64,000 bases of DNA from Dioscorea cayenensis subsp. rotundata (Eukaryota; Streptophyta; Magnoliopsida; Dioscoreales; Dioscoreaceae). The stretch spans positions 345,501-409,500 of the forward strand of contig NC_052474.1 in NCBI RefSeq assembly GCF_009730915.1. Direction: 5' to 3'. Of the stretch, positions 1 through 64,000 are shown one piece after another. The notes below the pieces were generated by a model. It did not search any database, was not told where the DNA came from, and was given only the letters and a program-made list of their open reading frames with translations. How positions within the stretch are numbered: the first letter of the stretch is position 1; each line of letters opens with the position of its first letter. The position numbers were made by a program, and so were the translations under genes.

Positions 1-186
1 ATGTGAACAGTAAAAACTCAAAAAACCAGAGGCTCCTAAGAGTTGATTAGCCGTATGGATTCATCGATCCATGATTGCACAGGCAGCACAAATGTCAAAC
101 ATCTTCCATTGATTTGTTGGCATAGTCTCGCCAACATCAAAGAATGCACAAATATAGTGGAAGCCTCATTTGACAGTAGTTTTAGA

Positions 187-810
187 CATAGTTATCAGAC
201 CCGGCCCGGGCATTGACCCGGTCAAGGCTCTGGGTCACGGGTCAATTGGTTCAACCGTCGGGTCATTTGGGTTAATACTGGGTTAATAAAAATATTTTAA
301 AATATTATTTTTAAAATTATAAATTAGTTTTTAATTATATAATGATATATCATAATAATATCCATGAATTATTAGTTATCAAATAAATAATTTGATGGAA
401 AAAAATACAAAACAATTGCTAATCTTTGATTTGGAAGTAGTAGAAAAGAGGAAAAAAGCTCAAACTTCACATAATATCAATACATAACAATACTAATTCA
501 CAATAAAAGTTTAAATTTATCATCAAAGTATCAAACCAAACTCAATCCAATATATAACCAAAGTTCAAAATTGAAATTACAAATCAAACCGGGTCAATTG
601 GTCTGACCGCCGGGTCAACTGGTTCGACCGCCGGGTCAATCGGTCCGACCGCTGGGTCAACCGGTCTAACCACTGGGTCAAAGCGGGTCAATGCGGGTCA
701 GAACGGGTTGATTGCATAACCGGTCTAATTAAAGACCCGGACCGGTTGAAGCACCGGGTCACCGGGTCAACCGGTCCGACCGCCGGGCCGGTCCGGGTTT
801 GATAACTATG
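187..810. mobile_element. hAT-like MITE A (624 bp)
   Basis: The element starts CATAGTTATCAGACCCGG and ends with the inverted version, CCGGGTTTGATAACTATG. It is flanked by an exact 8-bp direct repeat GTTTTAGA (179-186 and 811-818). Eight-bp duplications are typical of hAT elements. The interior has no coding capacity. It is AT-rich in the middle and carries near-terminal repeats of a roughly 21-bp unit built on GGGTCAA-CCGGT-CCGACCG, with at least four copies between about 590 and 673. It belongs to the same family as the element at 34534-35405. The superfamily assignment is inferred from duplication length and termini only. Confidence 0.8.
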
Positions 811-818
811 GTTTTAGA

Positions 819-1285
819 GATCTCTGGTGTGTTTGGTACAGGGAAAGAATTGAGGATAATACAAACTCTCTTGTCTTTTATTTAATTTGTTAATTTAGTT
901 AGAGTACATTATAAAAAATTGTTTGAGTACAACAAAAATTACTAAAAATTTTATGCCACTAAAACTATGGTATAACTTTTTAACTGTAATAAAGTATAAT
1001 CAAAAGACAATGTTATCCCTAATTAAAATTAAAAATTACAACATTTAATCACAACCCAATCAAAAAATTAGAAATAAAAAAAAATATTTTTGATAAAAAG
1101 TTATTAATTAATGCATTTTAGAAATTTTAAAATATATAATTATGGCCTAATAATTTTACAAACAAAAAAAAAAATAAGTGGTGATAATTAAAACTGAGAA
1201 GAAATTTTAAAAAATTTTGTCATGTGAAATTTTTTTCCAAATTAACAAAAAAATTATACAAAAAACATTATAGAAATCTTACAGT
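819..1285. other. AT-rich spacer, no gene seen
   Basis: This stretch is AT-rich with homopolymer runs and no coding signal. It runs into the assembly gap. The 5' end of the downstream LINE could lie here or inside the gap; I see no LINE sequence before 1286. Confidence 0.6.
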
Positions 1286-2285
1286 NNNNNNNNNNNNNNN
1301 NNNNNNNNNNNNNNNNNNNNNNNNNNNNNNNNNNNNNNNNNNNNNNNNNNNNNNNNNNNNNNNNNNNNNNNNNNNNNNNNNNNNNNNNNNNNNNNNNNNN
1401 NNNNNNNNNNNNNNNNNNNNNNNNNNNNNNNNNNNNNNNNNNNNNNNNNNNNNNNNNNNNNNNNNNNNNNNNNNNNNNNNNNNNNNNNNNNNNNNNNNNN
1501 NNNNNNNNNNNNNNNNNNNNNNNNNNNNNNNNNNNNNNNNNNNNNNNNNNNNNNNNNNNNNNNNNNNNNNNNNNNNNNNNNNNNNNNNNNNNNNNNNNNN
1601 NNNNNNNNNNNNNNNNNNNNNNNNNNNNNNNNNNNNNNNNNNNNNNNNNNNNNNNNNNNNNNNNNNNNNNNNNNNNNNNNNNNNNNNNNNNNNNNNNNNN
1701 NNNNNNNNNNNNNNNNNNNNNNNNNNNNNNNNNNNNNNNNNNNNNNNNNNNNNNNNNNNNNNNNNNNNNNNNNNNNNNNNNNNNNNNNNNNNNNNNNNNN
1801 NNNNNNNNNNNNNNNNNNNNNNNNNNNNNNNNNNNNNNNNNNNNNNNNNNNNNNNNNNNNNNNNNNNNNNNNNNNNNNNNNNNNNNNNNNNNNNNNNNNN
1901 NNNNNNNNNNNNNNNNNNNNNNNNNNNNNNNNNNNNNNNNNNNNNNNNNNNNNNNNNNNNNNNNNNNNNNNNNNNNNNNNNNNNNNNNNNNNNNNNNNNN
2001 NNNNNNNNNNNNNNNNNNNNNNNNNNNNNNNNNNNNNNNNNNNNNNNNNNNNNNNNNNNNNNNNNNNNNNNNNNNNNNNNNNNNNNNNNNNNNNNNNNNN
2101 NNNNNNNNNNNNNNNNNNNNNNNNNNNNNNNNNNNNNNNNNNNNNNNNNNNNNNNNNNNNNNNNNNNNNNNNNNNNNNNNNNNNNNNNNNNNNNNNNNNN
2201 NNNNNNNNNNNNNNNNNNNNNNNNNNNNNNNNNNNNNNNNNNNNNNNNNNNNNNNNNNNNNNNNNNNNNNNNNNNNNNNNNNNNN
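1286..2285. other. Assembly gap (1000 N)
   Basis: Exactly 1000 unknown bases. The round number suggests a scaffold gap of arbitrary or estimated length. Any open reading frame drawn across it has no support. Confidence 0.98.
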
Positions 2286-3497
2286 GAGTTGAGGCAGGGT
2301 GCGGCGTTGAGAGAACCTAGGAGGTCTGCTGTCGAGCGGTGGGTGGCTCGCAAGGTCGTAGGGTCTGGGAATGTTAGTGATAGACCTGGCATGCATTCAA
2401 TGTCGTCCGAGGTTGATGATGTCATCATGAGCATGCCTTTTCCAAGGTCCGAGGTTCTCTCTCCCACGCGGCAGAAGGATAAGGCGGCTGTTTCTTTGGT
2501 TGACCCGGGTCTGGGTTTCGTGGACCCGCTGGAGAAGGATATTGGGCTGAGAGTTGAGGAGGGCCCAGTTGATTGCTTCAAAGGTTCTGGATCCGGTTCG
2601 GATCCAGTATTGGAATGCGACTGGGGTGCTAATTTGGGCCGGTCCATATGTTCTGAAGTTGATGGGGACCATTTTGTACTACCCAAGGGTTCTTTGTTGG
2701 GGGATAGTGGGCCGGGGTTTGGGCCCCCAATGAAAGGTGAAGGTCCACATGTGGAGGGGGTGGATGGATCTAAGGATGACTTACTGATTGAAGGGGTCTT
2801 ACCCGATTCTAAACATTCTGGTGGACCGAACATTGAAGGGGTGGAGGCCCAAATTTCTTTGGGTGATTCAGGACTCTTATTGGAGGGAGTGGATGTTCTG
2901 GACAGCAATGCTAAACCTAATACTGCTCCTCCGATGGGCTTTGAGTGGCATTTCCTTGCAAACATTTGGGTTCTGGATCCTATAATTGCCCCCAAGAATG
3001 CTAATCTGGGGGTGGGGGTGGGTGACTCCTATGCCTCCGAGACAGAAGACCGGGATGATGAGTTTGCCTCTGACGATTCTATCTACGAATTTGAAAGATC
3101 GATCAAGGAATTGTTGCCAGGAATGAAGGAAGGAAGCTCGTCACCGACTAATCATGCACCAAAAGGGGTTAGGAAGAGTGATCGTCCCAAGAAACCATCG
3201 TCCAGATGGACCGAGGAGGCGGGATATGTAGCGGAGCCTCCTAGATCGACCAAGAAGAAAGTCACGCGCGACGATGCCTCTGAAGGTACGTCTACGGAGC
3301 CCCTTCTTATTTCTGATTGGTCCAACATTCAAATTGCTAGCTACTGTAATGCATGTGGTATTTCGTTTGTTGACTCTGGTTCGCATGTGAATGATTGTAT
3401 TGCTTTTATCCGTAATGTTGAAAAGACCCGATCCTTGTCATGCGTTCTCTCCAACGCGGAGCTGGCGGAGACCTCGGGGGAGGTCCGCGGCAATTAG
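2286..3497 (+). CDS. LINE 1 ORF1 protein, C-terminal part
   Basis: About 403 codons are open from the gap edge to a TAG stop at 3495-3497. The protein is acidic and low in complexity for most of its length. It ends in a conserved module: a GFEWHF...WVLDPI segment, a basic SDRPKKPSSRW stretch followed by PPRSTKKK, then a SDW...YCNACGISF segment. The same module closes ORF1 of LINE C (43606-44463). The family role is RNA binding in the LINE particle. The N-terminal half, where zinc knuckles would be, is hidden by the gap. ORF2 begins 11 bp after this stop. Confidence 0.75.
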   Translation, partial: ELRQGAALREPRRSAVERWVARKVVGSGNVSDRPGMHSMSSEVDDVIMSMPFPRSEVLSPTRQKDKAAVSLVDPGLGFVDPLEKDIGLRVEEGPVDCFKGSGSGSDPVLECDWGANLGRSICSEVDGDHFVLPKGSLLGDSGPGFGPPMKGEGPHVEGVDGSKDDLLIEGVLPDSKHSGGPNIEGVEAQISLGDSGLLLEGVDVLDSNAKPNTAPPMGFEWHFLANIWVLDPIIAPKNANLGVGVGDSYASETEDRDDEFASDDSIYEFERSIKELLPGMKEGSSSPTNHAPKGVRKSDRPKKPSSRWTEEAGYVAEPPRSTKKKVTRDDASEGTSTEPLLISDWSNIQIASYCNACGISFVDSGSHVNDCIAFIRNVEKTRSLSCVLSNAELAETSGEVRGN

Positions 3498-3508
3498 TTA
3501 GTTTGTTT

Positions 3509-6500
3509 ATGAATATTATAACTTGGAATGTTAGGGGTCTAGGTAGACCTGCGAAACGATTTCTTGTGAAAGATTTCCTGAATCTTCATTTTGCGGATGT
3601 GTGTTGTCTACAAGAATCCAAACTAGATGATGTTTCGGGCACAAAGTGGCGTGAGATTGGAGGACCAAGACTGGATAAATTCGTTTTCATTCCTTCAGTG
3701 GGGACCTCAGGGGGCATCATTGTTGGTTAGAACAGTGTTGTTCTCGTGGGTACGTTGGTTAGTAAAGGCACTTTTTGTTTAACTGTCGAATTCTGCTCGA
3801 AGAAGGACAATCTCTCTTGGCGGTGCACCTCCGTCTATGGACCGAACGCGTGACAGCTAAAACGCTCTTTCTGGGACGAGATCAAGAGCTGCAGGGGGAA
3901 CCCGGATGTGCCTTGGATTATTTGCGGGGACTTTAATGCAATTTTTTCGCCCAAGGACAAAGGTGGCGGAAACCCGAACCTTGCGAATATTCGGGAAGCT
4001 AACACCCTGATGCAGGACTTATGTCTCGCTGAACCCCCGGCGATGGGGAGGAGGTTTACCTGGACTAATGGGCAAGATAATCCTATTTGGGTTAAGTTAG
4101 ATAGGTTTGTTGTTAACAGGGCTTGTGTGGATCACTTCCCTAGGTTGATTCAAAACTGTCTCCCGAGGTTTGGATCGGATCATGTCCCTATCAGGCTTGA
4201 GGTGGGGATGCATTGCGCTAAACCTAGGTTGTTCCGCTTCGAGAAAGTTTGGACAACGGTGGATGGGTTCTCTGATCTGATAGCCGGATGGTGGGCCGAG
4301 TCCAACCCCCACGGTTGTGGTGCTTTTGTTTTGTCTAAGAAATTGGCTTGGCTTAGGGAGCAGCTCAGAAGATGGTCGAAAGAGAGTTTTGGCTCCATTA
4401 AACTTGGAAACTTGCGATGTTACATGACTTAGAGAGTTTTTGATGTCATCAAAGAATCCGGTGTCTTTTTTTCCCGAGGAAATTATCCAGGAGCGCGATC
4501 TAATGGGGAGTTTAGCGGAGATTCGAAGGCAAGAGGAAGTTTACTGGAAGCAGCGATCCCGTCTGAAGTGGCTGAAGGAGGGGGATGAGAACACGAGATA
4601 TTTCCATGCGGTGGCAAATGGGAGGAAAAATGTAAACTTTATTCCTTCGATTACATCGGATCTAGCTCATCACCGATGTCAGAGACATTGGGAAAATCTT
4701 TGAACAGCATTTTAGGGGAGTTTTTGGTCAGCGAAGGAATTTTCGCTTCAAGGTGGATCTCGGTATCCTTCTGAGGAATAAACCTTTCGTGGACTTGTCT
4801 TCTCTTGAACGCCCCTTTACGTTGGAGGAAGTGAAAAAAGCTGTCTTTGACTTAGGAAGTGACAAAGCCCCAGGGCCGGATGGTTTTCCAATGTTTTTCT
4901 TCAAGTCTAACTGGGAGATTGTTAAAGATGAGATCATGCATCTTTGTAACGACTTCTACATGGGGACGGCGAATTTAGAGCGAATTAATTGGGCCTGTAT
5001 TGCTCTTATTCCTAAGGTCTTCAGTCCGTCCAATCTGGGGGATTATCGTCCCATTAGCCTTATTAACTCCTCTGTTAAAATTCTTAGCAAGCTTCTGGCC
5101 TTGAGACTCAGCCGGGTGATGGACACTTTGGTGGATCACGCGCAATCGGCGTTTCTCAAAGGGTGGTGTATAATGGACAATATTGCTATGGCGGAAGAGA
5201 CAATCTTCAGCATACATAAAAGGAGACTGAAAGGGCACATTCTTAAGGTGGATTTTGCGAAAGCTTTCGACTCGGTTGATTGGGACTTCTTGTTGGAGCT
5301 TCTGGAGGTCAGGGATTTTGGACCTAATTGGATACGATGGACTTCCTCTATTCTCAGATCATCGAAAGGTTCGATCTTAATTAACGGGTCCCCTAGTGGT
5401 TATGTGAGATACCAGAGAGGGTTGAGACAGGGGGATCCTCTGTCGCCGCTACTGTTTGTGCTTGTTTCTGATATGTTGTGCGCGATGTTCGACAACGCAC
5501 TGACCTTAAAAATTCTGATCGGGGTACCACTGGGGGATCAGGGTCGTATCTGTAATCTTTACTATGCGGACGACTTACTGATTTTTACGGTGGGTGGAGC
5601 TGAAGACCTTAGGGTTATTAAGCTGATTCTACTGATATTTGAAGGACTTTCCGGATTGGAAACTAATTTTTCGAAAACTTGTTTGTACACTACGAACATG
5701 CACCATCTTCCGCATGCGAGTGAGGCAAATACGGTCAACTGTGACGTGGGTCTTCTTCCGGTAACCTATCTGGGTATACCGGTTTCGGGCAGAAGGCCGC
5801 GTAAGCAGGACTGGGAATGCTTGATTGCCAAAGTCAGAGGTCGTCTGTCCTCTTGGAAATCATCCTATATCTCTATTGGTGGACGACTCACCCTCGTTAA
5901 CGCGGTTTTATCGGCAGTGCCGACGTATTGGATGTCTCTGTACCGGTTACCAATGTGGGTGATCAAAGAAATTGATAGGATCAGAAGAGACTTCCTTTGG
6001 TCTGGACCTGACATCGAACATCCTGGGTGTCGTCTGGTGGCTTGGAGAAATATCTGTCGCGCTAAGGAACAAGGAGGTTGGGGCATCTTGGAGCTATCGT
6101 CCTTTAACTTGGCCTTGCTGGGAAAATGGAGATGGAAACTATTGACTGATCCAAACTGGGGGGGAACTAAGATCCTGAGATTCAATTATAATATTACTAC
6201 TTGGGATTTGTTTAGGGGTCCGGTTGGGAGAGTCTCTTTCTTTTGGGCTGGGGTCTCTCGATGTCTCCCTGCTTTTAGGGGATGTGTTTCGGTCCAGGTC
6301 AAAGAGGGATCTAATTCTCTCTTCTGGAAAGACAAATGGTTAAATGGAATTGCGCCTATGTATATCTGGCCAGCTGAATTCCTGGCGTCTACTTCGCCTT
6401 ATGGGACGGTTCGGGAGTTGGCGATGTTACTTGGTCGACCTCCGTTCGTGAATTATCCGGGGGTTGAACAGCTTCGCTCCAGTTTAAATGTGGGGTTGGA

Positions 6501-7182
6501 TGGTGACAGTGATCTGAAGGTCTGGGGATTGACGGCCAACGGTTCCTTCTCTGTCAGGTCCTTCTACAGTTTGTTGAATGATGGTGGTCTTCGTTGCCCC
6601 CTTGCTAACTCCTTTTGGAAAGGTCCCTGCCCTAGAAAGGTTAATATTCTTAACTGGCTTGCTTGGAAGAACAAAATTCTTTCTCTGGAAAATCTTGCTA
6701 GACGAAGATGCAATAGACTCCCGACGGACACATGTGTCCTTTGTCATTCGGATACCGAATCGGTTGACCATTTATTCCTAAAGTGTCGGTTCTCCCGGGA
6801 AGTTTGGTCCTATCTATGTAGGTTCCTTACCTTACCTGTTTTGCCCCTGTCGATGGGCCTCTTGTGGAGTGACTGGAGAGCAGCCTGTCGGCCGGCGGTG
6901 CGGGGGTTTGCAGATTGGGTGGTTAAAGCTTTTGTGTGGTCTATCTGGCTCACGAGAAATGATTATATCTTTGCTGATAAATGTGATGATCCCCTTGTTG
7001 TTATGAAGATGATTGCTTATTTGATGTTATCTTGGTTCTCTGCAGCTCCAATTGATTTGAGGGTGAAGATGGAGGACCATATTGCTACCATCAAGCGGAG
7101 TTTAGATTTCGCAGGACCTCGTTCTGTTGGGGAGGAGGCTACCCCTATGAATGAGGTGGATCAGGCTAGTGGGGAGGAATAG
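3509..7182 (+). pseudogene. LINE 1 ORF2 (APE endonuclease plus reverse transcriptase), disrupted
   Basis: ORF2 supplies the nicking endonuclease and reverse transcriptase for target-primed insertion. It starts MNIITWNVRGLGRP, a typical L1 endonuclease start, followed by LQESK, GDFNAI, TWTNGQ and SDHVPI. A Trp codon of the GGIIVAW-type motif has become TAG (3728-3730), and another stop lies at 4430-4432. The frame changes around 4440 and again before 4753. From 4753 to 7182 an uninterrupted 809-codon frame carries the whole reverse transcriptase: DKAPGPDGFP, VDFAKAFDS, LRQGDPLSP, YYADDLLIF. It then carries a C-terminal zinc-binding-like motif CVLCH...HLFLKC. No RNase H domain is seen. The intact 3' half suggests a fairly recent insertion. 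Confidence 0.92.
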
Positions 7183-7266
7183 TTTTTTTGTTCTGAATGG
7201 GTCAGGAGGAGACCCGTTGTTCCTCCTTTTTCTTTTGCTGTTTTGCTGTCGTGGTTCTGTTTTTGT

Positions 7267-7336
7267 TTCCACAGCTAGTGGAAGGGCTGCTGTATTTGTT
7301 TACTCTCTGCTTATTTAATGCATGTGGTTTATCCAC
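7267..7336 (+). other. Paired hairpins in the LINE 1 3' UTR
   Basis: An upstream hairpin TTCCAC-AGCTA-GTGGAA (7267-7283) lies 40 nt before a terminal hairpin GTGG-TTTAT-CCAC (7324-7336), which is followed by CTTTTCAAAA and the A-rich tail. The same arrangement recurs at the other LINE 3' ends in the window. It probably acts as the RNA structure recognised by the LINE reverse transcriptase (inference). Confidence 0.6.
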
Positions 7337-7377
7337 CTTTTCAAAAAAAATAAAAATAAATAAATAAATAAATAAAT

Positions 7378-7875
7378 TTTTCATGGTGCTATATATATTG
7401 GAAGGCGTTGGGAAATCATCAGCCATTGATGCCTCTGTTAACCTTGTCTACCAGTGATTTGAGCTTCCAACTAATCATGCTATTGGGGACAAACAAGAAG
7501 GTTCGAAAGAAGTCACTTCCAAAAGTGAATGGAATAGCTACTGCATGAAAGCAACCGGTTTGGTCCCTATATATCATACAGTATTTTTTTCCTTTTATGT
7601 GTGCTTGTGATAGCAATGGCCATTCCTTCATCATGGATTCTCACTTATCTTCTTCTTCTCTATAAGGGAATGATGATGCAAATGCTTGGCTTCCAACCAA
7701 TTATAAGCAAACCAATAGTTTGAATTTGTCACAAAAACATTGTGTGAATGGAAAGACAAATTACAGTGAAAATTTTTTATCATCTAGAAAATTAATAAAA
7801 AACACACAGCATGATACTATTTGTACAGAAATCTCTCAAGTGACGGTAGTTAGCAATTGTTCTTCTAAAAGTCAT
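7378..7875. other. Spacer between LINE 1 and the bHLH gene
   Basis: I recognise nothing here. It should include the 3' UTR and polyadenylation region of the minus-strand bHLH gene. A 71-codon minus-strand frame (7419-7634) has no recognisable family or splice context and is not called as a gene. Confidence 0.5.
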
Positions 7876-10023
7876 TAAATAGTCCTCTTCGGATTGCTTT
7901 GCTGCTGCTGCTGCTGCTGCTGCAGGTGCTGCTGCTGCTGCTGGTCCTGTTGCTGCTGCTGCTGCAGGTGCTGTTGCTGCTGGTATAGACGTTGATACAG
8001 GGCAGCCATCTTGCTATAAGCATCCATGCTCATTGGCTGTTGTCACAGATATCAAGTTATCAAACTATTTTAAGTTAAATAACTCAAAATTGCTAAATTA
8101 TACAAAAACTGTATTTGATAAATTTGTTTTGTGAGAATAACACCACAATTCATTATAAGTTAATATAATAACTGTGCATACCTGTGATGGGTGAGCCATG
8201 AAAGCTGATAAAGAGTCCATGGGGACTGGGGCACCGGGTGGCTGCATTCGATCACCAGAGGCCTCCCAAGAGCCTCCGGCGGCGAGAGATGCAAAAGCCG
8301 ACGGGTGGAGGAGTGGTGGAATAGCAGGGTGTCCAGCCCGGTTGATGGCGGCCATGTCCATCATGCCCATGCCCATCCCCATTCCCAAGCCCATCTGAGT
8401 CATTTGAGCCATGTGAGCCATGTTGGCCATTAAAGACATTTGGAGCTGTGGCATTGCCATGGGCATCATCATCTGGGGGAAGCCACTCATCCTGTTCATC
8501 ATCTGCACCTGAGCTTGCAGCTGCTTCAAGTAGTCTATTACTTCATCCAGCATTGATGCTTTATCAGTCTATCACATCAGGAATAAAGTTCACACTCAAC
8601 TCACATCTAATTGAGTTGCAAATTGAGGGAATCAATGCACTTTGGTTACCTTGCTTGAGTTTGGAACTAGCTTTTGAAGTGTTCTCATTTTCTCGTTTAT
8701 CCGATCTCTTCTTTTCTGAACATATATATATATCATCAATTAGAACTCTCACAGGTTGACAAATCATTGCAAGAACTATTTTTCTTGTCAAAAATTGACA
8801 TCTTTCTTTTTCATGGTGATGGGGCAACAGGGCATCTATGAGATTACAGTCAATCTTGGTTGTGAATCTAGTTCCTTCAGCCGTCAGTGTCATTAAAACA
8901 ATATCTTAAACAACTAATGTTCAACCTCATGCTCTGTTTTGTGACAAAAAGTGTTCATCACTGGATAACTAGTAAATTTCTAAAGCATCAAACTTGAATT
9001 TAAACAAATCTACGTTTCTTGTCTGATAAACAGAGGATCAAGAATTTTACTCGTTCTGACTGATTATGAATAGCTGCTGCTCTGCTACGCTTTGTAGATA
9101 GTGAGGACATCCCTAATTCCCCCTTGTTCACCTTCTCACCCTCTTCATCAGCCACTGCATCTCTCTTCTAAATCCATCATCATTCAAGGAAGTTAGACAA
9201 TTCTAAATACACACACATATACGTACGCAGAGAAACAGATCCTATACAAGACAAGAGACAACAAAGATATTATATCATCAAGTCACACCTGTGACCTCTT
9301 GCTCTGGCAAAAGGAATCATGGCCGCCGAGACTAGTGTTCTCAGTGTCCGGCAATCCACCTCCATCATCTGCTTCTCCATCCGGGGAAGACGTTGTAGTG
9401 AAACCCACATCCTCACCGCCGTAGAACTCACAAGTATCATCAAGCGTCATCACTGTCGGCGCAACACTACCCTGGCTCGGACACCCCCACACACCCTCCC
9501 CTCCTCTTGTCCTCTTCCTTCCTCTCCCACCACCTCCCGCGCTCGACCCGTCCACCGATGGTAAATTCGGAACCTGGTCAGAAGCCTCCACAGCGCGGTG
9601 GCCAAAAGAGTTAGAACTAGGAACAAGCGCGTCCACTCCGGAAGCAGCCACATGAGGATGAGCACCACCGAGCCAGGACATGAAACTCGGGTGCCCAGGT
9701 GACGAAACTTGGATTTGGTTGTTAGTGGCCTGGTCGACAATGGACTCAAGCGTGCCGCTTTGGTGCTGTTTATCCCATCCCACGGTCGAGCCAGTGGTCG
9801 ACGGGTATTTAGCGATGGGCTTGCTGATGCGCGCGTGGCCGAGGCCATGCATAGCCACGTTGCCGTTCTCCCATGTTAACTCGGCCACTTCGTACTCCGA
9901 GGAGACGTGTGGGCGGTTGGAAGGGTGATGCTGGTGGTGGTGATGGTGGAGTAGAGTTGGTGGTGCATTGGCGGTCATGTTTGGAGGATCATCCGTGTCA
10001 CAAGTAGGCACACACTGGCTCAT
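7876..10023 (-). CDS. UNE10: UNE10-like bHLH transcription factor (PIF7/UNE10 clade)
   Basis: Five exons on the minus strand: 9289-10023, 9051-9167, 8650-8715, 8182-8568 and about 7876-8036, all with GT-AG borders. The protein is about 490 residues and starts MSQCVPTCD, as in UNE10. An APB-type motif near residues 47-62 (AELTWENGNVAMHG) is the phytochrome B-binding site of this family. Here the usual Gln of the ELxxxxGQ consensus is Asn. The bHLH spans about residues 271-325. The basic region HNQSERKRRDR keeps the His, Glu and Arg residues that read a G-box (CACGTG). A Met-rich stretch and a conserved MSMDAYSKMAALY segment follow. The tail is poly-Gln from a CAG tract. I could not fix the reading phase through that tract, so the last few residues and the stop are approximate. 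Nuclear, acting in light signalling by homology. Confidence 0.9.
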
Positions 10024-10520
10024 CTTTCACTATTACTACTACTTGTTGTTGTTGTTGATAACTTGATATCAGAGATGTTTGTGTTTGTGTTTGTGTTTGT
10101 GTTTGTATTTGTTCAGTGGAAGAGGAGTTGGGTGAATGAATGGCAATGGCAATGTGGGAATTGGGAAGTGGGGACGGTGGACTGGTTGCCAGGAGTGAGG
10201 AGATGAGAGAGGGGAGGATTTGAGCGTGTGCACGTAGTGAGGTTCTAGTCCACAGGTGGAGATTTCATGGTGGATCTTTTTTTCTGGTTAACCAGGTCCC
10301 GTTGTGGATATGGGTTCGCAGTTTGAGCGACATGTCCTTGTCCAATGGCCCGACAAGTGGACTCGATTGTGTGGCTATGAACTCCTCTCACTTTTCCTCT
10401 TTTAACCCCTCTATCCAACTCAGTCTTTGGTGGTTGAGTGGCCTGTGCCATCCGATTGAGTATTATGGAGGAAGCTGCGAATAAATCTAACAGTTTTATT
10501 TCCTGTATTAGCCCATATTG
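10024..10520 (-). promoter_or_regulatory. Upstream region of the UNE10-like gene
   Basis: This is the 5' flank of the minus-strand bHLH gene. It holds a GTTGTT run just above the start codon and a (GTGTTT)n repeat at about 10077-10110. I did not identify a firm TATA box. No other gene is seen. Confidence 0.45.
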
Positions 10521-10573
10521 CTGCCTGCCTGCCTGCTTGCCTGCTTGCCTGCTTGCCTGCCTGCCTGCCTGCT
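10521..10573. repeat. TGCC/TGCT tetranucleotide microsatellite
   Basis: About 50 bp of alternating CCTG and CTTG units with no coding role. It gives spurious Cys/Ala/Leu or Gln/Ala/Gly/Arg frames on the two strands. Confidence 0.9.
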
Positions 10574-10589
10574 GATCATTCATACAACA

Positions 10590-10795
10590 CTTCCACTATT
10601 GCCTTTGACTATGGTCCTTGGTCAGTGTTCGGCCATGGGTGTTTTGGCCGGGTTGTTTGTGGGCCTTTTGTTTTGTTTTCACTCAGTGAGAACTTTTTAT
10701 GATCTGTCCGTGATTTTGTTTGACCTTTTTAGTCCCGACTGCGAGTCTTTCTCTTTTCCTTTTTAATGCGTGTGGTTTATCACGTTTTTCATCAT
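10590..10795 (+). mobile_element. Truncated LINE 3' end
   Basis: A T-rich, coding-free stretch that resembles the 3' UTRs of the intact LINEs. It has a hairpin TTTTCAC-TCA-GTGAGAA (10676-10692), TTTTTAATGCGT, then a decayed terminal motif GTGGTTTATCAC (10772-10783). The 5' edge is uncertain and no target-site duplication was found. Confidence 0.6.
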
Positions 10796-10841
10796 GCTTT
10801 TTTTATTTGTTTGTTTTTTTCTTTCATTAGAAAATAAAATT

Positions 10842-10890
10842 GTTTTTTTTTTCATTGAAAAGTTGATAAACCACTTCATTAAAATAAAAA
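10842..10890 (-). mobile_element. LINE tail remnant, opposite orientation
   Basis: On the plus strand a T-run is followed by GATAAACCAC (10865-10874), the reverse of the LINE terminal motif. It therefore faces the 10590-10795 remnant 3' end to 3' end. Only the terminus is recognisable. Confidence 0.4.
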
Positions 10891-11899
10891 TATAATAGAA
10901 AAAATTAAAAATATGATTTGCTTTTATTTCTATTATATGTGTTTTTGTATTTTAATGTCTTACTATCTAAAATTGGAAATTGAAAAGAGATTAATATGAT
11001 TAAAATATGAATGCGAAACATATAGCAATCACAATCGAGATATATGTCATAATTTGTAAGTCCAATTTATAGCTGCCATAAGAAATAAATAATATAAAAA
11101 TTCTTGTAAAAAACACTTGGGTCTAGTAAGAGGTTTCACTTTGTGGTTTGGGCTTTTTCATTGTAGATTTTTTTTTTCTTTTTTTTTCATGTATTTGTTT
11201 TCTTTTGTGTTTATTTGTTTCAATGTGCTCTTGATTTTCCCTCTGTACAAATATATTTTGTGAGTATAGCTAAGTATATAGAGTCTACCATGAAAATGCT
11301 CACATTTATATATATATATATATATAAAAGCTCACACATATTAGGATACAATCATCTGAATTAAAGTTGTAGTATTTAGTATATAGATTGGCTTAGAAAT
11401 CTAATTCCTCACGTATCGGTTCTCATTCTAATTAAGGGTGAAAAGAAGCTCATAGTTATATTATTATTTAAAAATTAATTTAAATTATAATTTGATTATA
11501 ATTTGAATATATATATAGTTATCTACTGAGTTCAAGTAGGATTAGTAAATTTAAATATTATTAGGACTTCATTGACGTGGTCTATGACTTAATGTATAAG
11601 ACATCATATATATGCAGTCTTTGAGTGTGACAAAATGTGACAATTTAGTTATTTAGTGTGGGTGTGTGAGATGTGTTCACCAATCGACTAAAGTGTAAGA
11701 TGTATTATCCTCTTAAGTGCTTTTTTTTTTTTATCAAGATATTATTATGTGGTTAAAGTAATCAGTTATCTTCCTATCTCTTTTTGCTTTCTAATAAATG
11801 CCGCCAAAAATTGTTGATAGGGGAGAGTTGCATGAATATCATAATGAACAACATAATAATCTAACCTAACATTCCTATATTGAAAAACACAAACTAAGA
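10891..11899. other. AT-rich spacer, no gene seen
   Basis: AT-rich sequence with a (TA)n run near 11310. I see no coding exons, RNA genes or clear repeats. Confidence 0.6.
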
Positions 11900-12450
11900 T
11901 CTTCAGAGAGTTGATATAGAATTGCTATTACGACCTCAAGACTTGTGGGATCTTATTTAAAATAGTAATGCAAATGATACTAATTTAGGATACGAGGCAC
12001 TAGCAAAACATAATAAAGATAGATAGCAAGTTATAAAAAAATAAAGATAGTAGAGCATTTTTAGAAATCATACAAGGTACCGAAGATCAATAGCAATTAA
12101 AACTATTTATGCACAAAATCAAAAATTGCAGGGGAAATCATTGAAAAGTGCGAAGTAAAAAAAAGTTAAAAGAGTGTTTCCAAATCTCAAAAGTGGGATT
12201 TGAAAATCTAAAAAAATGAATGATACCGACTAAATATTGTTTTAGGATAATTACTTGAATAACAAATCAAATAAAACAAATGCATGAAACAAGATATCAA
12301 AGTTCCATGAGTAATTAAGAAAGGTCTTCTTGCTTAGAACTCAAAATTTTGATCATATAATGGTTGTAATTGAAGAATTAAAAGATATTGAAATGATGAT
12401 CATAGAGGAGTTTATGAGTTCATGTTAGACGCATAAGTACTATATAAGAC
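11900..12450 (+). pseudogene. Fossil Copia-type gag fragment
   Basis: Heavily broken coding sequence. The clearest piece, near 12345-12425, reads FDHIMVVIEELKDIEMMIIE and then EFMSS. This fits the UBN2-type gag region of plant Copia elements, where a KFDHxVxxIEExKDL segment precedes an EEL repeat. An upstream piece contains DLWDLI (near 11935). Stops and frame changes occur throughout, and no LTRs are recognisable. This is an old relic; the call rests on pattern recall and needs a profile search. Confidence 0.45.
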
Positions 12451-13195
12451 TTAGGTTAAAGGTGTCAATTGAACGAATAATATAGGCTTAGTTAATTTTG
12501 AATGCCCAATCAATAAATAAAAAAATTAAGCCTATTGTGGTTGTATCAGACCTCCACATGATTGAGGGAAATTGATATCAATTAATGAAAGTCAAAGACA
12601 ATTTTTTCATAAAGGCGTGGATTATGTGGAGAAAAAAAAACTATATGATATGGAAAAATGATAAATCTAATAGCGTATTATAGTTTAAATATAGTTATCT
12701 ATTACATCTTAGTAAGAATTTTTTATTATGTAGTGCATGACTTTTTGTGAAATAACGTATATATAATTTTTTATATGACACACTAATCTAAAGTTTTTAC
12801 TGTTAGTGTTAGCGTATGAAGGTGCCTTTACGAACCTAATACGGTTTGAAAAATTTATCCCATTAAATATTTAATTTTTATCAATATATTAATATGTGAT
12901 AATAAATTATCACTTACCTTCTAGGTCCATTTTGCGTCTACTAATTTACCACTTTACTTATGTAAGTACAAAACAAGTTTAGACAAGAAACTACACATAA
13001 CAACTAGTTTGAGAAAAAAAATACTAATGCTCACAACAGTCCAAGTGATCACACAAATAACACGTCATTTGTTTTTAGTCTATTTTTTTAGATTTCAACC
13101 ATTTAGTTCAATAAAATATTATTTATTTTTATAAATAAGAAATGATTATATAAAAAAAATTAGCTAATTGTATAAATTGATGAATCTAGAAATTT
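12451..13195. other. AT-rich spacer, no gene seen
   Basis: AT-rich sequence, possibly more decayed retroelement. No frame, motif or repeat I can support. Confidence 0.5.
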
Positions 13196-13199
13196 AATC

Positions 13200-13371
13200 G
13201 GAATGACAATAACCTTTTGGCTCTGCGTTGAGCATTCCTAACCGACTAAAGACGTGGGTTAGATCCTTAACTCATACAAGGTGATGGCACAAATACATTG
13301 AGAGCAGTAGTTTTATATTTATGCATATCTCTAACATGTGATTTATCCACGTTTCATTAAAAACAAAAATT
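13200..13371 (+). mobile_element. tRNA-derived SINE with a LINE-like 3' end
   Basis: The head has a Pol III A-box-like stretch TGGCTCTGCGTTG (13218-13230). About 25 bp further on is a B-box-like GGGTTAGATCC (13256-13266), one base off the GGTTCGA core. The tail ends with GTGATTTATCCAC (13338-13350), then GTTTCATTAAAAACAAAAA. This tail nearly matches the LINE terminal motif GTGGTTTATCCAC. Length (about 170 bp), box spacing and A-rich end fit a SINE. It is not a functional tRNA gene. No clean target-site duplication was found. Confidence 0.65.
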
Positions 13372-15021
13372 CAACTGATATATATGGTTTACAAATAGTT
13401 TGGTGCCTATCAATCAGGCGGTTGTTAAAACCATGAGACAAGCTATTCACATGATCATTAATGTATGATTTGAGGTTACAGATAAGAAACATAGCTTCTA
13501 AAATCTCAACCTCCAAACCATGTGCATTGTCTCATAGATAAATAAGTTTGATTTTCAAATTGTTGGCATGAAAACCAAACAAAAATATCATTCCAATTTC
13601 TGCATAAGCAGCAAACTTGCAGCAAAAACAATTAGTTTGAACGAACCAAACAACAAGAATAATAAAATATCTGCTGCACTTTTTGGTTAGTAAGATTTTG
13701 GGCATGATCTTTTCCATCTTCTCCCTGTTTTTTTTTTTTCTTTTTCCAAAATCACATCCAAGTTTGGAACCAACCAAACGTAGCACCAGCAGCTTTTATG
13801 ACCAAATTTATGATTTTGTAGACAATAGGTGGCAAATAATGTTCATTAAAAAAAAAGGAAAAAAAAAAAGGGAGTTTAAAGCTGTTACAAGATGTGGCAT
13901 TTGGTGAACTTCTCATAAATAGAATTTTAGGGATTATCATTAAAAATATGATTATTATGAATATGATTTCTAAGTCATGTTAATAAAAATATGTACAATT
14001 TTGTTTATATAACAAGATAGTAATGTTGGTGGAATGTAATATTGGTATGTTTAGTTAGCTAAGAAAATATTTTATTACAAATTATTTTTTTACCAAAATA
14101 CTTTTATTTAAGTCTGGCTAGGCTTTTGTAGATTAAAATAGATCAGTCATTAGGTTATTAAATAAAATAACATGAAAAATCTAAATCAACTCCATAGGAA
14201 AACAACAAAAAAAAAGCCAAGAAAAATGTTTAATTGCCATAAAAAAAGTTGAGCTCAAATAGTGAAATATATGTCTAGCACTTGATTGTGGTTGTAATTA
14301 ATTAAAATTTTTAAAGTGTTATTTGTTTTTAAATATTTTATTATCCATCAAACTATATTTTTTAAAATCCATCTAAATTCCAATTAAACATAAAATCCTA
14401 TAATCCATCACTCAAAATATATTGTATCTCCAACTACATCTCATCTACATAACTTTACTAGACAGACTTATATTGTTTTACACAAACTAATAATGATCCA
14501 ATAGATTGTCATCTCTTGATAACTACCATGAAACCAAGAGATAGCAACTTTATAAATTATAACCATGTATTAAGGTAAAAAAAACCAACTTACCCTTGCA
14601 TATATTTGGGTATTCAATTAATTAGATGTTTAGTTTTATATTAATTGTGTTGGTGTTGGTGTTGGTGTTGGTATGTCATGTATGGTTACATTAGATCGTC
14701 ACCATCGCATAAACTTGGACCATGAGTCCTTTAAAGATGGAAAGAGATAAGGCCGGACTTACACAGGACCTGACAAATGGGTCGGGCTCAATCCACTTTT
14801 TATCCGTACGCAAGACATGCACTCATTTGCTTTTTGAATATTACAGTCATGGGCTGATTATTCTGCCCTTACTTATATTGGCTCGTGTCTAAATTGTAAT
14901 TTTTATTTTTATTTATAATTTAATGATGTATATTAATTTTTATTATTTTAAATTTTGATTTTTTGTTATCTAATTTTAACAATTTAAATTATAAGTTTTT
15001 TTTAAGTAACTGTGAGTATGT
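13372..15021. other. AT-rich spacer with a (GGTGTT)n microsatellite
   Basis: AT-rich and non-coding as far as I can see. It includes a short GGTGTT repeat at about 14648-14671. No gene call. Confidence 0.6.
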
Positions 15022-15032
15022 CCACGAGTAGG

Positions 15033-15404
15033 TTTTTGAAAAAGTGGATAAACCACGTTAATTAAAAAGAGAGGAGCAGAATACTAACATACTCCCACAG
15101 CACAATGTGGGAAAGCACAAAAAACATAAAACACAAACAACTAACGAGTTAACGACAGTGGTAGTCAGGGGACACAAACAAAACAAAGCAACAACGAAGA
15201 ACAACAAAAGTGTAACTGACACACGCCCGGCCACCACACTCGGAATCTCCCGACTACTCGCCTGTGTGGTGGACCCCGGGTCCCCTCGAAGGCGGATCAC
15301 CCCTGCCTCCACCTTCGGACCTAAGAAATCAAGACTCTGGCGGATGGTAGTGATGGAATCCTCTAGCTTGACTCTGGAGCCCTCCCCAGCTGAAGAGAGC
15401 CATG
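15033..15404 (-). mobile_element. 5'-truncated LINE with intact 11-bp target duplication
   Basis: Read on the minus strand, the fragment encodes the last residues of LINE ORF2. The motif KLEDSITTIRQSLDFLGPK matches KMEDHIATIKRSLDFAGPR of LINE 1. Next come the 3' UTR with hairpin CCCACA-TGTGGG (15094-15111), the terminal hairpin GTGGATAAACCAC (15044-15056, reverse) and a short A-tail. The direct repeat CCACGAGTAGG flanks it at 15022-15032 and 15405-15415, so both ends of the insertion are fixed. This is a dead-on-arrival copy. Confidence 0.9.
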
Positions 15405-15419
15405 CCACGAGTAGGGTTT

Positions 15420-16950
15420 ATAGGTGAGAAATAAAATATCACTGACATATTACAGAATTTATTGTTTAAATTGTAATTTTTTTAAAATATTAATTTTTAT
15501 TATTAATTATAATTTTATTAGATTGGAATTAAATAATGACTATTAATATTAATATACTAACCATAGAAAAGATTGCAAAAGATAAAGAGTTATTAATATT
15601 TATTTATTTTTTTATAATCCGGACAAACCATTGAAAGCATGTATTAGTCATCTATTGTGATGGTGGTTAAAATGATTAAACTAAAATTTAAATTTAAATT
15701 TTAGAATACATATTTTAAACATCCAGGCACCTATTTATTTGTAAATACTCCTTCATTTTATTAGTAAAATTTATGATAGAGTTGCTAGATCTTTCTAGCT
15801 AACTGTTGAGAGAGGGAGCTCTAAACAGAATGGTAGCTGAGAAGGATTCAGTGATGTGAACTTGTGGGTGAAATTTTTTTTAAAATTTTTATCAAATAAT
15901 TTTGGAGAATATACATATCACATAACTTATTTTTATCACGACCCAATCAAAGAAACAATTGATATTTTAATTTTTTTTTTAAATTGATATTTTTTTTGTA
16001 TCTTTTGTTTTCTCTCAATAGAAGTGATTTATACACTTTTTTTTTAAAAAAAAATTAATATTTTCAACAGTTTAATTAAAAAAAGAATTGATATCTTCAA
16101 GAATGAAATAATTTTTGAAGTTAAAAACAAAAAAGATTTTTAATCCATTTTTGTTTTCTGACTTTTTTCTTAGATTAAAGAATTTTTTTTTATTTTTTAA
16201 TCATGAGTTAATAAATCATTAAAGTACAAAACTAAAAGCACAGCATTTATGAAAAACTTTACCATAAAAATTCAAATAGCCCACACTATTCGTTGAAGTA
16301 ATTATTCAACTCTTGGCAACCAAGAAAAACCAAATCCTTTGTTCTCTAGTCTTAATTAACTCACTTTAATTAAATCCAAAGCCTTCTTTGTAGCTTCCAC
16401 AGCAACCATCTTTTGAATTTTGAATTACCAACGGATATCTTTTCTTTTCGTAGGAACCCACCAACCCATTCCTTCTGATAATGACACTATCTTTTTCATA
16501 CAAATACAAATACAAATACAAATAAACACTTTTATATTTCAACATGCTAATATATTTCTTCGCAATAGTCTATAACAACAAGGCTATATACTATAAATGC
16601 TCACATGTATTAATTTAATACACAGTGACAATTAAAATAAGAAAGATACTTCTATTAGTAATAGTATATAAGATATAAAAAACAATTTATCACTACTTAC
16701 TCAATGTAATTGAATTCCACAATTGACCTCCGTAGCTGCCTTAAATTACAAGGTCCAAGAAAAAAAAGTAACCAATAAAACAAATCATAATAATAATATT
16801 ATAATAAATGAGACAAATCTCAGCTTCTCACTCAGTCCCCATGCCATATTTATTTATAAAAAAATAGATAAATAAATAAATATCTATATATGTAATTATA
16901 AAAATCAAGTGAAACCTCATCAGCAGCCGCTCTGCCTGCGAAGTCGTAGC
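15420..16950. other. AT-rich spacer, 5' flank of the F-box gene
   Basis: AT-rich with poly-A/T runs and an (ACAAAT)n repeat at about 16499-16523. No gene seen. The last few hundred bases should hold the promoter of the F-box gene, but I found no convincing TATA box. Confidence 0.55.
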
Positions 16951-16956
16951 GCGGCG

Positions 16957-16992
16957 ATGCAACGCTGTTTCGGCACCTCGCCGGAACCCTAG
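16957..16992 (+). promoter_or_regulatory. Upstream ORF touching the F-box start codon
   Basis: An 11-codon frame starts at ATG 16957-16959 and stops with TAG at 16990-16992. The F-box ATG (16993-16995) follows with no gap (TAGATG), in the same frame. If transcribed, this uORF would make initiation at the main ATG depend on leaky scanning or very local re-initiation. Confidence 0.6.
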
Positions 16993-19900
16993 ATGCACGA
17001 ACACAACCGCCACCAACGCCTTCGGAGCTGGCCGGAGCTGTGGTTCGCCGACGCTCCTCTCAAGCCCCCGCTCAAGCATGTGGTTCTCGACATGCACCTT
17101 CCTGAGAAGCAGCAAACCCTAACGCTGGGCCCTGACCTCACTGCCCCTCTCTCTGATGAGCTCCTCCTCCGCCTTCTCTCCGCCCTCCCGGACTCCGCGC
17201 TTCCCGCCGCCTCCCTCGTCTGCAAGCGATGGCTCCGCCTCCTCGACCGCCTCCGCCGCCGCCTCATCCTCCTTGACTGGTCTTCTCTCCCTCGCATCCC
17301 TGGGCGCTTCCCAGACCTCTCCGACCTTGACCTCCTTCCCGCCTCCTTCTTCCCCTCGTCCCCTTCCCCTCTTATCCTCACCCGCGACTCCGTCTCCATC
17401 CCTCTGGATCCCTATCTCGATCCCCCCATCGGCGACTCTCCATTCATCTCCTCCGCCGCTCTCGACTCCGGCCTTGCGACCATCGCCCAAGGCTGTCCCA
17501 ACCTCCGTCGCCTCTCCCTCGTCGCCCCTCCCGCATCTGAAGCCGGTCTCATGTCCCTCGCTGAGCGCTGCACGACCCTGCAGGAGCTCGAGCTCCATCG
17601 CTGCACCGACGTCGCGCTTCGCCCCATCTCCGCCTTCACGAACCTCCAGATCTTGAAGCTTGTGGGGTCCATTGAGGGGCTCTACCGCGGGCCCGGGGTC
17701 ACCGACGTGGGGCTCACCATTTTGGCCCACGGCTGCAAGCGGCTCGTCAAGCTCGAGTTGGCCAGGTGTGAGGGGAGCTACGACGGGATCAGCGCCGTCG
17801 GGCGGTGCTGCTTCATGCTTGAGGAACTCACCCTCACCGATCATCGGATGGATGCCGGGTGGCTGGCCGGGCTATCGTTCTGTGGGAACCTTAAGACGCT
17901 GAGGCTGCAGGGTTGCCGGAGCATCGATGCGGACCCAGGTCCTTCTGAGCATCTTGGGACATGCCCGACCATTGAGCGATTGCAGCTGCAGCGCTGTCAA
18001 TTGAGGGATAAGAGGAGCTTGAGTGCCTTGTACATGGTGTGCGAGGCCGTGAGGGAGATCATGTTTCAGAACTGCTGGGGACTTGATAACGATATGTTTG
18101 GCATTGCCAGCATTTGCAGGTAAACATGCTATACTTGTTCTATGTATTTAATTTATGAGTAGTTGAGGAAAGTAAAAAGCTTGTTGATGGAGTACTTCTG
18201 TATTTCGAATTGTTCGATATTCATTACTGGATGACTTCTGCTAAGATGCTATACTAATATGGGTGGTGGATGACAATGATGTGAGTTGATGAAGGGAAAT
18301 GTTTGATTTCTTTGCAATTTGATTGTCCTGGAGAGGAGAATGCAAGTAAATTTTGTTAGATACGCTATGCTAAGAAGTTATGATGTTCAACCTTTACATT
18401 TAATTCAAGAAACAAGGTAGCTTGATTTAAGTTTAAATTTTTCAACATTGTCCTTGTTGTCAGTCTCTTTTTTTTTTTTGGTGACTAATCTGTTAGGATG
18501 TTGACAAGACTGATCTTTTGAACCCCTTGTGTGGGGTTGCTTCTCAATGAAAAGGAAATTATCATTGTTTTTCTTTAATTCTTTATAAAAGGTATTATGC
18601 ACTAGTTAAATCACCAATAAATTTATGTGCAAACAGATAAGGTTGAAACCCATTTGCATTGTTGCTTTAGGGTTCATGATGAAGAGAACTCTAGCTTGCT
18701 TGTTGCTTATCATGAAAATTTATCAAGTCTCAGTTCAATAACAGCTATGCTATTTTGGCTATATGAGAAAGTAAATGATTTGCTTGCCTTCAGCCTTTCA
18801 TTAAAACTTAGTCCATCGCTATGGAATTGCTTTACTCAATAGGCTAATTCCTACAAATATGTTTACTTCAATTGATTCCCATCCTTTGGATATTATGAGC
18901 GTTTTTTTTTTAACTCTCTTAATATTTTTGGAAAATTTTTTAGGTTCTGTTGCATTTTTGTATTGCGTTATGCCCATGGTGAAAGAATAATGTACTAGGA
19001 AGTAACCAATCAGCATGAGACTGGTTTTGGTATTGATGGTTGGAGGTGGATGATAGAGTATAGGTGATTTGTACTGGTTTTCTGTTTGATAAAATTATGA
19101 CAGAATTCATGTTCATTAATTTTTAAGTCTTATCTCAAACAATATATGCCATGTGTGACTTCTTATTTTTGAAGTCCCCTCACATTACTTGCATGCCGTG
19201 GATAATTTTTTTGTTTTCTATTACTTTGGTGCTCTTCAATTTTGTGGCACTCACACAATTTGCAGCACCACAAATAAGTATTTCTTGAAATTCTTAGAAG
19301 CAGTCATGTTCTTAGAGAAGTAAGAATATCAGGATGTTATATAGCACAAGCTAATCATAATTGGAAGAAGCTGCAACAAGAAAGTCATTTGAGAAATAAT
19401 GTCAGGATGTCATTTGTGGTATCACACAAGGAATTACTTTTTGGTGAATAATAGGAAAAGTGAAGGTCTAGCTTCTTATTCTTTGCTTTCATAACTATAT
19501 TAATGGATATGCTCAAATTTGTTGCTTTGTTGTTGATACAAGTGGCTTATAACTTTGTGTGATTCTTGAAAACCGAACAAAAGCAGTGTTCTTTCTCTGA
19601 CAAGATAAAGCTGTAGAGTGACATCATGGTAGATACATTAAATGACTTATCTTTAAATAGTTCCATGGAAAATGTTTTTGGTGTGTGACTCTTGAGTTAT
19701 CTGTAATGGCTGAGTTTCCATTCTTCAAGGAAAGCCTGCTTTCTGTAATTTGTCTTTGATGTAAATATGATTGAGAAAGTTTCGAGGATCATCAAGTGTA
19801 TTTTGGATTACATATGAAATAACATGATTCACTTCATAGGCTTTCTTGGATAATGTTCACTTCTGTACCTAATGTGTCTGCAGTTACTGGTTTGAGTATC

Positions 19901-20425
19901 TTGTTCTGAATTTGTCGTCAGCTATAATTACTGAACTTACATAGCAAAAGTTCTAGGTTTGCTTGTGATATATAAGCTTATTTTGTGTGATAGAGCTAAT
20001 TTGGCCTACATTTTTCTGCTAGTTTACTTATTGCATATTCTTTCATATCATGCTTAAATTCCTTATCTGTAGTAATTTATATGATTAATTTTGAAAAACT
20101 GCTCAACTTTTGAGCTTGCAATGAATATGCATTGTGCTGAATCTGAATTCTCTGCAGGAGGGTGAAATTTCTCTGTCTAGAAGGTTGTTCTTTGTTAACA
20201 ACAGAAGGCCTAGAATCAGTGGTATTGTCTTGGAATGATTTACAAAGTCTTGCGGTTGTCTCATGCAATAACATAAAGAATGAAGTGGTCTCCCCTGCCA
20301 TGTCGACCTTGTTCTCTGTTCTGAAAGAGCTAAAATGGAGACCTGATTCCAAATCTGTCCTTGCGACCAACCTTGTGGGTACAGGAATGGGAAAGAAGGG
20401 TGGGAGATTTTTCAAGAGGACTTGA
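16993..20425 (+). CDS. F-box/LRR protein (At5g07670/At5g51370-like)
   Basis: Two exons, 16993-18119 and 20158-20425, are split by a 2-kb GT-AG intron in phase 2. They give 464 residues. The F-box lies at about residues 50-95 (PLSDELLLRLLSALPDSALP...SLVCKRWLRLL) and would bind SKP1 in an SCF ubiquitin ligase. About eight leucine-rich repeats follow, with LTILAHGCKRLVKLELARC-type units, forming the substrate-binding solenoid. They run into exon 2 (KFLCLEGCSLLTTEGLES). The C-terminus is basic (GKKGGRFFKRT). Exon 1 is strongly GC-rich and exon 2 is ordinary, a gradient common in monocots. Length and layout fit the small plant F-box/RNI family around At5g07670, At5g51370 and At5g51380; the substrate is unknown. 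A uORF abuts the start. Confidence 0.88.
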
Positions 20426-21604
20426 AAAGTTAACCGATTTTGTTCCTAGCGTTGTCAGTAACAACCCTTGTTCTGATGCAATCCAAAATACTTATGCTGC
20501 TTCTGAAGAACATCGCTAGGAACAGTTATTGGACAATTCGAGAAGCTAAGGCAAACATGGATACAAAATCAGTCTTTGTGATTAAAGATCATCTACTCTC
20601 TTCTTGTCTTGCCCTTAGATTAGTATATAAGAGCAAGTTGGAGTCTATTTGTATCTCCATTTAGTGGTCCATTTCTTGAGAAGTTTTTCTTCAACACATG
20701 ACTCACTTCCGGTCTGATGAAATGCAGTTGAATTGGGAGGGTAATTTCTTTAGATTATGTTTGTTCATCTGTTTGAAGTGAAAGGGAGATCAAAAGAAGC
20801 AATTCACCCTGTTCATTGTTCATTTGTAGCAACTTATCAGATATTTTCATCTATAATATCTTTCTATTCATTTAAGAATTTAGAATTCCTGGACTCCATG
20901 ATCTCAGACACGACAGTTCTATATTGCCTTATTTGTGTATGGTTTGCTGTTATTGGGCAGGACTACAACATTTTGAATTGTAAGTGCACTTGTATATATT
21001 CAAAATTTTGTTTGGTGATTCAATGTGCTTTTGCTGCATGAGTGATATGGATATGCATTGCATTATTAGGGATGGGCGTCCCAACAAAGCACAAAAAAGT
21101 ACTAAAAGTGAAGGATCCCAGACCCTTATTGAGGAGTGTGGACCACCTACACTGAAAGATAAAGAAGGCCCAGCCACTGAGCATCCCCAGCCTCAGCATC
21201 TAATGCCTGCAGGACTTCTTGATTGTTCTTTCTTTTTTTTTCCCTTTGATGACATAGTCTTAATAACAATGATCTCTATCCATATAAAAGAAAATTACTC
21301 TACCCTTTAGGAGGTTGATATATTAATTGTTGTTATGAGTAGTACTTCTTAATAAAAGTCCTCTATTTTTTTTTTCACCAGGTTGTCCAAAAGCCAATGG
21401 TCAAGAGTCATTGATAGGATTTCGCTTTTGTTTTGTTTTTTTTTTTGTTGGTAGTTTATATGGAATACAAACCAATCAATTAATTATTCATTAAAATAAA
21501 GGAAGAGAGGATAAGAACTAAAAACGAATTTTAGCCGTCCAATGAGTAAACACAAAATCCCAAGAATCCATCGATAAAAGTTAACAAATAACAAAACCTC
21601 ATTC
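20426..21604. other. 3' flanks of the F-box and GATA genes
   Basis: This region between two convergent genes should contain both 3' UTRs. A GC-richer patch at 21060-21220 gives an open frame on the plus strand, but it lacks a recognisable family or splice sites and is left uncalled. Confidence 0.45.
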
Positions 21605-22555
21605 TCAGGGAAGGAGAAACTCCGGGCGTGCACCCGTGGCTGCAGCAGCAGCAGCAGCAGCAGCAGCGGCGGCGGAGGCGAGCATGAGCTCTTTCTGGCG
21701 ACGAAGCTCAAGAACTTTGCGGTGTGAGTTGGAGTGCTGTGTGAGCATGAAGGTGGGGCTGGCAGCAGGTCGGTACTCAGGCACCAGCCTTCCGGACTTG
21801 TACCTAACCCCGCACGCGTTGCACAGCGTCTTGGGTCCCATCGGTCCCGTCCTCCACTGCGGCGTCTTCTCCGATGCGCAGTGCGTGCATCTTCTGACTC
21901 CCACCTCCCCAGACGCACCTTTCTTCACCCCACCTAGTCCTCTGCCATTGCTGCTGCTGCTGCTGCTGCGGCCACTGCTCTTCTCGGCATTGCCTGCCTT
22001 GTGTTCAGCCATTGCTAAGTCCGAAGAGGAGGAAGAGGACGAAGGTGATGATTGAGATGGAGGTGCTGGAGATGAAACCGGAGGAACATGATGATAGGGA
22101 ATGTCCGAGAAGGAATCATCCACAAACCTTGACAGCCATTCCAGCTCTGCCTCCTCCTCACAATGCTGCTTTTTACACACACACATATATTATAACAATT
22201 AATATATGGGTAAAAAAGCATTGAAGAAAAAGAAGTAGTACTAGAGAAGATGGGAAAAGAGCTATGGCATTACCGGAATATAGAGCTGGTCATTGTTGGA
22301 GAAAGAGAAGTGGTGGTTTGAAGAAGAGCTTATTTCATTCATGGAAAAAGGAGCAGAGGGTTCTGGAGGGGGTTGGAGATGAGAATCCACAGCAGCTGAA
22401 GAGGATGATGGGAATGGGAAGTCATCATTGTTGGAGAAATCAAGGAGGTCGTCAACGCGCTGATAAAGATACGTCTGAGTAGTAGAAGCATCATGCATAG
22501 GACCAGAACCAGCTGCAGAAGAACCCATTCCCATCTCCCACCCTGGAGCCATCAC
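21605..22555 (-). CDS. Class A GATA zinc-finger transcription factor
   Basis: Two exons on the minus strand, 22274-22555 and 21605-22165, encode about 281 residues. Exon 1 is acidic and Ser/Asn-rich. Exon 2 opens with the family motif [17 protein letters not shown]. It then has a single type IV finger, [16 protein letters not shown]...[20 protein letters not shown], with the C-X2-C-X18-C-X2-C spacing of plant subfamily A (GATA2/4/9/12-like). It binds WGATAR sites in the nucleus. [17 protein letters not shown] follows the finger, then a poly-Ala run of about 13 encoded by GCN repeats. The acceptor is AAGCAG, so two splice choices differ by one Gln (exon 2 would start at 22168). The assigned ATG is the first of two adjacent Met codons. 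Confidence 0.92.
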
Positions 22556-22860
22556 TAAATTAAGCTAAAAAAACTAAACCAAACTAAACTAAACTAAACC
22601 AAACCAACTATTCACACACAGAGTGGAAGGAAGGAAGGAAGGAAGCTCAGGTGATGATAGAAAGGGATGTGATGAGGCCGTATGGAAGCTCTATAAGAAA
22701 TGAAAGAGAGGGAGAGAGAGAGAGAGAGCTTATGCTAATAATATGAGAGCAATGATAATAATGGTGACCAAGTTGATAAAGTAGGGAGCATACTAGACAG
22801 CTTCAACGTGCCCCATGCGTTCCATCCATGATCCATCCATCCATCCATCCATTCCCATTC
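22556..22860 (-). promoter_or_regulatory. GATA gene 5' flank with simple repeats
   Basis: Going upstream of the minus-strand start there is an AAACT/AAACC run (22563-22606), a GGAA repeat (22626-22643), a GA-rich tract (22706-22729) and an ATCC repeat (22829-22852). GA tracts are common in plant core promoters and 5' UTRs. No TATA box assigned. Confidence 0.5.
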
Positions 22861-23248
22861 CCATTCATCCCCTTATTCCCACCAACTTCTTTACCATTCC
22901 CACCCCCATTATCGCATACTATACTACTAGTACCAATATGATCAATATATATATATAAGTGTACATGATTAATTAAGTTTATTATATACTTCCATCTCTG
23001 GCTCTGTCTCTCTCTCTCTTTTTCATTCAGTGTTAGTCCTGACACCAGCATGTTCCTGTTGATTCGTTTATGAGCTTTTGCAAGCTGGTTAAGCTAGCTA
23101 TATACAATTATACATCATCCCCATGTGAAAATCTCTACTGTTAGTATTAAGTCTACTACTTGTTGAACGTTCAAGTAAAGCACTCGGGCATTCATTTCTC
23201 TGCTTAATTAGTGATTTAACAGCCGTGCAAAGAGCTTTCACGTTGGGA

Positions 23249-23811
23249 CACGTGCCACTCCCCGTACCCCGTAGGGCTGCCCATCAGCCTCTTAGCTAGT
23301 AGTTTGCGATTAACCAATCACTGCGCGTGTGCTAGCCGTACTGGATATTCCATCCGTCCTACGTGTCAATTGTTACATTTTTTTTAACTTATTAAAAATA
23401 ATAATAATAACTTGAATTTACATCGCTCATCGCTGTTAAATTTGGTTAAATAAATTAAAACTTAAAAAAAAAAAAGGGCGTGTGTGAGTGAGGGTGTTGG
23501 GGTTGGGCGGCGTAGGGTTCGGGAATCCGACGGAGGAGGTGGGCCCGCCACGTGAGGACGCTGCCGTATGCGCGGGAGGACAAGCATCGAATCACGTGCG
23601 GAGACGCTGGGAGGATCCCGAGGGACGTCCACCGCCCCTTTGCACGTGCCCCCTCGTGCCGATTATTACGCTTCCGCACGTGCAACCCTGCTGGACTGTT
23701 ATTTATCATCTGTTAACGGGTTCGGATCACCCAGCCCGGCCGCGTTAATACACCATCCGAGTCCGAACCCGGCTACAGACCTAGACCTAGTGGGGAGGCA
23801 AAAGCCACGTG
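23249..23811. promoter_or_regulatory. Cluster of six G-boxes (CACGTG)
   Basis: Perfect CACGTG palindromes occur at 23249-23254, 23549-23554, 23593-23598, 23643-23648, 23677-23682 and 23806-23811. Five of them fall within 263 bp of GC-rich DNA. The nearest start codon is that of the GATA gene, 0.7-1.25 kb away in the correct orientation. G-boxes are bound by bHLH (PIF-type) and bZIP factors. Function is inferred from motif density alone. Confidence 0.55.
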
Positions 23812-23829
23812 GTTTTTGGCCAAAAGGCT

Positions 23830-26560
23830 AAGAGATGATATCCATTCTCTGGAGCCGTTTCAGTCTTTCAGAGTAGCGCAGGAGTGGGCACATGTGTGTT
23901 TGATGTTAAAGAGAGCAGTACTGTATTGGCAGCAGCAGCAGTAGCAGTAGCAGCAGTAGCAGCATGAGACATGATAAGGAGTGTGTGTCTTTGCTGCATA
24001 GACATATCTGGTGAGGTTCCATTTTCAAATTCATTTTCATGGATGATGTGGTCCAGTCCAGTGGATATGGTTTTGCAACGCTACTGTACCACTACTATCA
24101 CAGCTACTTTTAAGACCATTTTCTTAGGAAAAGAGATATGACCATTGGGCATTTCCAGTGAGGCACTGTTACCTAATGTATATGCTTAGTTTATTCTAGG
24201 ATGAAACATGATTGTATTATAAAAATGAACCGAATCAAGCTAACTGATGTGATGGAGTGGAGAACCTTAACATGCATGATGTGAGTGATATTTCTCTTTC
24301 TGGTCAACTATAACAATATATTTATAGAAGCTGCTCTCTTTAAGTAACATTTGCCACTTATCGTTGCAGGTTGTGCATATCATTAAACTTACAAAGAACG
24401 AGGCAAAAAGGAATTAAAAGTCAAATTTCAGGAAAACTGAAACATTGAGAAGCAAACCTTTCGATTGGTAGGAAGCTCACTTAATGATACCCGGAAGTTT
24501 CCTGGAGATCAATTTTATTTCAGTAAAATAATGAAAAACAAAACTGATAATTTGGAATGTTGACCATACAATAACAAGAAGAAAGTAGTAAACATCCGAA
24601 TATCAATGCCAAGAGCAAATTACAAATTCGTCTGCTCAAAATTGCAAGCAAATAAGTAACCGTCATGATCACGCCTTGAAAAGTTATCTTGGTATTGATA
24701 GACCCATCTCTAGGAAAAAAACAAAAAAACACAAATTTATTAAAGAGAAAAATCATCAATAAATGCTTTTGGCAGAAAGAAACACCTACCATACACATGG
24801 ATTTGTAAATAATTTAAAACCATGTAAAATAAAAGGTTTTATATCTGATTCTAGGAAATAGAAAGTGGTTTCTAAACTAAATAATGACAACCTCAGTTAC
24901 AAATAGGTGCAACAAACTAGGGGGTTTACCGTTTACCATCAATATCATCTAAAGAATGTTGATATTACCATTATACTGAAGCCCTGTTAAAGCAAATGAC
25001 ATGCACTTTAATCATTCATTTTGATATTTGCTATGGATAGGGTGAAAATTCTGAAAGGAAACACTCATGGAGGAAACACTTATGGAATATAAAATAAGCA
25101 AGACCCTTGTCACTTTACAGTTGTTGGCCTTGCGCCACATGATATGATTCTAAAGTGCTTTTGTGTTAGCAGGTTCAACCATATCCTCACATTGACTGAC
25201 AAATATCAAAACAGATGTAAAACAACAGCTTCTACCTCCCCTTTTGAGTTTACCATGGAATTTTTACACATGGTGCACTAGTTCAAGAGAGCATCTTGCA
25301 AGCATTAACTAAACTAAAGATGTTTTACTTTTATTTCATAATAATTGCCACTGTACATCTTCCCAAGAAAAATCCTCTCAATGTTCACATCCTTGAGCCA
25401 AGGCAACTTATCATGGTTTGGCCTAATGTCATTGTTTCTGTTAGGGCAAAAGGATCAGGTAGAAATTTAAATAAATAAATAAATAAAAACCATATCAAGA
25501 TCTATCAAAAGCACCTATGAATACAATGGTTCTACTTCAAATTCAAGAAGCTGGTGTTTGGACTCCAAAAGCAAATGGACTCAGAACAAATTCTATAAAT
25601 TTCCTTTTCTTCAATTTTTCCCCTTCATTCATATTACTCAAAAAGGTGGTGTTTGGACTGACATGGGCCTGTGGTAATGGACTCAAGAAACACATTTGTT
25701 CTGGTGCATGTATGAGATATTATTTCTAAATAGAAATAACTATACATTTCATACTAATCATTGCACAAAGGATATAAAGAACGCACAAGAGACTTTCTTT
25801 TTCTTTGTTTCCTTTTTTTTTTGTAGGGGTGTTTTGTGTGTGTACTTTGAACAAGCAGGGTACATAAAATATTCGAATAAAGGAAAAAAAATGAAAACAT
25901 AGTGCACCTATCAAACTATAACTATGAAAGAATGGATGGATAACTCCAATTGAGAAGAAAAGAATGAATGATAATCTAAGAGCCATGAAGGCATTTGGAA
26001 TGAAACAAAATTCAGGAATGCAACAGTTTGTCCATTAAAAATTGAAAGGAATGAGCAACAGGAAAAGAAAAGGTGGACCAAAACAGTTAATATGATAATA
26101 AAAAGAAACGCAGTATCAACTATAACTTGGGGTGAATTAAACAGATATACAATTTTGACAAAGAACTGAGACTTGAAGGTCTTTTGGACCTTCTGAAAAA
26201 CTAAGACAAATCATCCAGTTGCAGAATCAGAAACTTGAGGGTACATTACATGGGCTCACAAATATTAGTTAAATAACGGAAATTGGATTTCTGAGGCCAA
26301 AAGAAGAAAGCCAGCAGTGATGCGAGTAAGGATAGAGAAAGCTACACTATATACTTGAAAAGCAATAACACAACAAGAATTAAAAAGCAAAGATCTTTTT
26401 ATGATACATCTATTCTATTCTATTCTATTTTTATGCGGATGTCTAGTTTTCAACTGAGTTAGATAAAGGGTAGAATCAGAGCTTGAAATGATTTATAGAA
26501 ACATCAAGAAAAGATGAATGCTGGTAAAAATATAAAACTACTCACTTAGAGAACAAACAA
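23830..26560. other. Long spacer, no gene recognised
   Basis: AT-rich with short repeats: an AGC/AGT run near 23930-23962, (AAAT)n near 25470-25488 and (TTCTA)n near 26405. No coding exons with family support. Alternative 3' exons or UTR of the downstream minus-strand NFD6/NOXY2-like gene could lie in its right part, but I cannot show this. Confidence 0.5.
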
Positions 26561-26562
26561 GA

Positions 26563-26937
26563 CTACAGGCCAGGATAGGTGCGGCAGAGGGTACCCTGTG
26601 AGAGATCACGGCAGCTCCTGGCCGTCGTGCTCAGCCGGGACGTCAGCCTCGCAGCAGCCACCGCGCTGTGTAGCGGGAGCAAGGACCCATCGTAGCAGCC
26701 CAACTCCACAGGAGACCTTCAAGAAAAGATAGAAGACGACAATGATGGTCATCCCAAGAAGAAAGTTGGTGGTATAGCGAAAATTAGGGCAGAAATCGCA
26801 GACCTAGATAGGAAAAGGGATCGCCGGCAAGCGGGAGACAAGGCAGAGGAGAAGCGCCTTGCCGCCGGAGGAGATCTGGCGATATGGGAGCGAAGAAGGG
26901 CAGGCAAAGCGGCGCGAGCGAAGGTCGAAGCCATCAA
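26563..26937 (-). CDS. NFD6/NOXY2-like small mitochondrial protein
   Basis: Two exons on the minus strand, 26804-26937 and 26563-26716, join across an 87-bp GT-AG intron in phase 2 to give 95 residues. The N-terminus (MMASTFARAALPALLRSHIA and the Arg/Ser-rich stretch after it) is a mitochondrial or plastid targeting peptide. The rest, SPVELGCYDGSLLPLHSAVA then ARLTSRLS and SQGTLCRTYPGL, matches the short conserved core of plant NUCLEAR FUSION DEFECTIVE 6 and NONRESPONDING TO OXYLIPINS 2 proteins. Those act in mitochondria by an unclear mechanism. The call is from remembered family sequence; splice borders and reading phase agree with it. Confidence 0.75.
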
Positions 26938-27511
26938 GGGAGATGGACAAGAATGGAAATCGGATCTCTTGCTCTTTGTATTTTATAGGGTTTATGAAGG
27001 GCTTTGGACTTTCGAGGGACGAGAGGATAGGAAAAAGAAACCAATTAAACCCAGGCCCTCACTAAAATCATTTACTTCAATTCTTATTTTTAGCAAGTAT
27101 AAATAAAACAATAATAATAATTAAAATTAAAATAAACATTTTAGGCATCATATCTTCAAAATTTTTAAAATTTTAAAATAGCATAAGCGTACAGCGTAGT
27201 CATAGCATCCTCATGGATATATATATATATATATATATAACAACAAAAATAATTGAACAAGTAAAAAAAAAACCTAGGTCTCCACGAATGCATTACTCAG
27301 ATGAATTACCAGTTTGACTAGACCAGTTAGAAAATAATAAAACACAGCATGGTATTCCAAAAAATTGCATGGTAAATGTTATCACAGGCTGTAGTTACAA
27401 CTCCTCAGTGATCCCTGTTTGTACCACTACCAACATCAAGATAAGTAACCGCTACAGAACGAATTACAGAAGAAACATAACTCCCGCCGCACAAAATATT
27501 GACACCAAGCT
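26938..27511. other. Spacer between NFD6-like and CCT1 genes
   Basis: Contains a (TA)n microsatellite at about 27218-27238. Both neighbouring genes are on the minus strand, so this holds the promoter of the NFD6-like gene and the 3' UTR of CCT1. Confidence 0.55.
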
Positions 27512-30500
27512 TTAATCCTCGGCATTGTCTTGATCATCTTTGACAAGTTTGATCATATCATCAATCCTTAGTATTGTAATAGCTGCCTCCGTTGCAAACT
27601 GGCAGCCATAATAAAAGAATTGTTAGTTAAGTAAAACATCACTCCTATGTATGGTAATTACACACAATTTTTTAAAAATGAATGACCGAAGGCTGCCAGG
27701 TAAAATAAAACATCATCTACACCAGTGTACCTGGATAATTTTCACTTTGCTCATAGAAGGCTCAATGACCCCAGCGTCTAGGTTATTGCGGATGGTTCCT
27801 TTCGATAGGTCCAGTCCCATACTGCAATAGCAAAAAGAAGGTAGACAATTAAAATGTCATGTTGGTCATGATTAGAGGATAGCATGTCATAGTAGTTTAT
27901 TTCAATTTAATTCATATAAAATTAACATCAGATAATTATACTATCAATGAAGTTTAACAACTCCGTATCAGTAGACTGTGGGATCATGAAATAAGTGTTT
28001 CAAATAAAAATCTAAAATACTCTCACCAATTACATTAAGGTTAATTGAAGTGATAAGATTAAAATATAATAAACACTCTTCAAATATTCATCAAGCTATG
28101 ATCAGGCCTAACCAAAGGCTGGATGGACACAAACAAATGCTTTGTCAGATTATAATCAATCCAATCAATTTATAAGCAAAACTTTATTTACATTCGACTG
28201 ACAATAAGAATTCTTTATATACCCTTTGTCACAACTCACAACTGATGCCTTGAATCACCAGTCATATTTACACAACACACTCAATCATCAGGATTAGTTT
28301 CTTATTTAAAAAGTTGAGAAATAAGGGACTACATGATATTCAAGCATTTCAAGCATTTCAAGCATTCACAATGATTTAACAGTATAAAACAAAATATATA
28401 TAAGATCATATGCCCAAAGAATTTCAATAAAATTGTGTTCCAAAAAATGTGTAATAAACCTGGACTTTACAAACAGTAAAAATTTGAAGGAATCACGCAA
28501 AACCATTCCTTTTGTAATGACAAGCACTTGCAGTAAACAAGAATGTATAAGCAGATACAACAAGCCAACCAAAGAGAGTGTACCAAGTCAAGAATGGGAA
28601 AAAAACAAAAACAAAAATGAGCAAGATACTAGAAGTCACAACTCAGTAATACATCACATGCATGCAAGTACCTCGAAAAATGCTGCTTGTCTGCCTTTGT
28701 TTGGGCAGTGTGGTGATAAGCCCTCAGTTTTGCAACTAGCTCAGTTGCGTCCTTGGCAGCATTGACAGCAAGAACCTGCAAACAAGAATTGGCATTTGTA
28801 ACATATATAAGACTTGAATAATGAGAAAGATCCTATTGAAAATAGAACTGCCTAACACCTTAGGAATTATCAAAAGAGATTCAGCAAATTCAGCAATTGC
28901 CAACTGTTCTCTAGAACCCAAAGTTGTGGCCAGATTTTCCAAGTATACTGACAATGCCGCCTCAACTGCACCCCCACCAGCAACAACCTATATAATCCAA
29001 TCAGAATGTGCTATATAGTCAGTGGAGCATAAAAAAAATCCTAGATATTATCATAATACTGCAACAAACACTTGGAAGCATTTGCTGCGACATGAAAATA
29101 AATAACTAGCCCACTAGCAGAAGATTAAAAAAGAGAATACAACAACAAAGATAAATCAAGGAATGAGTCTCATCAATCTAATCAGATATGTTACACATTA
29201 ACGTAAGAAGCAGATAATAGCATTTACCGTGTTGGATTCAAGGGTTCGCTTCACTATGCACAAAGCATCGTGCAAAGACCTTTCCATCTCATCAAGCATA
29301 AAATCATTAGCACCCCTAAGTATCAGTGAAACCTGTGAAGGAAGAAATACGTTTAGTTTGAACATCAATCAAGCATTAAATCAGGGAGAGCTGTCCATAA
29401 CAATTACAAACGGAGCAATACATACTGCACTTGTATTTTTGGTACCCTTCACCATAATCACATCATCATCAGAAATCCGTTCCTCCACAACTTCATCTGC
29501 AAACCCTAGAAATGATGAATCAAAAGTCTCTTCTCCTTCCATATCAGCAAAAGTGGAAACCTGTCAAGAAATATCATACAAGTGTAAGCTCAATGTAAAG
29601 GTCTAATTTTATTTTTTTGAAAAAATAGTTATAAACAAACAGGAGAATATATAATTAAACCTCAAAAAAAGAAAAAAAAATTAAGCTAATGAGGAACAAG
29701 CTAGTTACTCTTTCATGCATCTAGGCAGAAGATGAAGAATAGCGCTCAGATTCTCAGATATTCATCTAAGCATACCTCACGTATTTTCAAAGACATAAGG
29801 GAAACAAGCTTGGAGGTTTTGGTGTTAATTTGATATTTGTCTTGCTATAAGTATCCAGTAGCCTAAAAACAGAATCAGGTACTAATGCAATTTGTGAATT
29901 GCATAGGAAGAAGCAAAACACTAAGAATCAATTGAATAAAATACGACGACCAAAAAACAACAACTGACATCTACCAAGATAGCATTGGAATTAATATTGA
30001 ACTAATAGTCCCTAATTAGTTAACAATTACTACTGCCCATCACAAAACAATGGCAATGTTCAATATGGCCTGTGATATATTGTGAATAAAATAGTAGAAG
30101 CAAGATCTTTCTGTATTGATGTATTCCATCTAGCGCAAAAGAAGGATACTGTAAATTTCAATCAGATGCAATTATTAAAAGGATATGATAATTACCACAG
30201 TTGCACCGGTAGCCTTGGCAACATGACGTAAATCCTCTTTTCGCACCCTTCGGACAGCAATAGCTCCAGCCTCCACAAAGTACTGAAATGACATTAAACA
30301 GAAAAGGATCAGAACAGAACAACAAAGGAACCATATGGTTAAATATTCTTCTCAGTTCAATTCTTTTTTGTGCTTTTATCAAGTCAAAATATGTTCGGGT
30401 CTAAGCAACAGATTCCTGAAAGAAAGCATTTGTAAAAGACTTGAAAACTTTTGCAAAAGCAAGAGTAGTTAAGCTAAACTAATTCCACATTAAGAACCAG

Positions 30501-33500
30501 AGGAAAGACTTGTTTGACAATATTTAGGATGGTACTGAGAAAAAGGAGCAGAACTTAAACATTTGCCCCAAAGTAATTAATAAAACAGATGACCAAAGAA
30601 CACATTTATATAATAAATGTCTAAACATGCCTTAAGTGACATATCATCAATCCCTTTCGTTGTCAGGACGACATTAGCTCCAGCCTTCAAAAGTTTCTCA
30701 ATTCGCTCCTTTGTTATGTCAGATTCTCTGCAGAAGGGGAAACTAAATTAAATATTGTGAAATAATCATCGAATAATTAAAATAAAAATATACAAGACAA
30801 TTCAATTAAACGAAAATATTTACATGTGTTTGTATTCATGGGCACATGCACATCACAAATAAAAATATGAATTTGCATCAAGCATGTGAGACATTTAAAT
30901 AAGAGAAGTCAAAATGGCATGTTTCATATTCCGCACTTGACATATATCTACAAGACAGGAGATAACCACTGGCTCATCTTTAGTCCATTACACCACCTCA
31001 GGCACATGTTTTCACTCATATGGCATATCTTCCTATAGGTAGATAACTAAGTTATGATGCCATCCTGTTCAGAAACATCAAAATAAACATAAGTTATATC
31101 TGGTCCAGACATGAAAAAACACTCCAATCAAGATATTTTGAGATATGCATATAATATGCTAAAGAAGATAACAATATACTTATTAAACCAAACAGGTAAG
31201 CCTGAAAATAAGGTGGCTTCAAAGAATCAAAATTGGAGATTTTACAAGGGAAGAAACTAAACAGTTTAGATACAGGTCAGTGGTGAAAAAGTTGATCAAC
31301 AGATTCAACATCAAGAATACATGTGCAAGCTAGAAGTTCATAAGACATCACCTTTGCCTTATCTTTTCCAGTTCTCTTGGATCAGAAACTAGCACTTGGA
31401 CACCCATTTGCATCTTTGTCTTCTGAAGATTAAAATCAAGACAGGCAATTTTTGCGGGCGCCACACGAGTAGGCATCCCTTGCGCAGCACGGCCAGTGTT
31501 CAAAGCATAGCCATTCAGCAAAAAGCTATCTCTTGCACTTTTACCATGAGCTTTAAGAATGTTTATGCCCTGGAAAGGGTAAGAAAAGAAGATCATCCAC
31601 AGCACAAGCAAGTATATACATAAAAGGAAGAAAAAAAATGAAAGAACAGACATGTGATCAGATATGTAGGACAGCTATGTAGCACAGGCTGTTATGAATA
31701 CATAGTATTGAAATTTTCAAATCAAGACAAAAAAGGCTATAAGTAACCATGCAAGTACCTTGATTGGATATTTAACTTCCCCTCGAGCATTAGTTGTCTT
31801 CACTGCTTGGACAGCATCTACAACCTAAATGATAAAAGTTCCTCGTATTGATAAAGTATTTAAGGAATCAAGTCAACTAAATTAACAAAATAAATGACTA
31901 CATAATAACAAAGATGGCTTTAGGCAATATCAAATCATGCGATTTAACTCCAAATTATCAAAAAAATGTTATACTCATTACCACAAGATAAGGGCATGTG
32001 AAAAGAAAACCAATAAACTGTTGATCTCATAACTAGCCACAGTTTGCTTTCTCATTCTAAAGATATAAATGAAAAATATGAATAGGACATAGCATCAACC
32101 GTACCAAATTGGAAAAGAAATCACTGTCACTGGCAATCAGTTTTGAAGACATGCTGGTTTTGGCACAGTTAATAAGGGAATCTTTTCCAAGCTTTTCAAC
32201 CTGAGAAGACAAATCACATCTCCAGATGGCTCAAGAAAATATATTGATTTAAATTGCAAATCGAAAGTGTAAAAAGCTGAAACCAATATCAACTGAATAA
32301 ACTGACCGAAGTCACTAAACCAATACCATCATACCTTTACAGCCAACTTTTCATCAACATATTTGCAGGCTTCCCTCATCGCAAGCTGTAACAGCAAACA
32401 ATGTAAGCAAAGGTGGGTGTTCAAAAATTTAAAACTAAACCTTCATTTGACCAATCTTTGCAAACCACACAAATAATTAGCAAATTATTAATTACTAATT
32501 CGTTGGAAACATACCCTGTATCCACTAATTATAGATGTTGGGTGTATCTTGTTTCTCACAAGATCATTGGCTCTCTGCAGGACAATATTACATGTCACAC
32601 AATCTAATTTATGAATGAAATACACAAGCTTAAGAATCAGATGCCTGCAGTCATGGGCACATCACCTTAAGTAATTCTGCTGATATGATAACCACAGAGG
32701 TGGTCCCATCTCCAACTTCCTTGTCTTGAAGCTCGGCTAACTCCACGAGAACCTAATAATCAATATTACAGAAGATGCATGTGAACAGATTTAAATCTAA
32801 CAATAATAGAAAGAGACAAAGAGTGAACAAGAAGCAAATAACTGCAATGTGATAACACTTGTCATTATTGACCTTGGCAGCTGGATGCTCAACTTCTAAC
32901 ATCTTGAGAATTGTTGCTCCATCATTTGTAATTGTCACATCCCCAATATCATCAACCAACATCTGCGATGTTCGGCAAAACCCATTAAGTACAACATACA
33001 CAGCAAAATTTGACAAACTTAAGAAGATGTGAATTTAAAAAAAAAAATTCTAAATTCTACATGATCGAAGAAAACATTGAACAAGACAGTAAAATTGCGC
33101 TGGAATGCTGTATGAAAGTACTGACAGCATGATTACAAGGAAGTCAAAAAAATCCAAAGTGAAGCAAAACCTCTTTTGTTTTGTTATATATATATTTTTT
33201 TTTACTGCATAGTCCACAAAGCTCCACCACATATTTAGCAAAAAAATTAAACAGATCTCCAAGTCACCCTCACAGGCTAAAAACTGTGCATTCTTCTTTA
33301 ATTCTGCATTCTCGGCTTCCACGCTGTCAAGACTCAAGAGCAATGGATCTAACAATAATGGTTAAGCCTAATAGATTCATCTCGTCTACAATTTACACAC
33401 ATCTAATCACTAATCTCCTCATGGAGAACAAAATGGCGAACAAACCCTTAGGAGTTCTTGATTTTTATTCCAAACTTTTTCAACCTAACGTTCGAGTTAA

Positions 33501-33877
33501 GAATCGGCCATGAACTGCACTTGAGAACAGTACCTAAAATTTTCTCTTTTGCAGGAAAAAAAACTAGGTTTCATTATTGAAACACGATTACTGACAGAGA
33601 AATGAAATGGGCCGAAGAAAAAAAGCACTACCCATTGATGGATCGAAGGAAGGTACCTTGTCAAGGCCGACCGGTCCAAGGGATGATTTGACGATATTGG
33701 CGACCGCTTGGCACGCCACCACTGAAATCAACGAGAAACGATCAGCAAGGATCACAGCAAGAAGGAGAGATTGCAAAGTAAACTGAGGCGAAGAAGACAA
33801 GTACCATTTTGGGTGCGAACGTCCTGTCCGGACTGGCGTTCGCCAAGGATGTCGGGGCTCTGGGAGGTGATCGCCAT
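27512..33877 (-). CDS. CCT1: T-complex protein 1 subunit alpha (CCT1), cytosolic chaperonin
   Basis: All 17 exons can be read on the minus strand: 33805-33877, 33657-33721, 32873-32962, 32666-32752, 32515-32574, 32335-32385, 32105-32200, 31759-31824, 31352-31569, 30631-30727, 30196-30282, 29426-29560, 29228-29332, 28859-28987, 28672-28775, 27731-27821 and 27512-27598. They join in frame to 546 residues, the normal length of plant CCT1. This subunit is one of eight in the TRiC/CCT ring that folds actin, tubulin and other cytosolic proteins with ATP. Group II chaperonin signatures are present: [27 protein letters not shown], the nucleotide-site DGTTS, and later GGGAVE and NAAKDATEL. Subunit identity rests on [16 protein letters not shown] and [15 protein letters not shown], typical of alpha. 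The intron after exon 10 (30629-30630) has a GC donor; the others are GT-AG. Confidence 0.97.
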
Positions 33878-34189
33878 TGCCAAGAGCTCGGATCGGGCAC
33901 GCACGAGAGCCGCTGGCCTAAAAAACCCCTAAATGCGAGTGCCGAGAGGGTCTCGAGGGTTCGAACGTTTCTAATGGATTCGGATCATGACTGCTAGTTA
34001 TCGGATCGGGTTTAGTTTTACCTAGCGGGTTTGAGAAAAACAATTATTTATTTGATTTTAAATTTTAGAGAAAAAAAAAACCCTGCCTCCGCTCAAGTTA
34101 ATAACTTTCTAACATGGCTTAATAAGCTACCGTAACCTCTACATCTTTGTATTTATTTGTCTTTTGACAAACTTTTTAAATTAGGTCAA

Positions 34190-34480
34190 GGTTTTTTTTT
34201 AAATTTTTTTTTTTTAATAAAATAGATAAATCACAACTTTATTAAAAAAAATAAGCAAGTAAAAAAACAACAAATGTCTAAAAACATCAAATAAAAGAGA
34301 AAACAACATTTAAACAAATTAGACAATCATCACTAGGGGTAATGAAACACCAAAACTGGAAAACAGAAAAAAAAAAAATAAAAATAAAAAAGCCACAGTT
34401 GAGAAAGTTAAAGATCACCCAGAAAATGACAAGGATCTTCTTTAGCTAAAGAAAGAAGTGAATCACTGCCAAGTCAAAGA
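34190..34480 (-). mobile_element. Decayed LINE 3' end
   Basis: On the plus strand a long T-run is followed by TAGATAAATCAC (34223-34234), a degraded reverse copy of the LINE terminal motif, and then A-rich sequence resembling a reversed LINE 3' UTR. An imperfect stem TCATCAC...GTAATGA lies near 34327-34344. Ends are uncertain. Confidence 0.4.
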
Positions 34481-34533
34481 TTTTTAAAAATAAATAAATA
34501 AATGAGGCAATTGATTTTAAATTGAATTCACCT

Positions 34534-35405
34534 CAAGGTTGTCAGTCCCGGACCGGGCCCAGCGGTTCAATCGGAAAAAACCGGGAGCCAGTGCGTAGGC
34601 CGCAGATATCTCGATTGACCCGGGTATTAAAAAGCCCGGTGTTAGCAGTGACCCGGACGGTTCAACCGGAAGCCCAGTTGACCCGGCCCGGGTCAATCAG
34701 GTCATGATGTTTAATTTTTTTACATTATTTAATAATTTATTATTATTTTCTCATTAAAAATCACAAAATCGTGTATATTTATTAATATTAATTTATAATT
34801 TATAATCAATAAATAGAATTACAATATATATATTACAAAAATTAATATTTAAAAATAAAATATATTAATGTGTTATGTAAATACTTTCTAAAAATTTAAT
34901 TTATTAAGAAAATAAAACAATAAATGAGTGTAATTTTATTATAAAAATATATAATTAAAGTATTCTAATTAAATAAAAAATATAAGAAAATCTAAAACAA
35001 AATAAAAACTCAATTGAGATATAAGAATTAGTGAATTAAATTTTTTATTTATTTTAACAAAATCAATCAATAAACAAATAAATAAATAAATAACATCGAG
35101 AGAAGTTCGATAATTATATATTAATATATTAAATTTGTAAATATTTAAAAATGTAAAAATAAATGACATAATTAAAAAACTCTACTGTATATAAGGTCAT
35201 TTATCAATTTAAATATCAAATTTTAGTAGGTTTTTATAATATAATTATGGGTTTAATATTATATTTGCTTATTATTAATTATTATAATATTTTTTATATT
35301 TAATTATTGACCCCGGTTCAACTCCGGTTCGACCCGGTCGAACCCATTGACCCCTGACCCCTGGACTTAGCCGGGTCATTGTCCGGGCCGGGTCTGACAA
35401 CCTTG
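34534..35405. mobile_element. hAT-like MITE B (872 bp)
   Basis: The terminal inverted repeat starts CAAGGTTGTCAGTCCCGG and ends CCGGGTCTGACAACCTTG. It is flanked by an exact 8-bp duplication ATTCACCT (34526-34533 and 35406-35413). The ends are GC-rich with GGGTCAA/TTGACCC units and the middle is nearly pure AT. It has the same design as the element at 187-810 but diverged terminal repeats. Non-coding. It sits about 280 bp upstream of the TATA box of the truncated metalloprotease gene. Confidence 0.85.
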
Positions 35406-35682
35406 ATTCACCTGTGAAGTAATTGAGATAATTGATTTACTAAAAAAATATATGAGATAATTAAAATATATGCCAATTTCTAATCAAATACAAACTATAT
35501 CATCAGCTTCCAGTATACTAAATAATTTAATTTTAAAAAAAAAAAATCATGCTTATCCTCTGTTCAAGAACAAGAAGTTTGAGATGAAAGTGAAATATAT
35601 TTATTTAACACATGTACCAATTCCTAATCCAACAAAGACTCTGACATAAAATCTCAGCATAATACTCACTCATAATAAAAAG

Positions 35683-35690
35683 TATATAAG
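35683..35690 (+). promoter_or_regulatory. Candidate TATA box of the prodomain-less metalloprotease
   Basis: TATATAAG lies 64 bp before the ATG at 35754, a normal distance for a short plant 5' UTR. This suggests the shortened gene may still be transcribed. Confidence 0.4.
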
Positions 35691-35753
35691 TTGTTACTAT
35701 TCCATATTAATTTTTCTTAGTTTCATAGGTTAATTAATAATTAACAAAGGCAG

Positions 35754-36431
35754 ATGGCAATCGGCATCTCCACTGTCCCAGGTGAACTACAATGGCAGCG
35801 TCCACTTCCAATGAAGTTAACTTACCATATTTCCAAGATACACACAATTAAGTCCATACCAAGTGATGAGATCTCAGCAGTGTTTCAGAGGTCCTTCAAT
35901 CGGTGGTCACAAGTAATTCCGGTTGAGTTCATTGAAACGGAAGAGTATAAATTAGCTGATATAAACATTGGGTTCTACCACCCATGGGATGATTGGAAAT
36001 CAATAGCGTACACTGTTTATAACCCAAAAAAGGAGATACGCTTCAGAGCACGATTGAATTGGACTGTGAACATTAGAGGCGATGACTTAACTTCAAGATC
36101 ATTTGATTTAGAGGCAGTAGCAGTGCATGAGATTGGACATGTATTGGGTTTATACCATTCTTTAAATGAAGATTCAGTGATGTATAAAAACTCACTTGGA
36201 GTGATGGATCTTTCAGTTGAAGATGTGGAGAATGTGCAAGCATTGTACAAGAGCCAAAGATTCGCTTCTCCCAGTTTGTTGAGTTGGCTTAAAAATAATG
36301 GGGTCTATGTAGCTGTTGGTAAATGGTCATGTAAAAGTAATTATTTCAAACTTCTCCGTATTTTTTTGTTTCTTGGTTTATACTATTTTTCTTTTGGGTC
36401 TATCATGGCCCGGTTTCTTGAAAGAAATTGA
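35754..36431 (+). CDS. Matrixin-like metalloprotease lacking signal peptide and prodomain
   Basis: 225 codons in one exon. The catalytic domain begins almost at once (PMKLTYHISKI...VFQRSFNRWSQVIPVEF). It keeps the zinc site HEIGHVLGLYH (His at residue 125) and a Met-turn (SVMYKN). Compared with the complete paralogue at 57314 it lacks the signal peptide, the whole prodomain with the Cys switch, and the GDHGDG...GVLAHAF segment that supplies structural zinc and calcium ligands. A hydrophobic C-terminal segment (LRIFLFLGLYYFSFGS) remains. It may be a decaying duplicate or a short divergent enzyme. The open frame over its whole length argues against great age as a pseudogene. Confidence 0.75.
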   Translation: MAIGISTVPGELQWQRPLPMKLTYHISKIHTIKSIPSDEISAVFQRSFNRWSQVIPVEFIETEEYKLADINIGFYHPWDDWKSIAYTVYNPKKEIRFRARLNWTVNIRGDDLTSRSFDLEAVAVHEIGHVLGLYHSLNEDSVMYKNSLGVMDLSVEDVENVQALYKSQRFASPSLLSWLKNNGVYVAVGKWSCKSNYFKLLRIFLFLGLYYFSFGSIMARFLERN

Positions 36432-37520
36432 CTCTAAATTAAATTATGGTGAGGTCTGGGCGTATTGGTGTTTATTTTCACATATGTAGAATCAAACAAC
36501 TATTGTTTGTTGATCAATTATATTATTATTTGGTCTTTTTATTGATCCTTAATCAGTGCTTCTTCTTATTGTTGTTATATGAAGTTTAGATAATTTTTAC
36601 CCTTATCAATATTCCCAATTATCCACAGATATGAAATATTTGATATAAACATAAACATTTTCTTTCATGTTTTAGTTGAATAGACTAATAATGATGATTA
36701 ATTGTACCTAGTAAATTATTTAGGTGTGTTATTGGTCCATATATTGTAGCATGTAATATATTTTAGTCTTTATAAATTAGAACGGGGTATTATGACTGAT
36801 CGATATACTATTTTTACAATGTTCATTAATTTTGGTATGTATCGCTTATGTGACCTTTATTTTATGTTTTTATTAACTCGTATAAAGGCTCAAGGTCTTG
36901 GGATATCAAGGATAATCTTTTAAGCAAGCCAATCTTTTATAACTCTATATTTCATATTTTTAAATCTATTCAATGCTGACTTGAATATTTTTCAATGGTG
37001 CAATATTTAACACGTATCACGGCACCTCATAAATTTGAAAAGATGTTTTTAAATAACGAGCATGACACAACTACCTTGCTAAGTCAACATGGCATTTTTT
37101 AAAACTTTAAAATTAAAATTTTATTTATAAAATACAGAAGACTTCCATTTTCTAATCATCGACACAATAGCGCAAATTCTATGGGAGAGGCCAATGGTTC
37201 GACTGTCTTCAAAAAACATTGTTGAATATTTAGTGGGTGTGTAAATTGTAAATTGTAGTGCCTTGTATATGTTAACTTCTATTTTCAAAATTTATTTTAA
37301 AGCTAGTAAAATATATAAAATTTTAAAAAAGTTTATAAAATTTTTGAAGTTTATAAAAAAAATATTGAAGATGGTCACAAAATTTATAGAAACTTTTAGA
37401 AATTTCTAAACTTAAAAAAAAATCTATACATTTTAGTAATTTTAAATATTTTAAATTTTATAAATCTCAGAAATTTAGCATTTTAACATTTTTATAAAAA
37501 TTATAATTTTTTATTTTTTT
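36432..37520. other. AT-rich spacer, no gene seen
   Basis: AT-rich with homopolymers. I see no coding sequence or clear repeat. Confidence 0.6.
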
Positions 37521-37538
37521 AAATATCATATGATAGTT

Positions 37539-39458
37539 TTTACAAAAAAGATATCATATAATGTTGTCTTTTTTATGAATAAATATGGATAAACCATGGT
37601 TTTATTGAAATAGAAAACTAAACATAACACATTGAAAAAGGAAATTGAAAAAGAAAAAAGAAAACGGAACATGACAAATACTGAAAAGAAAGATAACAGA
37701 ACAAAGCAACGAGGACATACTAAGATCTCACCAGGGGTGAGGAAAACAAAAAACAGTGAAAACTCTAAACAAGGAAATGAAAAGAGGAAAGAAAGTTGGG
37801 AAGGCGAAGTCAAAGTCATCAGCTTGGAGACACAAGGCTGCATGAGCTTGAAGACTGAGGGGATGGATTACTCCCAGTATAGGTTGACCTCTAGGTCGCT
37901 GTCGTGATCTGCTAACCTAGCGCTCAGGAAGTTGAGGGATCGCTTTATCTTCTAAAAAGCTTCAAGGTTGGTTTGCTTAGATGAATCTAGAGCTGCAGAA
38001 AACCAAGAGAGAAACATATTAGCAGTTTTCAAAATAATAGATTGAATGGGTAAGCAATTAAGTTGAAAATTTTGATTATTTCTCTCCATCAAGGTATTCA
38101 AGATAATTGCTCTAGAGATGAGATCCCAGATAATTCTGATATTAGAATTTAAAGAAGGTATGCATGAAGTCCAAATATTGGAAAGAGAAGGAGGGTGAAA
38201 GTGAGCTTCAAAAATTTGTTGAAAGAAAGACCAAATTCTTTCTGTGTATTCGTAGTCAAGGAAAAGGTGATCTACCGGTTCAGAATTTTTGTGACAAAGA
38301 ATACAAGTGTATATGGCAATTATATTACAATCTTTATTGAAAAGGTTAGATAAAGTGAGAATTTTGTCTTCCTAGGCTAACCAGCAGAAAAGAGTGATTT
38401 TGCTTGGGCATCTGATTTTCCAAAATTTGGAGTAAAGATGACTTTGAACCCCTCCATCTATTAAGAACTTGTAGAAAGATTTAACTGAGAAGGTTCCCTT
38501 TTTTTCTAGAAGCCAAGAATATGTATCCTCTTAGTTGTTAGAACAGTATGGATTGAGTTCAGGATCATGGAGATATCGTTTAATGAAGCTGTGAGAAAAA
38601 GATTCTCTGGGGAATCTAATTGAGTGAATTGTCTTAAACTTATCCAAGGACATGTACAATTAGTGAATAGGGCAGGCCAAAAAACTTTAAGGGTTCGCCC
38701 TTCAAACCACCGATCATACCACAATGTTGTACTTGCTCCATTTCTTACATGTTTGGTAATACATGCTCTAAATGAAAGAAGAATGGGGTTGATCCCTGAC
38801 CAGAAGAATGATTTGTTTCAAAGCGGAGTCTGAAATAAGGGAATGACTTAGGTGAAGTTAGATAGATGTAGTTAGTACTGTAGTTCACCATTAATATTAT
38901 GACACGTGTCCCAAAAATATATAAAAATATAATAACTTTCCTATAATGCCCTCACCTTTTTTTTAAAATTACTCATCTCATGCCACGTGTCAAACATCTA
39001 ATGGTGAACTACACTAACTACACCTATCTAACTTCACCTAAGTTATTCCCCTGAAAATAATATCCCAGGCAATTTTTTGTTGGAATAGTTGGCATTGATG
39101 ATTTTTGCCCAGCAGTTATTTGGGTTGGAAATGATCTTCCACCACCATTTCCCAATTAGCGTTTTGTTAAATTCTTGTAGATTTAGAATTTTCCAACCTC
39201 CCATGTTGCGAGCATTGCAGATTCTCTTCCAAGCAACCAGTCTGATTCCTTTAGAACTGAGATATGGTCATTTCCAAAGAAAATCTCTTTTGATTTTGTT
39301 GATTTCTTTTATTACGAAGTTTGAAACCGACATCTAGTAAACTGGAATTGAGGATAATTCTGAGTTGAGAAGAGTTAATCGGCCCCCTAAGGATAAATAA
39401 ATTGCTTTGCAAGGAGAAAGTCTAGATCGGACCGTTGATTTATCTATTTTTATTAAAT
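37539..39458 (-). mobile_element. LINE D: 5'-truncated LINE with 18-bp target duplication
   Basis: An 18-bp direct repeat AAATATCATATGATAGTT (37521-37538 and 39459-39476) brackets the insertion. Minus-strand translation gives broken C-terminal ORF2 (YLSLGGRLTLLNS, FWKIRCPSKITLFCWLA, LCHKNSEPVDHLFLD), then the 3' UTR with hairpin CTCACC-GGTGAG (37727-37741) and the terminal hairpin ATGGATAAACCAT (37585-37597). Both stem sides of that terminal hairpin have changed together relative to GTGG/CCAC. About 46 bp of extra sequence lies between the hairpin and the left duplication. A MITE (38839-39050) later inserted inside. Confidence 0.88.
38839..39050. mobile_element. Mutator-like MITE nested in LINE D (212 bp)
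   Basis: The terminal inverted repeat is about 45 bp, beginning GGGAATGACTTAGGTGAAG and ending CTTCACCTAAGTTATTCCCC. It is flanked by CTGAAATAA (38830-38838) and CTGAAAATAA (39051-39060), a 9-10 bp duplication with one slipped A. The LINE coding sequence resumes directly after it. A 9-bp duplication with GGG ends fits a Mutator-type MITE. Non-coding. Confidence 0.8.
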
Positions 39459-39476
39459 AAATATCATATGATAGTT

Positions 39477-40185
39477 CGTATTGCGAGTTATCTCACCATA
39501 TATGTGTATATATATATATATATATATAAACATAAAATGGTATGATGGGGCATGTATCACACTATCACATGTTGTGTATATCGCGTCAACATTAAACATT
39601 TTAAAAAATATAAAATATATTGTCATATAGAGACATGAGGCCCAGGGTGACAAAAGCAATACAAAATCAAAATGGACTCCGTAAAAAAAGTAGAAAGGCG
39701 ATAATGTCATTTTCTAACATGACTATATCAGAGTTAAGATGCACCATATGTCATAGCGACCAATAATGCATTTCAGTCAATTTTTTAATATTAATTTGTA
39801 CATGACTCATTTGATGGATGCTGAATTTTATTATTTTATTTTTGTTTGTATGTTAATTATATGATGTATGTTAAGTGTCTATTTTGGTCATACATTGTAA
39901 CATATATAAAATCACAAAAAATACATAATTCAGTTTTTAATGGTTATCATTTATGTCATCTCAGTGTTTTTTCCCCTGCACATCTAGTTAGTCAAAAATA
40001 CCATCAAAGTTTTTGTTGAAAACGTTATAAAAGCATGAATGTCTTTTATATTACCGTCTTAACTTTCATTAATTTAAATTCATATTAACATTTTAAAATT
40101 TTTATTACCACTAATTTTTTTTATTATCCAACAAAAAATTCAAACCCTCATCATTTCTTCACACATCATAAGAGATTTATTTTTT
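39477..40185. other. AT-rich spacer between LINE D and LINE B
   Basis: Contains a (TA)n run at about 39509-39528. No coding sequence recognised. Confidence 0.6.
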
Positions 40186-40189
40186 GAAC

Positions 40190-41592
40190 CAAGTGGCGTC
40201 CAAAGTCCTTGTAGGCGTCCTCTTAAATCAAACCGATAACATTTGTCACCTCCAATACGCTGACGATATCCTTATCTTTTCCGCTGGTAGACAAGAAGAC
40301 CTTCAAATCATCAAACTGATTCTTTATCTTTATGAGGGATCTTCTGGTTTAGCAATCAACTTCTCGAAAAGCTGTTCGTTCTCTTCTAATTACGGCTTTC
40401 AACCCCACCTTACTTCTGCTAGAATACTTAACTGTTCCAGAAATTGTCTCCCGATCACCTACCTTGGGGTCCCTCTCTCTGGTCGAAGACCCAGACGAAT
40501 GGATTGGGCAAAGCTCATTGGCATGGTTCGCACTCGACTATCTTCTTGGAAAGCAAATTACTTATCCCTGGGAGGTCGCCTAACTCTTATCAACTCTGTC
40601 CTAACTACCGTCCCAGTTTATTGGATGTCGGTTTTCAAACTTCCTATCTGGGTGACCCTGAAAATTGATAAAATTCGGCGCGACTTTCTTTGAAAAGGGC
40701 CCGAACTGAGTTCTAAAGGTGTTAGACTCATCGCCTGGAACAGAATCACTAGACCTCGCAACATGGGAGGCTGGGGAATCCTTAACCCCCAACATTTTAA
40801 CAATGCTCTTCTTGGTAAATGGTGGTGGAAACTATCCCGTAATCCAAATTATGGTTGGGCTAAAATCATCCAAGCTAACTACTCTGTTAGAGACCCACAT
40901 GGAGCTTTGTTTCATTCCCCACCTAAAAATAAATCCTTCTTTTGGGCGGGAGTGACTACCATTCTGCTATCCTTTAGATCCTGTATCACGAAAGCCATAA
41001 ATAACGGGGCTAACACTTTTCTCTGGCTCAAACGATGGCATAATTGGATTTTACTTAAAGATCTTTGGCCTACTCTATTCTCTAATTGTGCTGATCCTTG
41101 GATTACCATCAGACATTTCCATCAGTGCCTAATTAATCCAGAATCTTTATTTCCCTCTGTCCCTGCTGAATCTCTTTTTGCTCTCCTTGATATTATTCCT
41201 GAGTGCTCCCATAATCAAGAAGACACCCTCATTTGGGCACTTGAAAAAAGTGGCAATTTCTCAGTCAAATCTTTTTATAAATTTCTCATTGATGGTGAGC
41301 TCCGCTGCCCACTTTACTCAAATTTTTGGAAAATTCACTGCCCCAGTAAAGTCACACTTTTCTGTTGGCTAGCTGGAGAGGACAAAATTCTCACTCTCAC
41401 AAATCTTTTCAAAAAAGGTTTCAACTTTCAAAATTCCACTAATACTTGTGTCCTCTGCCATAATGCCTCTGAAAATATTTAGCATCTTTTTCTCGACTGT
41501 GATTTTACTAAACGAATTTGGACATTCTTTCTTCATGCCTTAGATTCAAATTCTCTCCCACTTTCAATACATTTGTTGTGGTCCAAATGGCT
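40190..41592 (+). mobile_element. LINE B, 5' part (5'-truncated, split by LINE C)
   Basis: The copy begins inside the reverse transcriptase (ASKVLVGV...). It carries HLQYADDILIF (Tyr codon 40256-40258), the thumb region (YLSLGGRLTLINSVL) and the zinc-binding-like tail (CVLCHNASE). A Trp codon has become TGA at about 40694 and a TAG ends the frame at 41480-41482. It breaks off at AAATGGCT (41585-41592), where LINE C inserted, and resumes at 48164. It is very similar to LINE C, so they belong to one subfamily. Confidence 0.9.
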
Positions 41593-41684
41593 TAGATTCA
41601 AGTCATGGAATCTGAATTGCTGAAGGGAAAGTAGACACTTATGAAGATCAACGGCGGTGAGGATCATCAATTTCCTGCGCGGAT

Positions 41685-44463
41685 ATGAGATTCCTTGGAA
41701 GCTCTCGCGATGGCTCTGGTGGTGCTTACGATGGTCATGGTAGCTCTCGGTACTTTCGCGGAGGAGCTCGTGGGGGTTACCGAGGTGGATCTAGAAGGGG
41801 TGCTCGTTCTTTCGTTGCAAACTCTGGATCCTCTAGGCCGGATCTTACCACTAACCCACAGTATTCTTCCGCCTGTCTGGATTTCAAAGTTTCCCCAGTG
41901 AGGGAAGACGTATCTTATGCTGCTGCTGTGGCACATTCGCCTCCGTCTTTGGAGGCCAATCCTTCTTCTCTCATTGTCCCTGCTGCAGGTCAACCTTCTT
42001 CGAAGCGTCGCCGCTCGCCGGATTCCGGCGAAGTTTGTAAAAAATGCCTTAGACCTGGCTATAAATCTGAGGATTGTAGACATCTACTCACTTGTAGGCG
42101 CTGCTACGGAGCTGGTCATCTTGCTATCAGGTGCCCGTTTCGCTCTTCTCCACATTATCCTGACACCAAGAAAGCTAGAATCAGATCCAAAAACTTTCCT
42201 CCGGCCAACTCCTCGGAACTCAAGCCCCTTCTTCATGTTCCAGTCGGATCTTCTTCTTCTTCTTATCGCGTTTCGTTGCCCATCACTGAAGCCATCCTTA
42301 AATCCAAGGATGATCTCAAAAAAATGAGCATTATTCGTGTAATATCTGGCAATGCAAGTGTGAAGTCTCTCCATGACTGTCTTCCACAATGCCTGGGCAG
42401 CGCCCTTTGTGAACATATCACTCCTTTTGCAGACGATTTTGTCCTTACAATGGCATCAGCTAGAGATGCCACCGCGGTTGTTAAGAGAAGTCCTTTGTCT
42501 CTGAACACATCTCTTGGCCATTGCAAAATTAGCTTCTCTCTCTGGACGGCCGAGTTTGGTTCGCACGCGGTTGCTGCCGGAAGCTACAACTGGATCAGAC
42601 TAACTAACCTCCCACTCCATTGTTGGAATTGGGACTCAATTGTTGATGTGCTTCGGCCAATTGGAGACTTAATATATGTTCAAAAGAAAGAGCACATTTC
42701 CCTCGAACATTTGAGAACTCTGATTAGACTTAGTAAATCGATCAGCTTCCCGTTAGAAGTCACAGTGGATGTTGGTGTTCGAAGCTTCAGAGTGAAACTA
42801 GAAGACGATGGGACTCATGTGCTTCGATCGAAGGTTGTTCAGGGCCCGGTGACCCATAAATCCTCTCAAACAGTGCCGGATAATCCCAGCTCTCTACCTT
42901 CGGCTCCATTACCCCGCAGCTCTCTTCGTTCATCCAAAGCTGACAAAGGTAAAGGGACTCTTTTACAATCTCCCGTCGATGATAATCCCGGCGAGACCGT
43001 TGAGCATAGCTCCGGTCTTGGCCATCCGACGAGGATTGATTGTTGTAATTCTTTGGGAGCTAAACCACAACCTTCCGGTGATCGGAAGCTGACCGGATAC
43101 ATTGGTTCTTCATCGGTTTTTCGTGAGAAACCCGATGACGGAGATGCACTGTTGCCATGCAGTGGCAAAGGGTTGATTGGTCGTTCTTTGGCCGTGGGTT
43201 TGCCTCGAGATAGGGATTCTGAAATACAATTTGGAACCATGCATATGTCCCTCTTGCATGGTGAGAACATCTCCCTGGATTCCCGTGCTACCTCACATGA
43301 TCCCACGATCAAATCCCGAGAAGAGAATCCCACTCACTCACTTCCTCGGGATCAGATTTCTGATCAGATCTCTCCCATTATTTTTGATCAGGTGCCTTGT
43401 GATAAGCTTTCTTCTCACACAACGGAGAGCTTGCCTCGAGATTCTCATATCATTGATAACTCATTCACTGATGATTTAATGCCTCAAGATATGCAATCCA
43501 CTGATGATTTAATGCTTCTAGATAGGCAATCAACTGATGATTTTTTGCCTCAAGATAAGCAATCTTCAGATTTAACACATCCTCCTCTTAAAAATCCATT
43601 GCCTCGTGATAGGCTTCCTACTCCAACCATTTTTGGAGCCCATTAAATCGCCTAATTTCGATCCCGAAACACTTCCTCCTCTTCAAAAAAATGATTATGT
43701 GATCCCTATCCTACCAGACACATCCACACAGGGGAATCTCCCCATTCACTTGGAACTTCTTCCCCCGTCTATCCCAATTCCAGTTGGGTATAAATGGATT
43801 TTTATTCATGGTGGCTGGACCTTGATTCCAAGTATCAACTCGGACAAATTCTACACTCAAGACCCCTCACCCCAAGACGTCTCTTTAGAGGATCCCTCTG
43901 ATGAAGAACTTCTTGATTGGGGCGATGATGAGGACATTCTTGAGAATGAAATTGCTGATGATGACATCCTTCTAGAAGATGAATATCTCAGTCACACTGA
44001 TCAAATTGTTCAACCACCCGACACAGAAGATGAGCTGATGCCTGATGCTTTATCCTTCTCCACTGCAGCTGATATTGCTTCAGAAGAAACTGGTACAATG
44101 GGAAATACTCCAGACTTACAGCCAATTGTACCGAAGCAAATTAGAAGAAGCGACAGGCCCAAGAAACCTTCTGGGCGTTGGAACGAAGAAGCAGGTTTTG
44201 TCCCACATCCGCCTAGATCTTCAAAGAAGAAAATACCTGATGATCCACGAGAAGGTACGCCTAACCTCATTAACTCAGTTTTCTCTTCTTGGACTGATGC
44301 TCAACTTATTAATTATAGCAACTCTTGTGGCATTAAATTCCTTGGATCTCCTAATCATAAATCCAAATGCCTAGAAAAAATTCGCTCGGTTGAAAAGGAA
44401 AGAACCTCTAATCGCCCTGGATCTCCTCCGAGATCAACTGCTAGTTCTACTTGTTTCTTATGA
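41685..44463 (+). CDS. LINE C ORF1 protein (RNA-binding, zinc knuckles), one frame break
   Basis: About 925 codons in two overlapping frames (41685-43646 and 43606-44463). A one-base change near the T-run at about 43630 would account for the break. The N-terminus is Gly/Arg-rich (RGG-like). Next come two zinc knuckles: CKKCLRPGYKSEDC, whose zinc-binding His is Tyr, then an intact CRRCYGAGHLAIRC. A middle region resembles the single-strand-binding part of plant LINE ORF1. An acidic low-complexity stretch with LPRD repeats follows, and the C-terminal module (GYKWIFIHGGWTLIP, SDRPKKPSGRWNEEAG, SWTDAQLINYSNSCG) is shared with LINE 1. The stop overlaps the ORF2 start as ATGA. Confidence 0.85.
43467..43565 (+). 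repeat. 33-bp x 3 tandem repeat inside LINE C ORF1
   Basis: Three in-frame 33-bp units (43467-43499, 43500-43532, 43533-43565) encode 11-residue repeats of the form TDDLMPQDMQS. They sit in the acidic linker and are not at a domain boundary. Confidence 0.85.
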
Positions 44464-47400
44464 AAATTCTAAGCTGGAACGTTAGAGGTCTTGGCAGACC
44501 CTCAAAACGCCACCTAGTTAAAGATGTCATTTTATCTTCACAAGTAGACATAGCTTGTCTTCAGGAATCCAAACTTCTTGATCTCCATTGTTCCACCTGG
44601 AGATCGATTGGTGGTAAGCGCCTAGATACCTTTGATTTCTTACCGACACTTGGTACTGCTGGAGGTATTATTGTTGCCTGGGACAGCTCCCAAGTTTTCG
44701 GAACCCTATTTCATAAAGGGTCATTCTCCATCACTATTAAATTTTCCAACAGAGTTAACAACTCTATCTGGGCTTGTACCAATGTTTATGGCCCAAACTC
44801 TCATTCCACTAGATCTGATTTCTGGAATGAACTCCGTTATTTAAGAAATCTCATCGCTATTCCTTGGGTGATCTGTGGAGACTTCAATACTGTGTTCACT
44901 CTTGATGATAAAAATAATGGTATTATCAACCCTAGGGACATCTCCATCTCTCAAAACATACTTTGCGAACTTAATCTCATTGACCCTCCCATTATCGGGA
45001 GAAAATTTACCTGGACCAATGGTCAAGCTGATCCCATTTGGATTCGTTTAGACCGATTCTTGTACTCTCATAATTGGCCTTCCTTATTCCCTAGATCTTC
45101 TCAACTTGCTCTCCCCAGAATTGGATCCGATCATTCTCCTATTTGTCTCAATTTCGGAGATCATCTTTTGCGATCCCGACTTTTTAGAGTTGAGAAATTC
45201 TGGTACACCAACCCTCAATTAGAATCCCTTATTCAGGAGTGGTGGATGGAAATTAACCCTCACTGGGTCATGGAGCTTACATCCTATCCAAAAAAACTAT
45301 CTCATTTAAAAAGCCAATCTTCGCCTTTTGGTCAAAGAATACATTTGATGCTTCAAATCTCCTTAAGAAAAAAATTTACTAGCTGAATTAAACTCCCTTG
45401 ACACCATTGGCGAAAAGTAGAATTCTCTCGGTGGATGAATCCAATCGCCTATCCCAAATTCGATCGGAGCTCTACTCTATTCTAAATCAGGAGGAAATTT
45501 ACTGGAAGCAGAGATCCAGAATCACTTGGCTTAAAGAGGGGGATCTAAACACAAAATTCTTTCACCAATTTGCTAATGGCAGAAAAAACAAAAATCATAT
45601 TCCTCGCATTCGCCATAACAGCCACTGGACTGAAGGTAATGTGCAAATTGGTAGAATCTTCAATGATTATTATCATACTCTCTTTGGTTCTCCTCTACCT
45701 AATAGGTTTCTACTTGATTGGCAACACTTATTTGATTATAAAGAGAGAATTGATCTTTCTCATCTTGAATCCCTTTTCTCCTTAGATGAGATAAAACATG
45801 CTGTCTTTGACTTAAATCCTGATAAAGCTCCTGGTCCGGATGGATTTCCTTTATTTTTTTCCAAAAACACTAGACCACCCTTCAGGACACTTTAGTTAAA
45901 CTTTTTGACGATTTCTATGTCGGATCCCTCAACTACGAGCATCTAAATTGGATTCACATCGCTCTCATTGCAAAAACCAATGCACCAGGGGAGGTCTCTG
46001 ACTATCGTCCTATTAGTCTAATTAACTCCACTTGTAAAATCATTTCTAAGATTCTCGCCTCTCGCTTAAGCTCAGTGATTAGCAACCTGGTGGATGATTT
46101 CCAATCTGGCTTTATTAAGGGCAGATGTATTGCGGATAATATTATTGGAGCTCAAGAAGTAATTTTCAATCTGCAAAAACGGAAATCACTTGGCTATGTT
46201 TTCAAAGTTGACTTTGCTAAAGCCTTTGACTCTCTTGATTGGAATTTCCTTCTTGATGTCCTTGCTGCTAGAGGTTTTGGACCTAGATGGCTATCTTGGA
46301 TTCACACTATTCTCGTGCTCAGAAAGACCCAATTCATCATCAATGGTACTACCCGTGGGTATATCCGATGTAGAAGAGGATTGCGACAAGGTGATCCTCT
46401 TTCACCCTCTTCTATTTGCTTTGGTCGCGATGTCTTGAGCGCTATGTTCTTTTCATGCTCTTAGATCCAAAGTACTCGTGGGAGTTCCTTTGAACCAATT
46501 TGATAGCATCTGCCACCTTCAATATGCTGATGACCTGTTAATTTTTCTCTGCCGGGGGTCAAGATGATCTCCGAATCATCAAGCTTTATTCTTTATGTTT
46601 TTTTGAAGGTTCCTCCGCCTCGTCAATTAATTTCTCAAAGAGCTCGTTTGTATTCGACAAATTATGGTTTCCAACCACATTCCTCAACCGCCGTAATCCT
46701 TAATCGCTCAAGAAATTGTTTACCCATCACCCTATTTAGGGGTCCCCCTTTCGGAAAAAAAGGCCAAGACGCCTAGACTCGGGATAAACTCATTGAGCGG
46801 TGCGCTCTAGACTCACCCCTTGGAAAGCAAATTACTTATCCCTAGGTGGTCGTTTAACTCTTATTAATTCAGTGCTCTCAACTGTTCCAGTCTACTGGAT
46901 GTCAGTATTGAAACTACCCGCCTGGGTGATCAAAGATATTGATCAAATCCGTAGAGATTTCTTATGGAAAGGACTTGATTTGGGTTCCAAAGGTATTAGG
47001 TTGGTTGCTTGGAATAGGATCACTAGACCCAAAGACATGGGTGGCTGGGGAATTCTCAATCTTCGTGATTTTAATATAGCCTTGCTTGGGAAATGGTGGT
47101 GGAAACTATCTTGCAACCCAAATTGTGGCTGGGCCAAAATCATATACATCAACTACCTAAACAGAAGCCCAACTGGAGTTTTGTCTTATACTCCACCCAG
47201 AAACAAATCTTTCTTCTGGGCGGGTGTTATTCCCGCTCTTTTACCCTTTCGGTCTTGCATAAAATTAAACCAGGACGATTCTCCTAACCGTGTTTTTGGA
47301 AAAAAATGGGAAGTTCACTGTCAAATCCTTTTACAAATTCCTTATTGACGGTGGATTACGTGAGTCCACTCTACTCGCATTTCGGAAAACTCGTAGTCCC

Positions 47401-47954
47401 TAGCAAAATAACTCTTTTCTGCTGGCTTGCTGGAGAGGATAAAATTCTCACTCTTACAAATCTTTTTCAAAAGAAGGTGCAACTTTCAAAAACACCTCCG
47501 ATACTTGTGTTTTTATACCACAATGCCTCAGAGGACCTTGATCATCTTTTTTTCTTAATTGCACCTTCTCAAACCGAATCTGGGCATTTTTTCTTCAACT
47601 CTTTGACCCAATCTTCCCTCCACAATCTATCTCCTCGCTCTGGACTACCTGGTTACCATCCATTAATCTTCAACTCCGATGCATCTGGGATTTCATTTCC
47701 CGAGCGATCTTATGGAATATCTGGATTGAACGGAATACCCATATTTTTTTCAACTTAATGCTTTTCACCGTTCTACACTATTATTTTTTTAAATCCGCTA
47801 ACATGCTCGCTCTCTTGGTTTTCTTTAGCTTCCGACGTGAACCAGCAATCTCTCTCCGAGGCATCCCTACGAATCAAGCGCTCTCTCAATTTCCTTAGTG
47901 CCAGAGTCTCCACTCATTCTGGCGATCAAGATCCAGATGTAGCACAAGAGTAGT
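44460..47954 (+). pseudogene. LINE C ORF2 (endonuclease plus reverse transcriptase), disrupted
   Basis: Starts MKILSWNVRGLGRPSKR at 44460. The endonuclease (LQESK, GDFNTV, TWTNGQ, SDHSPI) is intact to 45386. A frame change follows near 45390. The reverse transcriptase is spread over several frames: DKAPGPDGFP near 45830, VDFAKAFDS near 46210, LRQGDPLSP near 46385 and QYADDLLIF with catalytic Tyr codon at 46523. A segment between the thumb and the FxVKSFYKF motif is missing near 47280-47310 compared with LINE B. The tail RIKRSLNFL ends at a stop near 47954. The catalytic residues survive but translation would fail at several points. Confidence 0.9.
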
Positions 47955-48163
47955 CCCTACACCTATCTGATTGGACAGGCCTGATGATCCAGACGGTGTT
48001 TTTCGTCTGTCCAGCTTTTATCTTTGGCTTTTTCTCGTTTTCTCGTACGTTGTTGTTATGTTGTACTTAGTTTTGTTCCTCACCTCTGGTGAGAGGACTG
48101 TTCTACTGTATCCTTTGCTATTTCAATAAAGCTGTGGTTTATCCACATTTTTCAAAAATGGCT

Positions 48164-48650
48164 ACCCTCTATTGACTCTCAACACCGAATTCTCTGGGAT
48201 CTTGTCTCCCGTGCTGTTCTTTGGAATATCTAGATTGAAAGAAACACTCGTATTTTTCATTTAAATGCTTTGCCATACATTAATATTATCTTTAAAATTG
48301 CTAATATGCTCATTTTCTGGTTTTCAATAGCTGCTGATAGACATCAATAATCACTCAATGAAGCTTCTCATAAAATTAAGCACTCCCTCAGCTTCGAGAC
48401 TCTGATCCTGGTGATCCTGCTCATGATATAGCTCAGGAGTAGTTGCTCCGACTTCTGTCTAGACAGGCCTGAGTTGCCAGATGGTGCCTTCCGCCTCTCT
48501 AGACTCCCCTCTTGTTATTCTGCTTTTTTGTATTTTCTGTTGTGTTTGTTGTACCCCCTCACTTCTGGTGAGAGGCTCTTGGTTCTGTACTGTTTTTTTT
48601 CTTTTCAATAAATATGTGGTTTATCTACATTTATTTAAAAAAAAAAATGG
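48164..48650 (+). mobile_element. LINE B, 3' part
   Basis: ORF2 continues (WLPSIDSQHRILWDLVSRAV...IKHSLSF) with stops. The 3' UTR follows with hairpins CTCAC-TTCTG-GTGAG (48558-48572) and GTGGTTTATCTAC (48616-48628, a G-U wobble in the stem), then an A-tail. From 48357 onward it is part of the 467-bp segment duplicated on the far side of the MULE. Confidence 0.88.
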
Positions 48651-48823
48651 ATTTGGTGTTAATTTTTTAAAAAAAAAACAAAATTCTTAAGCCTATTTAT
48701 TTATTTATTTATTGGTATGTTAAAGATAGCTTTAAAGAATAAAATATTACATAATAATGGGGCTTAAAATTCTTATAACTCCAAGCCATTGTCAAGTTTG
48801 TGCACATCACTAGTAAAAACACG
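48357..48823 (+). repeat. 467-bp direct repeat, left copy
   Basis: Starts AATGAAGCTTCTC in the LINE B tail and ends AAAAACACG immediately before the MULE terminus. It is matched by 55320-56189, which differs by about five substitutions, homopolymer slips and one later LINE insertion. Confidence 0.9.
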
Positions 48824-49754
48824 GAGTTAATTTTTTGGTAGGTTACCTATCTTATGCCTTTTTTCAAAAAGGTATCCCACCTTTAATTTGTATCAAAAAG
48901 GTATCCAAAGTTGTGTTTTTATTTCAACGGCAGGTGACCCTGACCAAATCCGGTCATTTAAGCTGATGTGGCCGTTGAGGGCATTGTTTTGTTGCCACGC
49001 CAGCAAAGCCACATCACCCAATAACCATGTGGACTTCACCCTGGACTACCCTTTCATCTGAGAAGAGGAGGTCGGGCAATATGGATTTTCATCATTTCTC
49101 CACCGGAAAAACAGATGCAATTCCTCTCATTAGAGAAGAGAAGGCCGGGCAATATAGATCTGGAGAAGGAGGATGGTCGAGTGAATTGAGAGAGAGCACA
49201 AAACCTAGACTCTAGACTGCAAGGGAAGGAAGAAGTTGTTTTTGTTTTTTTTTTCTTGTTTGTTTTAATTCTTTTTTTAGGGAGCAAGATCATATTGTTT
49301 AGTCCCACAATTTTGCACATCAAATCATATCGGTTGATTCAATCTGCGGGCTTAGCATGGTTGATGCTGGAATGCTGGTTGCGGGTATAGATTTAGGGTT
49401 CATTGTGTAATGTGTTGTCTTTCATATTGATTAAGTTTAAATAACTTTGATGTACCACAACAATGAAGGTAGGATTTCAATGAATGGATGTGTTTGTGTT
49501 TTGAATTTGAGTATGAATTTTATTTTGGTCTGATGTTATACTGACAAAAAAAACCAAATATTAACTCACTCCAACCTGAATGCATAAGACTCACTTCAAA
49601 ATTTTAAAGATTTCACCTGGACACTGCAAAAACAGCAAGAAAAAAAACTAGAGAAAATTGCATTGACAAAACTGGAGAAAACTGGAGAAAAAAAAAACTG
49701 AATTGAAAAGCTGTATCTGCTATTGATTCAATGGTAATAATTTTTTTTACAAAA

Positions 49755-50185
49755 TTGTGTGCAGGTTTAGAGAATTCTAACCCTCTCATCTGCAGGTTTA
49801 CATAATACCAAGCCTGCAGAATTCTAAGTCTGCTGAGTTTACAAAAATTGAATCAAGCTTTCCGAATATTGCAGTCTTTACAACATACATAGAACCAATG
49901 AAGTACCGTAATTCTATACCAAAATACATAGAACTAGTAAGATCGTAGTTGCATAATAAGTGTGCAGAATTCTAACACTCTTATATGCAGGTTTACATAA
50001 TACCAAGCCTGCAGAATTCTAAGTCTGCAGGTTTACAAAATTGAACTGACATTCTGGAAACAGCTTTTTCCAAAAATATTGCGCTTTTACAACATACCTA
50101 GAACCAAAGTGAAGCACCAAAAATTTTATAAAAAAATACATAGAACCAATATGATCTGCAGCTTGTAGTTGCATAGCAACTCTTT
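49755..50185. repeat. Two-copy tandem repeat in the MULE (about 215 bp)
   Basis: Two diverged copies share GCAGGTTTACATAATACC, AAGCCTGCAGAATTCTAAG, a TTTACAACATAC segment and a GTAGTTGCATA end. They lie 3' of the transposase gene. Confidence 0.75.
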
Positions 50186-50799
50186 CATGGTAATTGGTCA
50201 ATGTCCTCCAACCCCTCGGTGGCAACCGGATCTTCCTCTTTTTGTCGAGACATCCGGGTCTCGTTGGATTCCCCTCCTTCTTTGTTTTTTTAACTTGAGT
50301 CTGGTTGTAATGGTTTGATTGTTTGTCTTTGTCTATATTGAGTGCCTCGGAAAGTAGAATTAATCCAATCTATTAATAATAAAAAAATTACAACAAGATT
50401 CAAAAATATTCTAAAAAAATAATTAACTTACATGTGCTTTTTGCTAACCCTAACTTGGTCTCGCTCTTGTCACCCCGATCGCATCCCGCAGATCTCTGTG
50501 TATGTGTATTGAATGCCTGCAATTGAGCCATTAGGGAACTAATCAAAAATTAATTACTACAACACAAGTTACAAAATAGATTGAGAGGTTCACATACCTG
50601 ATCTTCCACTTGTGGATTTGGCAATTGTGTGGTAGGTGATTTTCCATATGATGCACCACAAACGAGAACTCAGAAAACTGCAGTGAAACACATAAAGGTG
50701 TCATCAGACTCATGTACAATTCTAATAGTAATTAACACAAACAATGCAAAGTCTCACCTCGATCGGGTTTTGGTGTACCTATGTTAGATGAATTTCCTT

Positions 50800-53700
50800 C
50801 GCCTAGAAGGGAAGTCCACACCATGGAACTTTTTATTGTGGCCTTGTGCACCACAAACACCTGCAAGTCATCCTCATACCTTTCTTACTCACCTTTCCCT
50901 TGTTGTAGCCACTTGTTTCACCAAACTCCCTTCTCCTAAGCATGGTTTTCCTTCCCTTTCTCTTGTTTATTGGATGTGGTGGGATGATGGGAGGATGATC
51001 ACTCCTTGGCCAAGAATCCCTATCATGAGTAGGGTGAAGGATGTGCCTATATGTTGACATGAAGGTACCGACTTTTGTAACAAGGGTGAAGATAGTCGTC
51101 GAGCTTCTCCCTATTGTAATACTGAGATCGAAATTGAGTGACTACAAGGGATCCCACTAAGTCGCCACCTTCTACATGAACAATTGGACTCGCTTTGTTG
51201 ACCACAAATTGACCATCGGGACCAACAACTTGGTACTTGTCCCTCCCGACCATGTAGTATTATAGTACCAGCTATGTTGTTTGGATTTCTCAAGCTTTTT
51301 TAATATCTTAGGGCAATGTGTGGTTGTCGCCCTATGCATGGCATCTCTCCTCTTTTGGATCCTCTTCATCAATTGTGTTCTTATCATTTCGTTCATTGTA
51401 ATGACCCCCTTAACCCTAGCTTCTAATATATTGCTGTTGAAAACCTCACAAAGGTTATTTAGTAAGATGTCACACTTAAATTGGGTGTGGAAGTGTGATC
51501 TACTCCAATGTTTTGGTTCTATCTTTTTCATGAACTCAAATGCCCCTAAAGACATCCCTTTCAACCCCTCCATTGCTCTCTCAAAGGCAGCAAGGTAAGA
51601 AGCCTTAGCACATGACCAAAGTTGGTCCTTAATGGCTTTTCCTCTAAAGTTCTTTTTCAAATTGGTGTGAATATGCCTAAGACAGTACCGGTGCTCACTG
51701 TTTGGCAAAATATCAGCTAGTGCGGGCATCAAACCCTAGTGTAAAAATAATCAAGTGAACCATACCCATCAACCCATAATCACAACACATGCCAAGAAAA
51801 AATAAAAAGAAAGAAAAAAATTCTGTTAGAAACCATTGGTAAGAGCAAATTAATTAACAAGGAACTCATGTACTTATTGGTTGAAAATCCAATCAAATAA
51901 ATAAGCAATTCATCTAAAACAATTTAATTAACATCAAAGCAATAACTTATACACAGATTTAATAAAATAATGTTAGAAACCTAAATCCCTCCAATTTTAC
52001 AAATGTACTTATTGGATCTGCATCCAATTAAATAAATAAGCAATTCATCTAACAACAATTTAATTAACACTAAAGCAAATATTTATACACAGATTTAATA
52101 AAATTTTGTTATAAACTTAAATCAGAACAGTTTATTAATGTACTTATTGGTGTTTGGCATCCAATCAAATAAATAAGCAATTCATCTAACAACAATTTAA
52201 TTAACATCAAAGCAAATACTTACACACAGATTTAATAAAAGAATGTTCCTCACCTTCTGTCTGTCTGACATGAATGCCCAATCTTGGCTGTCAGTGATCC
52301 TCAGATCCTGTTTCAACACTTGTAGAAACTTGGTCCAACTCTCTTTGGTTTCTCTGTTGACCATAGACCATGCTATGGGATAGATGCAATCATTGCCATC
52401 TATCCCAACAAGCAGATAATAAGCGGCCTCCATACAATCCCTTTGAGCCAAAGCATCCATCAAGTGACACAATTTTTCCTGCGACTCGCCAGAAACCAGA
52501 CCATCGAGGGGCAAGACAGACATACATACCTTGAAACACTCCTTCTTCACTGCAGTCAATGATTATAGTTGATCCAGGATGTGTCCTCATCAACTCCAAC
52601 CTATAGTCATGCAACATGTGGATCTGTGTCTCCTCATCACCATCAATGATCCTTGAAAACAACAACCATACACAAAAAAACATATCAGTTAGAAGACATG
52701 TGAAGGTTAATACAACAAAAGATTTATAAAGAAAAAAAATCACCTCTGTGCTAAACACTTAGCCCTGTATGCCTTAAGCCTGCTGATTTCTACTTCTTGA
52801 TTTGTTTTCACAGCTTGTATGATCCCAGCTATTTTCCAAGTTGGATCTGCCCTGAACTGCTCTAAATAATGCCTTGCAATCAAGTCTCGTACCGACATGC
52901 CTCGTTATTATGATCCCTAGAGCACTCGTGCTCAAGCACACCTGCTTTTAATTTGTACTCGTGGCTTTTGTCACTCACCATGGGTGATGCCCACAAGTAG
53001 AAAGGGCATCCCTTCTTACAATAGGCCTTGCATTTCTTCTTGGTGTTTGGCCTAAAATTCATCACATATCGATTCTTAATCCCATAATTTCTGATCGCCT
53101 CCTTGAACTGCTTTTGAAATCTCCAATTTCATGCCAATTCTAAAAATGGGGGTTCTCCATGTCAACATCCCCATTAAATTCAGGATATCTACACTTGGGT
53201 GGAGTTAAATCTTCCTCATCTGTGGAAGATGCAGACTGTAAGTTGTCTGAATCACCATAATCCCCCTCATCATCAAGGTCAGCACTAGCATGTGCTCCAT
53301 ACTTGCCTATGGGTTCTTCTTGTGACCTATCTTCATTCCCCGTGGGTTCATTATCGATTTATCATCGAAACTATAATCAGAGTCATGGAAATCCCACTCT
53401 TCATCAACATTCTTTTCCTTCCCTTGACCACCAACTATAATTTCCTCCAATTTTGCATCATCCATAATATCATCTCCATCATCTTCTACATCTTTCAATA
53501 GCCCCACATTTGCATGATCATCTTCTGTTGTCCCAATGTCATGATCTGAAGGGTGGCCACCACTAGGAAGATTGATATACACCCATGTCTCCTTAGTACT
53601 CCCAACAGACGTGGCCATGTCTAAGGCTTCTAAATCAGTTTTTATCTCCTTATAAACTCCCACACCTGTCCTTCCATCCAACCATCCAATTGAGAAGCCC

Positions 53701-53850
53701 TCTACATCCAAACCAAACTCCTTGGCCATGCTAACTAGTTCTAGCCTAGATATTTGGTCAGCACAACAATAATCTATGTAACCAGCAAACCCTTCTATCT
53801 CATCCAATCTGTAATGAAGCCTTATTGTGAACAATTCAGCATCTGGCACT
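50800..53850 (-). pseudogene. MULE transposase (MuDR type), disrupted
   Basis: Minus-strand pieces in order: a PB1-like N-terminal region (DAELFTIRLHY, 53307-53848), a MuDR-type DNA-binding region (CKAYCKKGCPFYLWAS...HECSRDHNN, 52880-53065) and the DDE core. The core has SLDGC (first Asp) near 52470, VGIDGNDCIYPIAW and FMSDRQK (second Asp) within 52197-52420, and RYCLRHIHTN...AFERAMEGLK within 51400-51700. A SWIM zinc finger CSCRRWRLSGIPCSH follows near 51130-51180, with a C-terminal HDRDSW...HPINKRKGRKT segment. Frame changes break the DDE region and the SWIM finger, and some gaps may be introns. Most catalytic and zinc ligands are still readable, so loss of function looks recent. Confidence 0.85.
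51866..52245. repeat. Three-copy tandem repeat within the MULE transposase gene
   Basis: Three units of about 105-137 bp share GTACTTATTGG, CCAATCAAATAAATAAGCAA and ACACAGATTTAATAAAA. They lie between exon-like parts of the transposase gene, probably in an intron. Confidence 0.75.
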
Positions 53851-54174
53851 GTAAGAAAGCATGCATTTCAGTAAATTAATTAAAAACCAACTATATAGAC
53901 ACAATCTAAAACTAAAAAACTAGGAAGTAATTAAATCATATGGCATATATCATTTGGCCACAATCAATTGAAGAACAAACAAAAATCTGATTTGAAGTGT
54001 AACAAAAAATATTTTTCTGCTCAATTATGGTAGGGTAATAACATGTACATAAAAAAACAGGACATTTATAATTGAGGCTACAATTGAGATTAGCAATGGC
54101 CACTTAAATATATGTAGTGAATAATAAGCAGCAAAGTTAGTCACCAGAATGGGTATCCAAAACAATAAAACCAT

Positions 54175-54715
54175 AGCAACCTAATTATTTTACACAACTA
54201 AGACCCCCACTGACATTAACACACTAACAGAAAAGGAGCAGGACAAACTAATAACTCAATTGAATATGCAACTAGAATAGACAAAATGGGGAACTGATTG
54301 CCAAGACAAATGATTGGGGGTAAGAAAGTTTCCTATTTTTTTCAATCGGTTTGGGAATTAAACTACAACACAATCACTTGGGTAAATGGCATCAACAGAA
54401 TGGCATTAAAAAATAAAAATAAAACCATAACAACCTAATTATTTCACACACCACACAAAAAGAAAAGAAGCGGGACAAACTAATAACTCAATTGAATATG
54501 CAACTAGAATAGACAAAATGGGGAACTGATTGCCAAGACAAACAATTGGGGGTAAGAAAGTTTCCTTTTTCAATCGACTGGGAATTAAACTACAACACAA
54601 TCACTCGGGTAAATGCCATCAACGTAATGGGATTTAAAAACAATAAAAACCATAACAAAAACCATGACAACCCTAATTATTTCACTCAACTAAGACCCCC
54701 ACTGACATTAACACA
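54175..54715. repeat. Two-copy repeat in the MULE transposase 5' region
   Basis: Two copies of roughly 250 bp share GGACAAACTAATAACTCAA, GGGGAACTGATTGCCAAGAC and GAATTAAACTACAACACAAT. A further partial copy (GACCCCCACTGACATTAACA) lies at each end. Confidence 0.75.
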
Positions 54716-55319
54716 CTAAAACAATAGGACATCAACAATGCGATGTACATCTAGGCGTATATAAACACATCGAAGCTTCTTGAAGCCACTGTTCATCACA
54801 ACAAACACAAGCATCACATCTACTGAAAAAGAAAATCACTTACGATGAGTCCGGGTGCTTCCTCACCCTCACGCCGAATCTCCCAGTTAACCGTCATCTA
54901 CGTACATCGGAGAGCCAACTGAGCTTCAGCCGACAGCGCTCCTTCACCCGATTCACAGTTCGCACAAAACCCTAAACTTTGTCTATCGCAATCTCCGCCC
55001 GGTCAAGACAACGAACCCACTGTCCAAATTTGAGATTCCCGCGAAAGGGCTTCTCTGACGCGTGGCACAATGGCTTCTCACTCAGCCTATCTTTTGTTTT
55101 GATGGGGTACAAACCAAATGACTCAGCGGCTAGATGGAAGCCAGGTTGGAATACCCCAGATGACTCAGCGGCCACATCAGCTTAAATGACCGACTTTGGT
55201 CAGGGTCACCTGCCGTTGAAATAAAAACACAACTTTGGATACCTTTTTGATACAAATTAAAGGTGGGATACCTTTTTGAAAAAAGGTATAAGATAAGTAA
55301 CCTATCAAAAAATTTACTC

Positions 55320-56189
55320 AATGAAGCTTCTCATAAAATTAAGCACTCCCTCAGCTTCGAGACTCTGATCCTGGTGATCCTGCTCATGATATAGCTCAGG
55401 AGTAGTTGCTCCGACTTCTGTCTACACAGGCCTGAGTTGCCAGATGGTGCCTTCCGCCTCTCTAGACTCCCCTCTTGTTATTCTGTTTTTTTGTATTTTC
55501 TGTTGTGTTTGTTGTACCCCCTCACTTCTGGTGAGAGGCTCTTGGTTCTGTACTGTTTTTTTTCCTTTTTAATAGATATGTGGTTTATCTACATTTATTT
55601 AAAAAAAAAATGGATTTGGTGTTAATTTTTTTAAAAAAAAACAAAATTCTTAAGCCTATTTATTTATTTATTGGTATGTTAAAGATAGCTTTAAAGAAAT
55701 AATTGTATTTTCAAGGCCAATCATATGCATATACATTGCCTCATTCTGAATATTGATCGTATGATCATATCTTGGTGCTCTTCTGTCACAGAGGGACATA
55801 GAGAGAAGATGGATGAAGACATCAATACCGTTAGAAGAAGCCTGGAGTTCATCGGCCGCCGGGCGATTGACTTGGAAGAGACTCCAGAGGAGACACTTTT
55901 TCCTGACGCGGGCTAGGTGATGACTATACTTGTGTGGGGGGGCCGCTGGCTTTCGGGGCGGATGTTTTTTTGCTGTATCTTTGTTGTTTCTTTTGTTGTT
56001 GTTCGCAACCACACCTAGTGGTTGTTGACTTTTGTTCTTATTTTGATTTTAATGCTATGTGGTTGATCCACCTTTTCAAAAAAAATAAAATAAAATAAAA
56101 TAAAATAAAATATTACATAATAATGGGGCTTAAAATTCTTATAACTCCAAGCCATTGTCAAGTTTGTGCACATCACTAGTAAAAACACG
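55320..56189 (+). repeat. 467-bp direct repeat, right copy, interrupted by LINE E
   Basis: Begins AATGAAGCTTCTC directly after the MULE terminus and repeats the LINE B tail, hairpins included (CTCAC/GTGAG 55521-55535; GTGGTTTATCTAC 55580-55592). A LINE fragment interrupts it at about 55695-56105. It resumes as TAAAATATTACATAATAATG and ends AAAAACACG at 56189. Confidence 0.9.
55695..56105 (+). mobile_element. LINE E: 5'-truncated LINE inside the right repeat
   Basis: Encodes the last residues of ORF2 (KMDEDINTVRRSLEFIGRR, matching KMEDHIATIKRSLDFAGPR of LINE 1), with a stop near 55916. The 3' UTR has hairpins CAACCAC-ACCTA-GTGGTTG (56006-56024) and GTGGTTGATCCAC (56059-56071), then a (TAAAA)n tail. 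It is absent from the left repeat copy, so it inserted after the duplication. The target duplication is obscured by the A-rich tail. Confidence 0.88.
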
Positions 56190-57264
56190 AGGATAGCTTG
56201 GATATGTGCTATGATAGTAAAATACAAGGAAAATAGATAAAGATTGCCAAACAAAACAGAATCAGGAGAAGAACCGGTTAGGACATTATTTAGCATCATG
56301 GTCTTGATCAACAATATGGGAGCCTTCTTTAGCGAGAGCGCCTGATGCGGAATGATATTTTTCAACTTCGTTTTTTTTTTTTTTTGTGTCACCGGTGCTA
56401 TATTAATCCAAGTAATAAGTGAATGATAAATTTTGCATATAATCAATAAAAAAAGAAGAAGAAGAAATGTAAGAAAATATGTAGTTTTTTTAAAGTCATA
56501 TGTATCAACAAATTGTACGAATAAAAAAGGTCCGAAACCACCAAAGAATGAGACACTGCCCAGAGTTCTTTATGAGAAATGAGTGTTGGGGAAACTAACT
56601 AATTTTTTATGTGTAACTAATTTGGCTATACCTTTGAATTTACTAATTTTTTTATGTGTAACATCTTGACAATAAGATATGGCATTGGACATAATAGATT
56701 TTCCTGATAGAACGTTTGTGGATAATAACAGGATAAAGGTATTATACTAGATATTTAAATAGGACGCAACCAATTAAAACTAAAAGAAGAAAACCAAACA
56801 AGAAAATCTAAGTTTAAATTCAAGTCATTTCTCAATTATCCATAATCAAACACCATTTTTTTTAAAAAAAAAAAAAAGTGGGAAAAAATCCATTGTTGAT
56901 ATATACATATCCAATCCATTCGAAATGTTTTAATTTCTTAATCCTTACTGGAAGAAATGCAAAATAAACTTACTGCAATAAGACAAAATCAATGATATTA
57001 ATTGAGAGTTTGGGAGTTGGCCTAAACATGAGGACACCAAAAGTCAGAGTGAAGCTTGTCCCTTATATATTAAGATCATGAAAGCAAGAAAACAGAGCAA
57101 AGAGTTATAAGAGAAAGAATGAAAGGAAGAAACAAAGGAACAGAGAGATGCAAAAGTTAGTTGGTCACCAACCATAGAATCATTCCTCATCCTACAAAGG
57201 AGACTTCCAAATAAGAATCTTCCAAAAAGAAGACTAGCAGTCCCAACTTTGAAGGTAAACAACA
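56190..57264. other. AT-rich spacer, 5' flank of the metalloprotease gene
   Basis: AT-rich with poly-A/T runs. No coding sequence recognised. The last 200 bp hold the promoter of the downstream gene. Confidence 0.55.
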
Positions 57265-57272
57265 TATATATA
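57265..57272 (+). promoter_or_regulatory. Candidate TATA box of the metalloprotease gene
   Basis: TATATATA lies 42 bp before the ATG at 57314, which would give a very short 5' UTR. Confidence 0.5.
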
Positions 57273-57313
57273 CACCTTTCCCATTCTTTCTAAATCAAAG
57301 AAGGAGAAAAACC

Positions 57314-58306
57314 ATGCATCCTCTGTTCCTAGTCTTCTTCCTCTTTTACACAAGCTACGCCCATAAACACCAGCTAAACACCACCTCATGGCACGCCTTG
57401 GGAAAACTAGTGAACGCCGAGCGGGGGGCCAACGTGACCGGTGTCTCAGACTTGAAACGCTATCTCAATCGGTTCGGTTATCTCCGCAAGAACGCCAACT
57501 ACACGGACGTGTTCGATGTCTCTTTAGAGACAGCGCTTAGTCTTTATCAATCCAGACTCGGGCTCCCGATCACGGGTCGGTTAGATTCCCGCACGCTGTC
57601 CCAGATCATGTCACCACGGTGCGGCGTGTCTGACGCTGCAGCGCCGCGCCGCAAGGCGTTTGCTTTCTTTGTAGGCGAGCCACGTTGGGCGCGCGCTAAA
57701 CCCATCAACCTCTCTTACGCGCTCTCCCAGTTCGACACCATCGATTACATACCGAGAGCTGAGATACGTGCAATCTTGCGTCGAGCGTTCGATCGTTGGT
57801 CACGAGTGATCCCAGTGAATTTCATTGAATCAGAGGATTACGAGTCGGCGGACGTGAAGCTGGCGTTCTTTGCAGGGGATCACGGGGATGGTGAACCATT
57901 CGACGGGGTGTTGGGCGTGCTCGCGCACGCGTTCTCGCCGATGAGCGGGAGGTTGCACTTCGATGCGGCCGAGAGGTGGGCGGTGGACTTTGGAAAGGAG
58001 GACTCGCGCGTGGCCGTGGATTTAGAGTCCGTGGCTACGCATGAGATCGGGCATGTGCTCGGGCTCGCGCACTCGACCGTGCACGACGCGGTCATGTACC
58101 CGAGCCTGAGTCCGAGGAAACGAAAGACGGAGTTAACAGCTGATGATGTTGAGGGCGTGCAAGCGCTCTATGGGTCTAACCCAAAGTTCCAGTTTAGTTC
58201 GTTGATGGAGTCTGTTACTTCGGCTTCTCAGGTCACAAAAGAGACACGTACACGGTGGAGAAGTTGCATAGGAATTCTTATTCTTTTGATGGTGATGATA
58301 CTTTAA
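57314..58306 (+). CDS. Matrix metalloproteinase (plant At-MMP type), complete
   Basis: 330 residues in a single exon, as usual for plant matrixins. A signal peptide (MHPLFLVFFLFYTSYAHK) leads into a peptidoglycan-binding-like prodomain (LKRYLNRFGYL...TGRLDSRTLSQI). The Cys switch SPRCGVSD follows, with Cys at residue 103, the residue that keeps the zymogen inactive. The catalytic domain has the structural-site segment AFFAGDHGDGEPFDGVLGVLAHAF, the zinc site HEIGHVLGLAH (first His at residue 243) and a Met-turn (AVMYPS). A C-terminal hydrophobic stretch (CIGILILLMVMIL) suggests GPI or membrane anchoring at the cell surface. No hemopexin domain, as in all plant MMPs. The gene is GC-rich against its AT-rich surroundings. 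Confidence 0.95.
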   Translation: MHPLFLVFFLFYTSYAHKHQLNTTSWHALGKLVNAERGANVTGVSDLKRYLNRFGYLRKNANYTDVFDVSLETALSLYQSRLGLPITGRLDSRTLSQIMSPRCGVSDAAAPRRKAFAFFVGEPRWARAKPINLSYALSQFDTIDYIPRAEIRAILRRAFDRWSRVIPVNFIESEDYESADVKLAFFAGDHGDGEPFDGVLGVLAHAFSPMSGRLHFDAAERWAVDFGKEDSRVAVDLESVATHEIGHVLGLAHSTVHDAVMYPSLSPRKRKTELTADDVEGVQALYGSNPKFQFSSLMESVTSASQVTKETRTRWRSCIGILILLMVMIL

Positions 58307-59374
58307 TGATTCGTTAGGAGAAGGTAGTGGATGCTTTTGATTTTTGTGCTTTGAATCCAAGTTTGGTATAGAAAAGGGGAAACAAATAGGAAATTAATGG
58401 AGAAGACCAACGAATGGGTTTGAGATTCTCCAGGGATTGATTTTTCTTTGTTGTTATTATTATCTTCCGATTATGAAGCAATTGTAAATAATAATTCTGG
58501 TCAGAAGATTAATGTAGCTTTTTTTTTAATTTAAACATTGATTTGTGGATGTTAATTGATAATTATCCAAATATGTGATGGCTGTGAGAACGACGATTAC
58601 GCGTTCTTGCGTCCACTAAAAGATTAGTGGTATTCTATATTGGGCCTTAATACTTATGAAAGTGGCGTCACTGATGAAAGCTACTTCCATCTTAGCCCAA
58701 GTCCATTGCATCTCATTGGGCAAGTCTAAATCACTTTGAAAAGTCATATTAAATCACTTCTAAAATTTATAAGAGTAATGAAATTCAGAATATGATTGGC
58801 GGAAGTCTTTAAACTTAAGCAATTAGAAGAGGATCCTATATCTGATCATGAAGATTTGGACGGCTGAGATCCTAAAGGAGCGATAAGAAGACCCTACCAA
58901 TTTTCCAAGTGACAGTGACTCAAACCCGGACATCTTCATGACTCATGACTCGCGGTAGTCTCTTCATAAAAAAAGGACTCCATCTTGAGTTGGATTGGCA
59001 ATTGGATGGTGGAGATTTGATTGATGTGATCAAATGAATAAAATTAAATAACTACTATCGTATCATTGGTCTAGTACCATCAGCCGCGAGATAGCTTTTA
59101 CCATACAATATCATCTCAAAACTCAGCGTTAATTTTGATTGGAAAGCAATTCATAAGCTAATAATTATATATGTACTTTATAATCCTTACATGTAAATTT
59201 ATAAGTTATGACAAAGCTATCCAAAATATTAATTTCACTATTCCTTTTGATTCCATTTCCATATAAGTCATGATATTAAGTATTAATTTTCAATATATAT
59301 TTTATATATATTTGACAAAGTGAGTAAGTCATACATGCACAAACGATGAGTTAAATACTTTTAACCCATCTATG
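58307..59374. other. Spacer after the metalloprotease gene
   Basis: 3' UTR followed by AT-rich sequence. No further gene or repeat recognised. Confidence 0.6.
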
Positions 59375-59597
59375 CTTTGAAGGGAGTTCGTATGCCGAGG
59401 AGGCACTTCTTTGGATACGGGCTAATCTCTTCAGTCACCGGTTTTTGGAGGAGGCCTTTTATTGTCCCTCCTTTTTGCTTCAAGTGAGCGTGTTGTCACT
59501 CACGGTCTTTGACGCTTTTTAGTCTTCAGCTTTTTGGAGGTCCCAGATGTCTGTCTGCTTTTATTTTTAATCGAGTGGTTTATCCACCTTTTCAAAA
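59375..59597 (+). mobile_element. 5'-truncated LINE 3' end
   Basis: LINE-like 3' UTR with hairpin GTGAG...CTCAC (59484-59503, 10-nt loop) and the terminal hairpin GTGGTTTATCCAC (59575-59587) followed by CTTTTCAAAAA. It has no coding part. The 5' edge is approximate and no clear target duplication was seen. Confidence 0.7.
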
Positions 59598-60227
59598 ATT
59601 GATGCTAATAAATCACCATATGATTAACTATATTTTTAATTTATGCTAATTTCACTTTGAATCATATCTATAATACCAATAGGTGTTGCATTCATGATGT
59701 GTCAGCACATGTTTTATATGTGTTTTAATTGCAATATCTTATCCAAAACTCAAACATCAATGTTCTTCACAATTCTGTTCTTGGAACTGATAAATTAACC
59801 AAGGTACGTCTAAGTATACAAAGCGGTAATCAACCATACAATTCAAATTGTGCATTTATTTTTTCAGAAAAATATATTGAAATTTCAAACAAACAACGTA
59901 TGGCAACAAAGATGGACACATATCTGAGGTATTCTAGAATTGAAGTGGATCCTCGTTGTCGCCTGAACGGGAAGAACCAAGCAATACGATTTGTCAATTC
60001 ATGTGGGCTCTAGACATGTCTGCAAAAGTCACATCAAAGTTTTGGTAGTATGGTCACGTGTTATAAGTTATAACAAAACAAAGAATAGAGGGTCATTTTT
60101 GGTAACTCACTCGTTGGATCAAATCCTTTGGATGACCACTAGTCTTATCAGATTGAACCATTCACTGAGTTAGGGCCACACTACAAGGCCCCCACTCTCA
60201 CTTCATTTCACTTTGCTCGGTCTCCCC
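59598..60227. other. 5' flank of the SBP-box gene
   Basis: AT-rich upstream sequence with no recognised coding region. The final 50 bp are pyrimidine-rich, as expected of a 5' UTR. Confidence 0.45.
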
Positions 60228-60810
60228 ATGCAGTCCAATCTCCTCAACAGGACCTCAACCAAGCGCGCGCTGATGGAACGCAGTGCAGCGCCGAAGCAGC
60301 AACAGAGTCCGTGCATTGATAAGCTCGGCAAGAGATCGCATTACTGCCGCTACTACGACATTCAATATGGTTCTGTACTCATGGGTACTTCTGTGAAGAA
60401 GCGAGAGAGGGTGGCACCGCATGGACTGGTGAGCGAGCCAAGATGCCAGGTGGATGGGTGTGGCAAGGGCTTGGTCGAGGCGAAGGCGTACCACCGGCGG
60501 CACAAGGTGTGTGAGCTGCATTCTAAGGCGGCTGTGGTTCTGGTGCTTGGTTCACAGCAGCGGTTTTGTCAGCAATGTAGCAGGTATATATATATGGCTA
60601 GCTCTTCGCCTTGGGTTTTTCTGGTTCTTTGGATTTATTTATTTATTTATTATATTTATTTTTTTGATGGAATGGTGGTGGGTTTTGGTAGGTTTCATTT
60701 TGTATCAGAGTTTGATGACTCGAAGAGGAGTTGCAGAAGGAGGTTGGCCGGTCACAATGAGCGCCGGAGGAAGACTACCCACGATTCCATTGCCAGGAAC
60801 TCTTCTTTCG
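60228..60810 (+). CDS. SBP-box (SPL) transcription factor, first two exons only
   Basis: Exon 1 (60228-60583) and exon 2 (60692-60810) join at the conserved SBP intron position (CSR|FHF). They encode a complete SBP domain: first zinc site CQVDGC...YHRRHKVCELH, second site RFCQQCSRFH...RSC, and the nuclear signal KRSCRRRLAGHNERRRK. All eight zinc ligands are present. SBP domains bind GTAC cores in promoters. The YHRRHKVCE form resembles SPL3/4/5 and SPL8. Exon 2 ends in phase 1 with donor G|GTAACA, so more exons are expected, but none is recognisable before the window ends. No miR156 site is seen in these exons. The 108-bp intron has no in-frame stop. The start is the first ATG after the stop-rich flank; another lies further on. 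Confidence 0.85.
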
Positions 60811-61938
60811 GTAACATCTCAATTCTCTCTCTCTCTCTATATTTTTTTATTCCTTAGTTTGTGCGCGCGCTGTGCTTATTGGTAGATTCATTAGTTTTTT
60901 TTTTAAATGGATAAATTATAATTCGTTGAAAGAGACATAACAAACAAAAAGTACAAAATCCACCACCACTAAATTAAAGCAACAATAAGATAGAGAGTAG
61001 CTATTTTTTTTTTTTGAAAGTTGAAAAAAAAAAAATGATAAATGAGTAGGGAGATGCATCTGTTATGGTGGTTTACTGATCTTTTAAAGATAAACCTTCG
61101 GCTATATAATCCTGAAGGAAAAAATAAAAAATACTCACACAGAACTCCCACAAAGGACAAAAGAAGTGAATTGCAATTTGAGATGATCGAATTCGAGACT
61201 TTTCAATTACAAACATGGTATTTACCAGTGAGCTAGCCCATAATTCCTTAAAAAAGCTTGATTCATTTAAAGTGTTATAGAAAAAATAATTATTTTATTT
61301 TTTTATAAAAAATAAATAAATTATATTTATTGATAATTAAAATAGAGACAAAGGAGAGAGAACAAAACAACTAGAAAACTCTTTTGGGAAAAGGGATTCT
61401 TATACCATTTTGCTCATGGATTAAATGAGGTTAATTTTTTTTTTTTTTTTGAAAAATCGATAAACCATTAGTTTATTAATGTAAAAACAAGAGATAAGTA
61501 TGTATGGACCAAAACGAACATGTTTAATTGTGATTAATTAAGCTCGAGTTAAAATGCGATTTGTCCATGTTTTTTTTGAATAAACCACTATTTATTAAAA
61601 TAAAGCACTATAAAAAATTTGTCCATATTTCTTAAAGAATTTTAATCAATAGTAAAGTTTTTGCGTGATCTTGTTTTAGATTAGTGCTAATTACTAATTA
61701 AACTATAGAAAAATTAAATAATACTATATATATTACACGAGTCTAAAAAAGTGTGATTTAATTAAAGTTATTTTGAACACTAGAATTAAAAAAATAATGA
61801 TTTAAACTTTAAAAATATTTGAATAAAGTATATTTCTATAAACAAAATTTTTAATTATCACGCTATTAATTTTCTCTTGCACAATATAAATCTCATCTAA
61901 TGGAATTTTGGAAAGATAAAATTAAGTGATTTTTTATT
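60811..61938. other. Presumed SPL intron with decayed LINE tails
   Basis: Contains degraded reverse copies of the LINE terminal motif near 60907-60920, 61457-61469 and 61578-61588, each next to a T-run. No SPL exon recognised. Confidence 0.45.
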
Positions 61939-63261
61939 AGGGGAAATTTCACTAAACTATCATGTGGTTTGACTCTTTATAAATTTTGGATTTATGATTT
62001 AAGTTTTGATACTTGAATATGATGTAGTTTAAACCGTTTGCAAAAATATGCGAAACACATAAACCCATTAATACTTACGGATGCGGTATAAAAATATACA
62101 TAAAATTATTCTTTTGCCCTTAAAAATATACAACCAATTTTTTCTCCTAATTAGAATTTTGAATCCCAAAGCCAATTAAACCCTAATTTCTATGGAAATC
62201 TCTTTTTGAAACATGTAATGTAGTGTTTGTTTGGAGGGTTTTGGAATTTTATGTAACTTAAGATACTGGGTTTTTAGAAATTCAGTGTTTAGTTCACAAG
62301 ATTTCAAAAACTTTTATAGCTCAGATTAAATCTAATGAGTAAATCTAATGTGTGATTTGGTTTTACATCCAAATTGGCAGTAAAACCAAATCCTTTGTTT
62401 TTAGGCTTCACATGCATAATTTGTGATCTACATGCCTGACCAATTAAGGAAAAATAAGTATTGTCAAATATTCATAGATACCTTTGTTGAATAGAAAATT
62501 TATAAAATATAATGATGAATTTAATAATTAGTTTAATAAATAATTTAATAATAAAGTTAATAGTTAAAATGATTAATACGATAATTAAAATCATTAAATA
62601 ACATGCTAGAAATATATGGCAAGTTCATAAATACTTTTTGTTGGGTTAGTAATTAAATTAAAAAATTACAAAATTTTAAATTTTTTTAAATAAATATAAT
62701 AATAAATTTAATTACTAACTTAATAGTAAAATTAAGTTAAACTAATTAATATGAAATTTAAAATTATTAAAATGACATTAAGATATTTGGTATGTAAAAG
62801 TTTTTAAGTCCAAATTTACAAATTTGCAAATACAAAATCTTGTAATATAGTATATATCTTCAGTTACGTCTAACCAAACATCTGATTTGAGTAAACTGTA
62901 TTTTAAAATCCATATATTTTCAATTATATTGTAATTGAAAATCCACTGTATTTACAGTTTTATTGAACCAAACACAACCTAAGATAAATAATACAATTTC
63001 CTTCTAATTTGTTTCATTTAGAAATGATTTTTTCACCTAATTAGGAGAATCAATCGGATGTACTAATGCAAAAAACCGTAAAAAAGTAAATTCACATACA
63101 TTTTTATGTCACATCAGTAAGTATTAAAGGTGTTAAGTGTTTTGGCACCTTTTTTGAAAATAATTTAGATTATAAAGTACTAAAGTATTAAAACTCAATG
63201 CATAAAATCCGAATTGATAAAAAAAATCAAACCACAAGATAGTTTAGCCAAATTTCCTCCT
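61939..63261. mobile_element. Non-autonomous TIR element (about 1.3 kb)
   Basis: Long diverged inverted arms: left AGGGGAAATTTCACTAAACT then ATCATGTGGTTTGA, and right ending TCAAACCACAAGATAGTTTA then GCCAAATTTCCTCCT. The similarity extends inwards for roughly 200 bp, including CTCCTAATTAG on both sides. No clean target duplication and no coding sequence. A possible second element with TGTTTGG-type ends is nested at about 62219-62985. Confidence 0.6.
62219..62985. mobile_element. Possible nested TIR element
   Basis: Ends TAGTGTTTGTTTGG and CCAAACACAACCTA are imperfect inverted repeats lying between the arms of the larger element. No duplication found. Low confidence. Confidence 0.3.
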
Positions 63262-63749
63262 TTATATTAAAAAAAAATAAGTAAAATAAAAAATTAGAAT
63301 TTTATTTTTTCTTTTAAAAACTTCTTTATAAAGCATCACTGAAACATAAGGAATTTTTTGTTTTGATGAATGTAGATAAGGTACAGCATGGGGTGTGCAT
63401 TGATGAGAAGTTCATACCTTAATTAACCCACATATATATCCTCATTTTGTTTGAGCTGAGGTTTGAACGTGTTTTATTAGTAAAAACACAAATATCCTAT
63501 ATAAGGCACTCAGTACAAATAGACCAAAAGGTCTTTGGATAAAATGTGATGTTATATTAAGTAAATTAGAGTATTACTCTTGCGCTCTCTCTATATAATA
63601 TATATTGTAACTCAACCTATTTTTTTTTTAAAATAATTATTGATAAGTCATAACTAAACTATTGTTTGGAGAGGGGACTAAATTCTCTGAACCTCTCACT
63701 TAAGAGGGTAATGAGTCCTCCTCTCACTGGTGGAACTACTTTTCTTTGT
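63262..63749. other. AT-rich spacer
   Basis: No gene or exon recognised. Confidence 0.55.
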
Positions 63750-64000
63750 TGTTTTTTAAAATGGATAAATCATAAATTTTTAAAAAAAGACCAACACAAA
63801 ACGTTACAAGCATACAAACAATAGAAAAAGTACATAAATCCAATGAAGGTGGAAACAAAAAATAGACAAAAACAAAGACACACCAAAAGACAAAGCAACC
63901 CACCCCTGGGTTAAAAGAGTCTCCTTCCACGGGGAAACATAAGTAAAACCAAAAGAAACTAGCCAGGGGTTGGAGCTAGGGCCTGGGTCTTTGGATCGTG
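63750..64000 (-). mobile_element. LINE 3' end running off the window
   Basis: On the plus strand a T-run is followed by ATGGATAAATCAT (63761-63773), a variant of the reversed LINE terminal motif, and then A-rich 3' UTR with hairpin AACCCA-CCCC-TGGGTT (63897-63912). The coding part would lie beyond 64000. Confidence 0.65.

Follow-up and report, generated by a model that had tools for sequence, protein, structure and literature searches.

The window analysed here is the whole 64-kb stretch of Dioscorea cayenensis subsp. rotundata (NC_052474.1), taken from a genome of 584 Mb. It appears to hold copies of a plant L1-clade LINE whose RNA would end in two elements, a variable upstream hairpin and a terminal block; this two-element explanation as a whole we regard as fairly probable from the sequence. 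Pfam matches to L1-type endonuclease, reverse transcriptase and zf-RVT domains are present in the window LINEs. Their main parts are as follows.

3503..4363, + strand: endonuclease-like part of LINE copy A (tblastn with the 44445 endonuclease ORF, E 9e-88)
4666..7182, + strand: ORF2 of LINE copy A, reverse transcriptase and zf-RVT part (Pfam RVT_1 1.7e-30, zf-RVT 7.4e-20)
41661..48158, + strand: LINE copy E, with an ORF1-like part (41661-43646) and an endonuclease (44445-45386)
as far as about 47905, + strand: ORF2 remnants of LINE copy E, whose 3' end is at 48146
40181-41590 and 48159-48628, + strand: LINE copy D, split by the insertion of copy E

Copies C, D and E, with CTCAC/GTGAG hairpin stems, form a single family. 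Target-site duplications are seen at the window ends 15044, 37585 and 61576 (all - strand); the target-site-like repeat of copy B (15044, - strand) lies 363 nt upstream of the motif and has one mismatch in 15. In the genome, exact repeats of at least 10 nt flank 17 of 100 ends.

The terminal motif, with the exact form GTGGTTTATCCAC, is located at the following places.

7324..7336, + strand: copy A, exact
10772..10784, + strand: one base lost from the 3' arm (model R2 E 0.018, the model having been built including this end)
15044..15056, - strand: copy B, exact, tail TTTTTCAAAAA
34222..34234, - strand: variant GTGATTTATCTAT
37585..37597, - strand: copy C, ATGG/CCAT
48134..48146, + strand: copy E, exact
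48616..48628, + strand: copy D, G-U variant GTGGTTTATCTAC
55580..55592, + strand: duplicate of copy D, G-U variant GTGGTTTATCTAC
56059..56071, + strand: copy G, loop TTGAT
59575..59587, + strand: exact, with an upstream hairpin (59484) off consensus

The original prediction counted nine or more terminal hairpins, which is correct if variants are included (14 ends aligned) but not for the exact motif. It named five sites as exact; four of these are (7324, 15044 on the - strand, 48134 and 59575, the only four in the window), while 56059 differs in its loop. Both the G-U variant at 48616 and 55580 and the double change at 37585 are real and seen in the sequence. The end block is near-fixed with the consensus RUGG-UUUAU-CCAY-N-UUUUC-A(n): among ten window ends (45 pairs) the terminal 19 nt have a mean identity of 0.805 versus 0.585 after shuffling, and the 13-base motif occurs 2518 times in the genome versus 13 times for the reversed control.

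Eleven of 100 genome copies are insertions of 30-59 bp with the terminal block only between target-site repeats, as compared with 0 of 300 decoys; two of the 11 are doubtful, L021 because of its 42-nt tail and L095 because it is a simple repeat, and the tails of L033 and L079 have no A-run. When repeats of at least 12 nt are required, 7 of 100 remain, again with 0 of 300 decoys. The window contains one insertion of this kind.

61576..61588, - strand: very short insertion, motif without the 3' arm plus about 28 nt upstream, repeats AATATGGACAAAT and AACATGGACAAAT

Tentatively, and with considerable doubt, these insertions may be read as the product of a two-part start signal, in which a loop-read hairpin would load the enzyme and the terminal block would set the start. 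Copying would often abort right after the block and leave insertions of about 30-50 bp as bare start signals across the genome. Such insertions would record past failures to start, like fossils, and would at the same time be a mobile sequence of minimal size. If they are true aborted starts, genomic DNA would show where target-primed reverse transcription fails. It is quite possible, if short of probable, that they are instead short LINE RNA fragments or a tiny non-autonomous element, as suggested by their narrow length range (0-20 nt upstream of the motif) and by their concentration among ends with the exact motif (11 of 99), two sets of variant ends having 1 in 40 and none in 20; the upstream letters and tails vary among the insertions, however, as truncations of several subfamilies should. 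Judged by title or start of abstract, none of the literature matches listed describes insertions that consist of a LINE 3' end and nothing else, which is not proof of absence.

The terminal block may form a small hairpin, but what is conserved in it is mainly the sequence; the support for pairing is weak to moderate. Compensatory A-U in the outer pair is found 214 times versus 86 predicted by independent change, a modest excess (odds ratio 2.5). The inner pair fails to form in 4 of 14 ends from the window and in 12 of 38 variant ends. Covariation of the stem in the window ends is 0.231, and a partner slid by three columns scores higher (0.275). In the 38 variant ends, a set from which exact-arm ends, one duplicate and matches scoring below 19.9 (a cut-off chosen after the list had been inspected) were left out, total pairing reaches 119 of 152 versus 107.9 under permutation (P 0.001), while the 14 fully paired stems are no excess over permutation (P 0.51). 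The source scan gave 208 real and 32 decoy matches. In another comparison, 20 variant places were picked from 100 listed because their 3' arm is not CCAC; this pattern has 1375 matches versus 198 in the control, and some of the places are chance matches.

The weakness of the terminal stem leaves room for the explanation that the block is kept because the element is cleaved and polyadenylated there (AATAAA or TTTAAT as the signal, then UUUUUCA cut before AAAA) and that the hairpin is incidental. Letters resembling AATAAA or TTTAAT do directly precede the motif, and many ends continue with a T-run that often includes CA. Plant poly(A) signals are loose, however, and should not keep a 13-mer about 190-fold above its control; the compensatory outer pair and the total pairing of the variant ends also argue against this explanation, which we consider rather unlikely. 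For the upstream hairpin, the other element at the LINE 3' end, the following copies were located.

7266..7284, + strand: copy A, TTTCCAC AGCTA GTGGAAG
10675..10693, + strand: hairpin of the 10772 end, GTTTTCAC TCA GTGAGAAC, 8 bp, triloop (weak with the hairpin model, E 2.3)
15094..15111, - strand: copy B, CCCACA TTGTGC TGTGGG (weak with the hairpin model, E 0.56)
34327..34345, - strand: TCATTAC CCCTA GTGATGA, missing from the original prediction
37727..37741, - strand: copy C, CTCACC CCT GGTGAG
48079..48093, + strand: copy E, CTCACC TCT GGTGAG
48558..48572, + strand: copy D, CTCAC TTCTG GTGAG
55521..55535, + strand: duplicate of copy D (3' part)
56006..56024, + strand: copy G, CAACCAC ACCTA GTGGTTG

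All nine upstream hairpins proposed earlier were recovered letter for letter, but two of them are off the consensus of the others, one with a 10-nt loop (59484) and one with the loop GGGG (63897). The short distance to the terminus was also confirmed, with about 33-44 nt at six ends (7324, 15044 on the - strand, 48134, 48616, 55580 and 56059); longer gaps of 78, 92 and 129 nt occur at 10772, 34222 (- strand) and 37585 (- strand), respectively. The consensus consists of a stem of about 5 bp and a five-base NNCUN loop; with the loop left free, CU at positions 3-4 is present in 6 of 8 window loops, one of them a duplicate, and the preceding base varies. The pattern [CT]AC-NN-CT-[AG]-GTG, drawn up after most window copies had been seen, has seven matches on both strands of the 64 kb, each of them in sense orientation and ahead of a terminal motif. 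As expected earlier, the hairpin is far commoner than in antisense or shuffled sequence, where the mean of 100 shuffles is 0.75, or 0.15 with a stem of at least 5.

General folding measures are less distinctive. The folding energy of the 90 nt before the motif is ordinary in 13 of 16 ends and gives a signal in 3 of 16, and for most ends shuffled sequence yields a best hairpin just as strong (11 ends, p between 0.01 and 0.56); taken together, these p values give 8e-5 without the duplicate and 0.001 with two relatives also dropped. At 7324, 48134 and 59575 the top-scoring hairpin differs from the named one. In the ten window ends, the region from 140 to 30 nt ahead of the motif, which contains the hairpins, has a mean identity of 0.626 versus 0.621 shuffled.

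Of 49 genome ends with ORF2 homology, 35 have the hairpin anchor between ORF2 and the terminus, and none has it in antisense; of 51 ends lacking ORF2 homology, 12 have the anchor. Among the 14 ends with ORF2 homology that lack it, 4 have a looser hairpin. From anchor start to terminal motif the distance is 44-125 nt (43 ends), and one rigid two-hairpin module was rejected on account of this variable spacing.

Genome and window together yield 56 distinct hairpins, in which pairs 1-5 are paired in 56, 56, 56, 51 and 46 cases; the search anchor fixes pairs 1 and 2 and the loop CU, so that the conservation of these is measured in the window only. Beyond pair 5 the stem is mostly unpaired (23, 36, 26 and 22 of 56 paired). 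Pair 4 is C-G in 29 and U-A in 19 hairpins, and pair 5 is A-U in 21, C-G in 13, U-A in 7 and U-G in 4. The earlier claim that the stem varies yet stays paired holds for pairs 4 and 5 jointly, with 97 of 112 cells paired, above the maxima of 91 and 90 (means 65.6 and 58.3) in a null that includes descent, with 200 simulations on each of two trees. At the level of the single pair it falls short of significance: the covariation E values for the 56 sequences, depending on the tree, are 0.11 or 0.24 for pair 5 and 0.36 or 0.80 for pair 4, none below 0.05. Pair 5 ranks first in covariation among the 253 column pairs; two of the four top-scoring pairs are non-stem, and non-stem (22,23) ranks second. 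The window alignment of six gave a covariation of 0.562 versus 0.255 shuffled, reached by 0 of 500 shuffles, with two of five measures unexceptional (reached by 44 and 68 of 500). Among six families 41 of 42 positions are paired versus a mean of 28.8 after arm swaps, matched by 2 of 720 permutations, the arms having been selected for pairing.

That the variants are fixed differences of a few old subfamilies, paired by chance, with apparent covariation from shared descent, would agree with the single-pair E values, the rank of (22,23) and the common family of copies C, D and E, but is clearly unlikely, given that the null with descent did not match the observed pairing in 200 simulations on either tree, that pair 5 shows four standard pair types, U-G included, and that the flanking stretch is barely more alike than shuffled.

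The upstream hairpin, whose outer pairs switch type while still paired, is the stronger finding in the two-element explanation, and the ranking of the original prediction, with the terminal hairpin primary and the upstream one second, is reversed by the pairing evidence. Most likely, the ORF2 protein would recognise the upstream hairpin through its loop and the general shape of its stem, and the terminal block would position the RNA end for target-primed reverse transcription. Protein binding and a requirement for either element would be expected on this basis, and the 3' signature probably tells the LINE enzyme where copying begins. The predicted stringent recognition in a plant L1-type LINE is supported in part, as it fits the published plant L1 hairpin and the variable paired stem with conserved loop core seen here. 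With thousands of genome copies, this combination makes recognition testable statistically and by cell assay.

A candidate partner sharing the LINE 3' end lies in the same window.

13205..13361, + strand: candidate tRNA-derived SINE with box A-like and box B-like sequences and the LINE terminal motif GTGATTTATCCAC at 13338

Its role as such a partner is unproven: the boxes were recognised by eye and in a tRNA-promoter scan, but in that scan two further sites of the window score equally well, and Rfam gave no tRNA or other match within it. No Rfam family reached the cut-off in the 64-kb window, and collections of viruses, plasmids and phages yielded no relatives.

On the 3' structures of plant LINEs the literature matches listed comprise a review by Ohshima (PMC3747384) and a maize survey (PMC2774510), the other LINE papers among them dealing, by title and start of abstract, with animals or being reviews; by title, no LINE paper was among the matches listed for the motif letters. 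According to the available part of PMC3747384, a 3' hairpin with UCU loop and compensatory stem changes occurs in grass L1-clade LINEs (ME1, monocot 1a; LINE1-1_ZM with ZmSINE2/3) within about the last 50 nt, followed by a conserved CGAG; the way in which plant L1 elements select their RNA is treated there as an open question, as is an ancestral origin of stringent recognition. The Dioscorea hairpin likewise belongs to an L1-clade plant LINE, lies near the 3' end and has a variable stem with compensatory changes; its NNCUN loop has the CU of the grass UCU loop, in 6 of 8 window loops and with a varying base before it. Unlike the grass hairpin as described there, it begins 44-125 nt upstream of a terminal motif distinct from it (43 ends), and by eye CGAG is absent from the nine letters 3' of the stem in 9 window and 43 genome rows. 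A 3'-tail stem-loop in which loop identity is important and the stem is freer also links it to the stringent L2 LINEs UnaL2, ZfL2-1 and ZfL2-2, which are of another clade, UnaL2 ending in TGTAA repeats (PMC3747384, available part). In the accessible text of PMC4176376 binding of the stem-loop by the zebrafish ZfL2 protein and the need for it are shown, recognition being specific for the loop and general for the stem; for the Dioscorea hairpin both would be predictions. With human L1, which is of the relaxed, poly(A)-dependent type and probably recognises poly(A) repeats (PMC3747384, same part), the Dioscorea LINEs share the L1 clade, the endonuclease and the reverse transcriptase; unlike in human L1, a tail may consist of no more than TTTTTCAAAAA, the target-site-like repeat following directly (15044, - strand).

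The window looks plant-like according to Pfam (two matrixin-type ORFs, an SBP-domain ORF and an F-box/LRR-like ORF, the F-box of which scores under the cut-off) and contains several LINE copies, in which endonuclease, reverse transcriptase and zf-RVT domains were identified. Genome counts were taken over the 584-Mb assembly of 2249 contigs, in which the window corresponds to contig 4, 345501-409500. The features concerned are:

7336: 3' end of LINE copy A
40181-41590 and 48159-48628: LINE copy D, split by copy E
about 41600-48158: LINE copy E, nested within copy D
55304-55698: duplicate of the 3' part of copy D
35745-36431 and 57215-58306, on a common strand: two matrixin-type metalloprotease ORFs (Pfam Peptidase_M10)

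Positions 48343-48979 and 55164-55698 plus 56104-56189 form a duplicated, partly inverted segment (95-100% identical), which contains the apparent empty site of LINE copy G.

All nine hairpins that the original prediction placed upstream of the LINE termini are present exactly as spelled there (9/9). A rule derived from the by-eye alignment of the window hairpins (CAC or TAC, NN, CT, A or G, GTG) matches seven times in the window versus 0.75 times per shuffled window, bearing out the expected excess over shuffles, and 7/7 matches lie upstream of terminal motifs in sense direction. Because the rule was framed after most window copies were seen, the genome is its real test. Within 250 nt upstream of 90 distinct genome ends with the exact terminal motif (GTGG-TTTAT-CCAC), the anchor AC..CT.GT occurs in 43, with three antisense sites for the same ends; the best site per end has a stem of at least 3 bp in 43/43, in a search fixing two pairs only. 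ORF2 homology was found upstream in 49 of 100 genome ends, of which 35 carry the anchor and 0/49 its antisense form. The anchor is scarcer in ends with changed arms (within 190 nt: ATGG/CCAT 7/40, ATGG/CCAC 6/20, exact 47/99). A six-hairpin model detects the hairpins of the ends 15044 (reverse strand) and 10772 weakly (E 0.56 and 2.3).

The genome and the window together supply 56 distinct hairpins; numbered from the loop outwards, pairs 3, 4 and 5 are paired in 56, 51 and 46 of them, and pairs 6 to 9 in 23, 36, 26 and 22. As the former are mostly kept and the latter mostly not, the conserved stem comprises about 5 bp. Within it, C-G, U-A, A-U and U-G alternate at pairs 4 and 5. A self-written covariation test in the style of R-scape re-dealt the substitutions along a tree from either the flanking sequence or the hairpin itself; the real hairpins have 97/112 cells paired at pairs 4 and 5, versus maxima of 91 and 90, by tree, in 200 simulations on each. 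Stem pairing of the upstream hairpin is strongly supported. Pair 5 ranks first among 253 column pairs for covariation and a non-stem pair second; no single-pair E-value for pair 5 (0.11 and 0.24) or pair 4 (0.36 and 0.80) falls below 0.05 in the 56 hairpins, and single-pair covariation is suggestive, not conclusive. The window set alone shows covariation above 500/500 shuffles, with two of five measures unexceptional; 2/720 permutations of the arms, which were selected because they pair, match the observed pairing. Loop positions 1 and 5 co-vary (column pair 10,14, fourth in the ranking), commonly as C..G, T..G, A..A and T..T in genome hairpins, which suggests a non-standard closing pair above an NCU triloop.

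The exact terminal motif was found at four of the five predicted places, 7324, 15044 (reverse strand), 48134 and 59575; at 56059 the loop differs. Of the 15 window places that a terminal-block model matches at E<0.02, 14 had served to build it and the remaining one is the duplicate 55580. The whole genome holds 2518 copies of the exact 13-mer versus 13 of the reversed letters, and 1375 matches to the pattern TTTATNNNNNTTTTCAAAA, with loop and tail fixed and arms free, versus 198. On contig 1 (30.6 Mb) exact-motif copies concentrate at the contig ends: among the 72 matches listed, the first 3.3 Mb holds 33 and the last 1.4 Mb holds 15, the ends being about 10 times denser than the middle. The stretch 13205-13361, which terminates in the LINE motif GTGATTTATCCAC, may be a tRNA-derived SINE; it contains sequences resembling box A and box B.

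Of the terminal-stem cells in 14 window ends, 83.9% are paired. Two-sided change is confined to the outer pair, with three A-U, and 4/14 ends have a broken inner pair. The covariation score is higher when the partner is shifted by three columns. Across the genome the outer pair is G-C in 2518 copies, G-U in 553, A-C in 392 and A-U in 214 (controls 13, 7, 10 and 12). The 214 A-U pairs compare with about 86 expected from independent side changes, giving an odds ratio of 2.5, the interval of which (2.1-3.0) is too narrow because copies share descent. Only 23/40 of the A-U places fetched have a LINE-like tail, versus 15/20 A-C and 85/99 G-C places. In 38 variant ends chosen without requiring both arms, total pairing is 119/152 versus 107.9 under permutation (P 0.001), and the 14 fully paired ends are no excess over permutation (P 0.51). 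On these results the terminal block is mainly conserved as sequence, and a stem has modest support.

Exact target-site repeats of at least 10 nt were found for 17 of 100 exact-motif ends, 11, 1, 2 and 3 of them with 0-20, 21-60, 61-150 and 151-600 nt of inserted sequence before the motif; for 300 decoys, made by swapping flanks, the corresponding counts are 0, 1, 0 and 7. When the run was repeated on 99 ends, within 190 nt, the first three classes held 11, 1 and 2 ends and a single decoy of 294, which fell in the 0-20 nt class; in the variant sets that class held 1/40 (decoys 1/116) and 0/20. Ten of the eleven short insertions, of which L021 and L095 are doubtful, measure 30-51 bp and L021 measures 59. 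L018, L019, L062, L014, L015, L033, L079 and others consist almost only of the terminal block between target-site repeats. The short insertions are read as reverse transcripts halted just past the terminal block; alternatively, they would come from short RNA templates.

The ORF2 protein of zebrafish LINEs is described in PMC4176376 as specific in recognizing the loop and general in recognizing the stem. By analogy, the upstream hairpin looks like a signal for loading, and the terminal block would set the start register. The Ohshima review (PMC3747384) reports that one grass L1 lineage has a hairpin in about the last 45-50 nt of the 3' end, with compensatory changes in the stem, a conserved UCU in the loop and CGAG following the stem. 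The present hairpin differs from it in flank and position, shows similar stem behavior and apparently shares the CU of the loop; in its working it resembles the grass L1 system.
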